Translations under genes and position numbers: made by a program
Shown: piece by piece, positions 1-45,369 of the stretch
Position numbering within the stretch: the stretch's first letter is position 1
Layout of the letters: each line of letters starts with the position of its first letter
Notes under the pieces: generated by a model
What the model was told of the DNA's origin: nothing
The model's database searches: none
The model's input: only the letters and a program-made list of their open reading frames with translations
Origin: an uncultured Clostridia bacterium
GTDB lineage: Bacteria > Bacillota > Clostridia > Oscillospirales > Ruminococcaceae
Assembly (NCBI GenBank): GCA_947175385.1
Contig: CAMWMN010000008.1
Location: forward strand, 1 to 45,369
DNA: 45,369 nucleotides
Direction: 5' to 3'

Positions 1-83
1 TTTAATAACACCATTATGTGACCTCTTAAAAAAAAAAACCACACTGCCCTCACTCCCCGGGTCGGGTGCTGGGCGACGTGCAG
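1..83. other. Left edge of window, no gene seen
   Basis: No coding sequence can be supported here. There is a run of 11 A (28-38), a C-rich stretch, and a short stem GTGCT (67-71) with AGCAC (86-90). The left arm expected for the repeat element that follows is not present, so the element at 84-154 is truncated or rearranged on its left side. Genes that normally precede a capsid gene (terminase, portal, protease) would have to lie outside the window. Confidence 0.5.
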
Positions 84-154
84 CGAGCACAAACGAAAAT
101 TGCTTTGCAATTTTCGTTTGCGCGGTTTTGAATTTGCCAATCAAAATAAGGAGG
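84..154 (+). repeat. Intergenic structured element, copy A (left-truncated)
   Basis: This is the right half of the family described in the findings. A 14-bp perfect hairpin (90-103 with 107-120, loop TTT) is followed by the right arm GTTTTGAATTTGC (125-137) and the ribosome binding site AAGGAGG (148-154), 5 nt before the capsid start codon. The matching left arm and the first hairpin are missing. Confidence 0.75.
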
Positions 155-159
155 ATAAT

Positions 160-1044
160 ATGGCTAATACTATTGAATATGCAAAGGTATTTCAGAAGGA
201 ACTCGACAGACAGGTTGTCGAGGGCTGCACCTCGGGGTGGATGGAGGACAACGCCTCGCAGGTAATTTACAACGGCGGCAACGAGGTAAAGCTGCCGAAA
301 ATCACATTGAAAGGGCTTGGAAAGTACGACCGCGACAGCGGTTACACGGGCGGCGCGATTACATATGAGTATGAAACCGCCAAGCTCACTCAGGACAGAG
401 GAAGACGATTCCGTATTGACGCACTGGACGTGGACGAATCGGGATTCGCGCTTGCTGCGGCGAATGTGGCGGCAGAATTTCAGCGCGTCGGAGTAATCCC
501 CGAAATCGATTCGTATCGTTACTCCAAGCTGGCTGGCGCGGCTACTATCAAGAAAACGTACACTCCCGCCAAGGGAACGCTGCTCTCTACGCTTATCGGG
601 CAAATCAGCGAGGTTCGCGAGGCTACGGGCGGCGAGGGCGAGTTGGTTATCCCGATGGCGCGCTCGGTGTATGATACGCTGATGTTATCCACGGAAATCA
701 ACTGTTCGCTTGACGCGGGCAGCTTTAAGCAGGGCGAACTGGAGCTTTCCGTAAAGACCATCAACGGAGCGGTGATTATCCCCGTGCCGTCCGCGAGAAT
801 GAAAACCTCGTACACTTTCAGTGATGAGAACGGATTCACCGCGGATTCCACGGCTAAGCAAATCAACTGGATCATCTGCCCGAAGAATGCTCCCGTGGCT
901 GTTTCCAAGACCGACAACGTGAAGATCATCACTCCCGAGCAGAATCAGTTCGCGGACGCATGGGATATTGATTACCGCAAGTATCACGACCTGTTTGTCC
1001 CGGATAACAAAAAGGCGGCAATCGCCGTATGCACTGCCGGTTGA
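160..1044 (+). CDS. Phage major capsid protein (HK97-fold type)
   Basis: A 294-aa protein that reads as a phage major capsid protein of the type found in Clostridia prophages. The N-terminal section (MANTIEYAKVFQKELD) is the usual opening of these proteins, a basic segment follows at about residues 75-90 (TQDRGRRFRID), and the rest has the mixed alpha/beta character of a capsid P/A domain. I chose the ATG at 160 because AAGGAGG ends 5 nt before it; the in-frame extension upstream lies inside repeat element A and has no support. Capsid shells are built from several hundred copies. It is first in a row of six structural genes on this strand. The family call comes from overall sequence character, not from a catalytic motif. 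An encapsulin is less likely because connector and tail genes follow. Confidence 0.75.
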   Translation: MANTIEYAKVFQKELDRQVVEGCTSGWMEDNASQVIYNGGNEVKLPKITLKGLGKYDRDSGYTGGAITYEYETAKLTQDRGRRFRIDALDVDESGFALAAANVAAEFQRVGVIPEIDSYRYSKLAGAATIKKTYTPAKGTLLSTLIGQISEVREATGGEGELVIPMARSVYDTLMLSTEINCSLDAGSFKQGELELSVKTINGAVIIPVPSARMKTSYTFSDENGFTADSTAKQINWIICPKNAPVAVSKTDNVKIITPEQNQFADAWDIDYRKYHDLFVPDNKKAAIAVCTAG

Positions 1045-1302
1045 TAGTTGCCGGTTATCGGAGTTATAGAAGCGATTCACTGTTTGGAGTGAGGTTTTAG
1101 AGCGTTTAATTTAAGGCAGCCTGTCGGGTTGCAGTTTAAGCGCGTTATAACTAAAAGCAGCGCAATGGCGACTAGTGCAAATTCGAAATGCGAGCGTTGC
1201 AGCATACGCGAAGCGTGTGCTATAACGCTCGGCAAGTACAGATGAAATACGCAAAGCGTATTTCATCTGTACGGTTTCGAATTTGCTATTTAGATAAAGG
1301 GG
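1045..1302 (+). repeat. Intergenic structured element, copy B (complete)
   Basis: The arms GCAAATTCGAAA (1177-1188) and TTTCGAATTTGC (1275-1286) are a perfect 12-bp inverted repeat. Inside are hairpin 1 (CGAGCGTT 1191-1198 with AACGCTCG 1224-1231, tip 1201-1209 with 1213-1221, GAA-type loop) and hairpin 2 (1236-1252 with 1256-1272, perfect 17 bp, AAA loop). It ends in AAAGGGG (1296-1302), 4 nt before the next ATG. A GTTATAAC box lies at 1144-1151. The 5' end starts right at the stop codon of the capsid gene, and the upstream module is longer than in other copies. Confidence 0.85.
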
Positions 1303-1306
1303 TATT

Positions 1307-1759
1307 ATGATTATTACTAAAGACGAATTTGTTGAAATGGGCTTTCGTTTGGACGATAAAGGCACGCCGTTGTTTGATGGGTGTGAAAAGCGCGCGGAAT
1401 ATGTGCTGAACGGGATTTCCAATGGGCGCGCCGGAGTTATCGCGAATTTGGGCGGTACGGCGGCGGAGCTTGTGAAAGAGGCTTGCGGATTCCAGACCGA
1501 GGAGATACTTAAGGAGGAGCTTGCGTATTCGCAGTCACAGGAGGACGCATCGGGAAACAGCAGCTCAAGCAAAAGTGAACAGCGCGTTTCCATCGGGGAT
1601 TTTTCGTACTCCACAGGGTCTACAAGCTCTTCATCGCAGAACAGCTCGTCAAAGTCGAGCCAATCTGCGGCGAGTGAGCCGCTGAATATCGGCAGAACGG
1701 TGGTAAGACTACTGCGCGCGGCAGGCTGTTTGTATTGCGGCACGGAGGTGATTGAATGA
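1307..1759 (+). CDS. Putative phage head-tail connector protein
   Basis: A 150-aa protein. Its position straight after the capsid gene, the mostly helical N-terminal part and the central SIGDFSYS segment fit the gp6-like head-tail connectors (adaptor proteins that sit under the portal). Two low-complexity Ser-rich stretches (about residues 81-90 and 106-122) flank that segment. They are unusual for a connector and look like flexible linkers or expanded repeats. The ATG has AAAGGGG 4 nt upstream, supplied by repeat element B. The last 4 nt overlap the next gene (ATGA-type), so the two are translationally coupled. The functional call rests on gene order and weak motif similarity. Confidence 0.5.
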   Translation: MIITKDEFVEMGFRLDDKGTPLFDGCEKRAEYVLNGISNGRAGVIANLGGTAAELVKEACGFQTEEILKEELAYSQSQEDASGNSSSSKSEQRVSIGDFSYSTGSTSSSSQNSSSKSSQSAASEPLNIGRTVVRLLRAAGCLYCGTEVIE

Positions 1760-2088
1760 GGGTAGAGCCTATCCCGAACGAGCTTCTCGGTTCGTGGATA
1801 ACTGTGGAGATCCCGAGCGAGAGCGGAAGTTACAGCCGCAGTGTGTACAATGTCCGTGTGGAGCGTGTGGAGGAAATCGATGATTACACACATCAGAAGT
1901 CGCGCGACAAAACGCGGATCTTCGTGTGGTATGACTATGTAAATTCGTATCCCGCAACGGAGTTCTCGGTCGGTATGCGGATAAGGTATGACGGAGAGGT
2001 TTATGAGGTGGTGAAGATGAAGGTGTTTTCCGCCGATTCGCCGCATCATTGCAAGTTGGAGGCAAGGAAAATCTCGGACGGCAGTTGA
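1756..2088 (+). CDS. Putative phage minor capsid / head-closure protein
   Basis: A 110-aa, beta-rich protein (SWITVEIP, YNVRVERVEE, RIFVWYDYVNS, GMRIRYDGEVYEVVKMKVF) whose size and strand pattern match the small minor-capsid or head-completion proteins coded just after the connector in Firmicutes phages. It overlaps the previous gene by 4 nt, so translation is probably coupled. Its stop codon lies in a CAGTTGAC string that also marks the 5' end of other repeat elements, and repeat element C fills the gap to the next gene. No enzymatic motif is present. The exact role (closure ring, stopper or minor capsid) cannot be settled from sequence alone. Confidence 0.5.
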   Translation: MRVEPIPNELLGSWITVEIPSESGSYSRSVYNVRVERVEEIDDYTHQKSRDKTRIFVWYDYVNSYPATEFSVGMRIRYDGEVYEVVKMKVFSADSPHHCKLEARKISDGS

Positions 2089-2313
2089 CGGTTCGTGATT
2101 TGCTTTTCAAATCAATAAACTTGCGTCGCACTGTAAAGCCGCATTTTAGCGCGTTATAACCCAAAGCAACTTGTCCGCGATTAATGCAAATCCGAAATGC
2201 GAGCTTTGCCGAACACCGCGCAGCGGTGTGAGGTAAAGCTCAGCAAGCGCAGATGAAATCCGCAAAGCGGATTTCATCTGCGCGTTTTCGGATTTGCCAT
2301 TTAGATAAGGAGG
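2086..2313 (+). repeat. Intergenic structured element, copy C (complete core)
   Basis: The arms GCAAATCCGAAA (2186-2197) and TTTCGGATTTGC (2286-2297) pair perfectly and differ from copy B by a compensating T-to-C / A-to-G change. Hairpin 1 is based on GAGCTTT with AAAGCTC (again compensating relative to copy B) and has a GCA loop. Hairpin 2 is a perfect 17-bp stem (2247-2263 with 2267-2283) with an AAA loop. It ends in AAGGAGG (2307-2313). Only one GTTATAAC box (2153-2160) is clear. Confidence 0.85.
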
Positions 2314-2317
2314 ATTT

Positions 2318-2662
2318 ATGAGGATTATTATTGATGGAAAAGCCTTTGATAACGTTACGGAGTTCAACGCCAAGCGTGAGCTTCGGCAGACGAATATAAG
2401 GTATAATACGCAAGGCGATATGCTGATTGATATGGTGAATCGGAAATACTTGCTGGAGGTGACGTTCGGACTGTTGACGAGGGCTGAACTGGAACGGCTG
2501 AGAGAATCATCGCAGAAGATTTTCGTTTCGGTGACTTTTACGGCGCCGGAGGGTGAGGTCACAGCGGATTTTCACATCTCGGACGAACCCGCGCCGCAGA
2601 TTACAACGGCTCACGGGGTGAGAATGTACGGCGGTGTAAAGCTGATTATGAAACAGAGGTGA
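2318..2662 (+). CDS. Small phage tail-associated protein, function unknown
   Basis: A 114-aa protein with no recognised enzymatic motif. It begins with a short beta hairpin (MRIIIDGKAF) followed by a charged helix and more strands. Its size and its place directly before a roughly 500-aa baseplate-like gene resemble the short distal-tail or phage-structure proteins that precede tail-associated genes in Firmicutes prophages. AAGGAGG from repeat element C lies 4 nt before the ATG. The next gene starts 4 nt after the stop, so the two are co-translated. Tail completion protein or distal-tail fragment are the alternatives. Confidence 0.4.
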   Translation: MRIIIDGKAFDNVTEFNAKRELRQTNIRYNTQGDMLIDMVNRKYLLEVTFGLLTRAELERLRESSQKIFVSVTFTAPEGEVTADFHISDEPAPQITTAHGVRMYGGVKLIMKQR

Positions 2663-2666
2663 TTTT

Positions 2667-4193
2667 ATGTACAATGTTTCGACAAATTATCAAATACTCG
2701 CCGAATCGCCCGGACGTCACGTTTACTGTAAAATCGAGGCGGGCGGAACGACCTATTTCGATGATAAGATTGTTAAGTTTGAGTTTGATGATGTGACATA
2801 TCCCGAACATTTTACTATCGGAACAGCCTGTTCAAACAGGTTCAGCTTTACAGTAAGATATACCGACGCTCTTCAGGTTCACGATATAGTGAAGCCTTAT
2901 ATCAGCTTTGACAACAAGGAATGGTGTCCGTTGGGCGTGTTTTATGTGTCAAGGCGTTATGTGCGCGGATTTTACGCTTCCATAACGTGCTATGATATGA
3001 TGAACTCGCTTAATGTGGAGTATGTGCCGTCCATACAGATGCCCGCAACCGCGGCGGAACTGTTCCGTGATATATGTTCGCAGCACAAAATACCCTGCAC
3101 ATCGGGGGATTGGATGGTTTATAGCCTTCAAAAGCTCCCAAAGGGATTCACGGTGCGGGAGGTGTTGGGATTTCTCGCGTCAATAGCAGGCGCTTTTGCG
3201 AAATTCAACCGTGAGGGAAAGCTGTATATACACAGACTGGGCGTATCCGATGCGCAGAGCTTTTTGGAAGAGGAGAACTGCATAGATATTAACCGCAATC
3301 TGAATGAATCGGCGGTTCGCGGAATCCGCTTTGACACGGGGGACGACGTTACGGTATACGGAGAGGATACGGAGCTTACCTGTATTGATGTATTTAATCC
3401 GATTATCAATTCCAATGTCGCGTCAACAACATATTCGATGCTGAAGAACTTTAAGTTTTACGGCGCGGAGATCAAGATGCAGGGACTTCCGTATATCGAG
3501 TCGGGCGATTACGTAACGTTCACGCATTCCGTTCCCGGTGAGAACAGAAAGGAAATCGTGACGCTTGTAGCGTGCGAGGTGGTTTACACATATGACGGGT
3601 CGCTTACGGCAACACTTTATTCAAGAGGGAGAAGCTATTCGGATTCCACTGTGCATATGGAGGACCTTAAAACCGCGATAAACAACGTTCGCGCAACGCT
3701 GGGAAACATCTGCCTTACGACTGCGAACAAGGAGGACATCACGGTTGGTTCGTCCTATGCGATCGTTGCGAACTTCGAGTTTGAAACGGCGGCGAAGAAC
3801 ACCTTCGCGCAGGTGGATCTGAACTTCACGGTTTATACTGCGGCGGATTCCACATTGTCGGTGAGGGTGATGGTAAACGGCACGGAGGCGGCGCGTCAGG
3901 CGGTTCACAAGACCACGGGCGGAAAGCGCGAGTTAGTGCATTACTACTACCTCGCCGATAAGCTGCCTAAGGGGAAGAATGTGATTACGCTGATGTTAAG
4001 TTCCTTGGGCTCGGACGCGAAGATTATCGCAAACCAGTTGATGGCGACAATGATTGGAAAGGGGACGGTGGGCGGGGACGGCGAAAATTACCGCGACAGA
4101 ATCAGCTTTTTTGAAACAGTGCCCTCAACAGCGATTGCAAGCGCGGGCATTAAAATCGCGGGCATCACTGCAGAATTGGCAGTTGACAATTGA
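2667..4193 (+). CDS. Phage baseplate / tail-associated structural protein
   Basis: A 508-aa protein. Residues 1-130 are beta-rich and carry a pattern seen in baseplate-hub or Tal-like proteins of Firmicutes phages (a framed element for the measured range, then WCPLGVFYVSRR and an aromatic-rich ITCYDMMNSL segment). A central section (about 130-260) contains the domain that sets up the hub fold. The C-terminal half (about 330-508) is a separate beta-sandwich-like region that may bind a receptor or anchor the fibre. I see no peptidase or lysozyme motif. The ATG follows the previous stop by 4 nt with a weak upstream GAGG. The last codons (AVDN) are written in the GCAGTTGAC string at the start of the following repeat element, which may have replaced the original 3' end. 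Confidence 0.5.
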   Translation: MYNVSTNYQILAESPGRHVYCKIEAGGTTYFDDKIVKFEFDDVTYPEHFTIGTACSNRFSFTVRYTDALQVHDIVKPYISFDNKEWCPLGVFYVSRRYVRGFYASITCYDMMNSLNVEYVPSIQMPATAAELFRDICSQHKIPCTSGDWMVYSLQKLPKGFTVREVLGFLASIAGAFAKFNREGKLYIHRLGVSDAQSFLEEENCIDINRNLNESAVRGIRFDTGDDVTVYGEDTELTCIDVFNPIINSNVASTTYSMLKNFKFYGAEIKMQGLPYIESGDYVTFTHSVPGENRKEIVTLVACEVVYTYDGSLTATLYSRGRSYSDSTVHMEDLKTAINNVRATLGNICLTTANKEDITVGSSYAIVANFEFETAAKNTFAQVDLNFTVYTAADSTLSVRVMVNGTEAARQAVHKTTGGKRELVHYYYLADKLPKGKNVITLMLSSLGSDAKIIANQLMATMIGKGTVGGDGENYRDRISFFETVPSTAIASAGIKIAGITAELAVDN

Positions 4194-4473
4194 ATAGTTA
4201 TTTGGGTTATAACTCTAATCCACTGTTCGGGATGAAATTCGGGAGCGCGAACGAGCGCAGCGAGGCTTGCGCGTTTAGTGCGTTATAATCCGAAGCAGCC
4301 TACCGGCGACCGGTGCAAATCCGAAACGCGAGTTTTGCCGAACGCTGATGTAATAACAGAGAAAAATCCAAAAAGACTCAAAATTTGCGAAGCAAATTTT
4401 GAGCGGTTTCGCGAGGCTGGCGGAGCGGAGCCTAAGCCTCGCAAAATTTTGGATTTTAATTTAAAATAAGGAG
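4187..4473 (+). repeat. Intergenic structured element, copy D (composite)
   Basis: Two GTTATAAC-type boxes (4206-4213 and 4282-4289) are separated by 76 bp, the usual 41 plus about 35 bp of an extra GC-rich hairpin. A canonical left arm GCAAATCCGAAA (4315-4326) has no partner. Instead a second arm pair, AAAATCCAAAA (4363-4373) with TTTTGGATTTT (4447-4457), encloses a 12-bp GAA-loop hairpin (4377-4388 with 4392-4403) and a stem GCGAGGCT (4411-4418) with AGCCTCGC (4435-4442). It ends in AAGGAG (4468-4473). It looks like one copy nested in or recombined with another. Confidence 0.65.
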
Positions 4474-4484
4474 TGATTTTATTT

Positions 4485-5801
4485 ATGAAAGGCAAAGCAC
4501 AGCTTATCCTTACCGATCCTGATTCGGGGCGTGTTGTAAAGCGGGTTGAGGAAAGCAATATGGTGACAAATGCCATACAAAGGATTTTCGATATTCCGAA
4601 ACAGGCAATTTTAAGGGGCAATTCAAGCGAAATGTATAATGCCTTTATGCCGATTTATAAGTATCTTATGGGCGGCTTGGTCATGCTTGGAAACAACATT
4701 GATGAAAATCCCGACAAGTTTATGATTCCCGAGGATTCGATTTTTGTCGGCTTGGCGGGGTCGGAGTATACGGGCACCGCGCCTGCACGCGGAACTCTGA
4801 ACCAGAGTCAAAGCGGCGAGATCAACAACGGATATCGATTTGTGTGGGATTTCGCGCCCGAAAAGGCGATTGGTACAATTCATTGTATCGGGCTTACCAG
4901 TCTTTGGTTCGGAAATGCGGCATTTACTCGCGAAAAACAAGATGGAAGTATACTGATGAATCCTATAGCTATGACGAATGCCGACACAAGCACACGTGTT
5001 GAGTGTTTCTATACAAAGGGAACAATTTTGGGGTATCCCGATGGCGGACAAATTTTGTATTCCATGTATGTAAACAGAGAGAAAACAATAATTTACCGCT
5101 GCCGTGTGCCGGATTATAACGCTCTTAGGATTGGTGAGGCAATAAGCGACTTTCGGAATATGGAGATTATCCGCAAGGATGAATACACATTGCCGTTCGC
5201 CGCCACTGATTACAGGAGCTGCACATATGACAAGGCGAACAAATGGGAGTATTACTTTAATGTTTCATATAATTCGTCCGCCAAAATTGAGAATGTAAAA
5301 TTCTGTGCTCTTGATATTAGAACCGGCGAAATTAAGCGGGAGGGAAGTTTTAGCTGGACTCCCAAATCTCACGCATCGGTTACCTATTTCGGGATACATG
5401 AAAACAAAATTTACGTTTCTGAATATGGCGATATGAGGGTGTTTAGTATGAACGGAGAGCAGTTGGAAACATATGATTTTGGAAATGCTTCCAGTGTTGT
5501 TCCGAATTTCTCGTACAGCAGTAAGTCTGTGTTGGTAATTGACAGTACGCTCAACAGTTACTTTTATACCTATTTCAAGCGTGATTCGATGGTTTATATA
5601 CGGACACCGAATGTCCTGCAGTCGGCAGATTATATGAGTTTGCCATACATATTGATATACAACAAGAGCAACAGCGATACGAACGCGGCGCAGATTATGC
5701 TTCGCTCGGATTACCTCGCAACTATCAACAACCTCGCCGAACCGCTGGTAAAAACGGATAGGCACGCGTTACAGGTGCGGTATGAAATAATCAACGATTA
5801 G
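4485..5801 (+). CDS. Phage tail fibre / receptor-binding-like protein
   Basis: A 438-aa protein. Its N-terminus (LTDPDSGRVVKRVEESNMVTNA) and its C-terminal signature (YLATINNL.EP.VKT...LQVRYEI) are both typical of tail fibre or tail-tip structural proteins in Clostridia prophages, where the LATINNL motif closes the protein. The middle is rich in aromatic beta strands, as in a propeller or fibre knob. I chose the ATG at 4485, 11 nt after AAGGAG (4468-4473); a GTG at 4473 would overlap that site. It is the last gene of the phage module and is followed by a strong hairpin (5831-5863). No lysin, holin or integrase follows. Confidence 0.6.
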   Translation: MKGKAQLILTDPDSGRVVKRVEESNMVTNAIQRIFDIPKQAILRGNSSEMYNAFMPIYKYLMGGLVMLGNNIDENPDKFMIPEDSIFVGLAGSEYTGTAPARGTLNQSQSGEINNGYRFVWDFAPEKAIGTIHCIGLTSLWFGNAAFTREKQDGSILMNPIAMTNADTSTRVECFYTKGTILGYPDGGQILYSMYVNREKTIIYRCRVPDYNALRIGEAISDFRNMEIIRKDEYTLPFAATDYRSCTYDKANKWEYYFNVSYNSSAKIENVKFCALDIRTGEIKREGSFSWTPKSHASVTYFGIHENKIYVSEYGDMRVFSMNGEQLETYDFGNASSVVPNFSYSSKSVLVIDSTLNSYFYTYFKRDSMVYIRTPNVLQSADYMSLPYILIYNKSNSDTNAAQIMLRSDYLATINNLAEPLVKTDRHALQVRYEIIND

Positions 5802-5830
5802 CATAAATCCTTTTTCAAACCTTTATCTAC

Positions 5831-5863
5831 GCGGTTCTCCCCGCCTGCGGCGGGGAGAACCGC
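5831..5863. terminator. Strong hairpin between convergent genes
   Basis: A perfect 15-bp stem (5831-5845 with 5849-5863) with loop TGC sits between the phage tail gene (+) and the 39-aa gene (-), so it most likely terminates transcription in both directions. The tail is AT-rich, not a clean T run. The same stem with similar flanks (AAA.TTTAT.TACAG) recurs at 45149-45179. Confidence 0.6.
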
Positions 5864-5881
5864 AAATTTATATACAGTCAA

Positions 5882-6001
5882 TTATTTTTCGTAGTATTTG
5901 CATTTTCCCGAAAGGGAAGCGTCCGCGTGCGTCAGGTCATCAAGCATACAATATCCGTCCTTTTGGTGGCGGCAGTCCTCACCGCAGAGTATCATATTCA
6001 T
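5882..6001 (-). CDS. 39-aa cysteine-rich small protein
   Basis: A short gene on the minus strand that ordinary length cut-offs miss. It reads MNMILCGEDCRHQKDGYCML..., ends in KCKYYEK, and has the spacing C6-x3-C10-x7-C18-x15-C34. That layout (two cysteines, then GYC.L, then a final C.YY) matches a widespread family of tiny cysteine proteins in Clostridia, some of which carry a misleading automatic name as an acyl dehydratase; their role is unknown, and metal binding is the simplest guess. The start is well supported: AAGGAG (6008-6013 on the complementary strand), supplied by repeat element E, lies 6 nt before the ATG. It is isolated and convergent with the phage tail gene. Confidence 0.75.
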   Translation of the reverse strand: MNMILCGEDCRHQKDGYCMLDDLTHADASLSGKCKYYEK

Positions 6002-6007
6002 CTTAAA

Positions 6008-6202
6008 CTCCTTATTTTGATAGCAAATTCGGCACCGTGCAAACTTTGCTACGCTTAGTTTGCACTAGCCTCGCCGCGAAAGCTCCGCTGCGCTTCCGCG
6101 GCGGCTTGCCGAGTTTGCGCTGATCGCGGGTGGGTTGCTTTGCGTCATACGCGCCAAAATTTCTCCCCGAACAGCAGATTAGGGTTATAACCTGAATAAC
6201 TA
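6008..6202 (-). repeat. Intergenic structured element, copy E
   Basis: Read on the minus strand, the arms are GCAAACTCGGCA (complement of 6107-6118) and TGCCGAATTTGC (complement of 6023-6034), paired with one G-T. Inside are a GTGCAAACT/AGTTTGCAC hairpin (6037-6045 with 6057-6065) and a GC-rich hairpin (about 6073-6104). A GTTATAAC box lies at 6184-6191; the second box, 41 bp away, is decayed. It ends in AAGGAG just before the 39-aa gene. Confidence 0.75.
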
Positions 6203-6277
6203 ACCACTAACAACTATTCTTCGGCAACTATCAGGTATTTTTCACCGCAATTTCGAGAATATTCAGCAATTATCCCG

Positions 6278-6306
6278 TTGACAAATTATCCCTTTTGGTG
6301 TATAAT
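6278..6306 (+). promoter_or_regulatory. Vegetative promoter for the lipase operon
   Basis: TTGACA (6278-6283), a 17-nt spacer and TATAAT (6301-6306) match the sigma-A consensus perfectly. The start site would lie near 6313, about 37 nt before the ATG at 6350. Confidence 0.85.
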
Positions 6307-6349
6307 AAACATAGGTGTGTTATGAATACTGAATTTCATGGGTGAAAAA

Positions 6350-7681
6350 ATGAATATCTTTATACGAACTATTAACTGGATAATTCTGGCATTAACGGCA
6401 AATTGCGCATTAATACTCCGAAACGCGCCGCTTGCCGTGAAAATAGCAACTGCGGTAATAATAACACTATATTTTCTTGTGTTCAACGTGCTTCCGAGTG
6501 CACGGAAATATCCAACATTGCGTTTGAAGATTCTCGGCGACGGCGCAGAACTGATTCTCGCGTTTTGGGTGAGCTGCGCCGTATCCGCGCCGTTGGTGGG
6601 AATCTCTGTCGGGCGGGTAATCGGCGGCGAGAGCTTCACAAACTATCTCGCCTATTTGATAATCCTGTTTGCCTGCGAGTTTATCATCTTCTGGAACGGA
6701 ATTTTACGTGTGTATGTAACCTCGGTTCAGCTTGGGATCCGCTATCGTGTATTGGGATTGCTACTTGGAATGATTCCCGTGGCAAATCTCGTGATGCTGA
6801 TGATTATATATGCGAGAACGCGCCGTGAGGCGGATTTTGAAACCGAAAAGCACAAAATAAATGAATCTCGCAAATCCGAGAGAATCTGCGCTACAAAATA
6901 CCCGATTCTGTTGGTGCACGGGGTGTTCTTCCGCGATAGTCGGATTCTGAACTACTGGGGGCGGATTCCCGCCGAGCTGCAAAAGAACGGCGCGGTTATC
7001 TGCTATGGCAATCAGCAGAGCGCACTCTCGGTGGAGCAAAGCGCTGAGGAGTTGGCACGGAAAATCAAGGAAATCGTAGAATCATCAGGGTGCGAAAAGG
7101 TGAATATCATCGCGCACTCAAAGGGCGGTCTGGATTCGCGCTACGCGATTTCTAAGCTGGGCTGCGCACCGTATGTAGCAAGCCTGACGACCATCAACAC
7201 TCCGCATAGGGGTTGCCTTTTTGCGGAGTATCTGTTGGGGAGCTGCCCCGTAAGGCTGAAAAACTTCATCGAGAACACTTACAACAGGGTGTTTTATAAA
7301 TTGGGCGACAGCTCGCCGAATTTTATGGCAGCGGTGAAAAGCCTTACGAACAGAAGCTGTGAGCAGTTCAATAACGATGTTCCCGACAGCCCCGAGGTTA
7401 TGTATCAATCCTATGGCTCAAAGGCGACAAATCGCCGCAGCGGACGGTTCCCGCTGAATGTGTCATATCCCGTGGTGAAAAAGTATGACGGCGACAATGA
7501 TGGGCTGGTCGCGCTGACCTCCGCGCCGTGGGGTGAGAAATTCACGCCGATTTATCCCACGGGCAAGCGCGGAATCACTCACGCGGATATGATAGACCTC
7601 AACCGCGAGGATATCAAGGGCTTTGATGTTCGCGAATTTTATGTGCAGATGGTGGCAGAGCTGAAAGAACGAGGATTTTGA
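6350..7681 (+). CDS. Membrane-anchored lipase-like alpha/beta hydrolase
   Basis: A 443-aa protein. About five hydrophobic membrane segments fill residues 1-165, then a cytosolic or extracytosolic catalytic domain begins with YPILLVHGVFFRD, the HG oxyanion segment of lipases. The nucleophile elbow is AHSKGGLDSR (Ser near residue 256), and likely acid and base are in DNDGLV and THADMIDL near the C-terminus. This order matches bacterial triacylglycerol lipase / esterase families (LipA-like). The substrate is unknown and a lipid or lipid-linked ester is likely. I chose the ATG at 6350 because GGGTG lies just upstream; the ATG at 6338 has no ribosome site. It has its own consensus promoter, and the next gene starts 2 nt after its stop. 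Confidence 0.75.
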   Translation: MNIFIRTINWIILALTANCALILRNAPLAVKIATAVIITLYFLVFNVLPSARKYPTLRLKILGDGAELILAFWVSCAVSAPLVGISVGRVIGGESFTNYLAYLIILFACEFIIFWNGILRVYVTSVQLGIRYRVLGLLLGMIPVANLVMLMIIYARTRREADFETEKHKINESRKSERICATKYPILLVHGVFFRDSRILNYWGRIPAELQKNGAVICYGNQQSALSVEQSAEELARKIKEIVESSGCEKVNIIAHSKGGLDSRYAISKLGCAPYVASLTTINTPHRGCLFAEYLLGSCPVRLKNFIENTYNRVFYKLGDSSPNFMAAVKSLTNRSCEQFNNDVPDSPEVMYQSYGSKATNRRSGRFPLNVSYPVVKKYDGDNDGLVALTSAPWGEKFTPIYPTGKRGITHADMIDLNREDIKGFDVREFYVQMVAELKERGF

Positions 7682-7682
7682 A

Positions 7683-7988
7683 ATGGTTACGTTTGAGAGG
7701 TTCAAGGAGATTGTTAAAGAGATAACGGATAATCCGCCGGGCTGCGAGTCGGAAATCCGGTTGCAATTCTCGAACAGAACAGCCGAATATATGATTATCG
7801 TATACGGAGATGAATGTACATTTCAGCGGTGCGGATACAAGGACGGCAGCGGCGAGGTTTGGTATCGGTCGCTTGATGAGCTGTACGAATCGGAAACCGT
7901 CGACGGGATATTGCTTAAGCGTGACTGGAACAAAATCACGGATATTTGGAACGATTCATATGTGGAATTTGAGGAAACACTGATTTAA
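7683..7988 (+). CDS. Hypothetical protein, 101 aa
   Basis: Not recognised. It is an acidic, soluble 101-aa protein with alternating strands and helices (YMIIVYGDECTFQRCGYKDGS) and no signal peptide or membrane segment. Its start is 1 nt after the stop of the lipase-like gene and GAGG lies just upstream, so it is co-transcribed and probably translationally coupled with it. It may be a small partner or immunity-type protein, but nothing in the sequence proves that. Confidence 0.6.
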   Translation: MVTFERFKEIVKEITDNPPGCESEIRLQFSNRTAEYMIIVYGDECTFQRCGYKDGSGEVWYRSLDELYESETVDGILLKRDWNKITDIWNDSYVEFEETLI

Positions 7989-7995
7989 CGCTGAT

Positions 7996-8026
7996 TTTTC
8001 TCGCCGCAGGCGGGAAAAATCACAAT
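7996..8026. terminator. Possible bidirectional hairpin
   Basis: GATTTTTC-T-CGCC pairs with GGCG-G-GAAAAATC around a GCA loop, just after the stop of the 101-aa gene. Its A/T outer stem can act as a terminator on either strand. The core CGCCGCAGGCGG is the complement of the core in the 5831-5863 hairpin. Confidence 0.4.
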
Positions 8027-8068
8027 TAAGCCGATATTTCCTTAAATTTGAAACAGAAAGGATATTAA

Positions 8069-8605
8069 GTGTATCTTTATCATTATTATGACCGCTCACG
8101 CGCGCCGTTTCTGAACCTGTCCGATTTGCCGCGTGACAAAGCGGAGGAGCTTCTTGAGGAGATAAAACGGAGCAGTCCCGCTTCAATGGCGGCGGGGCGC
8201 AATCCGGAATATGTGGCTCTAAGGCTTTATTATGAAGAGATTATGCGTGAAAAATTCGCCGAGCTTGGCGGAATAATAAAACGAACCGCTCCGCATTATA
8301 TGGTGGTTGGGGAGTGCGAATGGCTGTCAACGTGGTTTGAAAACAGCGCGTTTATTAAAATACATATCTCCGAATTTGATTTGCGAACTGTTTCTTTTAC
8401 CTACGGCGACTCGCACCCGACATTCAGTCCGCGTGTAAATGACGGATTGGAATATCGAAAGCGGCTTTACGATTACAACGGCATACTTGAAATGATTAAA
8501 AAATACGGCTTGCCACAGGAAAATAATCCCGATGGGAAAACCGGGAACGTTCGATATATCGAAGCGCAGATATGGAGCGACGAAACCATTGACAAATACA
8601 GATGA
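8069..8605 (+). CDS. Conserved hypothetical protein, 178 aa
   Basis: A soluble 178-aa protein that starts at GTG with AAAGGA (8057-8062) at good spacing. It has a recognisable layout shared by conserved unknown proteins of Firmicutes: YHYYDRS..PF.NLSDLP at the start, an HYMVVGECEWL centre, FTYGDSHPTFSP, and a C-terminal KYGLPQENN....RYIEAQIW. These invariant-looking aromatic and acidic positions suggest a real enzyme or binding protein, but I know of no proven function. It is followed by repeat element F and then phoH. Confidence 0.65.
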   Translation: MYLYHYYDRSRAPFLNLSDLPRDKAEELLEEIKRSSPASMAAGRNPEYVALRLYYEEIMREKFAELGGIIKRTAPHYMVVGECEWLSTWFENSAFIKIHISEFDLRTVSFTYGDSHPTFSPRVNDGLEYRKRLYDYNGILEMIKKYGLPQENNPDGKTGNVRYIEAQIWSDETIDKYR

Positions 8606-8766
8606 GTGCAGTTTTAGCAAGCTATAATCAAAATTAAGGCAAAGGGATCAGTGCAAATTCAAAACGCGAGCGGCGCGCAACATCACGAAGTTATGTTGCG
8701 CGGTCGCTCAGCGAACGCAAATGCACAGCATTTGTGTGGCTTTGAATTTGTTATTAAAATAAGGGG
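8606..8766 (+). repeat. Intergenic structured element, copy F
   Basis: The arms CAAATTCAAA (8654-8663) and TTTGAATTTG (8741-8750) pair. Hairpin 1 has GAGCG/CGCTC at its base, a GCGCAACAT-type stem and a GAA loop. Hairpin 2 is short with an ACA loop. It ends in AAGGGG (8761-8766), 5 nt before the phoH ATG. The 5' module is reduced, and the usual GTTATAAC boxes are decayed. Confidence 0.75.
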
Positions 8767-8771
8767 AAATT

Positions 8772-9758
8772 ATGGCTGATATTACAATTACAATGGATTC
8801 CACAGAACAGCTCCGTGCTGTTTTCGGGGAGTTCGACAGGAATATAAATCTGATTCAGAAAGCGTTCTCGGTGACGATTTTCTCACGCGGAAGCGAGGTG
8901 AAAATCGCGGGCGACAGTGAGCTTTCCATTGCCAAGGCGGAGAAAGCACTCAAAACACTTTGCGGAATGTTCTCACGCGGAGAAACGATAGAGGAGCAGA
9001 ACGTGAGATACGCGATTTCGATGGTGAATGACGGCGCGGAGGGCGAGATTGCCGCGATTTCGGGCGATTGCGTATGCGTGAGTTATTCGGGAAAGCCCAT
9101 CAAGCCGAAAACGGTCGGACAGAAAAAGTACTGCGATATGATTCGCAAGAACACGATTACATTCGGAGTCGGTCCCGCGGGCACGGGCAAGACGTATCTG
9201 GCGGTCGCGCTGGCAGTTACCGCGTTCAAGCAAAAGCAGATTCAGCGGATCATTCTCACGCGCCCCGCGGTTGAGGCGGGAGAAAAACTCGGATTCTTAC
9301 CCGGCGACTTGCAGAACAAGGTTGATCCGTATCTCAGACCGCTGTATGACGCGCTGTTTGAAATGTTCGGACAGGAGGCTTTTGCGCATCATCAGGAAAA
9401 GGGCGCGATCGAGGTCGCTCCGCTTGCGTATATGCGCGGACGGACGCTGGACGACAGCTTTATAATCCTTGACGAGGCGCAGAATACCACGCGAGAACAG
9501 ATGAAGATGTTCCTTACCAGATTGGGCTTTAACTCGAAAATGGTTATCACGGGCGATGTTACGCAGATAGACCTCCCCGAGGCAAAGAAGTCGGGGCTTA
9601 TCGAGGCTCTGAAGGTGTTGAGGAATGTCGAGGACATTGCGCAGAACCGATTCACCGAAAAGGACGTTGTGCGCCACAAGCTCGTGCAGGATATAGTCAA
9701 GGCTTACGATGAATATCAGGGCAGTGCCGGAAGGGACAAGGGCGCATGGAAGAGCTAG
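8772..9758 (+). CDS. phoH: PhoH family ATPase
   Basis: A 328-aa PhoH-like protein (usual length about 320). The N-terminal part is KH-like, then the ATPase core has Walker A GPAGTGKTYLA (about residues 134-144), the segment LTRPAVEAGEKLGFLPGDL and Walker B FIILDEAQN, all typical of the family. PhoH proteins are RNA-linked ATPases/helicases that, with YbeY, are tied to ribosome and RNA metabolism. In Firmicutes phoH is normally directly upstream of ybeY; here two paralogous unknown genes are inserted between them. The start is supported by AAGGGG from repeat element F. The 3' end overlaps the next gene by 13 nt. Confidence 0.92.
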   Translation: MADITITMDSTEQLRAVFGEFDRNINLIQKAFSVTIFSRGSEVKIAGDSELSIAKAEKALKTLCGMFSRGETIEEQNVRYAISMVNDGAEGEIAAISGDCVCVSYSGKPIKPKTVGQKKYCDMIRKNTITFGVGPAGTGKTYLAVALAVTAFKQKQIQRIILTRPAVEAGEKLGFLPGDLQNKVDPYLRPLYDALFEMFGQEAFAHHQEKGAIEVAPLAYMRGRTLDDSFIILDEAQNTTREQMKMFLTRLGFNSKMVITGDVTQIDLPEAKKSGLIEALKVLRNVEDIAQNRFTEKDVVRHKLVQDIVKAYDEYQGSAGRDKGAWKS

Positions 9759-10216
9759 CGGCATTGTGCGCTTTATGCTGTTGCGGTCTGGGAAACGAAT
9801 ATCCCGAGGAGTTGGACAGGCTGTTCCTCGAAAATCCCGATGATGATTTTTTGTTTGAACTTGAAAATCTCGGAAAAAATTATGAGGCAGCGTGGGAGAT
9901 TCTGAGGGAAAAAATCACCGACAAGTTCTATTTTGAAAATGAGCTTTTCAAGTCACTCGGAAAGTATTACGAGTCGGGTGAAATCACACTGAGGGAGTTC
10001 GCCGTGCGGTGCAATGACCTAATTGAGGACGGAGTGGTCGGTTACATTGAGGGGAAGTATGCGGATTATATGTCAGGCGCGTTTCAAACGTTCTGTTGGT
10101 TGAGTGACGCGGTTGAGGGAGTTTTGGCGGCAGATGAAGCAGAACGAATAACCGAGGCTAAGACCGCCGAAATCAAGCGGAACTTTGAGGCGGTGTTTGA
10201 GCATTATAAGGAGTGA
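9746..10216 (+). CDS. Hypothetical protein, paralogue 1 of a tandem pair
   Basis: A 156-aa acidic, helical protein with no recognised domain. It begins LAALCALCCCGLGN and contains ELDRLFLENPDDDFLFELENLGKN, and its neighbour shares both segments almost word for word, so the two are tandem duplicates. It overlaps the 3' end of phoH by 13 nt, which points to translational coupling. The conserved N-terminal half with a more variable C-terminal half suggests a common core (ligand or protein binding) with different partners. The placement inside a phoH-ybeY operon is unusual. Confidence 0.65.
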   Translation: MEELAALCALCCCGLGNEYPEELDRLFLENPDDDFLFELENLGKNYEAAWEILREKITDKFYFENELFKSLGKYYESGEITLREFAVRCNDLIEDGVVGYIEGKYADYMSGAFQTFCWLSDAVEGVLAADEAERITEAKTAEIKRNFEAVFEHYKE

Positions 10217-10221
10217 TTTTC

Positions 10222-10656
10222 ATGGAGAAATTGGCGGCACTGTGTGCCTTATGGGCATTCGGGCTGGGTTCAAAAGAGGACTATTGCAAAGAATTGGACA
10301 GGCTATTTCTTGAAAATCCCGATGACGATTTCCTATTAGAGCTTGAAAATCTCGGCGGGGATTGCGCGGCGATATGGGCGAGAATTTCCCCGCGCCTGAT
10401 GACAGCGGATATTAACGAGTTTGGAAAGGCTCTGTTCGGAAAGCTTGAGCAAGTCTACCGCGCGGATAAAATCCCGCTGCGCGAGTTCGGAGTTTGCTGC
10501 GGCAGACTGTGGAGTGCGCTCCCCGAAAAAATTGACCACAAAGAGCCGTTCATTATGCTTTGTTATGCCGATGAGCCGCTTTCGTGGGGCGATGAGGAGC
10601 AATCGCGGGAGCTTTTCGGGGAAATGATTGATTATTACAAGAACGAAATGGGGTAA
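10222..10656 (+). CDS. Hypothetical protein, paralogue 2 of a tandem pair
   Basis: A 144-aa protein that resembles the preceding gene: LAALCALWAFGLG, then CKELDRLFLENPDDDFLLELENLGGD, then a diverged helical C-terminus. I chose the ATG at 10222 because AAGGAG (10208-10213) is 8 nt upstream; a GTG at 10213 would sit on that site. The gap to the previous stop is 5 nt. It is not recognised beyond the paralogy. The next gene, ybeY, starts 10 nt after its stop. Confidence 0.65.
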   Translation: MEKLAALCALWAFGLGSKEDYCKELDRLFLENPDDDFLLELENLGGDCAAIWARISPRLMTADINEFGKALFGKLEQVYRADKIPLREFGVCCGRLWSALPEKIDHKEPFIMLCYADEPLSWGDEEQSRELFGEMIDYYKNEMG

Positions 10657-10666
10657 AGTGCAAATC

Positions 10667-11137
10667 ATGAAAATTTACATAGATTACACCAACGAACAGG
10701 ACAAGCTCGCTCCGCTCGAGGATTTCGAGCGGCTTATCGAGCAGTGTACGGCGGCGGCTCTTGAGGAGGAGGGAATCGAGGACGATGCGGAGGTTTCGGT
10801 TACATTGGTGGACAACGCGCGAATCCGCGAGATGAACGCCGAGTTCCGCGAGATAGACCGTGAAACGGACGTGCTGTCGTTTCCGTTGGGAGATGACGAG
10901 GGATTCGAGGTGAATCCCGATACGGACGCGATTCTGTTGGGGGATATTGTGATTTCACTTGAAAAGGCGCGTTCTCAGGCGGAGGAATACGGGCACAGCT
11001 ATGAGCGCGAGGTGGCATTCCTGTTGACACATTCGCTGTTCCATTTGTTGGGATACGACCATATGACTCCCGATGGGGAGCAGGAAATGTTTGCCAAGCA
11101 AGAGGCGGTTTTACATAAGTTGGGAATTACGCGGTGA
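10667..11137 (+). CDS. ybeY: Endoribonuclease YbeY (16S rRNA maturation)
   Basis: A 156-aa YbeY (usual length 150-170). The zinc site HSLFHLLGYDH (about residues 122-132) is intact, preceded by the family hallmark DVLSFPLGDD near residue 65 and LLGDIVIS. YbeY is a metal-dependent single-strand endoribonuclease needed for 16S rRNA 3' maturation and ribosome quality control. I chose the ATG at 10667 because the family starts M.I.ID and nothing upstream is conserved; a GTG at 10658 is closer to the GGGG at 10650-10653 and remains possible. It is followed after 4 nt by dgkA, the common Firmicutes order. Confidence 0.92.
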   Translation: MKIYIDYTNEQDKLAPLEDFERLIEQCTAAALEEEGIEDDAEVSVTLVDNARIREMNAEFREIDRETDVLSFPLGDDEGFEVNPDTDAILLGDIVISLEKARSQAEEYGHSYEREVAFLLTHSLFHLLGYDHMTPDGEQEMFAKQEAVLHKLGITR

Positions 11138-11141
11138 TGAT

Positions 11142-11594
11142 ATGAGATTTTTGAAGAGCTTTTATTACGCGGTTCGCGGAATCGTCACGGCTTGCAGACA
11201 ACGGAATTTTCGATTCCATCTGTGCGCGGCGGCATTTGTGATTTTCTTTGCGGCGCGGTTCTATTCGTTTGGGAAAGCGGAGTGGGGTGTACTTTTGCTG
11301 ACTTGTGCGGTTGTTCCGGCATTGGAATCCGTAAACACAGGACTGGAAAAACTCGCGGATAAGGTAACCGAGGAACATTCACACAGGATCCGCCTCGCCA
11401 AGGACTGCGCGGCGGGGGCTGTTCTGATTGCGGCGGTTTTCGCGGTGGCTATCGGGGTGATAATGTTCTGGGATCCCGATAAGTTCTTGCTGATTCGGCT
11501 GTATTTTTCCGAGCCGGTGCGGCTGTCGCTGCTGATTTTGTCGGTCGCATTGGCATGGGCATTTACATTTTTGCCCGAACAGTTTTTTAAATAG
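11142..11594 (+). CDS. dgkA: Diacylglycerol / undecaprenol kinase (DgkA family)
   Basis: A 150-aa small integral membrane kinase. It has three or four membrane segments and the DgkA active-site motif ALESVNTGLEKLADKV followed by RLAKDCAAGAVLIAA. In Gram-positive bacteria this family mainly phosphorylates undecaprenol, which feeds cell-wall carrier lipid. The ATG at 11142 follows the ybeY stop by 4 nt and keeps the usual short N-terminus; a longer reading frame from 11073 overlaps ybeY and lacks support. At the C-terminus one extra hydrophobic segment (LSLLILSVALAWAFTF) follows the core. Confidence 0.88.
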   Translation: MRFLKSFYYAVRGIVTACRQRNFRFHLCAAAFVIFFAARFYSFGKAEWGVLLLTCAVVPALESVNTGLEKLADKVTEEHSHRIRLAKDCAAGAVLIAAVFAVAIGVIMFWDPDKFLLIRLYFSEPVRLSLLILSVALAWAFTFLPEQFFK

Positions 11595-11605
11595 TGGATT
11601 ACTAC

Positions 11606-11634
11606 TTGACAAATTATGCGTATTCTGTTATAAT
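11606..11634 (+). promoter_or_regulatory. Vegetative promoter upstream of the aminotransferase
   Basis: TTGACA (11606-11611), a 17-nt spacer and TATAAT (11629-11634) form a consensus sigma-A promoter. The start site near 11641 puts repeat element G entirely inside the 5' untranslated region. Confidence 0.88.
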
Positions 11635-11654
11635 TTATAGGTGGAGAATGATAA

Positions 11655-11858
11655 CAGTTGACAGCTAGTCGGTTATAACCAAAATCCACTGTTTGGTTTG
11701 AAATTTTAGCGCGTTATAACCCAAAGCGACTTTTCCGCGATTAATGCAAATTCAAAACGCGAGCGGGGCGCAACACCGTGAAACGGTGTTGCGGCTCGCT
11801 CAGCGAACGCAAACGCAAAGCGTTTGCGTGGTTTTGAATTTGCTTTCAAGATAAGGAG
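11655..11858 (+). repeat. Intergenic structured element, copy G (complete)
   Basis: Two GTTATAAC boxes (11672-11679 and 11713-11720) are exactly 41 bp apart. The arms GCAAATTCAAAAC (11746-11758) and GTTTTGAATTTGC (11831-11843) are a perfect 13-bp inverted repeat. Hairpin 1 is CAACACCGT-GAA-ACGGTGTTG on a GAGCG-type base; hairpin 2 is CGCAAACGC-AAA-GCGTTTGCG. It ends in AAGGAG (11853-11858), 5 nt before the ATG. It lies downstream of the promoter at 11606, so it is transcribed as a leader. Confidence 0.9.
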
Positions 11859-11863
11859 ATAAA

Positions 11864-13129
11864 ATGGACACATCTGTATTTGAAGAATATGAATCCTCGG
11901 TTCGGTCGTACTGCCGCCACTTCCCGGCGGTATTTGCAAAGGCGCAAGGTTCGCTTATGTACGATGAGAATGGGGCAGAATATGTAGACTTTTTCTGCGG
12001 CGCGGGCGCGCTGAATTACGGGCACAATAATCCGTATATTGTCGGGAAGATGATAGAGTATCTTCAGTCGGGCGGGATTATGCACAGTATGGATATGTAC
12101 ACTCCCGCAAAGCGCGAATTTCTGGACGTTCTGGAGAATCGTGTATTAAAACCGCGCGGACTGGATTATCGCGTGATGTGCTGCGGTCCTACGGGAACAA
12201 ACGCAAACGAGGCTGCGTTAAAGCTAGCGCGAAAGGTTACGGGGCGGTCGAATGTCTGGGCGTTTATGGGGTGCTTTCACGGAATGACGCTCGGCGCGTT
12301 GTCGCTTACCACCGAGAAATACGCGCGTGACGCGGCGGGAGCTGCGCTCGGCGACTGCACGCATATTCCCGCGCCGTATATGTTCCCCGAACTGGATGTT
12401 ATCGCGTATATGCAGCGTCTGTTGGACGATGACCATTCGGGAGTTTCCAAACCCGCCGCGCTGTTTATGGAAACCGTTCAGGCAGAGGGCGGAATTTATC
12501 CGTTCTCGGCGGAGTTCCTCAAGGGCTGCCGCGAGTTCTGCGACAAGAACGGAATACTGCTTGTTGTGGACGATATTCAGGCGGGCTGTGCGCGTACCGG
12601 AACATTCTTCTCGTTCGAGCGCGCAGGAATCAAGCCCGATATGGTTACGTTGTCGAAGTCAATCGGCGGCGTGGGAATGCCCATGGCGCTGTTGCTAATA
12701 AAGCCCGATGAGGACATCTGGCAGCCCGCCGAGCATAACGGTACGTTCCGCGGAAATCAGCTCTCGTTTGTCGCGGGCAAGGCGGCTTTGGAGTATATGC
12801 TCGACCACAACGTGGAGGGTGAATCCAAGCGCAAAGGGCAAATCATCGAGGATTTTATCAAAAGCGAGATTCTGCCGTTGGACAGCCGTCTTTCCTATCG
12901 CGGAATCGGTATGATCTGGGGGATAGACTGCGAAAAGCTGGGCGGCGATGCGTTCAGCGAGAAGGTGGTGGACACCTGCTTTGCGCATAATCTGGTGCTA
13001 GAGCGCGCCGGACGTGGAAACTGCGTTGTCAAGCTGATGCCCGCGCCCGTAATCGAAGACGAAATTCTTATGCGCGGATTAAATATCTTAAAGCAGTCAA
13101 TTACAGAAGTTATACAGGGGATAAAATAA
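11864..13129 (+). CDS. Diaminobutyrate--2-oxoglutarate aminotransferase-like (EctB type)
   Basis: A 421-aa class III PLP aminotransferase (usual EctB length about 420). It matches the diaminobutyrate transaminase branch from the first residues: FEEYESSVRSYCRHFP, then FFCGAGALNYGHNNP, MHSMDMYT and GPTGTNANEAALKLARKVTGR. The PLP aspartate is in DDIQAGCARTG and the Schiff-base lysine in TLSKSIGG (near residue 264). The family makes L-2,4-diaminobutyrate from aspartate semialdehyde. The other ectoine genes ectA and ectC are absent; the next gene, joined with a 1-nt overlap, is an ATP-grasp protein. So the product is probably not ectoine. It is led by a consensus promoter and repeat element G. Confidence 0.85.
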   Translation: MDTSVFEEYESSVRSYCRHFPAVFAKAQGSLMYDENGAEYVDFFCGAGALNYGHNNPYIVGKMIEYLQSGGIMHSMDMYTPAKREFLDVLENRVLKPRGLDYRVMCCGPTGTNANEAALKLARKVTGRSNVWAFMGCFHGMTLGALSLTTEKYARDAAGAALGDCTHIPAPYMFPELDVIAYMQRLLDDDHSGVSKPAALFMETVQAEGGIYPFSAEFLKGCREFCDKNGILLVVDDIQAGCARTGTFFSFERAGIKPDMVTLSKSIGGVGMPMALLLIKPDEDIWQPAEHNGTFRGNQLSFVAGKAALEYMLDHNVEGESKRKGQIIEDFIKSEILPLDSRLSYRGIGMIWGIDCEKLGGDAFSEKVVDTCFAHNLVLERAGRGNCVVKLMPAPVIEDEILMRGLNILKQSITEVIQGIK

Positions 13130-14139
13130 TGAACTATTTTCTTAGAGTCTTGTCGGGGGTTCGGCTGAAAAAGATGTTCAAGGTGATAGACCGTGTTCAC
13201 GAGAAATGCGGACAAAACCGCGTCTATACGTTTTTTGATATTCTGAACTGCGCCCGAAAGTACGGCGCGGGATATTATGATTATCTGATTTTCGGATTTT
13301 ACGATATGAACGCAAAACAGCGCGATACATATATGACAAGAATGCGCAACAAACGTTTGATCGAGCTGATGAACGATCCTGAATATACTTACATATTCAC
13401 TAACAAGAATGAGTTTCACAAGCACTTTTCAAAGTATCTCCATCGCGAGTTCCGCGATATTGCCGATATGGATCTTGAAGATTTTCGCGGATTTATCGCG
13501 GGCAAGGACGTGATTTTCGCCAAGCCCAATGTCGGCGAGAGCGGCAAGGGGATAGAACGGCTTAAAACCGCGGATTTCGATTCCGTGGAAAAGATGTACG
13601 ATTACATCAAAGACCCCGCGCACAACTTCGGTGTTATTGAGGAGCAGATAATTCAGCACCCCGATTTGAACACGCTGTATCCGTACTCGATAAACTCCTA
13701 CCGCATTGTGACGCTGGTGGTCGATGGTGTGGCGCACTGCGTTTACGCGACCTCCAAAAGCGGCAACGGCGGCAAGTTCGTGGACAATATGGAGAACAGC
13801 GGAATCTGCTGTCCGATAGACCAAGAAACGGGGAAAATCTGCGGCTGCGCGCATACTTCGGCATTAATTAATTACGATGTTCAACCGTATACCAAAGTTC
13901 CACTGATGGGATTTCAGCTCCCATTTGTCAAGGAAGCGGTCGAAATGGCAAAGCAGGCGGCTCTGGAAATTCCGCAGATTCGTTATGTCGGTTGGGACGT
14001 CTGCGTTATGCCAGACGGTCCCGCGATTATCGAGGGGAATGTCTATCCGGGCTATGACTTCTGGCAACTCCCCGAGCACACTCCGGATAAAATCGGGCTG
14101 TATGCTTATTACAGAAAGATGATACCCGAATACAAATAA
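13129..14139 (+). CDS. Sugar-transfer-associated-type ATP-grasp protein
   Basis: A 336-aa protein that reads as an ATP-grasp ligase of the sugar-transfer-associated group: a basic N-terminus, then FAKPNVGESGKGIERL (glycine-rich ATP loop, about residues 127-142), VIEEQIIQHPDL, YPYSINSYRIVTLV and the metal-binding end WDVCVMPDGPAIIEGNVYPGYD. ATP-grasp enzymes activate a carboxylate as acyl-phosphate and join it to an amine or hydroxyl. Its start overlaps the aminotransferase stop by 1 nt, so the two are coupled, and it may use the diamino acid made by that enzyme. The real substrates are unknown. Confidence 0.8.
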   Translation: MNYFLRVLSGVRLKKMFKVIDRVHEKCGQNRVYTFFDILNCARKYGAGYYDYLIFGFYDMNAKQRDTYMTRMRNKRLIELMNDPEYTYIFTNKNEFHKHFSKYLHREFRDIADMDLEDFRGFIAGKDVIFAKPNVGESGKGIERLKTADFDSVEKMYDYIKDPAHNFGVIEEQIIQHPDLNTLYPYSINSYRIVTLVVDGVAHCVYATSKSGNGGKFVDNMENSGICCPIDQETGKICGCAHTSALINYDVQPYTKVPLMGFQLPFVKEAVEMAKQAALEIPQIRYVGWDVCVMPDGPAIIEGNVYPGYDFWQLPEHTPDKIGLYAYYRKMIPEYK

Positions 14140-14155
14140 CTGAGGAGGTACTGCC

Positions 14156-15115
14156 GTGAAGAAAAAGCATAAAGCACTGAGAGTGATTCTGATTATCATT
14201 GCCGCAATAGCTGTGTTGCTGCTGGCAATATACATAAATCACCGAATCCGCTTGAATAATGAATCCGAGCTGCGTTCTCCCCTTGGACAGATAGTCGAGG
14301 TTGACGGACACAATATGAGCGTTTATACCGAGGGAGAAGGTGAAACAACGCTTGTTTTTATGTCGGGCGCGGGTACTTGCTCTCCGATTCTGGATTTTAA
14401 GTCCCTCTATTCGCTTCTGAGCGATAAATACAAAATCGCCGTGGTGGAAAAATTCGGATACGGATTCAGTGATGTCGTGGATAAAAGCAGAGATATTGAC
14501 TCTATTCTTGAAGATACAAGAGCCGCGCTAAGTGCGGCGGGATTAACCGCGCCGTATGTTCTTTGTCCTCACTCTATGTCGGGACTTGAAGCGTTATACT
14601 GGGCGCAGAAATATCCCGATGAGGTTTCCGCGATTATCGGTCTTGATATGTCTGTTCCGCAGAGCTATAACAATATGAGTATCAGTATTCCGCTTGTAAA
14701 ATTCGCCGGGTGGGCGGCAAATTTCGGTGTTACACGTTTGATTCCGGGTATCGCGGATAGTGAGGCTATAAAACACGGCACATTATCCGATAAAGAAAAG
14801 AAAATCTACAAAGCCGTATTTTACAACCGCACCCTGACGACAACTATGACCAATGAAACCAAATCCGTTAAGGAAAACGCGCAAAAGGTCAATAACGGGG
14901 GAATACCCCAAATTCCAATGCTGATGTATATTTCGGACGGTTCCGGCACGGGGTACGATAAAGAAACATGGCAAAAATTCCAGACAGAATATATTTCACA
15001 GGTCAGCGGCGGAAAGTATGTGGAATTGGACTGCCCGCATTATGTGCATGACTATGAGTATGAAACAATTAGTAAAGGTATCATTGAATTTTTGTCGGAG
15101 AACGAGATTAATTGA
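14156..15115 (+). CDS. Membrane-anchored alpha/beta hydrolase
   Basis: A 319-aa protein with a basic N-terminus and one membrane anchor (RVILIIIAAIAVLLLAIYI), then an alpha/beta hydrolase fold: TLVFMSGAGTCSP (oxyanion region), EKFGYGFSDV, and the nucleophile elbow CPHSMSGLEA (Ser near residue 142). The acid and base are less certain; DCPHYVHDYEYE near the C-terminus holds the likely histidine. The start is GTG at 14156 with GAGGAGGT upstream at good spacing. It follows the ATP-grasp gene by 16 nt and probably shares its transcript, so it may process or release the product of that pathway outside the membrane. Confidence 0.8.
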   Translation: MKKKHKALRVILIIIAAIAVLLLAIYINHRIRLNNESELRSPLGQIVEVDGHNMSVYTEGEGETTLVFMSGAGTCSPILDFKSLYSLLSDKYKIAVVEKFGYGFSDVVDKSRDIDSILEDTRAALSAAGLTAPYVLCPHSMSGLEALYWAQKYPDEVSAIIGLDMSVPQSYNNMSISIPLVKFAGWAANFGVTRLIPGIADSEAIKHGTLSDKEKKIYKAVFYNRTLTTTMTNETKSVKENAQKVNNGGIPQIPMLMYISDGSGTGYDKETWQKFQTEYISQVSGGKYVELDCPHYVHDYEYETISKGIIEFLSENEIN

Positions 15116-15124
15116 GAATTAATG

Positions 15125-15150
15125 TGTCCGCCTTTGGCGGACAATTTTTT
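15125..15150 (+). terminator. Rho-independent terminator
   Basis: The stem TGTCCGCC (15125-15132) with GGCGGACA (15136-15143) has loop TTT and is followed by a T6 run. It closes the aminotransferase / ATP-grasp / hydrolase transcript just before the next promoter. Confidence 0.9.
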
Positions 15151-15175
15151 ATCCTCTTACATTATCAATAAACTC

Positions 15176-15204
15176 TTGACAAACCGCCGATTTTGTGATA
15201 TAAT
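15176..15204 (+). promoter_or_regulatory. Vegetative promoter of the B12/methionine operon
   Basis: TTGACA (15176-15181), a 17-nt spacer and TATAAT (15199-15204). The start site near 15211 leaves a leader of about 315 nt before the first ATG, enough to hold the riboswitch. Confidence 0.9.
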
Positions 15205-15214
15205 ATATAAGTTC

Positions 15215-15440
15215 AATGGAAACACGCCGAATGGCTTTTACGAGCCTTACTGAACGAATGCAAATTCGAGAGGTGTTGGGGGAACGGGGTGAAAATCCCC
15301 GACAGCAGTCACTATCGTGAGCGAGTAAAATCGCAAGTCGGAATGCCCATCTCGGCGCAAATAGGATGTTTGCGCAGTCGCAACTAAGTCGGCGGCACGA
15401 TGCCGCCGACCAAGAGCGACAGGCGGGATTATCCGTAAAA
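15215..15440 (+). ncRNA. Cobalamin riboswitch
   Basis: The leader carries the class hallmarks: GGTGAAAATCC within 15281-15300, the CAGCAGTCACTATCGTGA segment, and the B12-box form AGTCGGAATGCC (15336-15347). A closing pairing CGAGA (15267-15271) with TCTCG (15350-15354) frames the core. Downstream is GCGCAAA (15355-15361) with TTTGCGC (15369-15375), then a 10-bp hairpin (15388-15397 with 15401-15410). No T run follows that hairpin, so control by a translational or other mechanism is more likely than simple attenuation. It precedes a lipoprotein, an ECF S component and B12-dependent methionine synthesis genes, which fits adenosylcobalamin or related cobamides as the ligand. Confidence 0.9.
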
Positions 15441-15525
15441 CAACGCTTGGGCAATTGGAGCGTGGGTTTTGCGTTTCTTTTCGGACAAATACGGCAATGC
15501 CGAAAAACGAAAAGAGGAAAAAGAA

Positions 15526-16068
15526 ATGAAGAAAAAAACACTGCTTGTCGCGATTTTGTGCGCGTTATCATTGACGCTCACGGGTTGCAAGGACAATGGG
15601 ACAAGCTCAGGCACTCAGTCCACGGTAACTTCCACCACAGAAAGCGGCTCCGAAAGCACGGACAGTCCCGAAAACCCGGACGAAAGCTCTGTGGATTCGG
15701 AAAGTTCCGATGAAAGCTCCACAAACGCGAGCGTCTGGGATTCCGCGAAGTACACCGAGGATACCGAGCTTGGAGAGGGTTCTCTCGCGGTGAAGATTGA
15801 AGTTACGGCGGACAATAAGACCGTTACACTGACTGTCAAGACCGATGAAACAAACCTCGAGAAAATCCTCACTGCCAACAGTCTTGTTGAGGGCGATGAG
15901 AGCGAGTTTGGATTGTACATCAAGTCGGTGAACGGAATCCGCGCGGATTATGACCTTGACCACGCTTACTGGGCTATTCAGAAAGACGGCGCACCGACTC
16001 CCACGGGCGCGAACGGAATCACCGTTGCGGACGGTGAAACCTACGCGCTGGTTTACACCGCTGCATAA
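15526..16068 (+). CDS. DUF4430 (transcobalamin-like) lipoprotein
   Basis: A 180-aa secreted lipoprotein. The signal peptide ends in the lipobox LTGC (Cys21), then a Ser/Thr/Glu-rich linker (about 24-70) holds the domain away from the membrane. The C-terminal domain ends with SVNGIRADYDLDHAYW, KDGAPTPTGANG and ADGETYALVYT, the DUF4430 pattern related to the beta domain of transcobalamin / intrinsic factor. Given the upstream cobalamin riboswitch and the ECF S gene 3 nt downstream, it likely captures cobamides on the surface for the transporter. I chose the ATG at 15526 because it starts a proper signal peptide and follows AAGAGG; the longer frame runs into the riboswitch leader. Confidence 0.85.
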   Translation: MKKKTLLVAILCALSLTLTGCKDNGTSSGTQSTVTSTTESGSESTDSPENPDESSVDSESSDESSTNASVWDSAKYTEDTELGEGSLAVKIEVTADNKTVTLTVKTDETNLEKILTANSLVEGDESEFGLYIKSVNGIRADYDLDHAYWAIQKDGAPTPTGANGITVADGETYALVYTAA

Positions 16069-16071
16069 TCC

Positions 16072-16617
16072 GTGAGCGAAAATAACAATAAAACCCCTAA
16101 GCGAAAACCGTTCATCACCGTCTACGAGATGACGGTTTTCGCTATGTTGGGGGCGATTATGTACCTCTCCAAAATTCTGATGGAGTGGGCGCCGAATATT
16201 CACCTACTGGCGATGTTCACGATGGTGTTTACGATTGTTTACCGTGTTAAGGCACTGATTCCGATTTACGTGTACGTATTTCTGAACGGTTATTTCGCGG
16301 GATTCGCGATGTGGTGGATTCCGTATCTGTACATCTGGACGGTGCTATGGGGAGTTACGATGATATTACCGAAAAAACTCCCGGCGAAATTCGCGTTTGT
16401 TTATCCGATAATCTGCGGACTTCACGGACTTGCTTTCGGAACGTTGTACGCGCCCGCGCAGGCTTTGATGTTCGGACTGAATTTCGAGCAGACAATAGCG
16501 TGGATTGCGGCGGGTTTCCCGTTTGACTGCGTTCACGCGATAGGCGATTTCGCAGCGGGATTTTTGGTTTTTCCGTTGGTGAAGTTGCTTAAAAGGATTG
16601 ACAAGAGGGTGAAATAA
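16072..16617 (+). CDS. ECF transporter S component, probably cobalamin
   Basis: A 181-aa membrane protein with about five or six hydrophobic segments, the typical size of ECF S components. The helix FITVYEMTVFAMLGAIMYLSKI is the usual opening and INRYGDFAAGFLVF-like residues sit near the end. S components bind one vitamin and pair with a shared EcfT-EcfA module that is coded elsewhere. The cobalamin riboswitch and the neighbouring DUF4430 lipoprotein indicate a B12-type substrate. It starts at GTG (16072), 3 nt after the previous stop, with no clear ribosome site, so translation is probably coupled. Its stop overlaps the next ATG (TAATG). Confidence 0.8.
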   Translation: MSENNNKTPKRKPFITVYEMTVFAMLGAIMYLSKILMEWAPNIHLLAMFTMVFTIVYRVKALIPIYVYVFLNGYFAGFAMWWIPYLYIWTVLWGVTMILPKKLPAKFAFVYPIICGLHGLAFGTLYAPAQALMFGLNFEQTIAWIAAGFPFDCVHAIGDFAAGFLVFPLVKLLKRIDKRVK

Positions 16618-17288
16618 TGCAATTGGATTCGCTCAACCGCGCGGAGGCATTCCGCTATATGGGGCACAAGGGCGGGGAGATCCCCGAGAATATAAACGCT
16701 CTCGCGGACGAATGCGAGGGAAAACTGTTGGCGGCAATCCGTCCGAATTACGTCTGGCGCGTGTTTGATATTGAGAAAACGGGCGGCGGGATTTCCGTTT
16801 CGGGAACTTCTCTCGCGCTGACGGGAAACGACATCACGGAGCATTTGCGCGGCTGCGAACGCTGCGCGCTGATGTGCGCGACACTTTCGATCGGCGCGGA
16901 TTCGGTAATTCGCGCGTATGAATCCGCCGAGATGGAAAAGGCGGTAATCGCGGACTGTCTGGCAAGCGCGGCAATCGAGCAGGTGTGCGACATCGCCGAA
17001 CGCGAGATTCAAGCGGCAGTGGGGGATTATCACTACACATGGAGATTCTCCCCGGGTTACGGGGATTTGCCGTTGGGGTTACAGCGGCAGTTCATCGAGG
17101 TTTTGCAAGCGCAAAAGCGAATCGGAGTGACGGTTACGGATAGTTTGATTTTAATTCCGCGCAAGTCCGTGACGGCGGTGATTGGAATCTCCACGCGCGA
17201 AATTTCCAAGGGCAGGCAAGGCTGTTCGAGCTGCAATATGCGCGAAACGTGCCAATTCCGCAAGAACGGAAAGCATTGCGGCGGATAA
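16617..17288 (+). CDS. MetH reactivation domain protein (stand-alone)
   Basis: A 223-aa protein equal to the C-terminal AdoMet-binding activation domain of cobalamin-dependent methionine synthase, here as a separate subunit. It has the family motif FSPGYGDLPLGLQ and then IPRKSVTAVIGIS; the C-terminus carries a Cys cluster (GCSSCNM..TCQF...HCGG), common in stand-alone forms. It reactivates oxidised cob(II)alamin on MetH by reductive methylation with S-adenosylmethionine. MetH itself, 220 bp downstream, lacks this domain, so the pair makes one complete system. The start ATG overlaps the stop of the S component gene by 1 nt. Confidence 0.88.
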   Translation: MQLDSLNRAEAFRYMGHKGGEIPENINALADECEGKLLAAIRPNYVWRVFDIEKTGGGISVSGTSLALTGNDITEHLRGCERCALMCATLSIGADSVIRAYESAEMEKAVIADCLASAAIEQVCDIAEREIQAAVGDYHYTWRFSPGYGDLPLGLQRQFIEVLQAQKRIGVTVTDSLILIPRKSVTAVIGISTREISKGRQGCSSCNMRETCQFRKNGKHCGG

Positions 17289-17500
17289 CTTACAACAACC
17301 TATCGGCGACTAGTGCAAATTCAAAACGCAAGCGGCGCGCAACACCACAACACGAAGTTGTAGGGTGACCGCCCAAAGCACGGCAAGGACGCCGCGCTTT
17401 GGGCGGTCACACCGTGAAACGGTGTTGCGGGTCGCTTAGCGAACACAGACGAGCGTTAGCTCGTCTGTGTGGTTTTGAATTTGCCATTTAGATAAAGGGG
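17289..17500 (+). repeat. Intergenic structured element, copy H (with nested insertion)
   Basis: The arms GCAAATTCAAAAC (17315-17327) and GTTTTGAATTTGC (17472-17484) are a perfect 13-bp pair. Hairpin 1 is interrupted by about 67 bp (17347-17413) that itself folds into a 15-bp perfect stem (17365-17379 with 17396-17410); ACACC is found on both sides of the insert (17342-17346 and 17409-17413), like a target duplication. The base of hairpin 1 is AAGCG/CGCTT where other copies have GAGCG/CGCTC, a compensating change. It ends in AAAGGGG (17494-17500), 8 nt before the metH GTG. Confidence 0.85.
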
Positions 17501-17508
17501 CGATCATT

Positions 17509-19893
17509 GTGGATTTTAATACATTACTTAACAAAGAATTTATATGCCTGGACGGCGGAATGGGTACAATGCTCCAGGCGCGCGGACTTAAACCCGGCGA
17601 AACTCCAGAAGCGTGGAATCTCGAAAATCCGCAGAAGCTGATTGATGTGCATAAGGAGTATATCGCGGCGGGCGCGGATATAATCTACGCGAACACATTC
17701 GGCGCGAACCGCTATAAGTTGGAGCATTGCGGATACTCTGTTGAGCGCGTGATTCGCGCGGGAATCCTCAACGCGAAAAGGGCGGTTTCCGAAAGCGTGA
17801 ATCCAAACGCTTTGGTGGCTCTGGATATAGGACCGATAGGACAGCTCCTTGAGCCAACGGGAACGCTGACGTTCGAGGAGGCTTACGACATCTATAAGGA
17901 GCAAGTCACGGCGGGCAGAGAGGCGGACGTTATCGTGTTTGAAACGATGACGGATCTGTACGAGCTGAAAGCCGCCGTGCTTGCCGCGAAAGAGAACTCC
18001 AGTCTTCCGATTATCTGCACGATGACGTTTGAGGAGAATATGCGCACCTTTACGGGCTGCGCGGTTTCCTCTATGGCTCTGACTTTGGAGGGGCTTGGCG
18101 TGGACGCTATCGGTATCAACTGCTCACTTGGTCCGGAGGAGCTGTTCCCGATTGCCGAGGAGCTGTGTAAATGGACAACGCTCCCCGTGGTGCTTAAACC
18201 CAACGCGGGACTTCCCGACCCCGTGACAAATCAGTACAGCCTTTCGCCGAAACGGTTCGCGGAGCTTATGGAAAAATTCGTGTCGTTGGGTGTGAAGATT
18301 TTCGGCGGCTGCTGCGGAACAAATCCCGAATTTATCCGCGAGGTTTCCGCAATGCTGAAAACGCGGAAATTCTCTCCGCGAAACGTTACGATTCTCGCCG
18401 CGTGCTGTTCCGCGTCAAAAACCGTGGAAATCAACCGCCCGCGAATTATCGGCGAGCGCATTAATCCCACGGGCAAAAAGCGGTTCAAAGAGGCTCTCCT
18501 CGCGAATGACATTGACTATATCCTCGGACAGGCGATAGAACAAGTACGTGGCGGCGCAGACATTCTGGACATCAACGTGGGTCTGCCCGGGATCGATGAG
18601 GGCGCGATGATGGTTCGCGCTGTGAAGGCGGTTCAAGGTGTGGTGGACGAGCCGTTACAGCTTGATTCCACGATTCCTGAGGTGCTGGAAAAGGCACTGC
18701 GCGTGTACAACGGCAAGCCGATCGTTAATTCTGTGAACGGTGAGGAGAAGTCGCTGCAATCCGTTTTGCCGCTCGTAAAGAAATACGGCGCAGCGGTTGT
18801 GGGATTGTGTCTGGACGAGAACGGAATCCCGAAAACCGCCGAGGGGAGATTCAACATCGCCAAAAAGATTCTCGACCGCGCGGAGAGTTTCGGGATTCGT
18901 CGTGAGGACGTGTATATCGACTGCCTGACGCTGACGGTTTCCGCAGAGCAAACCGCCGCGATGGAAACATTGAACGCGCTTCGCCGCGTGAAAAACGAGC
19001 TTAGACTGAAAACTGTGCTCGGTGTGTCGAACATCAGCTTTGGACTTCCGCAGAGAGTAATTGTCACGCAGAATTTCTTGACGATGGCGCTGGCTTACGG
19101 GTTGGATTTGCCGATTATCAACCCCAATGTTCCCGAAATGACGGCGGCAGTGAGAGCGTTTAATGTTCTTTCCTGCCACGATGAAAATTCGATGGAGTAT
19201 GTCCGCTGTTACGGAAATACGGAATCCGCCGCTTCCCCCGCTCCCGCGAATACGGAAATCACACTCGATTACGCGTTGGCAAACGGCTTGAAGTCCGAGG
19301 GCGCGAAAATCACCGAAAAGCTGCTCGAAACCACGGACGCGATGGACATCATAAACAAGATTCTGATTCCCGCATTGGATAAGACGGGCGCGGAGTTCGA
19401 GTCGGGGAAGATTTTTCTGCCGCAGCTTATTCTCTCGGCAGGCGTGGCGCAGAGCTGCTTTGAGGTGATCAAGAATCACCTCGCGAAAACGGGTACGAAG
19501 TCCGTATCTAAAGGGAAAATCATCGTTGCGACCGTCAAGGGCGACATTCACGACATCGGCAAGAACATTGTCAAGGTTCTGTTGGAAAATTACGGCTATG
19601 ACGTGATTGACCTCGGCAAGGACGTGGACTATCAAGCTGTGGTGGACTGCGCAATCGAGAACGATGTTCACTTGGTTGGATTGTCCGCGCTTATGACTAC
19701 CACGCTCGGCTCGATGGAAAAGACGATAAAGCTCCTCCGCGAGAACAACGTGGATTGTAAGGTAATGGTCGGCGGCGCGGTGCTTACCCCCGAATACGCG
19801 GCGAAAATAGGCGCGGACTACTACGCAAAGGACGCAAAGGAGTCCTGCGACATTGCCAAAAGGGTTTTCGAGGAATTTTATCCTCAGGGGTGA
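17509..19893 (+). CDS. metH: Cobalamin-dependent methionine synthase MetH (three-module form)
   Basis: A 794-aa MetH, shorter than the 1200-aa E. coli type because the activation domain is a separate gene upstream. Order: homocysteine-binding barrel (1 to about 290; zinc cysteines in GINCSLG near 205 and GGCCGT near 268-269), pterin/methyl-folate barrel (about 310-570; GERINPTGKK and DINVGLPG), cobalamin cap and Rossmann domain (about 590-794; axial ligand motif DIHDIGKN near 679). It makes methionine from homocysteine and 5-methyl-tetrahydrofolate. Start GTG with AAAGGGG 8 nt upstream from element H. A stretch rich in Ser, Pro and Ala (about residues 570-585) joins the last two parts. Confidence 0.93.
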   Translation: MDFNTLLNKEFICLDGGMGTMLQARGLKPGETPEAWNLENPQKLIDVHKEYIAAGADIIYANTFGANRYKLEHCGYSVERVIRAGILNAKRAVSESVNPNALVALDIGPIGQLLEPTGTLTFEEAYDIYKEQVTAGREADVIVFETMTDLYELKAAVLAAKENSSLPIICTMTFEENMRTFTGCAVSSMALTLEGLGVDAIGINCSLGPEELFPIAEELCKWTTLPVVLKPNAGLPDPVTNQYSLSPKRFAELMEKFVSLGVKIFGGCCGTNPEFIREVSAMLKTRKFSPRNVTILAACCSASKTVEINRPRIIGERINPTGKKRFKEALLANDIDYILGQAIEQVRGGADILDINVGLPGIDEGAMMVRAVKAVQGVVDEPLQLDSTIPEVLEKALRVYNGKPIVNSVNGEEKSLQSVLPLVKKYGAAVVGLCLDENGIPKTAEGRFNIAKKILDRAESFGIRREDVYIDCLTLTVSAEQTAAMETLNALRRVKNELRLKTVLGVSNISFGLPQRVIVTQNFLTMALAYGLDLPIINPNVPEMTAAVRAFNVLSCHDENSMEYVRCYGNTESAASPAPANTEITLDYALANGLKSEGAKITEKLLETTDAMDIINKILIPALDKTGAEFESGKIFLPQLILSAGVAQSCFEVIKNHLAKTGTKSVSKGKIIVATVKGDIHDIGKNIVKVLLENYGYDVIDLGKDVDYQAVVDCAIENDVHLVGLSALMTTTLGSMEKTIKLLRENNVDCKVMVGGAVLTPEYAAKIGADYYAKDAKESCDIAKRVFEEFYPQG

Positions 19894-19897
19894 AAAA

Positions 19898-20662
19898 ATG
19901 GCAGCAAATATACGTTATTTATACAATTCCGATACGGGCATAGAATGTATTTATTGCGTTAATTCAAACATATCCTATCCTTTACACAACCACATTTCCG
20001 TGCTGACGATCGGTATTGTATTGGAGGGAACTGTTGTTCTCACTTCCAATCAAGGCACAAGAGCTTATGGGAAAAATGATATGTTTATCGTACTTCCGTA
20101 TGAACCACATATCATTTCAGCGGATAAAAATTACACAATGCTTAGTTTGTGTATTGATAAAAACATAATAAAGCAATACCCCGCCGATATGATTTACAAT
20201 AATATCGCAGACCTGTTGACGAACGTTCCGAATATCGAAGAGGTCAATCGCTGCCGGATAATGCGGTTATTAAAGCAACAAGATATGCTTGTCGATTTTT
20301 CCGATTGGAAATATGGAAATCCGAGTCCGCTTATCAATGACTTAAAATGCCTGTTGGAGTTGTTCCCGGAAATAGCTGTAAGTATTGATGAAATGGCACG
20401 AAAAGCCTTTATAAGTAAATTTCATTTCATCAGACGATTTAAGGCGGAGGTAGGTCTTTCGCCGCATCGGTTTCAGATTCAGAATCGTATTCGCAAGGCA
20501 CAACGCCTGATTCACCAAATAGAAACAATAACAGAAGTGGCTTTGACCACAGGGTTTTACGATCAAAGCCACTTTATAAAGCAATTTGAGAAATGTGTCG
20601 GTTTATCGCCTATGGTTTATAAATCTTCCTCCGACATAATCTGCGGGGATACGGCGGGTTAG
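19898..20662 (+). CDS. AraC family transcriptional regulator with cupin sensor
   Basis: A 254-aa regulator. Residues 1-110 form a cupin-like sensor (YPLHNHISVLTIGIVLEGTVVLTSNQG...YGKNDMFIVLPYEPHII), residues 155-254 the double helix-turn-helix of AraC proteins (SIDEMARKAFISKFHFIRRFKAEVGLSP and ALTTGFYDQSHFIKQFEKCVGLSP). The ligand is unknown. The ATG at 19898 has GGGGTGA just upstream and lies 4 nt after the metH stop, so it may be read with the B12 operon. Its 3' end overlaps by 4 nt the convergent cupin gene, which could be its target. Confidence 0.9.
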   Translation: MAANIRYLYNSDTGIECIYCVNSNISYPLHNHISVLTIGIVLEGTVVLTSNQGTRAYGKNDMFIVLPYEPHIISADKNYTMLSLCIDKNIIKQYPADMIYNNIADLLTNVPNIEEVNRCRIMRLLKQQDMLVDFSDWKYGNPSPLINDLKCLLELFPEIAVSIDEMARKAFISKFHFIRRFKAEVGLSPHRFQIQNRIRKAQRLIHQIETITEVALTTGFYDQSHFIKQFEKCVGLSPMVYKSSSDIICGDTAG

Positions 20663-21054
20663 CACAAGGCAGGAATAAACTTTGCGAACAGATAAAGACC
20701 CTCTTCCCCGGCAATGACCTCGTGCGGCACTCCTATGGGGAAAACAGAAATCACACCCGTATTATATGGCAGTTCTGCTCCGTTGTTTATGCATATCCCC
20801 GAACCGAAAATCACCTCGTGTGTTTCTAATTGCTTTTCATGGATATGTTTACCGATTTTCTTGTTGGGAGCTATCCTCACAAGATGGAAACTAAACTGTC
20901 CGTTTGTATTTTCAGATGTGATGATATGTTTCAGTTCCACACCGTCAAAAACAGGATGCCGTGACCACGGGACAGCCGCAAACTCAACCGTGGTCTGCGG
21001 TAAAAGCAGCCTCCCCTCCTCATCGAATTTTTCAAACAGATTTTTACGATCCAT
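20659..21054 (-). CDS. Cupin domain protein
   Basis: A 131-aa small cupin. Its first metal motif reads G-K-H-I-H-EKQ-LETHEV, with HIH..Q.E as likely ligands, and the second is in FPIGVPHEVIAGEEG. Such proteins bind a metal and either a small ligand or substrate. I start at the ATG (21054) because AGGAAG lies about 10 nt upstream; the GTG at 21063 overlaps that site. It is convergent with the AraC gene, and similar pairs elsewhere link a cupin with an AraC regulator of sugar or stress response, but the substrate is unknown. Confidence 0.8.
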   Translation of the reverse strand: MDRKNLFEKFDEEGRLLLPQTTVEFAAVPWSRHPVFDGVELKHIITSENTNGQFSFHLVRIAPNKKIGKHIHEKQLETHEVIFGSGICINNGAELPYNTGVISVFPIGVPHEVIAGEEGLYLFAKFIPALC

Positions 21055-21152
21055 TTTCTTCACTTCCTTTCAATTTTTTGGCATTGTGCTTGCCTGTTTA
21101 TATCATAACACAAAGTCTTTAATTTGAATTGTAAATAATTGCGGAATATGAA

Positions 21153-21185
21153 ATTTGCGCCCCGAAAACGGGGCGCAAATTTTTT
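21153..21185 (+). terminator. Rho-independent terminator
   Basis: The 12-bp stem ATTTGCGCCCCG (21153-21164) with CGGGGCGCAAAT (21169-21180), loop AAAA, is followed by T6. It insulates the gntR promoter that starts 22 nt downstream from readthrough on the plus strand. Confidence 0.88.
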
Positions 21186-21206
21186 ACAAAATTTTTAATT
21201 ACCCCC

Positions 21207-21235
21207 TTGACAAATCGGAAAGTATGTGTTATAAT
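21207..21235 (+). promoter_or_regulatory. Vegetative promoter of the GntR/ABC operon
   Basis: TTGACA (21207-21212), a 17-nt spacer, TATAAT (21230-21235). The start site would lie at about 21242, inside the palindrome at 21240-21262. Confidence 0.9.
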
Positions 21236-21239
21236 ACAA

Positions 21240-21262
21240 CTGTACTAATTCAGTTAATACAG
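21240..21262 (+). promoter_or_regulatory. Probable GntR/YtrA operator
   Basis: A 23-bp imperfect palindrome of the form CTGTA.TAA...TTA.TACAG, centred 11 nt after the first base, overlaps the likely transcription start. YtrA-subfamily GntR regulators bind palindromes with this kind of GT..TA...TA..AC symmetry, so the downstream regulator probably represses its own operon here until its ligand is present. Confidence 0.75.
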
Positions 21263-21288
21263 TTTTGAGGTATACAGACGAAAGAGGA

Positions 21289-21648
21289 ATGGAATTGTTT
21301 ACAATGCGATTGGAAGGCGGCGCGCCGGTTTACGAGCAGCTCGAACGCCGCATTACAGAGCTTATATTAAGCGGAGAAATGACCGAAGGCGAAAAGCTGC
21401 CCGCCGTTCGGGAGATAGCAAGGCAGCTTTCGATAAATCCGAATACAGTCCAGAGAACATACGCGAATCTTGAGGCATTGGGGCTTATCTACTCGATTCC
21501 GTCAAAGGGGAGCTATGTGGCAATGAAAAAGGACTACATCGACAAGGTGCGGGCGAAAACCTCCGAGGAGTTCACCGAGGCGGTTCGGAACGCGCTAAAA
21601 CTGGGTCTGTCCAAGGACGACCTTAATGAAATTATCAAAAATATTTAG
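21289..21648 (+). CDS. GntR family regulator, YtrA subfamily
   Basis: A 119-aa repressor. The N-terminal winged helix reads GGAPVYEQLERRITELILSGEMTEGEKLPAVREIARQLSINPNTVQRTYANLEALGLI, followed by only a short tail of about 45 residues, the mark of the YtrA subfamily; such proteins control ABC exporter operons placed just downstream, as here. Start choice is open. AAAGAGG (21281-21287) is only 1 nt before the ATG used here, 7 nt before a TTG at 21295 (best spacing), and 16 nt before an ATG at 21304. The ABC operon follows 11 nt after the stop. Confidence 0.88.
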   Translation: MELFTMRLEGGAPVYEQLERRITELILSGEMTEGEKLPAVREIARQLSINPNTVQRTYANLEALGLIYSIPSKGSYVAMKKDYIDKVRAKTSEEFTEAVRNALKLGLSKDDLNEIIKNI

Positions 21649-21659
21649 GGGGTATTTTT

Positions 21660-23846
21660 ATGGGATCCGAAAAATCCGCGTTAAAACGGAGATTTTTCCG
21701 CGAGTATTTCTTCTACAAGCTGCGCGGAACGCTCGGAATCGGCATCACTTCCGCCGTGTTGGGATTTATCACCTGTACGCTCAGCGGAATCCTTGCCTTA
21801 TCATGGCTGAAAACCTTGGAGGAGGAAACGCGATCCGGCTTGGGAATTTACAGTGTTCCTAACATATCGATGCTTTTCTTTGCGATATTTGGAGGTCTTG
21901 TGGGATTGGCAGTGCTTGCGCTTGTCACGCCGATCGTGAGTTTCAAGTACTATCGTTCGCGCAGCTCTATGGATACATTGGGCTGTCTGCCGATTACATA
22001 CAGAGAGCGGTTCTGGGGTGATTATCTGAGCGGACTTGCGGCAATAGTCGCGCCGTTTTCCGCAATGGCAATAATCGGCGGAATCCCGCTTGCGATGACG
22101 CAGCCTGTTGTCAATAGGGTGAAAGCAATTGGCGAGATTTTTTCCAAGCTGGACGGAGCGAATAAGGGAACGCTGCTGTTCGGTATGAGAATGTACCTTA
22201 TTATGCTGATTATAATCGTTGCCGCATATTCGATTACAACGCTTGTCGTGTCCTGCTGCGGCAAGGCGGGCAGTATGGGCTTGTACTCAGTAATCGCGCT
22301 TCCGATAATACCGGCGGTTATCGCCCTGTACGGAATGTTTGCGTTGAACAACACAAAAGGAATTCTTCCCGAGCAGCATATCAACAAGATTCTGTCTTGT
22401 TTTCCGCCGGTGGGAACATTCATCTACTTGATGTCGGGTATGAAGATTAGTGATTATTACTATTCCGATGACAGTAATTTTATGTTGATCCCGAATGCCG
22501 CGACAGTGATTGTGCCGCTGCTTTTCATTGCGGCGATGATTGCCGCCGCGTATTTCATCGGCAAGAAACGCAAAACCGAACGCGTCGGAAACGGCTTTGT
22601 TGTGAACGCTATGTATCACATTCTTACACTGTTGATGGTGCTGGCGGTTATCGGAGTGTATTTCTCCACAAACAGAATATTGGGCATTGATTCGACCAAA
22701 ATGCTTATCTGCGCGGTTATCGCGTTGGTGTTCTACCTAATTCTGGAATTGGTTCAATACCGTAAAATCAAGGCAATCTGGAAGTCGCTGATTCGTTATG
22801 CTTGCGTGGCAGTTGTCGGATTCGGATTCCTGATTATTGCGATGCAAACACGCGGATTTGGCATAGGAACTCATCTTCCGAACTGGAATGACATTGAGGA
22901 AATCACCATAGAAAGCCGCGAAATCGGAAACAACTATGGTGGTACGGGAATGGTCAAATACCGCGCGGAGAACGCAATTTCCGTGATTCTTGATATGAAT
23001 AAGCTACTGATTGATAATCCTGACAAGATTTCCACCGGCGATGTCAATGTTCAGGATAACGGGATAAACATCACCTACAAGCTCAAAAACGGCGATACCG
23101 TTGCAAGATATTACCGAATTAACGATGATAGTCTGCGCGGTGACGTTGTGGAGGAAATCAGAAAGCAGCCGACATATGAAATTGAACTGCTTGGTGTGTT
23201 GAACCGCGATGACTTGACGGGAATTAAGATGACATTCACCCCGTTTGATGATAACCACGACCCACAGAATGAGAATGTTGTGCAAATCAAGGACAGCAGG
23301 ATCCCTGAACTTGTGAAAAGTCTTAAATACGATATAATCAACAGTGTAAGCGGCCACGACAACATTGGTATATTAGCCGCGACATTGCCAAGGGGCGAGG
23401 AAGATGAAATGGATGAATATGATGCTTATTTCAGCAGACACTGGTTTATCGATGAAACCTACACCCGCACGGTTGAGTTCCTTAATAACCCCGATAACTT
23501 TACCGAGAAAAATCCGGAAGACCCCAACACTCCTACGGATGAGGTTAAAATGTACCTCGTTCAATACTATTTCGCGGTGACTGAGGACAGTGAGTCTTCA
23601 CCTGCGGTTACGAGCGCGAGTGTGAAATTCCGTTCCGATTCCAACAGCGAATACGCAAAGGAGCTTATGTCCTATTTCGTAAGCGGCTCTCACCAAGGAG
23701 CTGGCATGCATTTCACAGCTGATGTAATCGATGTTGAAACCGAATGGTATGCTGGCGACGAGTCGTTCTACATTCCCGAAGAAAATCAAGATGCGGCTCT
23801 CAAGGCTATGATGAATCTTATCGCCGAGCAAGTGGCGGAAATGTGA
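21660..23846 (+). CDS. Large ABC exporter permease, paralogue 1
   Basis: A 728-aa integral membrane protein. Six or more membrane segments lie in residues 1-310 and a few more to about 390, then an extracytoplasmic domain fills the rest (about 395-728), starting NDIEEITIESREIG. The segment SSMDTLGCLPITYRERFWGDYLSG is repeated, with small changes, in the second permease, so the two are paralogues that probably form a heterodimer. Not recognised as a known family beyond ABC-2-like export permease. AGGGGG lies 10 nt upstream of the ATG, and the ATPase follows 16 nt after the stop. Confidence 0.75.
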   Translation: MGSEKSALKRRFFREYFFYKLRGTLGIGITSAVLGFITCTLSGILALSWLKTLEEETRSGLGIYSVPNISMLFFAIFGGLVGLAVLALVTPIVSFKYYRSRSSMDTLGCLPITYRERFWGDYLSGLAAIVAPFSAMAIIGGIPLAMTQPVVNRVKAIGEIFSKLDGANKGTLLFGMRMYLIMLIIIVAAYSITTLVVSCCGKAGSMGLYSVIALPIIPAVIALYGMFALNNTKGILPEQHINKILSCFPPVGTFIYLMSGMKISDYYYSDDSNFMLIPNAATVIVPLLFIAAMIAAAYFIGKKRKTERVGNGFVVNAMYHILTLLMVLAVIGVYFSTNRILGIDSTKMLICAVIALVFYLILELVQYRKIKAIWKSLIRYACVAVVGFGFLIIAMQTRGFGIGTHLPNWNDIEEITIESREIGNNYGGTGMVKYRAENAISVILDMNKLLIDNPDKISTGDVNVQDNGINITYKLKNGDTVARYYRINDDSLRGDVVEEIRKQPTYEIELLGVLNRDDLTGIKMTFTPFDDNHDPQNENVVQIKDSRIPELVKSLKYDIINSVSGHDNIGILAATLPRGEEDEMDEYDAYFSRHWFIDETYTRTVEFLNNPDNFTEKNPEDPNTPTDEVKMYLVQYYFAVTEDSESSPAVTSASVKFRSDSNSEYAKELMSYFVSGSHQGAGMHFTADVIDVETEWYAGDESFYIPEENQDAALKAMMNLIAEQVAEM

Positions 23847-23862
23847 AGAAAGGAACAAGACT

Positions 23863-24768
23863 ATGATTAAGTTTGAAAATGCAACCAAAAAATACGACGA
23901 TTTTACCGCACTTGACGATTTCTCACTGGAGATTCGCAAGGGTTCGGCTTATGGACTGCTCGGCACAAACGGTGCGGGTAAGTCCACGCTGCTGCGGCTG
24001 TTGGCGGGAGTTTACCGCCAGGACAGCGGCTCTGTTACCATTGAGGGTCAGCCCGTTTACGACAATGTTGCCGTAAAACAGAGAATGCTGCTTATCAGTG
24101 ACGAAACCGCGCAGTTCAACAATATGACGATCAAGCAGATGAAGAAATTCTACAAGGCATTTTATCCGCGGTTTTCGGATGAAACATTCGAGAGGCTCCA
24201 CGCGATTGTGGGTCTGCCTATGAACAAAAAACTCGGTGGATTCTCAAAGGGTATGAAGCGGCAAGCGGCGGTTATCTGCGGAATCTCGGCATCTCCCGAT
24301 TATCTGCTGTTGGACGAGGCATTTGACGGGCTTGACCCCTCAATGAGAATCGCCGTTAAGAAGATGATAATCGATGCGATGTGCGACAACGATATGACGG
24401 TTGTCGTGTCCTCGCACAACCTCAACGAAATAGAGCAGTTCTGCGATACGGTGGGACTTCTCCACGATGGAAAAATCGTCTTTACACGTGAGCTTTCCGA
24501 GCTTAAGGGAGATATTCACAAGCTGCAGTGCAGTTTTGCGGAATCGGGAAATCCGCCTGTCAAGGAGGACTTCCCCGAATTGGACATTCTGCTTATCGAG
24601 CAGGTAAACGGGCTTACAAACATAATCGTAAAGGGCGACGCGGACGAGAGTATGGCGGTTGTACGAGGGAAAAATCCCGCGTTCTGCGACCTCATTCCGC
24701 TGTCGTTAGAGGAGATATTCGTTTATGAAATGGAGGCGCTGAACTATGACCGAAGCAAGCTCATGTAA
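23863..24768 (+). CDS. ABC transporter ATP-binding protein
   Basis: A 301-aa ATPase. Walker A GTNGAGKSTLLRLL (about residues 36-49), Q loop in ETAQF, signature GGFSKGMKRQAAV (a variant of LSGGQ), Walker B YLLLDEAFDGLD, H loop SSHNLNEIEQ. This is the YtrB/BcrA-like class of small-molecule or peptide exporters. It lies between two paralogous permeases, and its 3' end overlaps the second permease by 23 nt, so these genes are translated together. Controlled by the upstream GntR regulator. Confidence 0.92.
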   Translation: MIKFENATKKYDDFTALDDFSLEIRKGSAYGLLGTNGAGKSTLLRLLAGVYRQDSGSVTIEGQPVYDNVAVKQRMLLISDETAQFNNMTIKQMKKFYKAFYPRFSDETFERLHAIVGLPMNKKLGGFSKGMKRQAAVICGISASPDYLLLDEAFDGLDPSMRIAVKKMIIDAMCDNDMTVVVSSHNLNEIEQFCDTVGLLHDGKIVFTRELSELKGDIHKLQCSFAESGNPPVKEDFPELDILLIEQVNGLTNIIVKGDADESMAVVRGKNPAFCDLIPLSLEEIFVYEMEALNYDRSKLM

Positions 24769-26833
24769 AAAAAGCTATTTTGGCGCGTATCTGCGGTATC
24801 GCCTCGGGCGTATGGGAAGCTTTCTGCTTGTGGGGCTTATCCTGAATCTTATGGTGCTGCCGCTTCAGGGGCTGTTGATGCTTATCCGCGCCAACCGCCT
24901 GTACAACATTAACATGACGGGTTCTGGCGGCGCATTGAACTACACCGTGATGGGATACATTACAATGTTCGGCGTGCTTGCCGCGTTTGCCGGACTGGCT
25001 TTCACAATGACCTGCGCGGTAAGCTCTTACAATTTCTTTTGCAAAAAAGAATCCGTGGATACGTTGGGTGTGTTGGCGGTGACTTATAAACAGCGTTTCT
25101 GGGGAGATTTCCTCGGCGGATTCATTCCGTGTGTTGGAGTGTTTATCCCGTCCGCGCTGATCGGGGTTCTCCTCACGTCCATAGCCCAAAACAAGCTGAA
25201 TACCGTCACCATAGACGATAAACATATAAACATAATGCCGTTCTTTTTGGGGTTTACGCTTGCGCTGTTTTTCGCGTATTTGTTCGTCTATCTTCTCACC
25301 ACGCTTGCGGCGGCTTGCTGTGGCAGAATCTCCTCGATGATTATCTTTACGGTGATTTCGTTCGCGGCGATTCCCGTGTTGGGAATTTCCGTTTCAAAGT
25401 TCATCACGCTTGAGGCTGTCGGAGTAAGCGATACTCTTGTAAATCAAGTTCAGCAGCTATGTATGCCGGCGGGATTTATTTTCAGCCCCGCTTTGCAGGC
25501 AATGGCAATGATGATTGACGAGCGTAATGAAAAGCTTATCCTGGAGCTTTCGGAGCTGGAGTTCGCGGTTATCTCCCCGGTAAGTATTGTAATTTTGATT
25601 GTCGCGGCGGTTTTGATACTCGCCCTCGCGTATTTCGCCGGAAAATCACGCAAACAGGAAAACGTAGGCAGAATGTTCGTAAAGCCGGTTTATTTCCACA
25701 TAGTCGCAATAATAATGTCCCTCGGTGGGTTCTTTATTGTCGCAAGCGCGTTTCGTAATTCCAACCGCAGGCTGATAATTCCCATAGGACTCGGTGTTTC
25801 GCTGATAATCGCGGTGATTTTCGAGGTTGTCCGCATACCACGAGTAAGGCAGCTCCCGAAAGCTGCGGCGCGTTGGATCGTAACGGTGGCTTGCAGTATT
25901 GGATTGATGCTCCTTATCTCGGGGACGGGCGCGTTTGGATTGATTAATATTCCCGCAGACGTGCAAAGTGTGAAAATTGAATTTTACGAAAACAACACCC
26001 ACCGTGAGCTGGAGCTTACCGACCACGCGGAAATAACTGAGTTTTTAGAGGTTCACAACAAGAGCATACTCAAAAACAGCGAGTTTATGGAGCGACCCGA
26101 TGATGCGTACTTTACTTCGGGATTTTCTGTCAGCTACATAACCGCAAACGGAGATGAGGTAATTCGCGGCTATACCGCCAATACCTACGGGTATGACCGC
26201 AATGTTAAAACCGTGGATACGCTCTCAAAAAATGTTTTGGCACTATCATTCTACCCGGAAAAGTCAGCGGAAATGCTCAGCGGAAATGTGTTGAATGCCA
26301 AAACAGCCATCGCGGAAATTCTCGATAAGATTCCCGTTCCGACAGAGCGGCTGGGCGAGTTCACACAAACACTGCGGCAAGATATACTTGACCATTATGA
26401 CGCGAATGCAGCCACAATTGGCACTGCGGAGGTCGCCTTTGAAGAATCTTCCGTTTCATATCCGATTCAGAGCAGCTATGAGAACACCATTCGTCTTATC
26501 CGCGAATACAACAATGACATCGAGAAAGCTCTCGATGCCAAAGTGATGGATATTAAATGTTTGGTGTTTGAAGATACGAAGATTGGTTCCGAAACATACA
26601 GAAAAAGGATTCTTGATTTTGATGTTACTATCCGCGAACGGGATTTGAGAAAACCGAAAGTCAAGGAGCTGTTGGGGCTTATGAAAGTCTACGAATCGAG
26701 TGACGATGACAGTAATCTTGGTACGGTGATAGGTATTAATTCCGAAAACGGAATCAACTACTTTATCCCCCCCGCAAACAGAAAATACGCCCTGAAACTC
26801 GTTGCCCAAATCGCGGCGGAATTGGTAGAATAA
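24746..26833 (+). CDS. Large ABC exporter permease, paralogue 2
   Basis: A 695-aa integral membrane protein that mirrors the first permease: N-terminal membrane block, the shared segment ESVDTLGVLAVTYKQRFWGDFLGG (about residues 98-121), more membrane helices to about 400, and a C-terminal extracytoplasmic domain starting near VQSVKIEFYENN. The ATG overlaps the ATPase by 23 nt and has GGAGG 8 nt upstream. Two permeases with one ATPase suggest a heterodimeric exporter whose outer domains bind a peptide, antibiotic or envelope component. The stop is 3 nt from the convergent GH26-like gene. Confidence 0.75.
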   Translation: MTEASSCKKSYFGAYLRYRLGRMGSFLLVGLILNLMVLPLQGLLMLIRANRLYNINMTGSGGALNYTVMGYITMFGVLAAFAGLAFTMTCAVSSYNFFCKKESVDTLGVLAVTYKQRFWGDFLGGFIPCVGVFIPSALIGVLLTSIAQNKLNTVTIDDKHINIMPFFLGFTLALFFAYLFVYLLTTLAAACCGRISSMIIFTVISFAAIPVLGISVSKFITLEAVGVSDTLVNQVQQLCMPAGFIFSPALQAMAMMIDERNEKLILELSELEFAVISPVSIVILIVAAVLILALAYFAGKSRKQENVGRMFVKPVYFHIVAIIMSLGGFFIVASAFRNSNRRLIIPIGLGVSLIIAVIFEVVRIPRVRQLPKAAARWIVTVACSIGLMLLISGTGAFGLINIPADVQSVKIEFYENNTHRELELTDHAEITEFLEVHNKSILKNSEFMERPDDAYFTSGFSVSYITANGDEVIRGYTANTYGYDRNVKTVDTLSKNVLALSFYPEKSAEMLSGNVLNAKTAIAEILDKIPVPTERLGEFTQTLRQDILDHYDANAATIGTAEVAFEESSVSYPIQSSYENTIRLIREYNNDIEKALDAKVMDIKCLVFEDTKIGSETYRKRILDFDVTIRERDLRKPKVKELLGLMKVYESSDDDSNLGTVIGINSENGINYFIPPANRKYALKLVAQIAAELVE

Positions 26834-26836
26834 CGG

Positions 26837-28438
26837 CTACAAAGTCGAAAAGTCGGGCAGCTCGTCCATTGTAACGGTTCGGCGGTTGTTGTAGAAATAA
26901 TGCAGCGAAGTTGACTTGTTGAACGTTTCGGACAGTTCGCCGCTTGGCTTTACGGTATAGCTTCCGTTCCCCGCGGCAGCGAATAGCCACAACGCGTTGT
27001 CGCGGCTCATATAATCGATGCTTGGCAGAACGTCACAGAACGTAATGCCAAGCATTTTTGTTGTGGGCAAGGTTTCGTAAATCTCGCCGAATCTCCCCGC
27101 AAACGAGGAGTTGGAGTTTTCGTAAAAGCTCTGTCCACCGATGTCAACATACCGCGTCCCCGGAAAATAATCTGCGGAAGAGCCGTTCCATACCCAGATG
27201 AGGTTTTTCAGTTTGTGATAAGAGCACAGCCTGTTGAACAGAAATCTCCACAGCAGAACATAATTTTCCGAGCTTTCGCCCCACCAATACAACCCCGAAT
27301 CCGCGTCGGGAATCGGCTGAAACAGCACGGGAATATCAGCGTCCGAAAGCGGCTTGAGGATCTCCGCCAGCTTGTCCGTGTCTTTAATAAGGGAAACCAT
27401 CTCCCCCAGAAGAAATCCCGCGTTTATCTGCGCGTTCATTTCGTCCTCGTCAAACATAGCAACGTCCTCGGGGCGCTGCTCCTCAAATGCCGCAGCCAAA
27501 TCGAAAGCCCCGATGTTGACAGAATGCTTGATGTTCGGAGAATACCAGTGCCACACATATGACAGGAGTCCGCCGTCCTTTCCGAATTTTACCGCAAGCT
27601 CCGTTTCGGTTTTGGTAACGTCCTCATCTTCAAACGCGTCCGCAAGCTCGCTTATCCGAATCGCGGGGTATCTGCCCGTTGCCCTGTAAACCGCGTTAAG
27701 CTCAGTGTTCGTTCCAAACGTGATGTTCTGCGCGGTGAGGGTTTGTTCGCCGTAAATATCCGAAAAATAACGCATTGCCCCCGCCGTCCGAAGTGAAACA
27801 TTCGGATTAGCGAATCCCGAGCCCGCGTTATAGCACGCATTTTCCACCACATCGGAGCTTTCGGCAACAATGTAGTCGATCTCGGCTGTTCCGCTCTCCA
27901 CGGTGAATTGCACCACGTTTTGCCCCGCAGTGAGATACTGATGATCCACCGCGTAGTACTCAAACTTGAACTCACTCTCGGAATCCTCAATAACCCGAGC
28001 CGGGCTGGCGGCTTGGTATTTCGGAATGTAGTACGCTCCGCACACCTTATCGCTGATTTTAAGCGTGATTGCCGCGCCGGTTTCCGACCGCGCCGCCAGG
28101 ATAATACGATAGTGCTGTGAGGTGTTGACATTGATGATGTGTTTCAAAGCTCCCTTTTCGCGCAGCTTAAGATAACCCTTGCCGTCAAACTCGCCGTCCT
28201 CGGCAATTGTTCCGTTATGTGAGCCGCCCTCGGCATTCAGCTTGGTGATGAAGTCCTTTTTGTTGATGTCAAATTCGCGGACATCCGATTCTGCGTAATT
28301 GTTGATTTCATCGTCTGAGCTGTTCGACGCAGATGCGTCCGAATCCGAGGAATCCCCCGAATAATCGGGAATCCGTGAGCAGGAGCACATCAGACATACT
28401 GTCAAAGCAATTGCTAAAATTCGTAAAAGCTTATTCAA
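26837..28438 (-). CDS. GH26-like lipoprotein, catalytic residues apparently lost
   Basis: A 533-aa lipoprotein (lipobox MCSC, Cys20) with an Asp/Ser-rich linker, a CBM35-like beta-sandwich (about 55-200), and a C-terminal domain that follows the beta-mannanase family GH26: VWHWYSP, IPVLFQPIPDADSGLYWWG, VLLWRFLFNRLCSYHKLKNLIWVWN, YFPGTRYVDIGGQSFYE. In active GH26 enzymes the second motif has the acid/base His-Glu where this protein has Pro-Asp, and the nucleophile Glu region here reads GITFCDVLP, with no Glu. So it probably binds glycan without cutting, or acts on the wall in another way. It overlaps the FtsA-like gene by 8 nt, in the same operon. Confidence 0.7.
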   Translation of the reverse strand: MNKLLRILAIALTVCLMCSCSRIPDYSGDSSDSDASASNSSDDEINNYAESDVREFDINKKDFITKLNAEGGSHNGTIAEDGEFDGKGYLKLREKGALKHIINVNTSQHYRIILAARSETGAAITLKISDKVCGAYYIPKYQAASPARVIEDSESEFKFEYYAVDHQYLTAGQNVVQFTVESGTAEIDYIVAESSDVVENACYNAGSGFANPNVSLRTAGAMRYFSDIYGEQTLTAQNITFGTNTELNAVYRATGRYPAIRISELADAFEDEDVTKTETELAVKFGKDGGLLSYVWHWYSPNIKHSVNIGAFDLAAAFEEQRPEDVAMFDEDEMNAQINAGFLLGEMVSLIKDTDKLAEILKPLSDADIPVLFQPIPDADSGLYWWGESSENYVLLWRFLFNRLCSYHKLKNLIWVWNGSSADYFPGTRYVDIGGQSFYENSNSSFAGRFGEIYETLPTTKMLGITFCDVLPSIDYMSRDNALWLFAAAGNGSYTVKPSGELSETFNKSTSLHYFYNNRRTVTMDELPDFSTL

Positions 28439-30470
28439 TGATTATCACATCTCCGTTGTGTATTTCCTCGTCCAATCGCGCGATTTTCCCGTTTATCGTT
28501 ATGGTTTTCGCGCTTGCCAACAGCGCCGTGGGATTGTCCGAAAACGCCGTTGCGATGTCCAGAAATATCGGCGGATTACCGTCCGCGCGTATGGGGAACT
28601 CCGCCTCTATCCCGTTTACCGTGATATGAGGATTGCTGGGTTTTTGCTCTTCGGGAGCGGTTGTCGGAGCATTTGTCGGAGCGGGTTCATCGGAAGTTTC
28701 CGCGCGGGAGATTATATCGCCGCTTTTAAGCAGCGATTCCATAGCGGCGGGCTTGTAGTTCAGCAAAACGCTTTCGTTTATCCCGTGCGTTGTCAGCAGT
28801 TTTTCGACCGTTTCCGCCTCCACGAGCGAAATTTCATCGCCTTCTTGGATTCGGCGTTCGGCGGTGATTTCCCGACCATTCAGCAGAATGTACCGTCCCG
28901 CGCGCTGCTTTTTCCCAAACAGCGTAATGGTAAACGATTTGATTTCCGCCATATCGAAATAATCCGACAGATGCGCCGAAGCGTCCGCGCCGTTTTCTGC
29001 GGGGATAACCGTGATTTCGTCCCCTTTGGTAACTACCGTGTTCAGCGAGCCGGGCTTGCCGTTCACGATGATTTCCGCAGTACGCGGCGGCTCACCGCGC
29101 AGAGTGATTCGCTCTCCCGAAACGGTGAACGACAGCGATTTGCCGTTTCCGGCAATCATATCCTCGGGGGTGATTTTCGCGAAACTCAACAGCTCGAATA
29201 CCGTAAGGCGGTTGGTATCGGGCGCACGGAGTTTTCTGCCGTTTATCGTGATTGTGGTGAAGTCGTAGGACACGCCCTCGCCAACGCTTAACGCGATTCC
29301 CACGGGAGTCGCATGCTCTGCGGAGAGTGTCATATCCTCGGGCGCGGTGATTCCGCGCAGCAACTCGCGCCGACCCGAAATTACGTGCGAGGGGATGATG
29401 TTCAGTTCCTCGGCAACATAGTCCGAAAGTCCCTTGAGCTTGCTTCCGCCGCCGACCAGAAATACCGCCTGCGGCGGAGTAGCGTTCGCGGTGATGATCT
29501 CCCGCGCGATGGTTTTTGCAAGCTCCCGTGCGTATGGTTCAATCAGCTTATCGGCACGGTCGCGCGTGATTTTGTGCTCCATCAGCAGAATATCCGTGTA
29601 GGTGATGTCCTTTTCAGAGAACGTCTTGATTCGCTCGGCAGTGTTGAAATCTACCAACAGCTCTTTCATGATTGCCTCGGTGATTTCGTCCCCGGCAGTG
29701 GTTGCCATTCCATAGGCAGTAACGCTGCCGTCGCGCGATACCGCAACGTCCGAAGTACCCGCGCCGATGTCACACAACGCGCAGTTGATAAGCCGCAGCT
29801 CAGAGGGTACTACTGCGTTCATCGCGGCAATCGGTTCCAGTGTCAGGCTTGTCACCGAGAGTCTTGCCATATCCACGGCAGCACACAAGCTGTCCACCAC
29901 ATAGACGGGCAAAAATGCGCCGATGATGTCCGTTACCAGTTGTTCGCCGCGATGTCCCTCGGCATTCTGAACCTTAAAACCGTCCAACGTCAGCGAAATT
30001 ACACTATGCCCCACGCAGTAAAACGCGGAGGATTCCGTTTTGGACATAAAGTCCTCACAGGTGCGGCGAACCGCGTCCATCTCGGCATTATGAAGCGTTT
30101 CCGCCGAAATCGGAGCATTATCCGGCAGTTTGAATTCCCATGACGCGCGCAGCGTTTTCAGCGCTCTGCCCGCCGCAGCGATGCACGCGCTCGAAAGCGT
30201 GATTTTATTGCGGTTTTCAAGCTCGCGCTTTACGCGCTTGATGTCCTCAGCCACGGACTTTATATCTTCAATCTGCCCGTCCGCCATAGAGCGCTTTGCG
30301 TGAGTGACGCTCTCTACGTCAAGAATTTTGCATCCCTGAGAAGTCTTTTTCGCCAACACGCCGATAACCGTCCGCGTGCCTATATCTAGCGCGAAAATTA
30401 CATCTCCCTGTGGCGCTTTCTTGGGCGCGAGATTTTTCGCCTTTGGCTTGGGGGTCTTTTTATTTTCCAT
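28431..30470 (-). CDS. FtsA/actin-like ATPase with C-terminal repeat domains
   Basis: A 679-aa protein, larger than FtsA (about 420). A Lys/Pro-rich start is followed by an actin-type ATPase fold: FALDIGTRTVIGVL (phosphate 1), SHS2-like 1C region, CDIGAGTSDVAVSRDG (phosphate 2) and VFLVGGGSKLKGL (adenosine). The last third (about 380-679) holds repeated ITINGRK / IIVNGKPG / YILLNGREI / ITVNGIEA units, each ending in GD.I.., like small beta-grasp domains, and a Pro/Thr-rich linker. It recalls the extra FtsA-domain proteins of Clostridia. Its role may be cell-wall or division linked; a GH26-like lipoprotein follows with an 8-nt overlap. No C-terminal membrane helix is seen. Confidence 0.75.
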   Translation of the reverse strand: MENKKTPKPKAKNLAPKKAPQGDVIFALDIGTRTVIGVLAKKTSQGCKILDVESVTHAKRSMADGQIEDIKSVAEDIKRVKRELENRNKITLSSACIAAAGRALKTLRASWEFKLPDNAPISAETLHNAEMDAVRRTCEDFMSKTESSAFYCVGHSVISLTLDGFKVQNAEGHRGEQLVTDIIGAFLPVYVVDSLCAAVDMARLSVTSLTLEPIAAMNAVVPSELRLINCALCDIGAGTSDVAVSRDGSVTAYGMATTAGDEITEAIMKELLVDFNTAERIKTFSEKDITYTDILLMEHKITRDRADKLIEPYARELAKTIAREIITANATPPQAVFLVGGGSKLKGLSDYVAEELNIIPSHVISGRRELLRGITAPEDMTLSAEHATPVGIALSVGEGVSYDFTTITINGRKLRAPDTNRLTVFELLSFAKITPEDMIAGNGKSLSFTVSGERITLRGEPPRTAEIIVNGKPGSLNTVVTKGDEITVIPAENGADASAHLSDYFDMAEIKSFTITLFGKKQRAGRYILLNGREITAERRIQEGDEISLVEAETVEKLLTTHGINESVLLNYKPAAMESLLKSGDIISRAETSDEPAPTNAPTTAPEEQKPSNPHITVNGIEAEFPIRADGNPPIFLDIATAFSDNPTALLASAKTITINGKIARLDEEIHNGDVIIIE

Positions 30471-30471
30471 T

Positions 30472-31293
30472 TTACTCTCCGTACTCTATTTTAAGCGTAT
30501 TTCCGTGAACGCCAAGCCCCGGACTGAGCGTGATTTTCAGCTTCTGTTCTGCGGAAAATCCGATGGTTTCGCCGTCTTTTAGCGTTACATCTTCCCCAAG
30601 AACATAAGATGTGATATTCAGCAAAAATCCGCGCACTGCGTTGAGATCAACGTTTTCGCGGTCAACGATAACCTCCATCTCCTCTTTTCCGAACCGCCGC
30701 ATTCCGTATGTATAGATTCCCGCGCGTTTCTCATCGGCGAAGATTCCATACCATATCCAGTTAAGAATCGGATAACCGCCGTCCTCCATCATTCCCGAGA
30801 AATCCAGATACTGCTGCGGCGAGAAAACGACCCCGTCCGTATAGAATGCAATCGCATGGTCTTGCCTGAGTGCCGTGCAGACTGCCTTTACAAATATCGT
30901 TCCCTTTTCAAGCAAATTGTCATCGCCGCCGAAAATGGATACAATAAGCTGCGCCTTGTGGGTGCTTACGACTTCTACCGCTTCTTTCCACATAAAGTTC
31001 GCGCCTGCCCAGTGTTCAGCCTCACCGTCGGGAACAGGCGTGCCGATGTACCCCACCATCACGTTGTATTCGCCCGCCTGAGCAAAAAGCAGCTCGTCCT
31101 TGCCGTCAAGCTCTTTGCCGTTTTCATCGACCTCGGAAAGCTCAATGCCCCAGTTCTTCTTGAAGTCGCCAATGAACTTCTCCTTGTCCCACTCCTCCGC
31201 GTCAAGCAGCACGAATCCGTTAAACGAGCCAACGTGGTTCTGCTCCTCCGGCTCGTGATGCTCTTCCTTTTTCTTCTTTCCAAAAAGTCCCAT
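30472..31293 (-). CDS. DUF4261 protein, copy 1
   Basis: A 273-aa soluble protein beginning MGLFGKKKKEE, a Lys-rich start shared with its neighbour. The DUF4261 hallmarks are GFVLLDAEEWD near the start, the central AHWAGANFMWKEAVEVV-like stretch and the conserved GIYTYGMRRFGKEEMEV near residue 190. The family's function is not established. It ends 1 nt before the FtsA-like gene, so it is likely part of the same transcript. About 200 bp upstream, after repeat element I, lies a paralogue, so this is a tandem duplication. Confidence 0.8.
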   Translation of the reverse strand: MGLFGKKKKEEHHEPEEQNHVGSFNGFVLLDAEEWDKEKFIGDFKKNWGIELSEVDENGKELDGKDELLFAQAGEYNVMVGYIGTPVPDGEAEHWAGANFMWKEAVEVVSTHKAQLIVSIFGGDDNLLEKGTIFVKAVCTALRQDHAIAFYTDGVVFSPQQYLDFSGMMEDGGYPILNWIWYGIFADEKRAGIYTYGMRRFGKEEMEVIVDRENVDLNAVRGFLLNITSYVLGEDVTLKDGETIGFSAEQKLKITLSPGLGVHGNTLKIEYGE

Positions 31294-31299
31294 AATACA

Positions 31300-31490
31300 C
31301 TCCTTATTTTAATTGGCAAATTCGGCACCGCTACAAGCGAACGCTGCGCTGTCGCAGATGGCTCGCCTGCGAGACTTCGTCCGCGGCGGCTTGCCGAATT
31401 TGCACTAATCACCGATAACTAGCTTTTGGTTATAATGCGCTTAACCCGAACTCCGAACAGTAGATTATGGTTATAGCCCCATAACTGTCC
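31300..31490 (-). repeat. Intergenic structured element, copy I
   Basis: Read on the minus strand the arms are GCAAATTCGGCA (complement of 31392-31403) and TGCCGAATTTGC (complement of 31316-31327), a perfect 12-bp pair with a third arm sequence type. The two GTTATA-type boxes (31429-31436 and 31470-31477) are 41 bp apart. The inner hairpins are decayed. It ends in AAGGAG (complement of 31300-31305), 6 nt before the ATG of DUF4261 copy 1. Confidence 0.85.
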
Positions 31491-31493
31491 GCA

Positions 31494-32321
31494 TTAAATT
31501 ATATAACCGATTTTAAGCGAATTTCCGTCAATGCCAACGCCCTTACTGAATGTTATCGGGTGCTTTTCCTCGGCTGTTGGACCTACCGTTTCACCGTCAC
31601 GGAACGTAACGTCCTCCTCAATGACATAATCCACAATGTCCGACAGAAACTCAATAATATCGCCGGGTCTGACGGACTGCATTTCCTTGCTAGGAATCAG
31701 CACCTCCATCTCCTCTTTGCCGAAACGGCGCATTCCCAACGTATAAATTCCCGCTTGCTTGCGGTCGGTGTACATTCCATACCAGACGAGATTCATTGAC
31801 GGAAAAGCGTCATACTCGTGCGCCGCAAGCGCGAACTTGCGATACCATTCCGGCTCGTAAACTATTCCTGGGTCGTAATATCCCGTTGCGTGCTTTTGAT
31901 TCAACGCAGTGGCAACGATCTTTACATACATCTCCGCCTTGTCAAGTAGATGTTCGTTATTGCCCTTAACACCGACAATCAGCGTTGCCTTGTGAGCCTT
32001 GGCAACATTAACCGCTTCCGCCCAACGATAGTTTGCTTGCGCCCAATGCTCCGCCTCGCCGTAGGGAACGGGTACAGGTGTAAATCCCACCATCACGGTA
32101 AGCTCGCCGATATGCGCAAACACCGCAATATCGTCATCGGGATTTTCCGCGCTGCCCTCGTCCTCAAGCTCAATTCCCCAGTCCGCCTTAAAATCCGCGA
32201 GGAACTGTTTTTTGTCCCACTCGGGTTCGTCCAACAGAACAAATCCGCCGAATTCTCCAATGTTCTTAAACTCCGTTTCGCGGATTTCCTCGTCCATATT
32301 TTTCTTTCCGAAAAGTCCCAT
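31494..32321 (-). CDS. DUF4261 protein, copy 2
   Basis: A 275-aa paralogue of the previous protein: MGLFGKKNMDEE, GFVLLDEPEWDKKQFLADF, AEHWAQANYRWAEAVNV, GIYTLGMRRFGKEEMEV. The function of DUF4261 is unknown. Tandem copies separated by repeat element I suggest that duplication and element insertion may have gone together. The ATG has AAGGAGAAGG just upstream. The trkA-type gene lies only 10 bp upstream, so this copy is probably read from the same promoter as the NUDIX-SecA-MnmE-TrkA genes. Confidence 0.8.
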   Translation of the reverse strand: MGLFGKKNMDEEIRETEFKNIGEFGGFVLLDEPEWDKKQFLADFKADWGIELEDEGSAENPDDDIAVFAHIGELTVMVGFTPVPVPYGEAEHWAQANYRWAEAVNVAKAHKATLIVGVKGNNEHLLDKAEMYVKIVATALNQKHATGYYDPGIVYEPEWYRKFALAAHEYDAFPSMNLVWYGMYTDRKQAGIYTLGMRRFGKEEMEVLIPSKEMQSVRPGDIIEFLSDIVDYVIEEDVTFRDGETVGPTAEEKHPITFSKGVGIDGNSLKIGYII

Positions 32322-32331
32322 ACCCTTCTCC

Positions 32332-32997
32332 TTAGTCTTTTATTTTAAGCACCTTGCGAAGCTCCTTTTCCGCCGAGTTCATCATTACGACAAGCACTGT
32401 GTCGCCGCTGCAAAGTGTTGTATTACCGCGCGGAATTATGGTTTTTCCGCCGCGCGAAATGCATGCTAAGTTGCACCCGCTTGGAATCGCCAGCTCGGAC
32501 AGCTTTTTTCCCTCCAACGAGTAGTTTTTGGGAATCGTGATCTCCATCATCGAAGCCTCCTCGCCGTCCAGCTTCATCAGCTTTTTCATCGCGCTCAGGT
32601 CGATTTCGTGGTCGAGAAGCTGAATGATGTTGTCCGTTGCCGAGATGACAATATCCACGCCAAGGTCTTTCAGCGCGTCCGCGTTTTTGGGATTGTTGAC
32701 TTTCGCGATCGTCTTTTTCACCCCGAACCGCTGCTTCGCGATCTGACAGCACACGAGATTGCTCTCGTCCAGACCCATAACCGCGATAACGCAGTCCGCC
32801 TTTGCCGCGCCGCAAGCCTCAAGAGCCTCTACCGTTGTGCCGTTTCCGCAGCTTACCTCCGCGTCGAGATTGTTCGCGCAGTGTCGGCTGCTCTCCTTGT
32901 CCTGCTCGATTATCGTAATCGAGTAATCACCGTGTTCCAGCAGCGTTTTCGCGAGATAGAACCCCACCTTTCCGCCGCCAACTATAATTGCTTTCAT
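32332..32997 (-). CDS. TrkA/KtrA-type potassium-uptake regulator (RCK protein) 1
   Basis: A 221-aa protein with the full RCK layout. The N-terminal Rossmann domain begins MKAIIVGGGKVGFYLAKTLLE, nucleotide-binding ends with IEQDKE; the C-terminal TrkA_C domain contains LEGKKLSELAIPSGCNLACISRGGKTIIPRGNTTL and ends GDTVLVVM. Such proteins gate Trk/Ktr potassium channels by binding NAD(H) or ATP/ADP. The membrane subunit (TrkH/KtrB) is not in the window. A second TrkA-type gene lies just upstream. The ATG follows AAGGAG from element J (complement of 33003-33008). Confidence 0.9.
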   Translation of the reverse strand: MKAIIVGGGKVGFYLAKTLLEHGDYSITIIEQDKESSRHCANNLDAEVSCGNGTTVEALEACGAAKADCVIAVMGLDESNLVCCQIAKQRFGVKKTIAKVNNPKNADALKDLGVDIVISATDNIIQLLDHEIDLSAMKKLMKLDGEEASMMEITIPKNYSLEGKKLSELAIPSGCNLACISRGGKTIIPRGNTTLCSGDTVLVVMMNSAEKELRKVLKIKD

Positions 32998-33002
32998 ACT
33001 CT

Positions 33003-33150
33003 CTCCTTATCTGAATGGCAAATCCGAAACCGCACATATAAAATCCGCTTTGCGGATTTTATATGTGCTTGCTGAGCGTCACGGCACACCGCTTCGCGGT
33101 ATGCCGCGCCGCTCGCATTTCGGATTTGCACTAATCACCGACAGGTTGCC
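33003..33150 (-). repeat. Intergenic structured element, copy J (clean core)
   Basis: Read on the minus strand the arms are GCAAATCCGAAA (complement of 33118-33129) and TTTCGGATTTGC (complement of 33018-33029). Hairpin 1 has a GAGCG/CGCTC base, a GCGGTATGCC-type stem and a GAA loop. Hairpin 2 is a perfect 17-bp stem (33032-33048 with 33052-33068) with an AAA loop. It ends in AAGGAG (complement of 33003-33008). There is no long 5' module; the element sits inside the trkA-trkA operon. Confidence 0.9.
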
Positions 33151-33158
33151 ATGTCATT

Positions 33159-33782
33159 CTACGCTTTACGGGCAAAAATCAGCTTGTCGCCCTCGGCGAA
33201 CGTCAGCGGCTGACCGCGATACATTATAAATCCCGAGTTCTTGCGGATTATGCCGAACAGCACTTCCTCGTTTTCGTACTCGATATCTTCGGGCGCGCCT
33301 TCAATAAGCTGCTCCGGAAGATCCAGCTTGGTAAAAATCACCGTGTGATTCTCAAAGTTTATCACATCGCTTTCGGTGGACTTATCCTCTTCAATTGCTG
33401 CGCAAGCCGCGCTGACGGTAAGTTTGGTCGGGCAAATCACATTGATTCCCAGTTCTTCAAAGACCTTGCCTTTCTCAATATCGGTGATCCGCGCGAAAAT
33501 TTTCGGAACATTGAACATCGTCCGCGCCAATTGCGACACCATAATATTCATATCGTCCTGAGCCGTAACGGCAAACAGCGCGTCACAGGTCTGGATTCCC
33601 GCGCGCCGCAGCACATCGCAGTCGATCGGAACACCGACTGTCGTAAATCCGCCAAAGCTCGGTGAAAGCGAATCGAATTTCGCGCTCACCTTATCGATTA
33701 CCGACACATCGTGCCCCTTTTTGTCCAGAGTTTCGGCAAGCGCCGAGCCAACCATTCCGCAGCCTATTACCAAAATATCCAT
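33159..33782 (-). CDS. TrkA/KtrA-type potassium-uptake regulator (RCK protein) 2
   Basis: A 207-aa protein: Rossmann motif VIGCGMVGSALAETLDKKGHDVSVID, then IGCTP-like TrkA-N core with GVPIDCDVLRRAGIQTCDALFAVT, and a C-terminal domain with FGIIRKNSGFIMYRGQPLTFAEGDKLIF. I chose the ATG at 33782 because it starts the canonical nucleotide-binding strand and is preceded by AAGGAG (complement of 33789-33794); the 38-aa extension runs through repeat element K. Two different RCK proteins in tandem suggest a heteromeric or two-channel control of potassium, though no channel gene is nearby. Confidence 0.9.
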   Translation of the reverse strand: MDILVIGCGMVGSALAETLDKKGHDVSVIDKVSAKFDSLSPSFGGFTTVGVPIDCDVLRRAGIQTCDALFAVTAQDDMNIMVSQLARTMFNVPKIFARITDIEKGKVFEELGINVICPTKLTVSAACAAIEEDKSTESDVINFENHTVIFTKLDLPEQLIEGAPEDIEYENEEVLFGIIRKNSGFIMYRGQPLTFAEGDKLIFARKA

Positions 33783-33788
33783 GTCTCT

Positions 33789-34000
33789 CTCCTTATTTTG
33801 AAAACAAATCCCTGTTTGGACAACGCTTCCCGTGCCTTCGGCACGGAGCGTTGTTCCCAAACTGCGCACTTTTTCCTTTGCGGACTTCGTCCGCAATTCC
33901 GCTTCGCGGAATCGGAAAAACTGCGCCGGTGGTTGTATTGTTTCACTCGCGTTTTGGATTCGATTTTATCGTCGATTTGTGGATTTTATTATTGCGCCCC
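33789..34000 (-). repeat. Intergenic structured element, copy K (diverged)
   Basis: Read on the minus strand it ends ATTTTCAAAATAAGGAG, the usual 3' end of the family with the Shine-Dalgarno site (complement of 33789-33794). Several hairpins are present (GTTTGG 33814-33819 with CCAAAC 33857-33862; ACAACGCT 33820-33827 with AGCGTTGT 33847-33854; CCGTGCC-TTC-GGCACGG). I cannot find the canonical GCAAAT arm pair, so the core is rearranged or replaced. It fills the gap between mnmE and the trkA-type gene. Confidence 0.55.
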
Positions 34001-34001
34001 A

Positions 34002-35384
34002 TCACTTTCCTACGCAAAATCTCTCGAAAACCCCCTCGATAACCTCCTCGGAGGCTCTCTTGCCCGAAAGTTCGTAAATCGCGTCCAAAGCCTGTTCAAG
34101 GCTTACCCCAACTGCGTCCGGAGTAACTCCAAGCCGCGCGGCAATCGATGCTTCGTTCACCTCGTCTGCCGCGCGGAGTACGCACGCTCTTTGACGTTCG
34201 TTGGCAATGAACCCCGCGTCCGCGTTGAAATTTGCGAGATTCAGCCGTTTAATTATTTCTCTGCCAAGAATTTCCGCGCTTTTCTCGTCCCTCGCGGTGA
34301 TTTGTACAACCTCTCCGAATCGGGATTTCAACTCCTCGAAATTCAATTTCGTTTCGAGGTCGGATTTGTTCACCACCGCGACAACCTTTTTGTTCTTCAA
34401 CAGCCCGAACAGCCGCCTGTCCTCGTCCGAAAGCTCGGTTGAACCGTCAAACACCGCCAGTACAATATCCGCGTCACGGAGCTTTTCGAGCGCAAGCTCC
34501 ACGCCGATTTTCTCCACCTCGTCCTCGGTTTCGCGGATTCCCGCGCAGTCGCACAGCCGCAGCACCGCTCCCTCAATATTGGCGGTTTCCTCCACCACAT
34601 CGCGCGTTGTCCCCGCAATGTCGCTGACGATACTTCGGCGGTGACCCAAGAGGGCGTTCATAATGGTGGACTTCCCGACATTCGGTTTGCCGACGATCGC
34701 ACAGGAAATTCCCTCGCGGATTATCCGCCCCGTATCGTAGTCCGCAAGCAGCTCGTCCAGCTCCGATTCCACAGCAGTGATTTTCTCAATCAGCCATTCC
34801 TCCGTAACCGCGGGAGTATCATCATCGGGATAATCTATCCACGCGGAAATCTGCGCGGAAATTTCGAGAATCATCTCGGAGATTTTCTCCGCGCGGCGGA
34901 ACAGTGCTCCCTCGCGTTGAACGTTCGAGCAAGCAAGACTTTGTTTGCCCTGCGCCGAAATTATATCCGCAACCGCCTCGGCTTGCGTCAGCGACATCTT
35001 GCCGTTAAGCAGCGCGCGTTTGGTGAACTCTCCCGCGCCTGCGGGGCTTGCGCCCGCTTTCAGACACGCGGTAAGCAATCGCCGCGTTACGTAGATTCCG
35101 CCGTGGCACGAGATTTCGCACACGTCCTCGCCCGTGTAGGAGTGCGGCGCGCGGAATACCAGAATCACGCCGTCATCAATGTATTGTCCGTAATCGTAAA
35201 TCCGCCCGTATGCTGCCGTATATCCACGCATTTCGGTTATCGCCTTACCCGAAACGGGCTTGAAAACCCTTGCCGCAATGTCAAACGCGTGTTCTCCCGA
35301 AATACGCACTACGGAGATTCCTCCCACGGCGGGCGGAGTGGCGATCGCGCAGACGGTTTCATCGAATTTCGACAAATCGCTCAC
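34002..35384 (-). CDS. mnmE: tRNA modification GTPase MnmE
   Basis: A 460-aa MnmE (usual length 450-460). N-terminal domain starts DETVCAIATPPAVGGISVVRISG; central helical domain; G domain with G1 GKPNVGKSTIMNALLG, G3 DCAGIRE, G4 NKSD; and the C-terminal signature CVGK, the CIGK-like end that supplies the reactive cysteine. With MnmG it modifies U34 of several tRNAs. Its start overlaps the stop of the secA gene by 4 nt, so the two are coupled. Repeat element K fills the gap to the next gene. Confidence 0.94.
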   Translation of the reverse strand: MSDLSKFDETVCAIATPPAVGGISVVRISGEHAFDIAARVFKPVSGKAITEMRGYTAAYGRIYDYGQYIDDGVILVFRAPHSYTGEDVCEISCHGGIYVTRRLLTACLKAGASPAGAGEFTKRALLNGKMSLTQAEAVADIISAQGKQSLACSNVQREGALFRRAEKISEMILEISAQISAWIDYPDDDTPAVTEEWLIEKITAVESELDELLADYDTGRIIREGISCAIVGKPNVGKSTIMNALLGHRRSIVSDIAGTTRDVVEETANIEGAVLRLCDCAGIRETEDEVEKIGVELALEKLRDADIVLAVFDGSTELSDEDRRLFGLLKNKKVVAVVNKSDLETKLNFEELKSRFGEVVQITARDEKSAEILGREIIKRLNLANFNADAGFIANERQRACVLRAADEVNEASIAARLGVTPDAVGVSLEQALDAIYELSGKRASEEVIEGVFERFCVGK

Positions 35385-37723
35385 CCCTTTTTCTTTCCGA
35401 ACAGACGCCCGAAAAATCCCTTTTTCTCCGAATCATCGGGAATTTCCTCGTCAGAATCATCGCTGTCCCCCGGCTCGTAGCCCTCGGAGAACACTCCCGA
35501 CAGAATCGGTTTTGCCTTGAACTCCTCGCCCATATCGTCCAATAGATAGGTATACGTCCGCGAGGGAACATCGAGCCTATAATCCGCGAGATTGTCACAT
35601 TCGAGGACCTCCGCGAGTTTTTCGCCCATACGTTCGGGAATCGTTTCGGCGGCGGAGTTGTAATACTCCTCGCACGCAATATTGTACTCCTCCGCAGGGT
35701 TTCGCCCTGCGATCTGAGTTAAATGGATTCCCTCGCGCAGATAGACGGTATAGTCCAGATAATCGCACCAGAACTCGTTCAGCAGAGCCGCGAGAATATG
35801 GTTTTGCAGCGTTTGCAGCTCCTCTTCGGGGAATTTTGCCGCCGCTTTTTCATACAAATCTGACTTCTGCCAAAATTCACTGTTGTATGTGCCGTCAAGC
35901 AGCGACCGTCTGCGGCGGAACGTCAACTCGCGGTGCTTTTCACCGATCATTGTGTATTTCATCAGGTTTACGCGGTCATCAAAGGTATCTCCCTCGGAGA
36001 TTCGCTGAACGCGTTCCGCCTCGCGCAAAACCGCTTTATCCATGATTTTGCCCTCGATTTTCTCGGTAGGGTAATGCCGTCCGCACAATCCCTTGAGGTC
36101 GAATTTCACCATAATTTCATCGTCCAAAGCCGCGAAAAAACGGCTTTTTCCGGGGTCGCCCTGACGTCCCGCGCGTCCGCGTAATTGTTGGGTGATTCGT
36201 GAGCTTTCACGCATTGAGGTCGCGATAACCAACAGCCCGCCCGCGTCTGTCACGAAATCCTTATTGTGACCGTCCTCGCAGCCGAGCTTGATATCCACGC
36301 CGCGCCCAGCCATATTCGTGGAAATCGTCACCGCGCCGCGTTCTCCGGCGGCGGCGATGATTTTCGCCTCATCGGCGTTGTTTTTCGCGTTCAGAACGCT
36401 GCACTCGATACCGATTTTGCGCAAATCCTCGGCAAGGGATTCGCTCTCGGAAATGCTTGCCGTTCCGACAAGCACGGGCGCGCCCTTTTCGTGTGATTCG
36501 CGGATCGCCGTTATGATTTTTCCGCGCTTTTCCTCCGCGTCATAATACAGCTCCAACGGCTCGTCAACGCGCTTACACGGCAGTCTTGTCGGGATCACCT
36601 CGGTGAGGATCCCGTAGAACTTCTCAAACTCCTCGCGTGCGCTTTCGGCAGTGCCCGACATTCCCGACAGCTTTGGATAAAGCCGCGCAAAGTATTGCAG
36701 CGCGATGTTGCCCATAATCCGCCCGCGCGAGGTAATTTTGAGGTCGTGCTTTGCCTCTGCCGCAGCTTGCAGCTCTCCGGGGAAAACCCGCCCTGGAGCT
36801 GCGCGCCCCGTAAACTCATCTATCAATATAATTGCGCCGTCCTTGACGATGTAGTCTTTATTTTCCGTGAGGACGTCCCTCGCCTTAAGGCATGCGCAGA
36901 TTTTCGCCAGCAGTCCCGCGTTCTCCGCATCGTAAATATCGCAGTCAAACAGCTCCTCCGCCTTGTCCGCGCCCGAATCCGTGAGATACACATTGCGCGT
37001 ATCCTCGTCCATCTCGAAATCCGTGTCGGTAAAATCCGCGAGTTTTTCATAAATCCCGCGCATATCCCCGTTTTCGCGCACGGCGACATCACCCGCGATA
37101 ACAAGCGGAATACGCGCCTCGTCAATCAGGATACTGTCCGCCTCGTCCACAATGGCGAAGTTCAACTTCTCCGGGAACACCATCTCGTTTGTGTCAAAGC
37201 ACACAAAATCACGCAGATAGTCGAATCCCGCCTCCTTTGCGGTGGTGTAGACGACCTGCTTGCGGTATATTTCGCCGCGTTCGTCTCGCGGAGTGTTCTC
37301 GGTTATGCAGCCGAGCGAAACTCCCATTTCATCATAGATAGGGCGCATCCAGTCACAGTCGCGCCGCGCGAGGTAGTCATTGAACGTAAGAATATGGACT
37401 TTCTCTCCGCCAAGCGCGGCATAACAAGCCGCGAACACTGCCGTAAGCGTCTTGCCCTCGCCCGTCTGCATTTGCACCATTTTCCCCTCGGAGAGGTGAA
37501 TCGCGGCGGAAAGCTGCTCGTCAAACGGCGTGATTCCAAGCGTTTTCTGCGTTGCCCGATATACCCGCGCGAATACCTCCTCAAGTGAATCGGCAAGGTC
37601 GCTCGGCTGTGCGGCATCCGTGCCGCGCCTTTGGCGACCTTGCGGCAACATCGTGTTACCCCCGTCACATTCGCCGCTTTCGGCAAGCTGCTTGATTTTA
37701 CCGATTGTAGATTTAATATCCAA
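35381..37723 (-). CDS. Divergent SecA-family translocase ATPase (SecA2-like)
   Basis: A 780-aa SecA-type motor. Walker A is MQTGEGKT (about residues 83-90), DEAD box DEADSILIDEARIPLVIAGD, then the preprotein cross-linking part, motifs RGVDIKLG and QLRGRAGRQGDPGKSRFF. It lacks the zinc-binding SEC-C tail of housekeeping SecA; it ends in a Lys-rich KKGFFGRLFGKKKG. The first 45 residues are short and non-canonical, with changes at conserved sites (DEADSILIDEARIPLVI instead of the usual ..TPLIISG). So it is more likely an accessory SecA2-type protein than the main one. It sits in a NUDIX-secA-mnmE transcript, and its 3' end overlaps mnmE by 4 nt. Confidence 0.85.
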   Translation of the reverse strand: MDIKSTIGKIKQLAESGECDGGNTMLPQGRQRRGTDAAQPSDLADSLEEVFARVYRATQKTLGITPFDEQLSAAIHLSEGKMVQMQTGEGKTLTAVFAACYAALGGEKVHILTFNDYLARRDCDWMRPIYDEMGVSLGCITENTPRDERGEIYRKQVVYTTAKEAGFDYLRDFVCFDTNEMVFPEKLNFAIVDEADSILIDEARIPLVIAGDVAVRENGDMRGIYEKLADFTDTDFEMDEDTRNVYLTDSGADKAEELFDCDIYDAENAGLLAKICACLKARDVLTENKDYIVKDGAIILIDEFTGRAAPGRVFPGELQAAAEAKHDLKITSRGRIMGNIALQYFARLYPKLSGMSGTAESAREEFEKFYGILTEVIPTRLPCKRVDEPLELYYDAEEKRGKIITAIRESHEKGAPVLVGTASISESESLAEDLRKIGIECSVLNAKNNADEAKIIAAAGERGAVTISTNMAGRGVDIKLGCEDGHNKDFVTDAGGLLVIATSMRESSRITQQLRGRAGRQGDPGKSRFFAALDDEIMVKFDLKGLCGRHYPTEKIEGKIMDKAVLREAERVQRISEGDTFDDRVNLMKYTMIGEKHRELTFRRRRSLLDGTYNSEFWQKSDLYEKAAAKFPEEELQTLQNHILAALLNEFWCDYLDYTVYLREGIHLTQIAGRNPAEEYNIACEEYYNSAAETIPERMGEKLAEVLECDNLADYRLDVPSRTYTYLLDDMGEEFKAKPILSGVFSEGYEPGDSDDSDEEIPDDSEKKGFFGRLFGKKKG

Positions 37724-37735
37724 GATTTTCCTCCA

Positions 37736-38263
37736 TCAATATGCGTATTCGCGGATAATTCTGCGCGTCAGGTTCTCAAGTTCATATCCGCGTGCACACA
37801 ACCAACGCGTAACCGTGCGCGTGGTCTGTCCCAGCCGCGACAACTCGCATAGGCGCTCGAAATTCACCCATTTAGCCGCGCAGACCTCCTCGGACTGCAA
37901 ATGCAGCTTGCCCAATGGCACGTCCTTTACCAGAATATAGAAATCACGCAGCATACTGTCGGTGGTGATTGTCCACTCGGGGCGCAGCTCATTTTCATAC
38001 GCGCGTATTCCCGTTTCCTCGAACAGCTCACGCACCGCTGCGGCTCTGCTGCTCTCGCCGGAAACCGCGCAGCCGCCTGAGCATTCCCATTTTCCGCCGC
38101 TGGTCTTTTCGGGAACGCGTTGGGTAAGCAGAATTTCCCCTTTCCGATTAATCGTCATAACCTGAACAACAATATGATATTCTCCGCGCGGAATAGGCGC
38201 GCCGCGCCGAATACTTCTTCCAAGAGGAATCCGATTCGCGGAATACAAATCAAAATATTCCAT
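37736..38263 (-). CDS. NUDIX hydrolase
   Basis: A 175-aa NUDIX protein. The full NUDIX box G-x5-E-x7-REL-x-EE-x-G is present (GCAVSGESSRAAAVRELFEETG, about residues 83-104), with a leading strand ECSGG. It hydrolyses a nucleoside diphosphate linked to another group; the MTINRKGEILLTQR..KTSGGKWECSGG stretch resembles the IPP-isomerase-like branch (Nudix proteins of unknown substrate). It is the first gene of the minus-strand transcript, 12 nt before the secA ATG, and has its own promoter at 38305-38333. Confidence 0.9.
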   Translation of the reverse strand: MEYFDLYSANRIPLGRSIRRGAPIPRGEYHIVVQVMTINRKGEILLTQRVPEKTSGGKWECSGGCAVSGESSRAAAVRELFEETGIRAYENELRPEWTITTDSMLRDFYILVKDVPLGKLHLQSEEVCAAKWVNFERLCELSRLGQTTRTVTRWLCARGYELENLTRRIIREYAY

Positions 38264-38304
38264 TTTTTAACTTCTCCGTTATGCTTTAGATTTATACATT
38301 ATAT

Positions 38305-38333
38305 ATTATAACATATATAAACGGAAATTTCAA
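38305..38333 (-). promoter_or_regulatory. Promoter of the NUDIX-secA-mnmE genes
   Basis: On the minus strand: TTGAAA (complement of 38328-38333), a 17-nt spacer, TATAAT (complement of 38305-38310). The -35 box lies only 2 nt from the -35 box of the divergent HAD promoter at 38336, so the two promoters could be regulated together. Confidence 0.85.
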
Positions 38334-38335
38334 GG

Positions 38336-38364
38336 TTGACAGAGTAAAAAATTTATGATATAAT
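38336..38364 (+). promoter_or_regulatory. Promoter of the HAD-VOC genes
   Basis: TTGACA (38336-38341), a 17-nt spacer, TATAAT (38359-38364), a perfect sigma-A consensus. The start site near 38371 is 45 nt before the ATG at 38416. Confidence 0.88.
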
Positions 38365-38415
38365 AAAGACAATCTAAATAACCTTATAATAGAAACCAAA
38401 AAAGGACGGACAACT

Positions 38416-39066
38416 ATGTACAACCCCATAATTTTTGACCTTGACGGCACACTTCTGAACTCCCTCGCGGATTTGATGACTGCGGGGAATTACGCGCTGG
38501 AGCAATGCGGATTCCCAACGCACACCGAGAGCGAGTACCAATATTTTGTCGGCAACGGAATCCCCAAGCTGATTGAGCGTATCTGTCCGCCCGATTCGGA
38601 CGGCGAAACCTTGAAACGCGTCCACGGAATCTTCACGGAGTATTATGAACAGCATAAGTCCGACCTTACACGCCCCTACGAGGGAATGTGTGAGCTGCTT
38701 GAGGAACTGAGAAACCGCGGAATTATCGCCGCTTGCAACACAAACAAGGACAGTCATTTTGCCGAAGAGCTGCTGAAAATGTTCTATGGTGACACTATCA
38801 CCGAGGTGGTCGGAGCGGGGCTGGGGTTCAATATCAAACCCGACCCCGGTGCGGCGCTGTATCTTGCGGAGAAGTATGCAAAACCGGGTTGTAAGCCGCT
38901 ATATGTAGGCGACAGTAATGTGGATATGCAGACCGCCATTAATGCTGAAATGGACGTTTGCGGTGTGTTGTGGGGATTCCGCACACGCGAGGAGTTGGAA
39001 AAGTTCAATCCCGCTCATATCGCCGAGAATGCCGATAAACTTCGTGAAGTTATTTTAGGAGAGTAA
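38416..39066 (+). CDS. HAD family phosphatase, phosphoglycolate phosphatase-like
   Basis: A 216-aa HAD hydrolase of subclass IA. Motif I IFDLDGTLLNS (nucleophile Asp), cap domain, motif II with CNTNKD, motif III KPDPGAAL, motif IV YVGDSNVDMQTAINAEM. It is close to phosphoglycolate phosphatase (Gph/PgpB-like), which clears 2-phosphoglycolate after DNA repair, though HAD substrates vary. AAAAAGGA lies upstream of the ATG, with the next gene beginning 1 nt after the stop. Confidence 0.88.
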   Translation: MYNPIIFDLDGTLLNSLADLMTAGNYALEQCGFPTHTESEYQYFVGNGIPKLIERICPPDSDGETLKRVHGIFTEYYEQHKSDLTRPYEGMCELLEELRNRGIIAACNTNKDSHFAEELLKMFYGDTITEVVGAGLGFNIKPDPGAALYLAEKYAKPGCKPLYVGDSNVDMQTAINAEMDVCGVLWGFRTREELEKFNPAHIAENADKLREVILGE

Positions 39067-39067
39067 A

Positions 39068-39451
39068 ATGAAAATTGAACATATTGCAATGTGGGTTAAT
39101 GACATTGAGTCGGCACGGGAATTTTTCGTAAAATACTTCGGAGCAATTTCGGACAGCGGATACCACAACCCCGAAACGGATTTCCGCTCGTATTTTTTGA
39201 CTTTTTCCGACGGTGCAAGACTGGAGATTATGACGATTCCGCAAATTGACAACGCGGAAAAAACGCTGTTTCGCACGGGATACGCGCATATCGCCTTTTC
39301 TGTCGGGAGTGCGGAACGCGTTGACGAGTTGACACGGGAGTTGAAAAGCGCGGGTTATCGGGTTCAAAGTGAACCGCGCCGCACGGGCGACGGGTATTAT
39401 GAGAGCTGCATAGCCGACCTTGAGGGAAATCTGATAGAGATTACGGTGTGA
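39068..39451 (+). CDS. VOC / glyoxalase-like protein
   Basis: A 127-aa vicinal-oxygen-chelate protein of two beta-alpha-beta-beta-beta halves: KIEHIAMWVNDIESAREFFVKYFGA and GYAHIAFSVGSAERVDELTREL. Metal ligands are likely the His in EHIAMW, the Glu in RLEIMT, the His in AHIAF and the Glu in NLIEITV, the pattern of glyoxalase I. It starts 1 nt after the HAD stop (coupled), with GGAG upstream of its ATG. It may act on lactoylglutathione-like or other small substrates. Confidence 0.85.
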   Translation: MKIEHIAMWVNDIESAREFFVKYFGAISDSGYHNPETDFRSYFLTFSDGARLEIMTIPQIDNAEKTLFRTGYAHIAFSVGSAERVDELTRELKSAGYRVQSEPRRTGDGYYESCIADLEGNLIEITV

Positions 39452-39532
39452 AATAATCCCCTTAAATTGGCATCTTATGCAATGTGCACAAAACATCCTC
39501 TCTTTGTTTGTGTGATTCGTCAATAATACCGC

Positions 39533-39561
39533 TTGAAATTCAGTTTGAAATATGATATAAT
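39533..39561 (+). promoter_or_regulatory. Promoter of the lipoprotein gene
   Basis: TTGAAA (39533-39538), a 17-nt spacer and TATAAT (39556-39561); the start site near 39568 gives a leader of about 60 nt with AGAGAGGA before the ATG. Confidence 0.85.
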
Positions 39562-39626
39562 AAAACGGTGATACAGATTAGCTGTATTGAATGAACGGCT
39601 AAACAAACAAAAAGAGAGGAATTATT

Positions 39627-40232
39627 ATGAAGAAAATTATTGCACTTGCGGCCGCATTGGTCGTAACCCTCAGTCTTGTTGGCTGCAATGATAACAATGA
39701 ATCCCCCACGGGCGGCAGCAGCACTACCACGTCCGAGGCAACGAACAACTTCTCCAATGAGGAAAGCACAACCGAAAGCACCTCTTCCACCGAGGAGAGC
39801 ACCACCTCTACCGAAGAGAGTACCCAACCTCCCGAAAGCGGCGAGGATTTCGTTATCGAGCTTCCCGAATCGCTTCAAAGCCTTGAAAAAACTTCTGTTG
39901 ATAATCTTCAGTATACCGTTTGGTGGCTTATTGGCGGTATGGTTGACGGAGTAGAGCTTAACGATACGGATATGGACGATCTTAACGAGATGTTTGGCGG
40001 TACGTTTACACTTCTTTTCCAAGAGGACACAAATGTAAACATCTCTGCCGGAGAAAACTTTGCCGAAGCGGTTTATGTACTCTCCGACAACAACAGCAGC
40101 ATTTCAATCGAGAATGAAAACGCTATGGCAAAAGGCGTCTTTGTTAGTATAGATGGTGTTCCGACACTGCTGATGGTTCAAAAAGACAGTCCCAATGTCA
40201 TTCTGTATATGCAGCAGATTGACGAGAGATAA
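39627..40232 (+). CDS. Putative lipoprotein with Ser/Thr/Glu-rich linker
   Basis: A 201-aa protein with a signal peptide ending in the lipobox LVGC (Cys20). Residues about 25-72 are a low-complexity linker of Ser, Thr and Glu with the TTESTSSTEESTTSTEEST type of repeat. The remaining domain (about 75-201) is acidic and beta-rich (DFVIELPESLQSLEKTS...MLLFQEDTNVNISAGENFAEAVYVLSD...) and not recognised. It has its own promoter and a terminator after it, so it is a single-gene unit. Its linker resembles that of the DUF4430 lipoprotein at 15526. Confidence 0.75.
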   Translation: MKKIIALAAALVVTLSLVGCNDNNESPTGGSSTTTSEATNNFSNEESTTESTSSTEESTTSTEESTQPPESGEDFVIELPESLQSLEKTSVDNLQYTVWWLIGGMVDGVELNDTDMDDLNEMFGGTFTLLFQEDTNVNISAGENFAEAVYVLSDNNSSISIENENAMAKGVFVSIDGVPTLLMVQKDSPNVILYMQQIDER

Positions 40233-40247
40233 TAAAGTATAATAACC

Positions 40248-40276
40248 AATCCGCGGCTTGATTAAAGCCGCGGATT
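40248..40276. terminator. Bidirectional terminator
   Basis: The 12-bp stem AATCCGCGGCTT (40248-40259) with AAGCCGCGGATT (40265-40276) lies between the convergent lipoprotein gene and spoVAE, with T-rich bases after it on the plus strand and A/T on the minus strand. Confidence 0.8.
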
Positions 40277-40294
40277 ATTGCTTTTACGATTTAT

Positions 40295-40666
40295 TCACGT
40301 TTCGTTGATTTTAGAACCACTCTTGAATATCAATGCCGCGAGCAGACCAAAGAACACCGCCGCCGCCAGTCCGACAGCCGCGTTTGTGAATCCGCCCATA
40401 AACGCGCCGAGGATTCCGTTTTGGTCAACCGCTTCACGAACACCCTTGGCAAGCAGATTTCCGAATCCCGTCAGCGGAACGGTCGCTCCGCCGCCCGCGA
40501 GGTCGACAATAGGCTGATACCAGCCCAATCCGCCGAGAATCACTCCGGCAACAACATACGATGTCAGGATTCGCGCGGGTGTGAGCCTTGTCAGGTCAAT
40601 CATCACTTGTCCGATTGCGCACAGCAGTCCGCCAATCAAAAACGCCCAAACATATTCCATTAACAT
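40295..40666 (-). CDS. spoVAE: Stage V sporulation protein AE
   Basis: A 123-aa membrane protein with the SpoVAE pattern: FLIGGLLCAIGQVMIDLTRLTPARILTSYVVAGVILGGLG, then ATVPLTGFGNLLAKGV and a Gly-rich membrane helix. With SpoVAC and SpoVAD it forms the channel that moves dipicolinic acid into and out of spores. I chose the ATG at 40666 because AAGGAG (complement of 40674-40679) from repeat element L precedes it and the family starts MEY..AF. The extension to 40750 is an element-derived reading frame. It lies 209 bp after spoVAD, with element L filling the gap. Confidence 0.92.
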   Translation of the reverse strand: MLMEYVWAFLIGGLLCAIGQVMIDLTRLTPARILTSYVVAGVILGGLGWYQPIVDLAGGGATVPLTGFGNLLAKGVREAVDQNGILGAFMGGFTNAAVGLAAAVFFGLLAALIFKSGSKINET

Positions 40667-40673
40667 ATCTTTA

Positions 40674-40880
40674 CTCCTTATCTTAAAAGCAAATTGCGAA
40701 CCGTTGACATTCCCTTCGGCAATGTCAACTAGCCGAGCGTCACGTAACATCGCTGCGCGATGTTACGTGACGCTCGCTTTCGCAATTTGCACGAGTCCCC
40801 AAAAGGTTATTTTGGGTTATAACGCGCTAAAATTTCTCTTCGAGCAGTGGATTGCGGTTATAACCGAAATAACTGTCAGC
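40674..40880 (-). repeat. Intergenic structured element, copy L (complete)
   Basis: Read on the minus strand the arms are GCAAATTGCGAA (complement of 40779-40790) and TTCGCAATTTGC (complement of 40689-40700), a perfect pair of a fourth arm type. Hairpin 1 is a 19-bp perfect stem (40735-40753 with 40757-40775); hairpin 2 is GTTGACATT (40703-40711) with AATGTCAAC (40721-40729) and a GAA-type loop. GTTATAAC boxes at 40816-40823 and 40857-40864 are 41 bp apart. The 5' end overlaps the spoVAD stop (AGCTGA). It ends in AAGGAG before spoVAE. Confidence 0.92.
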
Positions 40881-41880
40881 TGTTACAAATTTCGACTGCG
40901 TGAGCTATACCAGGGATTGAGCCGCCTTGCTGAACCATTGTCGGGGACATCAGCGCACCTGTTGCGACATACAGAATCCGTTTCATCTCACCGGATTGCA
41001 CCTTTTTAAGGAAATGCGCGCACATCATCGATGCGGAGCAGCCGCACCCCGAGCCGCCCGCGTGGACGTCCTGATTTTCGCGGTCGTAAATCATCAGTCC
41101 GCAGTCCTTGTGGTAACGTTTCAGCCCTATTCCATCGCGGAGCATCAGCTCGTACAGCATATCGCTGCCGACTTGCCCTAAATCGCCCGTGATAACCGCG
41201 TCATAGGTTTCGGGGTGAGTTCCCATATGCTTGAAATGGCGCGTAATCGTGTCATATGCCGCGCCCGCCATCGCCGCTCCCATATTGTTCTGGTCTTTGA
41301 TTCCCATATCTTGGATTTTGCCTGCTGTTGCCGCGCGGATATACGGCGGCTTTTGCGCGGAGGTAACGATCGCCGCTCCTGCTGCGGTTGCTGTCCATTG
41401 CGCCGTTGGAGGTCTTACACCGCCATAGTTCAGCGGGAATCGGTATTGCCGCTCTGCGGACGAGAAATGCGAACTGGTAACCGCCGTCGCGTTGTCCACA
41501 TAGCCCGCGTTCACCATTGCCGCCGACAGCAGCAAGCCCTCCGCAAAAGTCGAACAAGCTCCGTAAATCCCCAGAAACGGGATATAGAAATCTTTCAGCC
41601 CATAGGACGAGCCTGTGCATTGGTTAAGCAAATCCCCCGCGAAAATCAAGTCCATATCCGCCGGGAACAGCCCCGCCTTGTCCATCGCGTGGGTGAGCGC
41701 CTTTTTCTGGAGCATAGCCTCCGCTTGCTCCCACGTGTCCGAATCGCCCTTGTTGTCCTCAATCACCTCATCAAACTCGTCGCCGTGAGGACCGTCGCCC
41801 TCCGTCTTTCCGACAACCGACGCGAACGTCAGGATCGACGCGTTGCTGAATTTAAGGGTTTTCCCTTCACAAATCGCCAT
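40876..41880 (-). CDS. spoVAD: Stage V sporulation protein AD
   Basis: A 334-aa SpoVAD, a thiolase/ketoacyl-synthase-fold protein. It carries the family motifs GDLLNQCTGSSYGLKDFYIPFLGIYGACSTF (with the conserved Cys of the fold) and the Gly/Cys-rich AGGSGCGCSASMM near residue 285. SpoVAD binds dipicolinic acid and is essential for its movement across the spore membrane. The ATG is 12 nt after the spoVAC stop and is preceded by GGAGG. The last codons (CNS) are written in the AACAGCTGACAG string that starts repeat element L. Confidence 0.94.
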   Translation of the reverse strand: MAICEGKTLKFSNASILTFASVVGKTEGDGPHGDEFDEVIEDNKGDSDTWEQAEAMLQKKALTHAMDKAGLFPADMDLIFAGDLLNQCTGSSYGLKDFYIPFLGIYGACSTFAEGLLLSAAMVNAGYVDNATAVTSSHFSSAERQYRFPLNYGGVRPPTAQWTATAAGAAIVTSAQKPPYIRAATAGKIQDMGIKDQNNMGAAMAGAAYDTITRHFKHMGTHPETYDAVITGDLGQVGSDMLYELMLRDGIGLKRYHKDCGLMIYDRENQDVHAGGSGCGCSASMMCAHFLKKVQSGEMKRILYVATGALMSPTMVQQGGSIPGIAHAVEICNS

Positions 41881-41892
41881 ATGAGAGCCTCC

Positions 41893-42336
41893 TTAAAACA
41901 GCGTTGAGATATAGTAAATTATCCCGTAAATAATGGACGCGGAAATTCCGTAAACTATTACAGGACCCGCGATGACGAACATCTTCGCGCCGAGTCCAAG
42001 CACAAATCCCTCGCTTTTGAAGTCCAGCGCGGGAGATACTACCGAGTTCGCAAAGCCCGTAATCGGCACAAGCGTTCCCGCCCCCGCGTGCTGAGCTATG
42101 CGGTCATAGAGCTTGAGTCCCGTCAGCAGCGCCGACAGAAAAATCAACGTCATTGAAGTCCACATTCCCGCTTGGTCGATTCCCACTCCCATATATTGGT
42201 AGAGGTTCATAAGTGCCTCGCCGATTACGCAGATTCCTCCGCCGATCACAAATGCCATTGGAATGGTCTTGTACATTGCCGAGGGCGGGGAAATCCGCTT
42301 GGCAAGCTCACTATATTCCTGATTCGATATATTCAT
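41893..42336 (-). CDS. spoVAC: Stage V sporulation protein AC
   Basis: A 147-aa integral membrane protein, with the SpoVAC layout of about four membrane segments: FVIGGGICVIGEALMNLYQYMGV, LIFLSALLTGLKLYDRIAQHAGAGTLVPITGFANSVVSP and a final MFVIAGPVIVYGISASIIYGI. It acts as a mechanosensitive-type channel in dipicolinic acid release during germination. The ATG is preceded by AAAGGAG. It heads the spoVAC-AD-AE set; I could not see a convincing sigma-G promoter in the 100 bp upstream, although that region holds the short stem CAGCG/CGCTG. Confidence 0.93.
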   Translation of the reverse strand: MNISNQEYSELAKRISPPSAMYKTIPMAFVIGGGICVIGEALMNLYQYMGVGIDQAGMWTSMTLIFLSALLTGLKLYDRIAQHAGAGTLVPITGFANSVVSPALDFKSEGFVLGLGAKMFVIAGPVIVYGISASIIYGIIYYISTLF

Positions 42337-42445
42337 AAGGTTGCTCCTTTCAAATCAAAACATTTTTTCAGCGTTTCTCGCTGATTTTATACGGTTATTT
42401 TGTTGAAAAAGGGCGAAAAAATACTGATTTCGGCGATAGAAAATG

Positions 42446-42474
42446 TTGACAATCAAATAAATTTGTGATATAAT
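42446..42474 (+). promoter_or_regulatory. Promoter of the cytidine deaminase gene
   Basis: TTGACA (42446-42451), a 17-nt spacer, TATAAT (42469-42474). The start site near 42481 lies at the 5' end of repeat element M, so the whole element becomes the 5' leader, as for element G. Confidence 0.9.
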
Positions 42475-42477
42475 AAG

Positions 42478-42637
42478 TTAACAGTTATTCGGGTTATAAC
42501 CATAATCCACTGTTTGAGGAGCAGTCCGGGGCATTATAATTACAAGAAACCTACCGAAGAGCGGTGCAAATTCAAAACGGCGGAAGCGCAACCTGCGGAG
42601 CTTGCGCGGTTTTGAATTTGCTATTAAAATAAGGAGG
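42478..42637 (+). repeat. Intergenic structured element, copy M (short core)
   Basis: The boxes GTTATAAC (42493-42500) and ATTATAAT (42533-42540) are 40 bp apart. The arms GCAAATTCAAAAC (42566-42578) and GTTTTGAATTTGC (42609-42621) are a perfect 13-bp pair, but the core holds only one short hairpin. It ends in AAGGAGG (42631-42637), 5 nt before the ATG, and it starts right after the -10 box. Confidence 0.88.
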
Positions 42638-42642
42638 AAATT

Positions 42643-43071
42643 ATGGATATTTGGGAAATACTTTACGAAAAAGCAAAGGAGCAATATCACCCCGAAGATG
42701 TTTCGCCTTTTATAATGGCGCATCATGTTGTATGCGCGTTGGAAGCCGAAAACGGGGAGATTTTCACGGGCTTTTGCATTGAGGGCTGCAGCGGAGTTAT
42801 AAATTTATGCGCGGAACGTGTAGCGGCATTGAATATGTACGTAAACAGCGGACAGACCGTGGTAAAGCGTCTGATAGCCTTTATGGACAAACCGCCCGAG
42901 GAGAACGGCGGTATGCCTTGCGGAGCGTGCAGAGAGTTCTTTATGCAGCTAAACATCAAGAATGAGGATATGGAAATAATGGTCGACTATGAAAAACGTC
43001 AGACTGTCACGCTCAAAGAGATTCTGACCGGTTGGTGGGGCAGAGGACGTTACGAAAACGCGTCAAAATAA
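42643..43071 (+). CDS. Cytidine deaminase-like protein
   Basis: A 142-aa zinc deaminase. The catalytic motif NLCAERVAALN (C-A-E form of the usual H/C-A-E) and GMPCGACRE (PCxxC) are both present, about 45 residues apart. The Glu in CAE is the proton shuttle. The protein most resembles cytidine or blasticidin-S type deaminases, used in pyrimidine salvage. It has its own promoter and lies upstream of a bidirectional terminator shared with the diguanylate cyclase gene. A C-terminal extension of 20 residues (TGWWGRGRYENASK) follows the core. Confidence 0.87.
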   Translation: MDIWEILYEKAKEQYHPEDVSPFIMAHHVVCALEAENGEIFTGFCIEGCSGVINLCAERVAALNMYVNSGQTVVKRLIAFMDKPPEENGGMPCGACREFFMQLNIKNEDMEIMVDYEKRQTVTLKEILTGWWGRGRYENASK

Positions 43072-43085
43072 AGTACATAGCAAAA

Positions 43086-43121
43086 AGCTCCCGTGGTTTT
43101 ATCCACGGGAGCTGATTTTTT
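43086..43121. terminator. Bidirectional terminator
   Basis: The 11-bp stem AGCTCCCGTGG (43086-43096) with CCACGGGAGCT (43103-43113) is followed by T-rich bases on the plus strand and preceded by an A run that is T-rich on the minus strand. It ends both the deaminase and the GGDEF gene. Confidence 0.88.
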
Positions 43122-43127
43122 ATATCA

Positions 43128-45050
43128 TCAAATAAACGCGTAATTCGACTTTCCGCTCTTCTTAACGGAGTACATCGCATCGTCCGCCTTACCGATAAGG
43201 TACTCAACACGAGTGTTGTAGTTGTCTTTAATAACGGCGATACCGATAGAAACGCTTACCGACAAACGCTCTCCAATGTCCGCGTCAAAGCCCTCGGCGA
43301 GCTTATTGATGAGGGTCTGCGCGATTTTCGCGGGATCGTTCACCTCGGAGTTTCTTACCATCATAACAAACTCGTCACCGCCGTAGCGTCCCGCGAAACC
43401 AATTCCATCAACGGTTTCCTTGATAGTCTTTGCGAGGAATTTCAATACCTGGTCGCCTGTTGCGTGAGAGTAGTTGTCATTGTAGTGCTTGAAGTTATCC
43501 ACATCAACGAACAGTACCGCCATTTCGGACTTGCGCATCTCGGACAGCGAGATTTCGTTGTCGATCTGACCCTCAATGGTTTCACGGTTGTACAGCTCGG
43601 TAAGTGCGTCATAGCTTGCGCGCTCGGTGAGCTGCTGCTCTGACTTCTTCGCGCGGTCGATATCCACCATAACTCCGACAACCTTCTGAACGCTGCCGTC
43701 CTTGTCCTTAAGGGTTTCCGTTCTCATCAGCACCCAGATAAAGTCACCGTAAATGTTTTTGATTCGGTATTCGTTGCGTTCAAAGTTTCTGCCCTTTTCA
43801 AGACCGTCAAGGTCTTTTCTGTAACGATTAATATCATCGGGGTGAACCTTTGCTTTCAGCAGGAAGCTGTCGCCAAAGTGGTCAGACGGAGCGCGATAGC
43901 TGAACTTCTTGTTGAAGTTGTTCGAGAAAGAAACCTCGTTGGTTTTGAAATTCCACTCAAAGATGATATTGTCGGACATTTCGGAAATAACTCTGTATCT
44001 GTCCTCGCTGATAACAATTTCATCAACCAGATTATTGAACGCGCGGGACATCTGTCCGTATTCGTTATTTGCCATATTGCCGATACGCGCCTCATGGTCG
44101 CCGCGGCGGATCTTCTCAAGAGTTTCTTCAATTGTTTTAAGCGGCCTTGTAACGGAGTTGGAAACGATAAACGAAATTCCAACACTTACCAGCGCAAGGA
44201 TAACCGCTGCCACAATAACCGGAATAAGTACTGCGTTGTAGAAGATGTTATTTCTTTCCGTGGGGCAGCTTACGATTGCCGAAAGACCGTTCTCACCGCC
44301 GACTTTCGCCACCACGGCGATGTAATTCTTGCCCGAATCACGATATTTAATAACTCCCGAAATACCGTCCGCAGCTGCGGTAAGGTTCGCGATGTTGTCG
44401 TTAAATTTACCCTTAACATTGGAATTGATTACCGTACCCGCAGACCAGTTTCCGCGCGTGTCAACGATATAAACCGTACCCTCCGAATCGTAGAAACTTG
44501 AGTTTGCGGTGATATTGTACAGCATAGTCCCCTTTGTTGAGATATCATAGCTTAAAAACAGCCAACCACTGCCCACTTTTTTCTTGATAATCATTGAGGC
44601 ACTCTTGGTATCGCCAGTGGCATCATCAAAGCACAGAGTATCTTCGGGATATTCGGAGAACTTTTCAAAGTTCACCAATGTATTTCCCGTATTCGACCCC
44701 GCGATGATATTTCCCGAGCTGTTGGTAAGGCTCGCCGAGGTGATCAGCTTGTTTTCTGACAGAAAACGCTTGAAGAAATCGGAGGCGGCGCTCATATCGT
44801 CCAAGCTGTTAGTACCTCCCGCAATCGCCTTGATTGCGGGATACTCCGAGATACCGGAAACATCATCGTTCACCATGTCGATAACGGACTGAAGATTTGT
44901 CGATCCGCTCTCTGCCATACTTTTTAGAATAGCATTTTCGCGGCTGCCGGCATCTGAAGTAACGAGATACCCCGCCAAAAAAGAGCTTACAATCAGCGGA
45001 CAGATGGCAAATAAAATTGCCGATATCACTATCATTGCTTTAACTTTCAT
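43128..45050 (-). CDS. Diguanylate cyclase: sensor (dCACHE), HAMP, PAS, GGDEF
   Basis: A 640-aa membrane protein. N-terminal membrane segment (about 5-28), extracytoplasmic sensing region of dCACHE type (about 35-270), second membrane segment (about 273-298: NAVLIPVIVAAVILALVSVGISFIV), HAMP (about 300-350, SVTRPLKTIEETLEKIRRGD), PAS (about 355-475: ISEMSDNIIFEWNFKTNEVSFS), then GGDEF (about 480-640). The active site is intact (RYGGDEFVMMV), so it should make c-di-GMP. The product-inhibition site RxxD is absent (DGIG at that place). It is a single-gene unit with a promoter near 45216-45244 and a structured leader. Confidence 0.9.
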   Translation of the reverse strand: MKVKAMIVISAILFAICPLIVSSFLAGYLVTSDAGSRENAILKSMAESGSTNLQSVIDMVNDDVSGISEYPAIKAIAGGTNSLDDMSAASDFFKRFLSENKLITSASLTNSSGNIIAGSNTGNTLVNFEKFSEYPEDTLCFDDATGDTKSASMIIKKKVGSGWLFLSYDISTKGTMLYNITANSSFYDSEGTVYIVDTRGNWSAGTVINSNVKGKFNDNIANLTAAADGISGVIKYRDSGKNYIAVVAKVGGENGLSAIVSCPTERNNIFYNAVLIPVIVAAVILALVSVGISFIVSNSVTRPLKTIEETLEKIRRGDHEARIGNMANNEYGQMSRAFNNLVDEIVISEDRYRVISEMSDNIIFEWNFKTNEVSFSNNFNKKFSYRAPSDHFGDSFLLKAKVHPDDINRYRKDLDGLEKGRNFERNEYRIKNIYGDFIWVLMRTETLKDKDGSVQKVVGVMVDIDRAKKSEQQLTERASYDALTELYNRETIEGQIDNEISLSEMRKSEMAVLFVDVDNFKHYNDNYSHATGDQVLKFLAKTIKETVDGIGFAGRYGGDEFVMMVRNSEVNDPAKIAQTLINKLAEGFDADIGERLSVSVSIGIAVIKDNYNTRVEYLIGKADDAMYSVKKSGKSNYAFI

Positions 45051-45092
45051 TGGATTCTCCCCGTTTCTATATTATATTTCCGAAAACAGAGC

Positions 45093-45179
45093 AAAAAAAC
45101 AGTCTGTAGAAGAGTTTGTTTCCGTCAGAAACAAACTCTTAATTTATTCGGTTCTCCCCGCCTGCGGCGGGGAGAACCG
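45093..45179 (-). promoter_or_regulatory. Structured 5' leader with two hairpins and a T run
   Basis: Between the promoter and the GGDEF start the transcript holds a 14-bp hairpin (45149-45162 with 45166-45179, loop on the minus strand GCA) and a 13-bp hairpin (45110-45122 with 45128-45140). After the second comes T7 (complement of 45093-45099), 43 nt before the ATG. It can act as an attenuator or as a terminator for other transcripts. It does not match the c-di-GMP riboswitch patterns I know. Confidence 0.6.
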
Positions 45180-45215
45180 AAAGTTTATGTACAGCCTGAA
45201 TACTCTTATACTATT

Positions 45216-45244
45216 ATTATAACACAATCAAATCAAAATGTAAA
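45216..45244 (-). promoter_or_regulatory. Promoter of the GGDEF gene
   Basis: On the minus strand: TTTACA (complement of 45239-45244), a 17-nt spacer, TATAAT (complement of 45216-45221). The start site near 45209 gives a leader of about 160 nt. Confidence 0.85.
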
Positions 45245-45369
45245 CACTTTTGACAGATTATAAACAAACATTTAGACATTTTTATGAACTTTTCACAAAT
45301 TCTTAAACGATTTTTTGTGAAAGTTACAAATAACTGCGAAAATTTTTTTCAACTTTCGTATATTTCTAC
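45245..45369. other. AT-rich end of the window, no gene seen
   Basis: No coding sequence is supported. An inverted repeat TTTCACAAA (45291-45299) with TTTGTGAAA (45314-45322) may be an operator or part of the upstream gene's control region. A TTGACA lies at about 45250-45255 on the plus strand with no matching -10 that I can defend. Confidence 0.4.

Follow-up and report, generated by a model that had tools for sequence, protein, structure and literature searches.

The leaders of many genes in this uncultured Clostridia bacterium hold a folded repeat element, of which 13 copies lie in the window (the whole analysed stretch of 45,369 nucleotides). The observation is confirmed and is larger than first noted: with a covariance model, at least 150 matches turn up in the host genome and no fewer than 87 in a close relative (G018), far beyond the window in which the sequence-only reading had noticed the copies. 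We think it rather probable that the element is a leader RNA which is mobile and exchangeable, and that it is tolerated since its fold would keep it out of the ribosome-binding site. Occupying a slot at the gene start, its core would adopt a highly stable three-way junction within the mRNA leader. Selection to keep the host gene translated would explain the RNA-level covariation, the one-way orientation and the fixed spacing of the copies.

The family in the window and beyond

The copies in the window are the following, with E values for the covariance model, R1.

Copy A, 25..160, + strand: E=2.4e-8; lacks a partner for the 5' arm; tail AAAATAAGGAG; ATG 160, start of a major head protein-like gene (PHROG 422)
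Copy B, 1045..1307, + strand: E=6e-29; 5' modules, three-way-junction core and tail at 1174-1302; ATG 1307; G018 has this element too (core 0.99)
Copy C, 2086..2318, + strand: E=2.3e-31; core and tail at 2183-2313; ATG 2318; the slot holds a different copy in G018 (core 0.62)
Copy D, 4187..4485, + strand: E=5.8e-8; interior diverged; core and tail at 4312-4474; ATG 4485
Copy E, 6001..6240, - strand: E=2.5e-16; core and tail at 6007-6121, stems diverged; 39-codon ORF from ATG 6001
Copy F, 8606..8772, + strand: E=9.6e-30; core and tail at 8650-8767; ATG 8772, PhoH (Pfam)
Copy G, 11655..11864, + strand: E=1.3e-34; 5' modules, core and tail at 11743-11859; ATG 11864, class-III aminotransferase
Copy H, 17289..17509, + strand: E=5.6e-29; core and tail at 17312-17500, nested palindrome in hairpin 1; GTG 17509; core missing from G018
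Copy I, 31293..31456, - strand: E=2.2e-9; core and tail at 31299-31406; ATG 31293; shorter interior in the G018 counterpart
Copy J, 32997..33149, - strand: E=8e-32; core and tail at 33002-33132; ATG 32997; two copies at this position in G018
Copy K, 33782..33995, - strand: E=0.07 only; interior divergent, recognisable mainly via its tail AAAATAAGGAG; ATG 33782; site empty in G018
Copy L, 40666..40867, - strand: E=1.6e-29; core and tail at 40673-40793; ATG 40666; core 0.92 alike in G018
Copy M, 42478..42643, + strand: E=1.4e-12; core short, single hairpin, 42563-42637; ATG 42643

The start codon is an ATG at the expected base in ten copies; E and L have theirs at 6001 and 40666, and copy H uses a GTG. 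The layout first proposed, one arm pair enclosing two hairpins with the ribosome-binding site outside, is clear in the predicted folds of B, C, E, F, G, H, J and L. It does not hold for A, which has no partner for its arm, for the single-hairpin copy M, or for D, I and K, whose interiors are different. The shared 3' end, given as A.ATAAGG.G, is exact in 11 of the 13 copies, and B and H read AGATAAAGGGG instead. Promoter-like TTGACA/TATAAT sequences are present at 11606-11634, ahead of copy G, and at 42440-42475, ahead of copy M.

R1 was built from 43 aligned copies, seven of which come from the window and match by construction. At E≤6e-8 it recovers every window copy but K (12 of 13). One tail pattern has three exact matches in the window, where 100 shuffles gave an expectation of 0.00. 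Diverged versions were found in three other genomes (66 in G023, 34 in G006 and 16 in G021). Matches are present in nine of 41 genomes of relatives, all nine within the genus, and 16 of the 25 genus genomes had none in that search. An order-wide search at E≤1e-5 through 394 genomes, with just three genus genomes in the listed part, returned the host itself as the only match; it scored nine candidates per genome, so weak or diverged copies could escape it. The earlier impression that no described family has such a layout agrees with our searches of Rfam and the literature: Rfam 15 gave no match across the window at gathering score, and none at E≤1 for four host loci bearing strong copies. A phage-borne family was considered and rejected, as the host-type tail pattern has no match in viral contigs and the G021-type pattern has one.

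Placement and fold

For counting, 325 starting hits were reduced to 245 full-length copies (139 in the host, 106 in G018) by removing 77 partial or unclear hits and three duplicates; element boundaries were set using arm complementarity. A Shine-Dalgarno sequence (SD) and a start codon follow within 40 nt in 196 of the 245 copies on the sense strand and in one on the antisense strand, compared with 519 of 20,000 random positions. In the host the family is thus neither confined to the window nor randomly oriented or spaced. The start lies 15-29 nt after the fold in 193 copies, 159 of them at 20-23 nt (class B, with the element directly 5' of the SD), and 7-11 nt after it in 12 copies (class A, assigned by a start within 14 nt of the fold and by nothing else). 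Among the remaining copies, five have a start at 31-59 nt and 16 have none within 60 nt; 19 of the 245 stand in tandem, upstream of another copy. The claim that the elements are oriented and spaced before starts holds for the host, G018 and G021 (10 of 10 copies as in the host), but only five of 13 copies in G006 and two of ten in G023 lie directly before a start, and these frequent copies without a nearby start count against placement as a fixed property.

The class B core is 95-112 nt long (10th-90th percentile; range 54-133). In the family as a whole a tail, YATTHARAT, comes after the core and is unpaired. Ahead of the core there is often a short 5' module, ..TATAAC..CAACTTATCGGTGATTAGT; 94 of the 193 class B copies and five of the 12 in class A have TATAA within 40 nt.

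The core is predicted to form an RNA three-way junction, with compensatory changes in 25 of 38 pairs and 208 double-changed cells, compared to 52 in shuffles. In three other species 35 of the 38 pairs show compensatory change, in an alignment fitted to the model. The outer arms are terminal inverted repeats, a feature of MITEs, with 97.9% of cells paired. The gene-sense strand gives the stronger predicted fold in 194 of 205 start-proximal copies, and wobble in the outer arm on this strand is mostly of the G.U type (44, vs 12 A.C). Compensatory change and wobble pairs on the gene-sense strand support the idea, already put forward from the letters, of a family of leader RNAs. A protein-coding repeat was rejected: class B core lengths modulo 3 are distributed 74/62/57, so that the frame is not kept, and the three frames are open through the core in 56, 79 and 71 of the 193 class B copies.

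A fold so strongly conserved at the RNA level and shared by diverse genes could also belong to a regulatory leader regulon, in which many genes would share an RNA that responds to a protein or ligand, or one that stabilises the mRNA. The sequences of the loops and stems vary, however, and even a nested palindrome is tolerated; a few bases of the junction do look conserved. The downstream genes that were scanned are diverse and have no common function, cores swap at conserved slots, and the 16 genus genomes without a match also speak against a regulon, which we regard as unlikely. A stabilising role independent of the sequence of the element is compatible with these data.

Leaders with the fold between SD and start codon

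On the preferred reading, a mobile leader RNA kept out of the ribosome-binding site, the class B fold would leave the adjoining SD free. In class A the closed stem would join the upstream SD to the downstream AUG, forming a split ribosome-binding site, and initiation would survive the insertion since the two are brought together. None of the 12 class A copies, which represent ten sites, has an SD after the fold. A strong SD precedes the fold in all 12, compared with 26 of 193 class B copies (p=3e-10) and four of the 19 tandem upstream copies (p=2e-5). In predicted folds, an RNA helix that separates SD and AUG, with no SD between them, is found only in these 12 and not in class B. The SD-AUG distance is 112-129 nt, or 13-16 nt with the fold looped out, which is longer than the class B median spacing of 5 nt. 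The predicted leader folds reach -62 to -88 kcal/mol, and the core pairs exclusively with itself in ten of the 12.

Judged from the sequences, the class A starts are credible. The product of a choloylglycine-hydrolase gene begins MC.., with its Pfam match running from residue 2, and Cys2 is presumably the catalytic residue. A response regulator begins MFNILVVDD, and the element-free G018 orthologues of L159 4504 and 5381 use the same ATG. At two sites the host and G018 both have a class A copy, and the cores are 62-69% identical. The G018 orthologues of class A leaders L153 and L320, whose short cores place them outside the counted set, likewise carry their SD ahead of the core and lack one behind it. 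Read by eye, the SD follows what appears to be the tail of an earlier element at L153, at G18_L343 17549 and at both of these orthologues, as though insertion of a core had split SD from AUG at those four leaders.

The surroundings of the stem are less uniform. Two extra A-U pairs beside it are possible in eight of 12 class A copies and in 15 of those 26 class B copies whose fold is preceded by an SD; they may therefore be no more than the sign of a subfamily, and as a hallmark of class A they were discarded for this confounding. Some SD bases are paired outside the core in ten of the 12 class A minimum-energy folds, and the AUG is mostly paired in three predictions (unpaired 0.14, 0.02 and 0.01); the class B medians for being unpaired are 0.57 for the SD and 0.55 for the AUG.

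In ten of the 12 class A copies a GTG lies 3-4 nt after the upstream SD, at the core edge, and could start a short upstream ORF. The SD might then serve this ORF, with termination and reinitiation driving the downstream gene; an RTG is kept in 151 of 193 class B copies, and the ORF of one copy would terminate 6 nt upstream of the AUG. Yet in nine of the 12 the frame reaches a stop within the core (in eight of them 43-76 nt before the core end), while it overruns the AUG in two and ends just before it in one. Two class A copies lack a start codon at that position, RTG is about equally common in both classes, and class B core lengths spread over all three residues modulo 3. The upstream ORF thus appears to be an improbable explanation.

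We infer that the leaders are transcribed as drawn and that ribosomes bridge the fold. If this is right, bacterial ribosomes would initiate at AUGs separated from their SD by over 100 nt and by a fold of about -60 to -90 kcal/mol. Gene finders could fail in calling such starts, which have no adjacent SD. A bolder version, towards which we lean slightly less than away from it, is that a mobile RNA lands between SD and AUG and its fold joins the halves of the ribosome-binding site, as a translational counterpart of an intron. The upstream SD would decay once an SD exists 3' of the element, giving class B, and class A should then be commoner at sites filled in one species only.

In the cited accounts of phage T4 genes 38 and 25 and of E. 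coli thrS, an RNA structure between the SD, or an upstream ribosome contact, and the AUG gives a working distance; in thrS the hairpin fits in without being unfolded, and SD and AUG of the T4 split sites are 22 and 27 nt apart (PMC3014915, PMC3936740). The likeness lies in a structure bridging SD and AUG, here predicted and for class A only. As those sources describe them, these are single native sites, whereas the distance of 112-129 nt, the three-way junction and the repeated mobile family distinguish the present case.

Turnover at conserved slots

Turnover takes the form of gains, losses and, mainly, replacements at conserved slots, with ectopic recombination or a transposase as candidates for the movement. 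Genes of the host and G018 are about 91-93% identical. At 51 orthologous slots the genes are 93% identical, and the median core identity is 0.68, compared with 0.66 for unrelated copies; it is below 0.78 in 36 of the 51. Presence and absence also differ between the two genomes, and at one site the 90 nt before the start are element-free in four outgroup genomes, which looks like a gain in G018. Together with the tandem copies, this supports the suggestion of a mobile family. For the further suggestion, that the element brings its own ribosome-binding site, the evidence is mixed. At K and others the SD and spacer differ between filled and empty sites; they are unchanged in two filled/empty pairs (one of these empty sites may be a deletion remnant), and 12 copies have no 3' SD. 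The source of the SD, element or gene, varies between sites.

Sites filled in one species only, sorted by hand, number ten (three class A, seven class B) plus K. The class B sites include two doubtful cases, G18_L328 11230, for its orthology, and G18_L169 10503, where the host may keep the remnant of a deletion, and the doubtful G18_L335 10080 was left out. Class A makes up three of these ten and two of the 51 shared sites (p=0.03, hand-sorted), or four of 53 shared sites (p=0.07) when two short-core orthologues are counted as shared; with this shift the excess of class A is a hint only. If mobility and bridging are both real, the family supplies natural matched leaders (filled, empty, swapped, with SD before or after) for measuring ribosomes against structure, and a source of interchangeable leader modules.

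Four of five core-less slots share the junction GGTG-ATTTGC when read by eye. No target-site duplication was evident by eye in the few filled/empty pairs, in which the flanks are partly replaced. A plain palindromic DNA repeat, MITE- or REP-like, would have such a common junction, and its copies would be dispersed, patchy, in tandem, gained and lost, and often away from starts, as many are in G006 and G023; the fold would matter only for DNA transposition or excision, and purifying selection would leave copies near starts. The G.U over A.C strand asymmetry and the 196:1 orientation are not expected of a DNA-only palindrome, and the position of the SD tracks the class, which makes this the least probable of the alternatives.

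REP/BIME sequences, other small palindromic repeats and MITEs are short, non-coding, palindromic, high in copy number and patchy, as are the elements described here. The latter are set apart by the three-way junction, by selection on the sense-strand RNA and, in the host, G018 and G021, by an orientation and a distance relative to starts that are fixed; no tag of the REP GTAG/CGTC type was noticed by eye in the copy alignment. The byps of Magnusiomyces mitochondria are mobile translational bypassing elements inside coding sequence, skipped in elongation. Here too an insert would be tolerated because the ribosome skips over it, but in the initiation region instead of the coding sequence. If so, a repeat family lives at gene starts without silencing the genes, and compact genomes have another way to tolerate mobile DNA. 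The TAACTGA repeats of Beggiatoaceae are described, in the cited account, as heptamer arrays with little SD character and mostly without a ribosome-binding site (PMC4679880); unlike those arrays as portrayed there, the present family has a folded core beside or downstream of the SD.

Structure and distribution of the element

Reading the 13 window copies (A-M) in place confirmed the set found by the sequence-only reading. Their common 3' end, A.ATAAGG.G, is exact in 11/13, with one extra A in B and H. Well-kept copies form a regular three-way junction, a pair of outer arms (e.g. GCAAATTCAAAAC/GTTTTGAATTTGC) enclosing hairpins 1 and 2, with the ribosome-binding site (RBS) outside the fold. A covariance model, R1, was made from an alignment of 43 good copies from the window and the host (the window's own genome). 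It recovers 12 of the 13 window copies at E≤6e-8 and copy K at E=0.07; A, D, E, H, I and K lie outside the model, and the scores of the other seven are partly circular because those copies belong to it.

In several cores, a GTGACCGCC..GGCGGTCAC-like palindrome is visible within hairpin 1, so that one repeat sits inside another's loop:

Window 17360-17410 (copy H): nested palindrome, seen by eye; also in leaders of the close relative G018 (loci L169, L170, L171)

Short CAGTTGACAGTTA-like runs are found 5' of the 5' module at window 4178-4205, 11656-11675 and 42478-42492; they recall the TAACTGA repeats of Beggiatoaceae (PMC4679880).

The pattern of base changes marks the element as an RNA. Of the 38 pairs in the alignment of 43 copies, 25 show at least one two-sided change, the cells with such changes number 208 versus 52 in shuffles, and the signal is lost when the partner is shifted by 1-3 columns. 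The elements of the relatives G023, G006 and G021 have quite different letters and the same fold, with two-sided change in 35/38 pairs over 35 matches, in an alignment fitted to R1 and so biased towards the model (for two of these matches, the complementary strand is itself among the 35). For a palindrome maintained at the DNA level alone, neither better folding of one strand nor an excess of G.U over A.C pairs would be expected. However, among 205 start-proximal copies of host and G018, the sense strand outfolds its complement in 194 (mean 7 kcal/mol), and the outer arm holds 44 G.U cells against 12 A.C cells (p=2e-5). Covariation and strand bias thus favour the leader-RNA proposal of the sequence-only reading.

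A covariance model search beyond the window, a check proposed from the start, gave at least 150 R1 matches in the host genome, as many as the candidates scored, and at least 87 in G018, likewise capped. With 150 candidates scored per genome, G023 has 66, G006 34 and G021 16. In the search of relatives, 9/41 genomes match, all within the genus, and 16 of the 25 genus genomes (host included) are without a match; a shallow order-wide search of 394 genomes gave none outside the host. The family is therefore patchy. Among viral contigs, the host-type tail has 0 matches. The earlier impression that no described family has this layout is in keeping with the searches: no Rfam family matches the element in the window and four host loci, and no description emerged from a small literature keyword search, covering few subscription papers, on structured leaders in this group, RBS-bearing repeats, split sites and dispersed structured repeats.

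Placement at gene starts and predicted split ribosome-binding sites

Placement was scanned over ~477 kb of the host genome and ~598 kb from G018, where 325 hits left 245 copies after 77 partial or unclear hits and 3 duplicates were dropped. The start codon lies 15-29 nt past the fold in 193 of them (159 at 20-23 nt). These are class B, with the fold directly 5' of the Shine-Dalgarno (SD) sequence, and a strong SD stands between fold and start in 190/193. In class A (12/245), assigned by start distance only, the start is 7-11 nt past the fold and an SD lies between them in 0/12. The remainder comprises 5 copies with a start 31-59 nt off, 19 upstream members of tandem pairs and 16 without a qualifying start inside 60 nt. 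An SD plus start within 40 nt is found on the sense side of 196/245 copies, on the other side of 1/245 and downstream of 519/20,000 random positions. The claimed orientation and spacing thus hold in host and G018, and in G021 (10/10 copies examined), but in only 5/13 copies of G006 and 2/10 of G023, so that across the genus the element is not always tied to starts.

Class A copies carry their SD on the far side of the fold. A strong SD is located directly 5' of the 5' arm in 12/12, compared to 26/193 class B copies (Fisher p=3e-10) and 4/19 tandem upstream copies (p=2e-5), with a median duplex energy of -10.4 kcal/mol. The words differ among copies (AGGAGGTTAGT, GGGGGTGAAGT, GGGAGGGAAGT, AGAGAGGTAG and others), and hence are not one inherited word. 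The folds are predicted at -62 to -88 kcal/mol, the core pairing exclusively with itself in 10/12 leaders; looping it out would bring the SD-AUG distance from 112-129 nt to 13-16 nt. Predicted SD accessibility (0.37-0.91, class B median 0.57) is not low relative to class B, but 10/12 minimum-energy folds have some SD bases in pairs, and 3/12 copies have an AUG that is mostly paired in the prediction.

An upstream ORF, starting from a GTG at the arm, would also explain the class A SD. This explanation is weakened, because its frame stops within the core in 9/12 copies, 2/12 have no start codon at that position, and ATG or GTG is about equally common there in class B. The starts behind a split site are sound where testable: choloylglycine hydrolase, a response regulator, a purine-nucleoside-phosphorylase-like protein and SpoIIIAE. 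In choloylglycine hydrolase, a cysteine has to become N-terminal; the class A protein begins MC and its Pfam match starts at residue 2. Two sites are class A in host and G018 alike at a core identity of merely 62-69%. Two further sites have short-core class A orthologues in G018, outside the counted set, in which an SD precedes the core and none follows it. At L159 4504 and L159 5381, the gene in G018 lacks an element, has its own SD and starts from the same ATG. Ribosomes are able to use split sites, as in T4 genes 38 and 25 and E. coli thrS, according to PMC3014915 and PMC3936740.

Turnover between host and G018

The window is syntenic with G018. Over copies B-M, the core identity between the two genomes is highest in B (0.99), followed by L (0.92), G (0.88), J (0.79), C (0.62) and F (0.59). 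In G018, the positions of D, E, I and M show rearrangement or hold another type, that of H lacks the core and that of K is empty. At 51 orthologous gene-start positions (slots) occupied in both, the genes are 93% identical (median), the cores 0.68 and unrelated cores 0.66; core identity reaches at least 0.88 in 7 and is below 0.78 in 36, and tail, SD and spacer together stand at 0.85. The slot is conserved, its occupant mostly not.

Gains or losses occur in both directions, which agrees with the mobile family first suggested. The L170 4403 gene (amylase-like by eye) has no element within 90 nt before its start in four outgroup genomes, so the element there was probably gained by G018. The gene's own AAGGAGAATTGTTATG is unchanged at this site; the suggestion that the element brings its own RBS would apply to some sites at most. 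Among five core-less slots read, four share the junction GGTG-ATTTGC; such slots may have lost the core through slippage at the base of the stem, or may be empty.

Mobile, exchangeable RNA leaders are the reading that best fits these sequence comparisons. The fold would remove the element from the ribosome's path and so permit its survival at gene starts, class A being the extreme case of a leader folded out of the way; we infer leader transcription, ribosome bridging and the means of movement. The element is filed among small mobile structured repeats, to which it adds a split-RBS habit that the literature keyword search found described for no repeat family.

Other features of the window and of G018

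Phage-type head, head-tail and tail-like genes are present at window 160-5798 (PHROG hits), with PhoH at 8772. The head-gene DNA is matched in 16/18 genus genomes among the matches listed, 15 with PhoH on the same contig, and the cluster looks like a fixed, domesticated one, not a recent prophage. The 84 bp past copy E (5918-6001), which encode the N-terminal part of a Cys-containing protein of 39 aa, are 87-92% identical in the relatives G020, G014 and G021, exceeding the neighbouring genes. An identical 31-bp GC palindrome (CGGTTCTCCCCGCC..) at 5821-5877 and 45138-45194 (88% alike over 57 bp) is a second dispersed repeat, terminator-like, with more copies in G014.

In G018, long GC-rich intergenic repeats (GGGGGACAACCCTTCGGGG...) adjoin elements at C1 209000-233000 (L168, L169) and are absent from the corresponding host sites shown. 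L171 carries a 2.3-kb island that the host lacks, its flanks corresponding to positions 11994 and 12004 of host L155; judged by eye, its ORFs encode a DNA-binding regulator, a membrane permease-like and a small redox-like protein. A SecA-family protein of 780 aa, encoded at window 35381-37723, adjoins MnmE.
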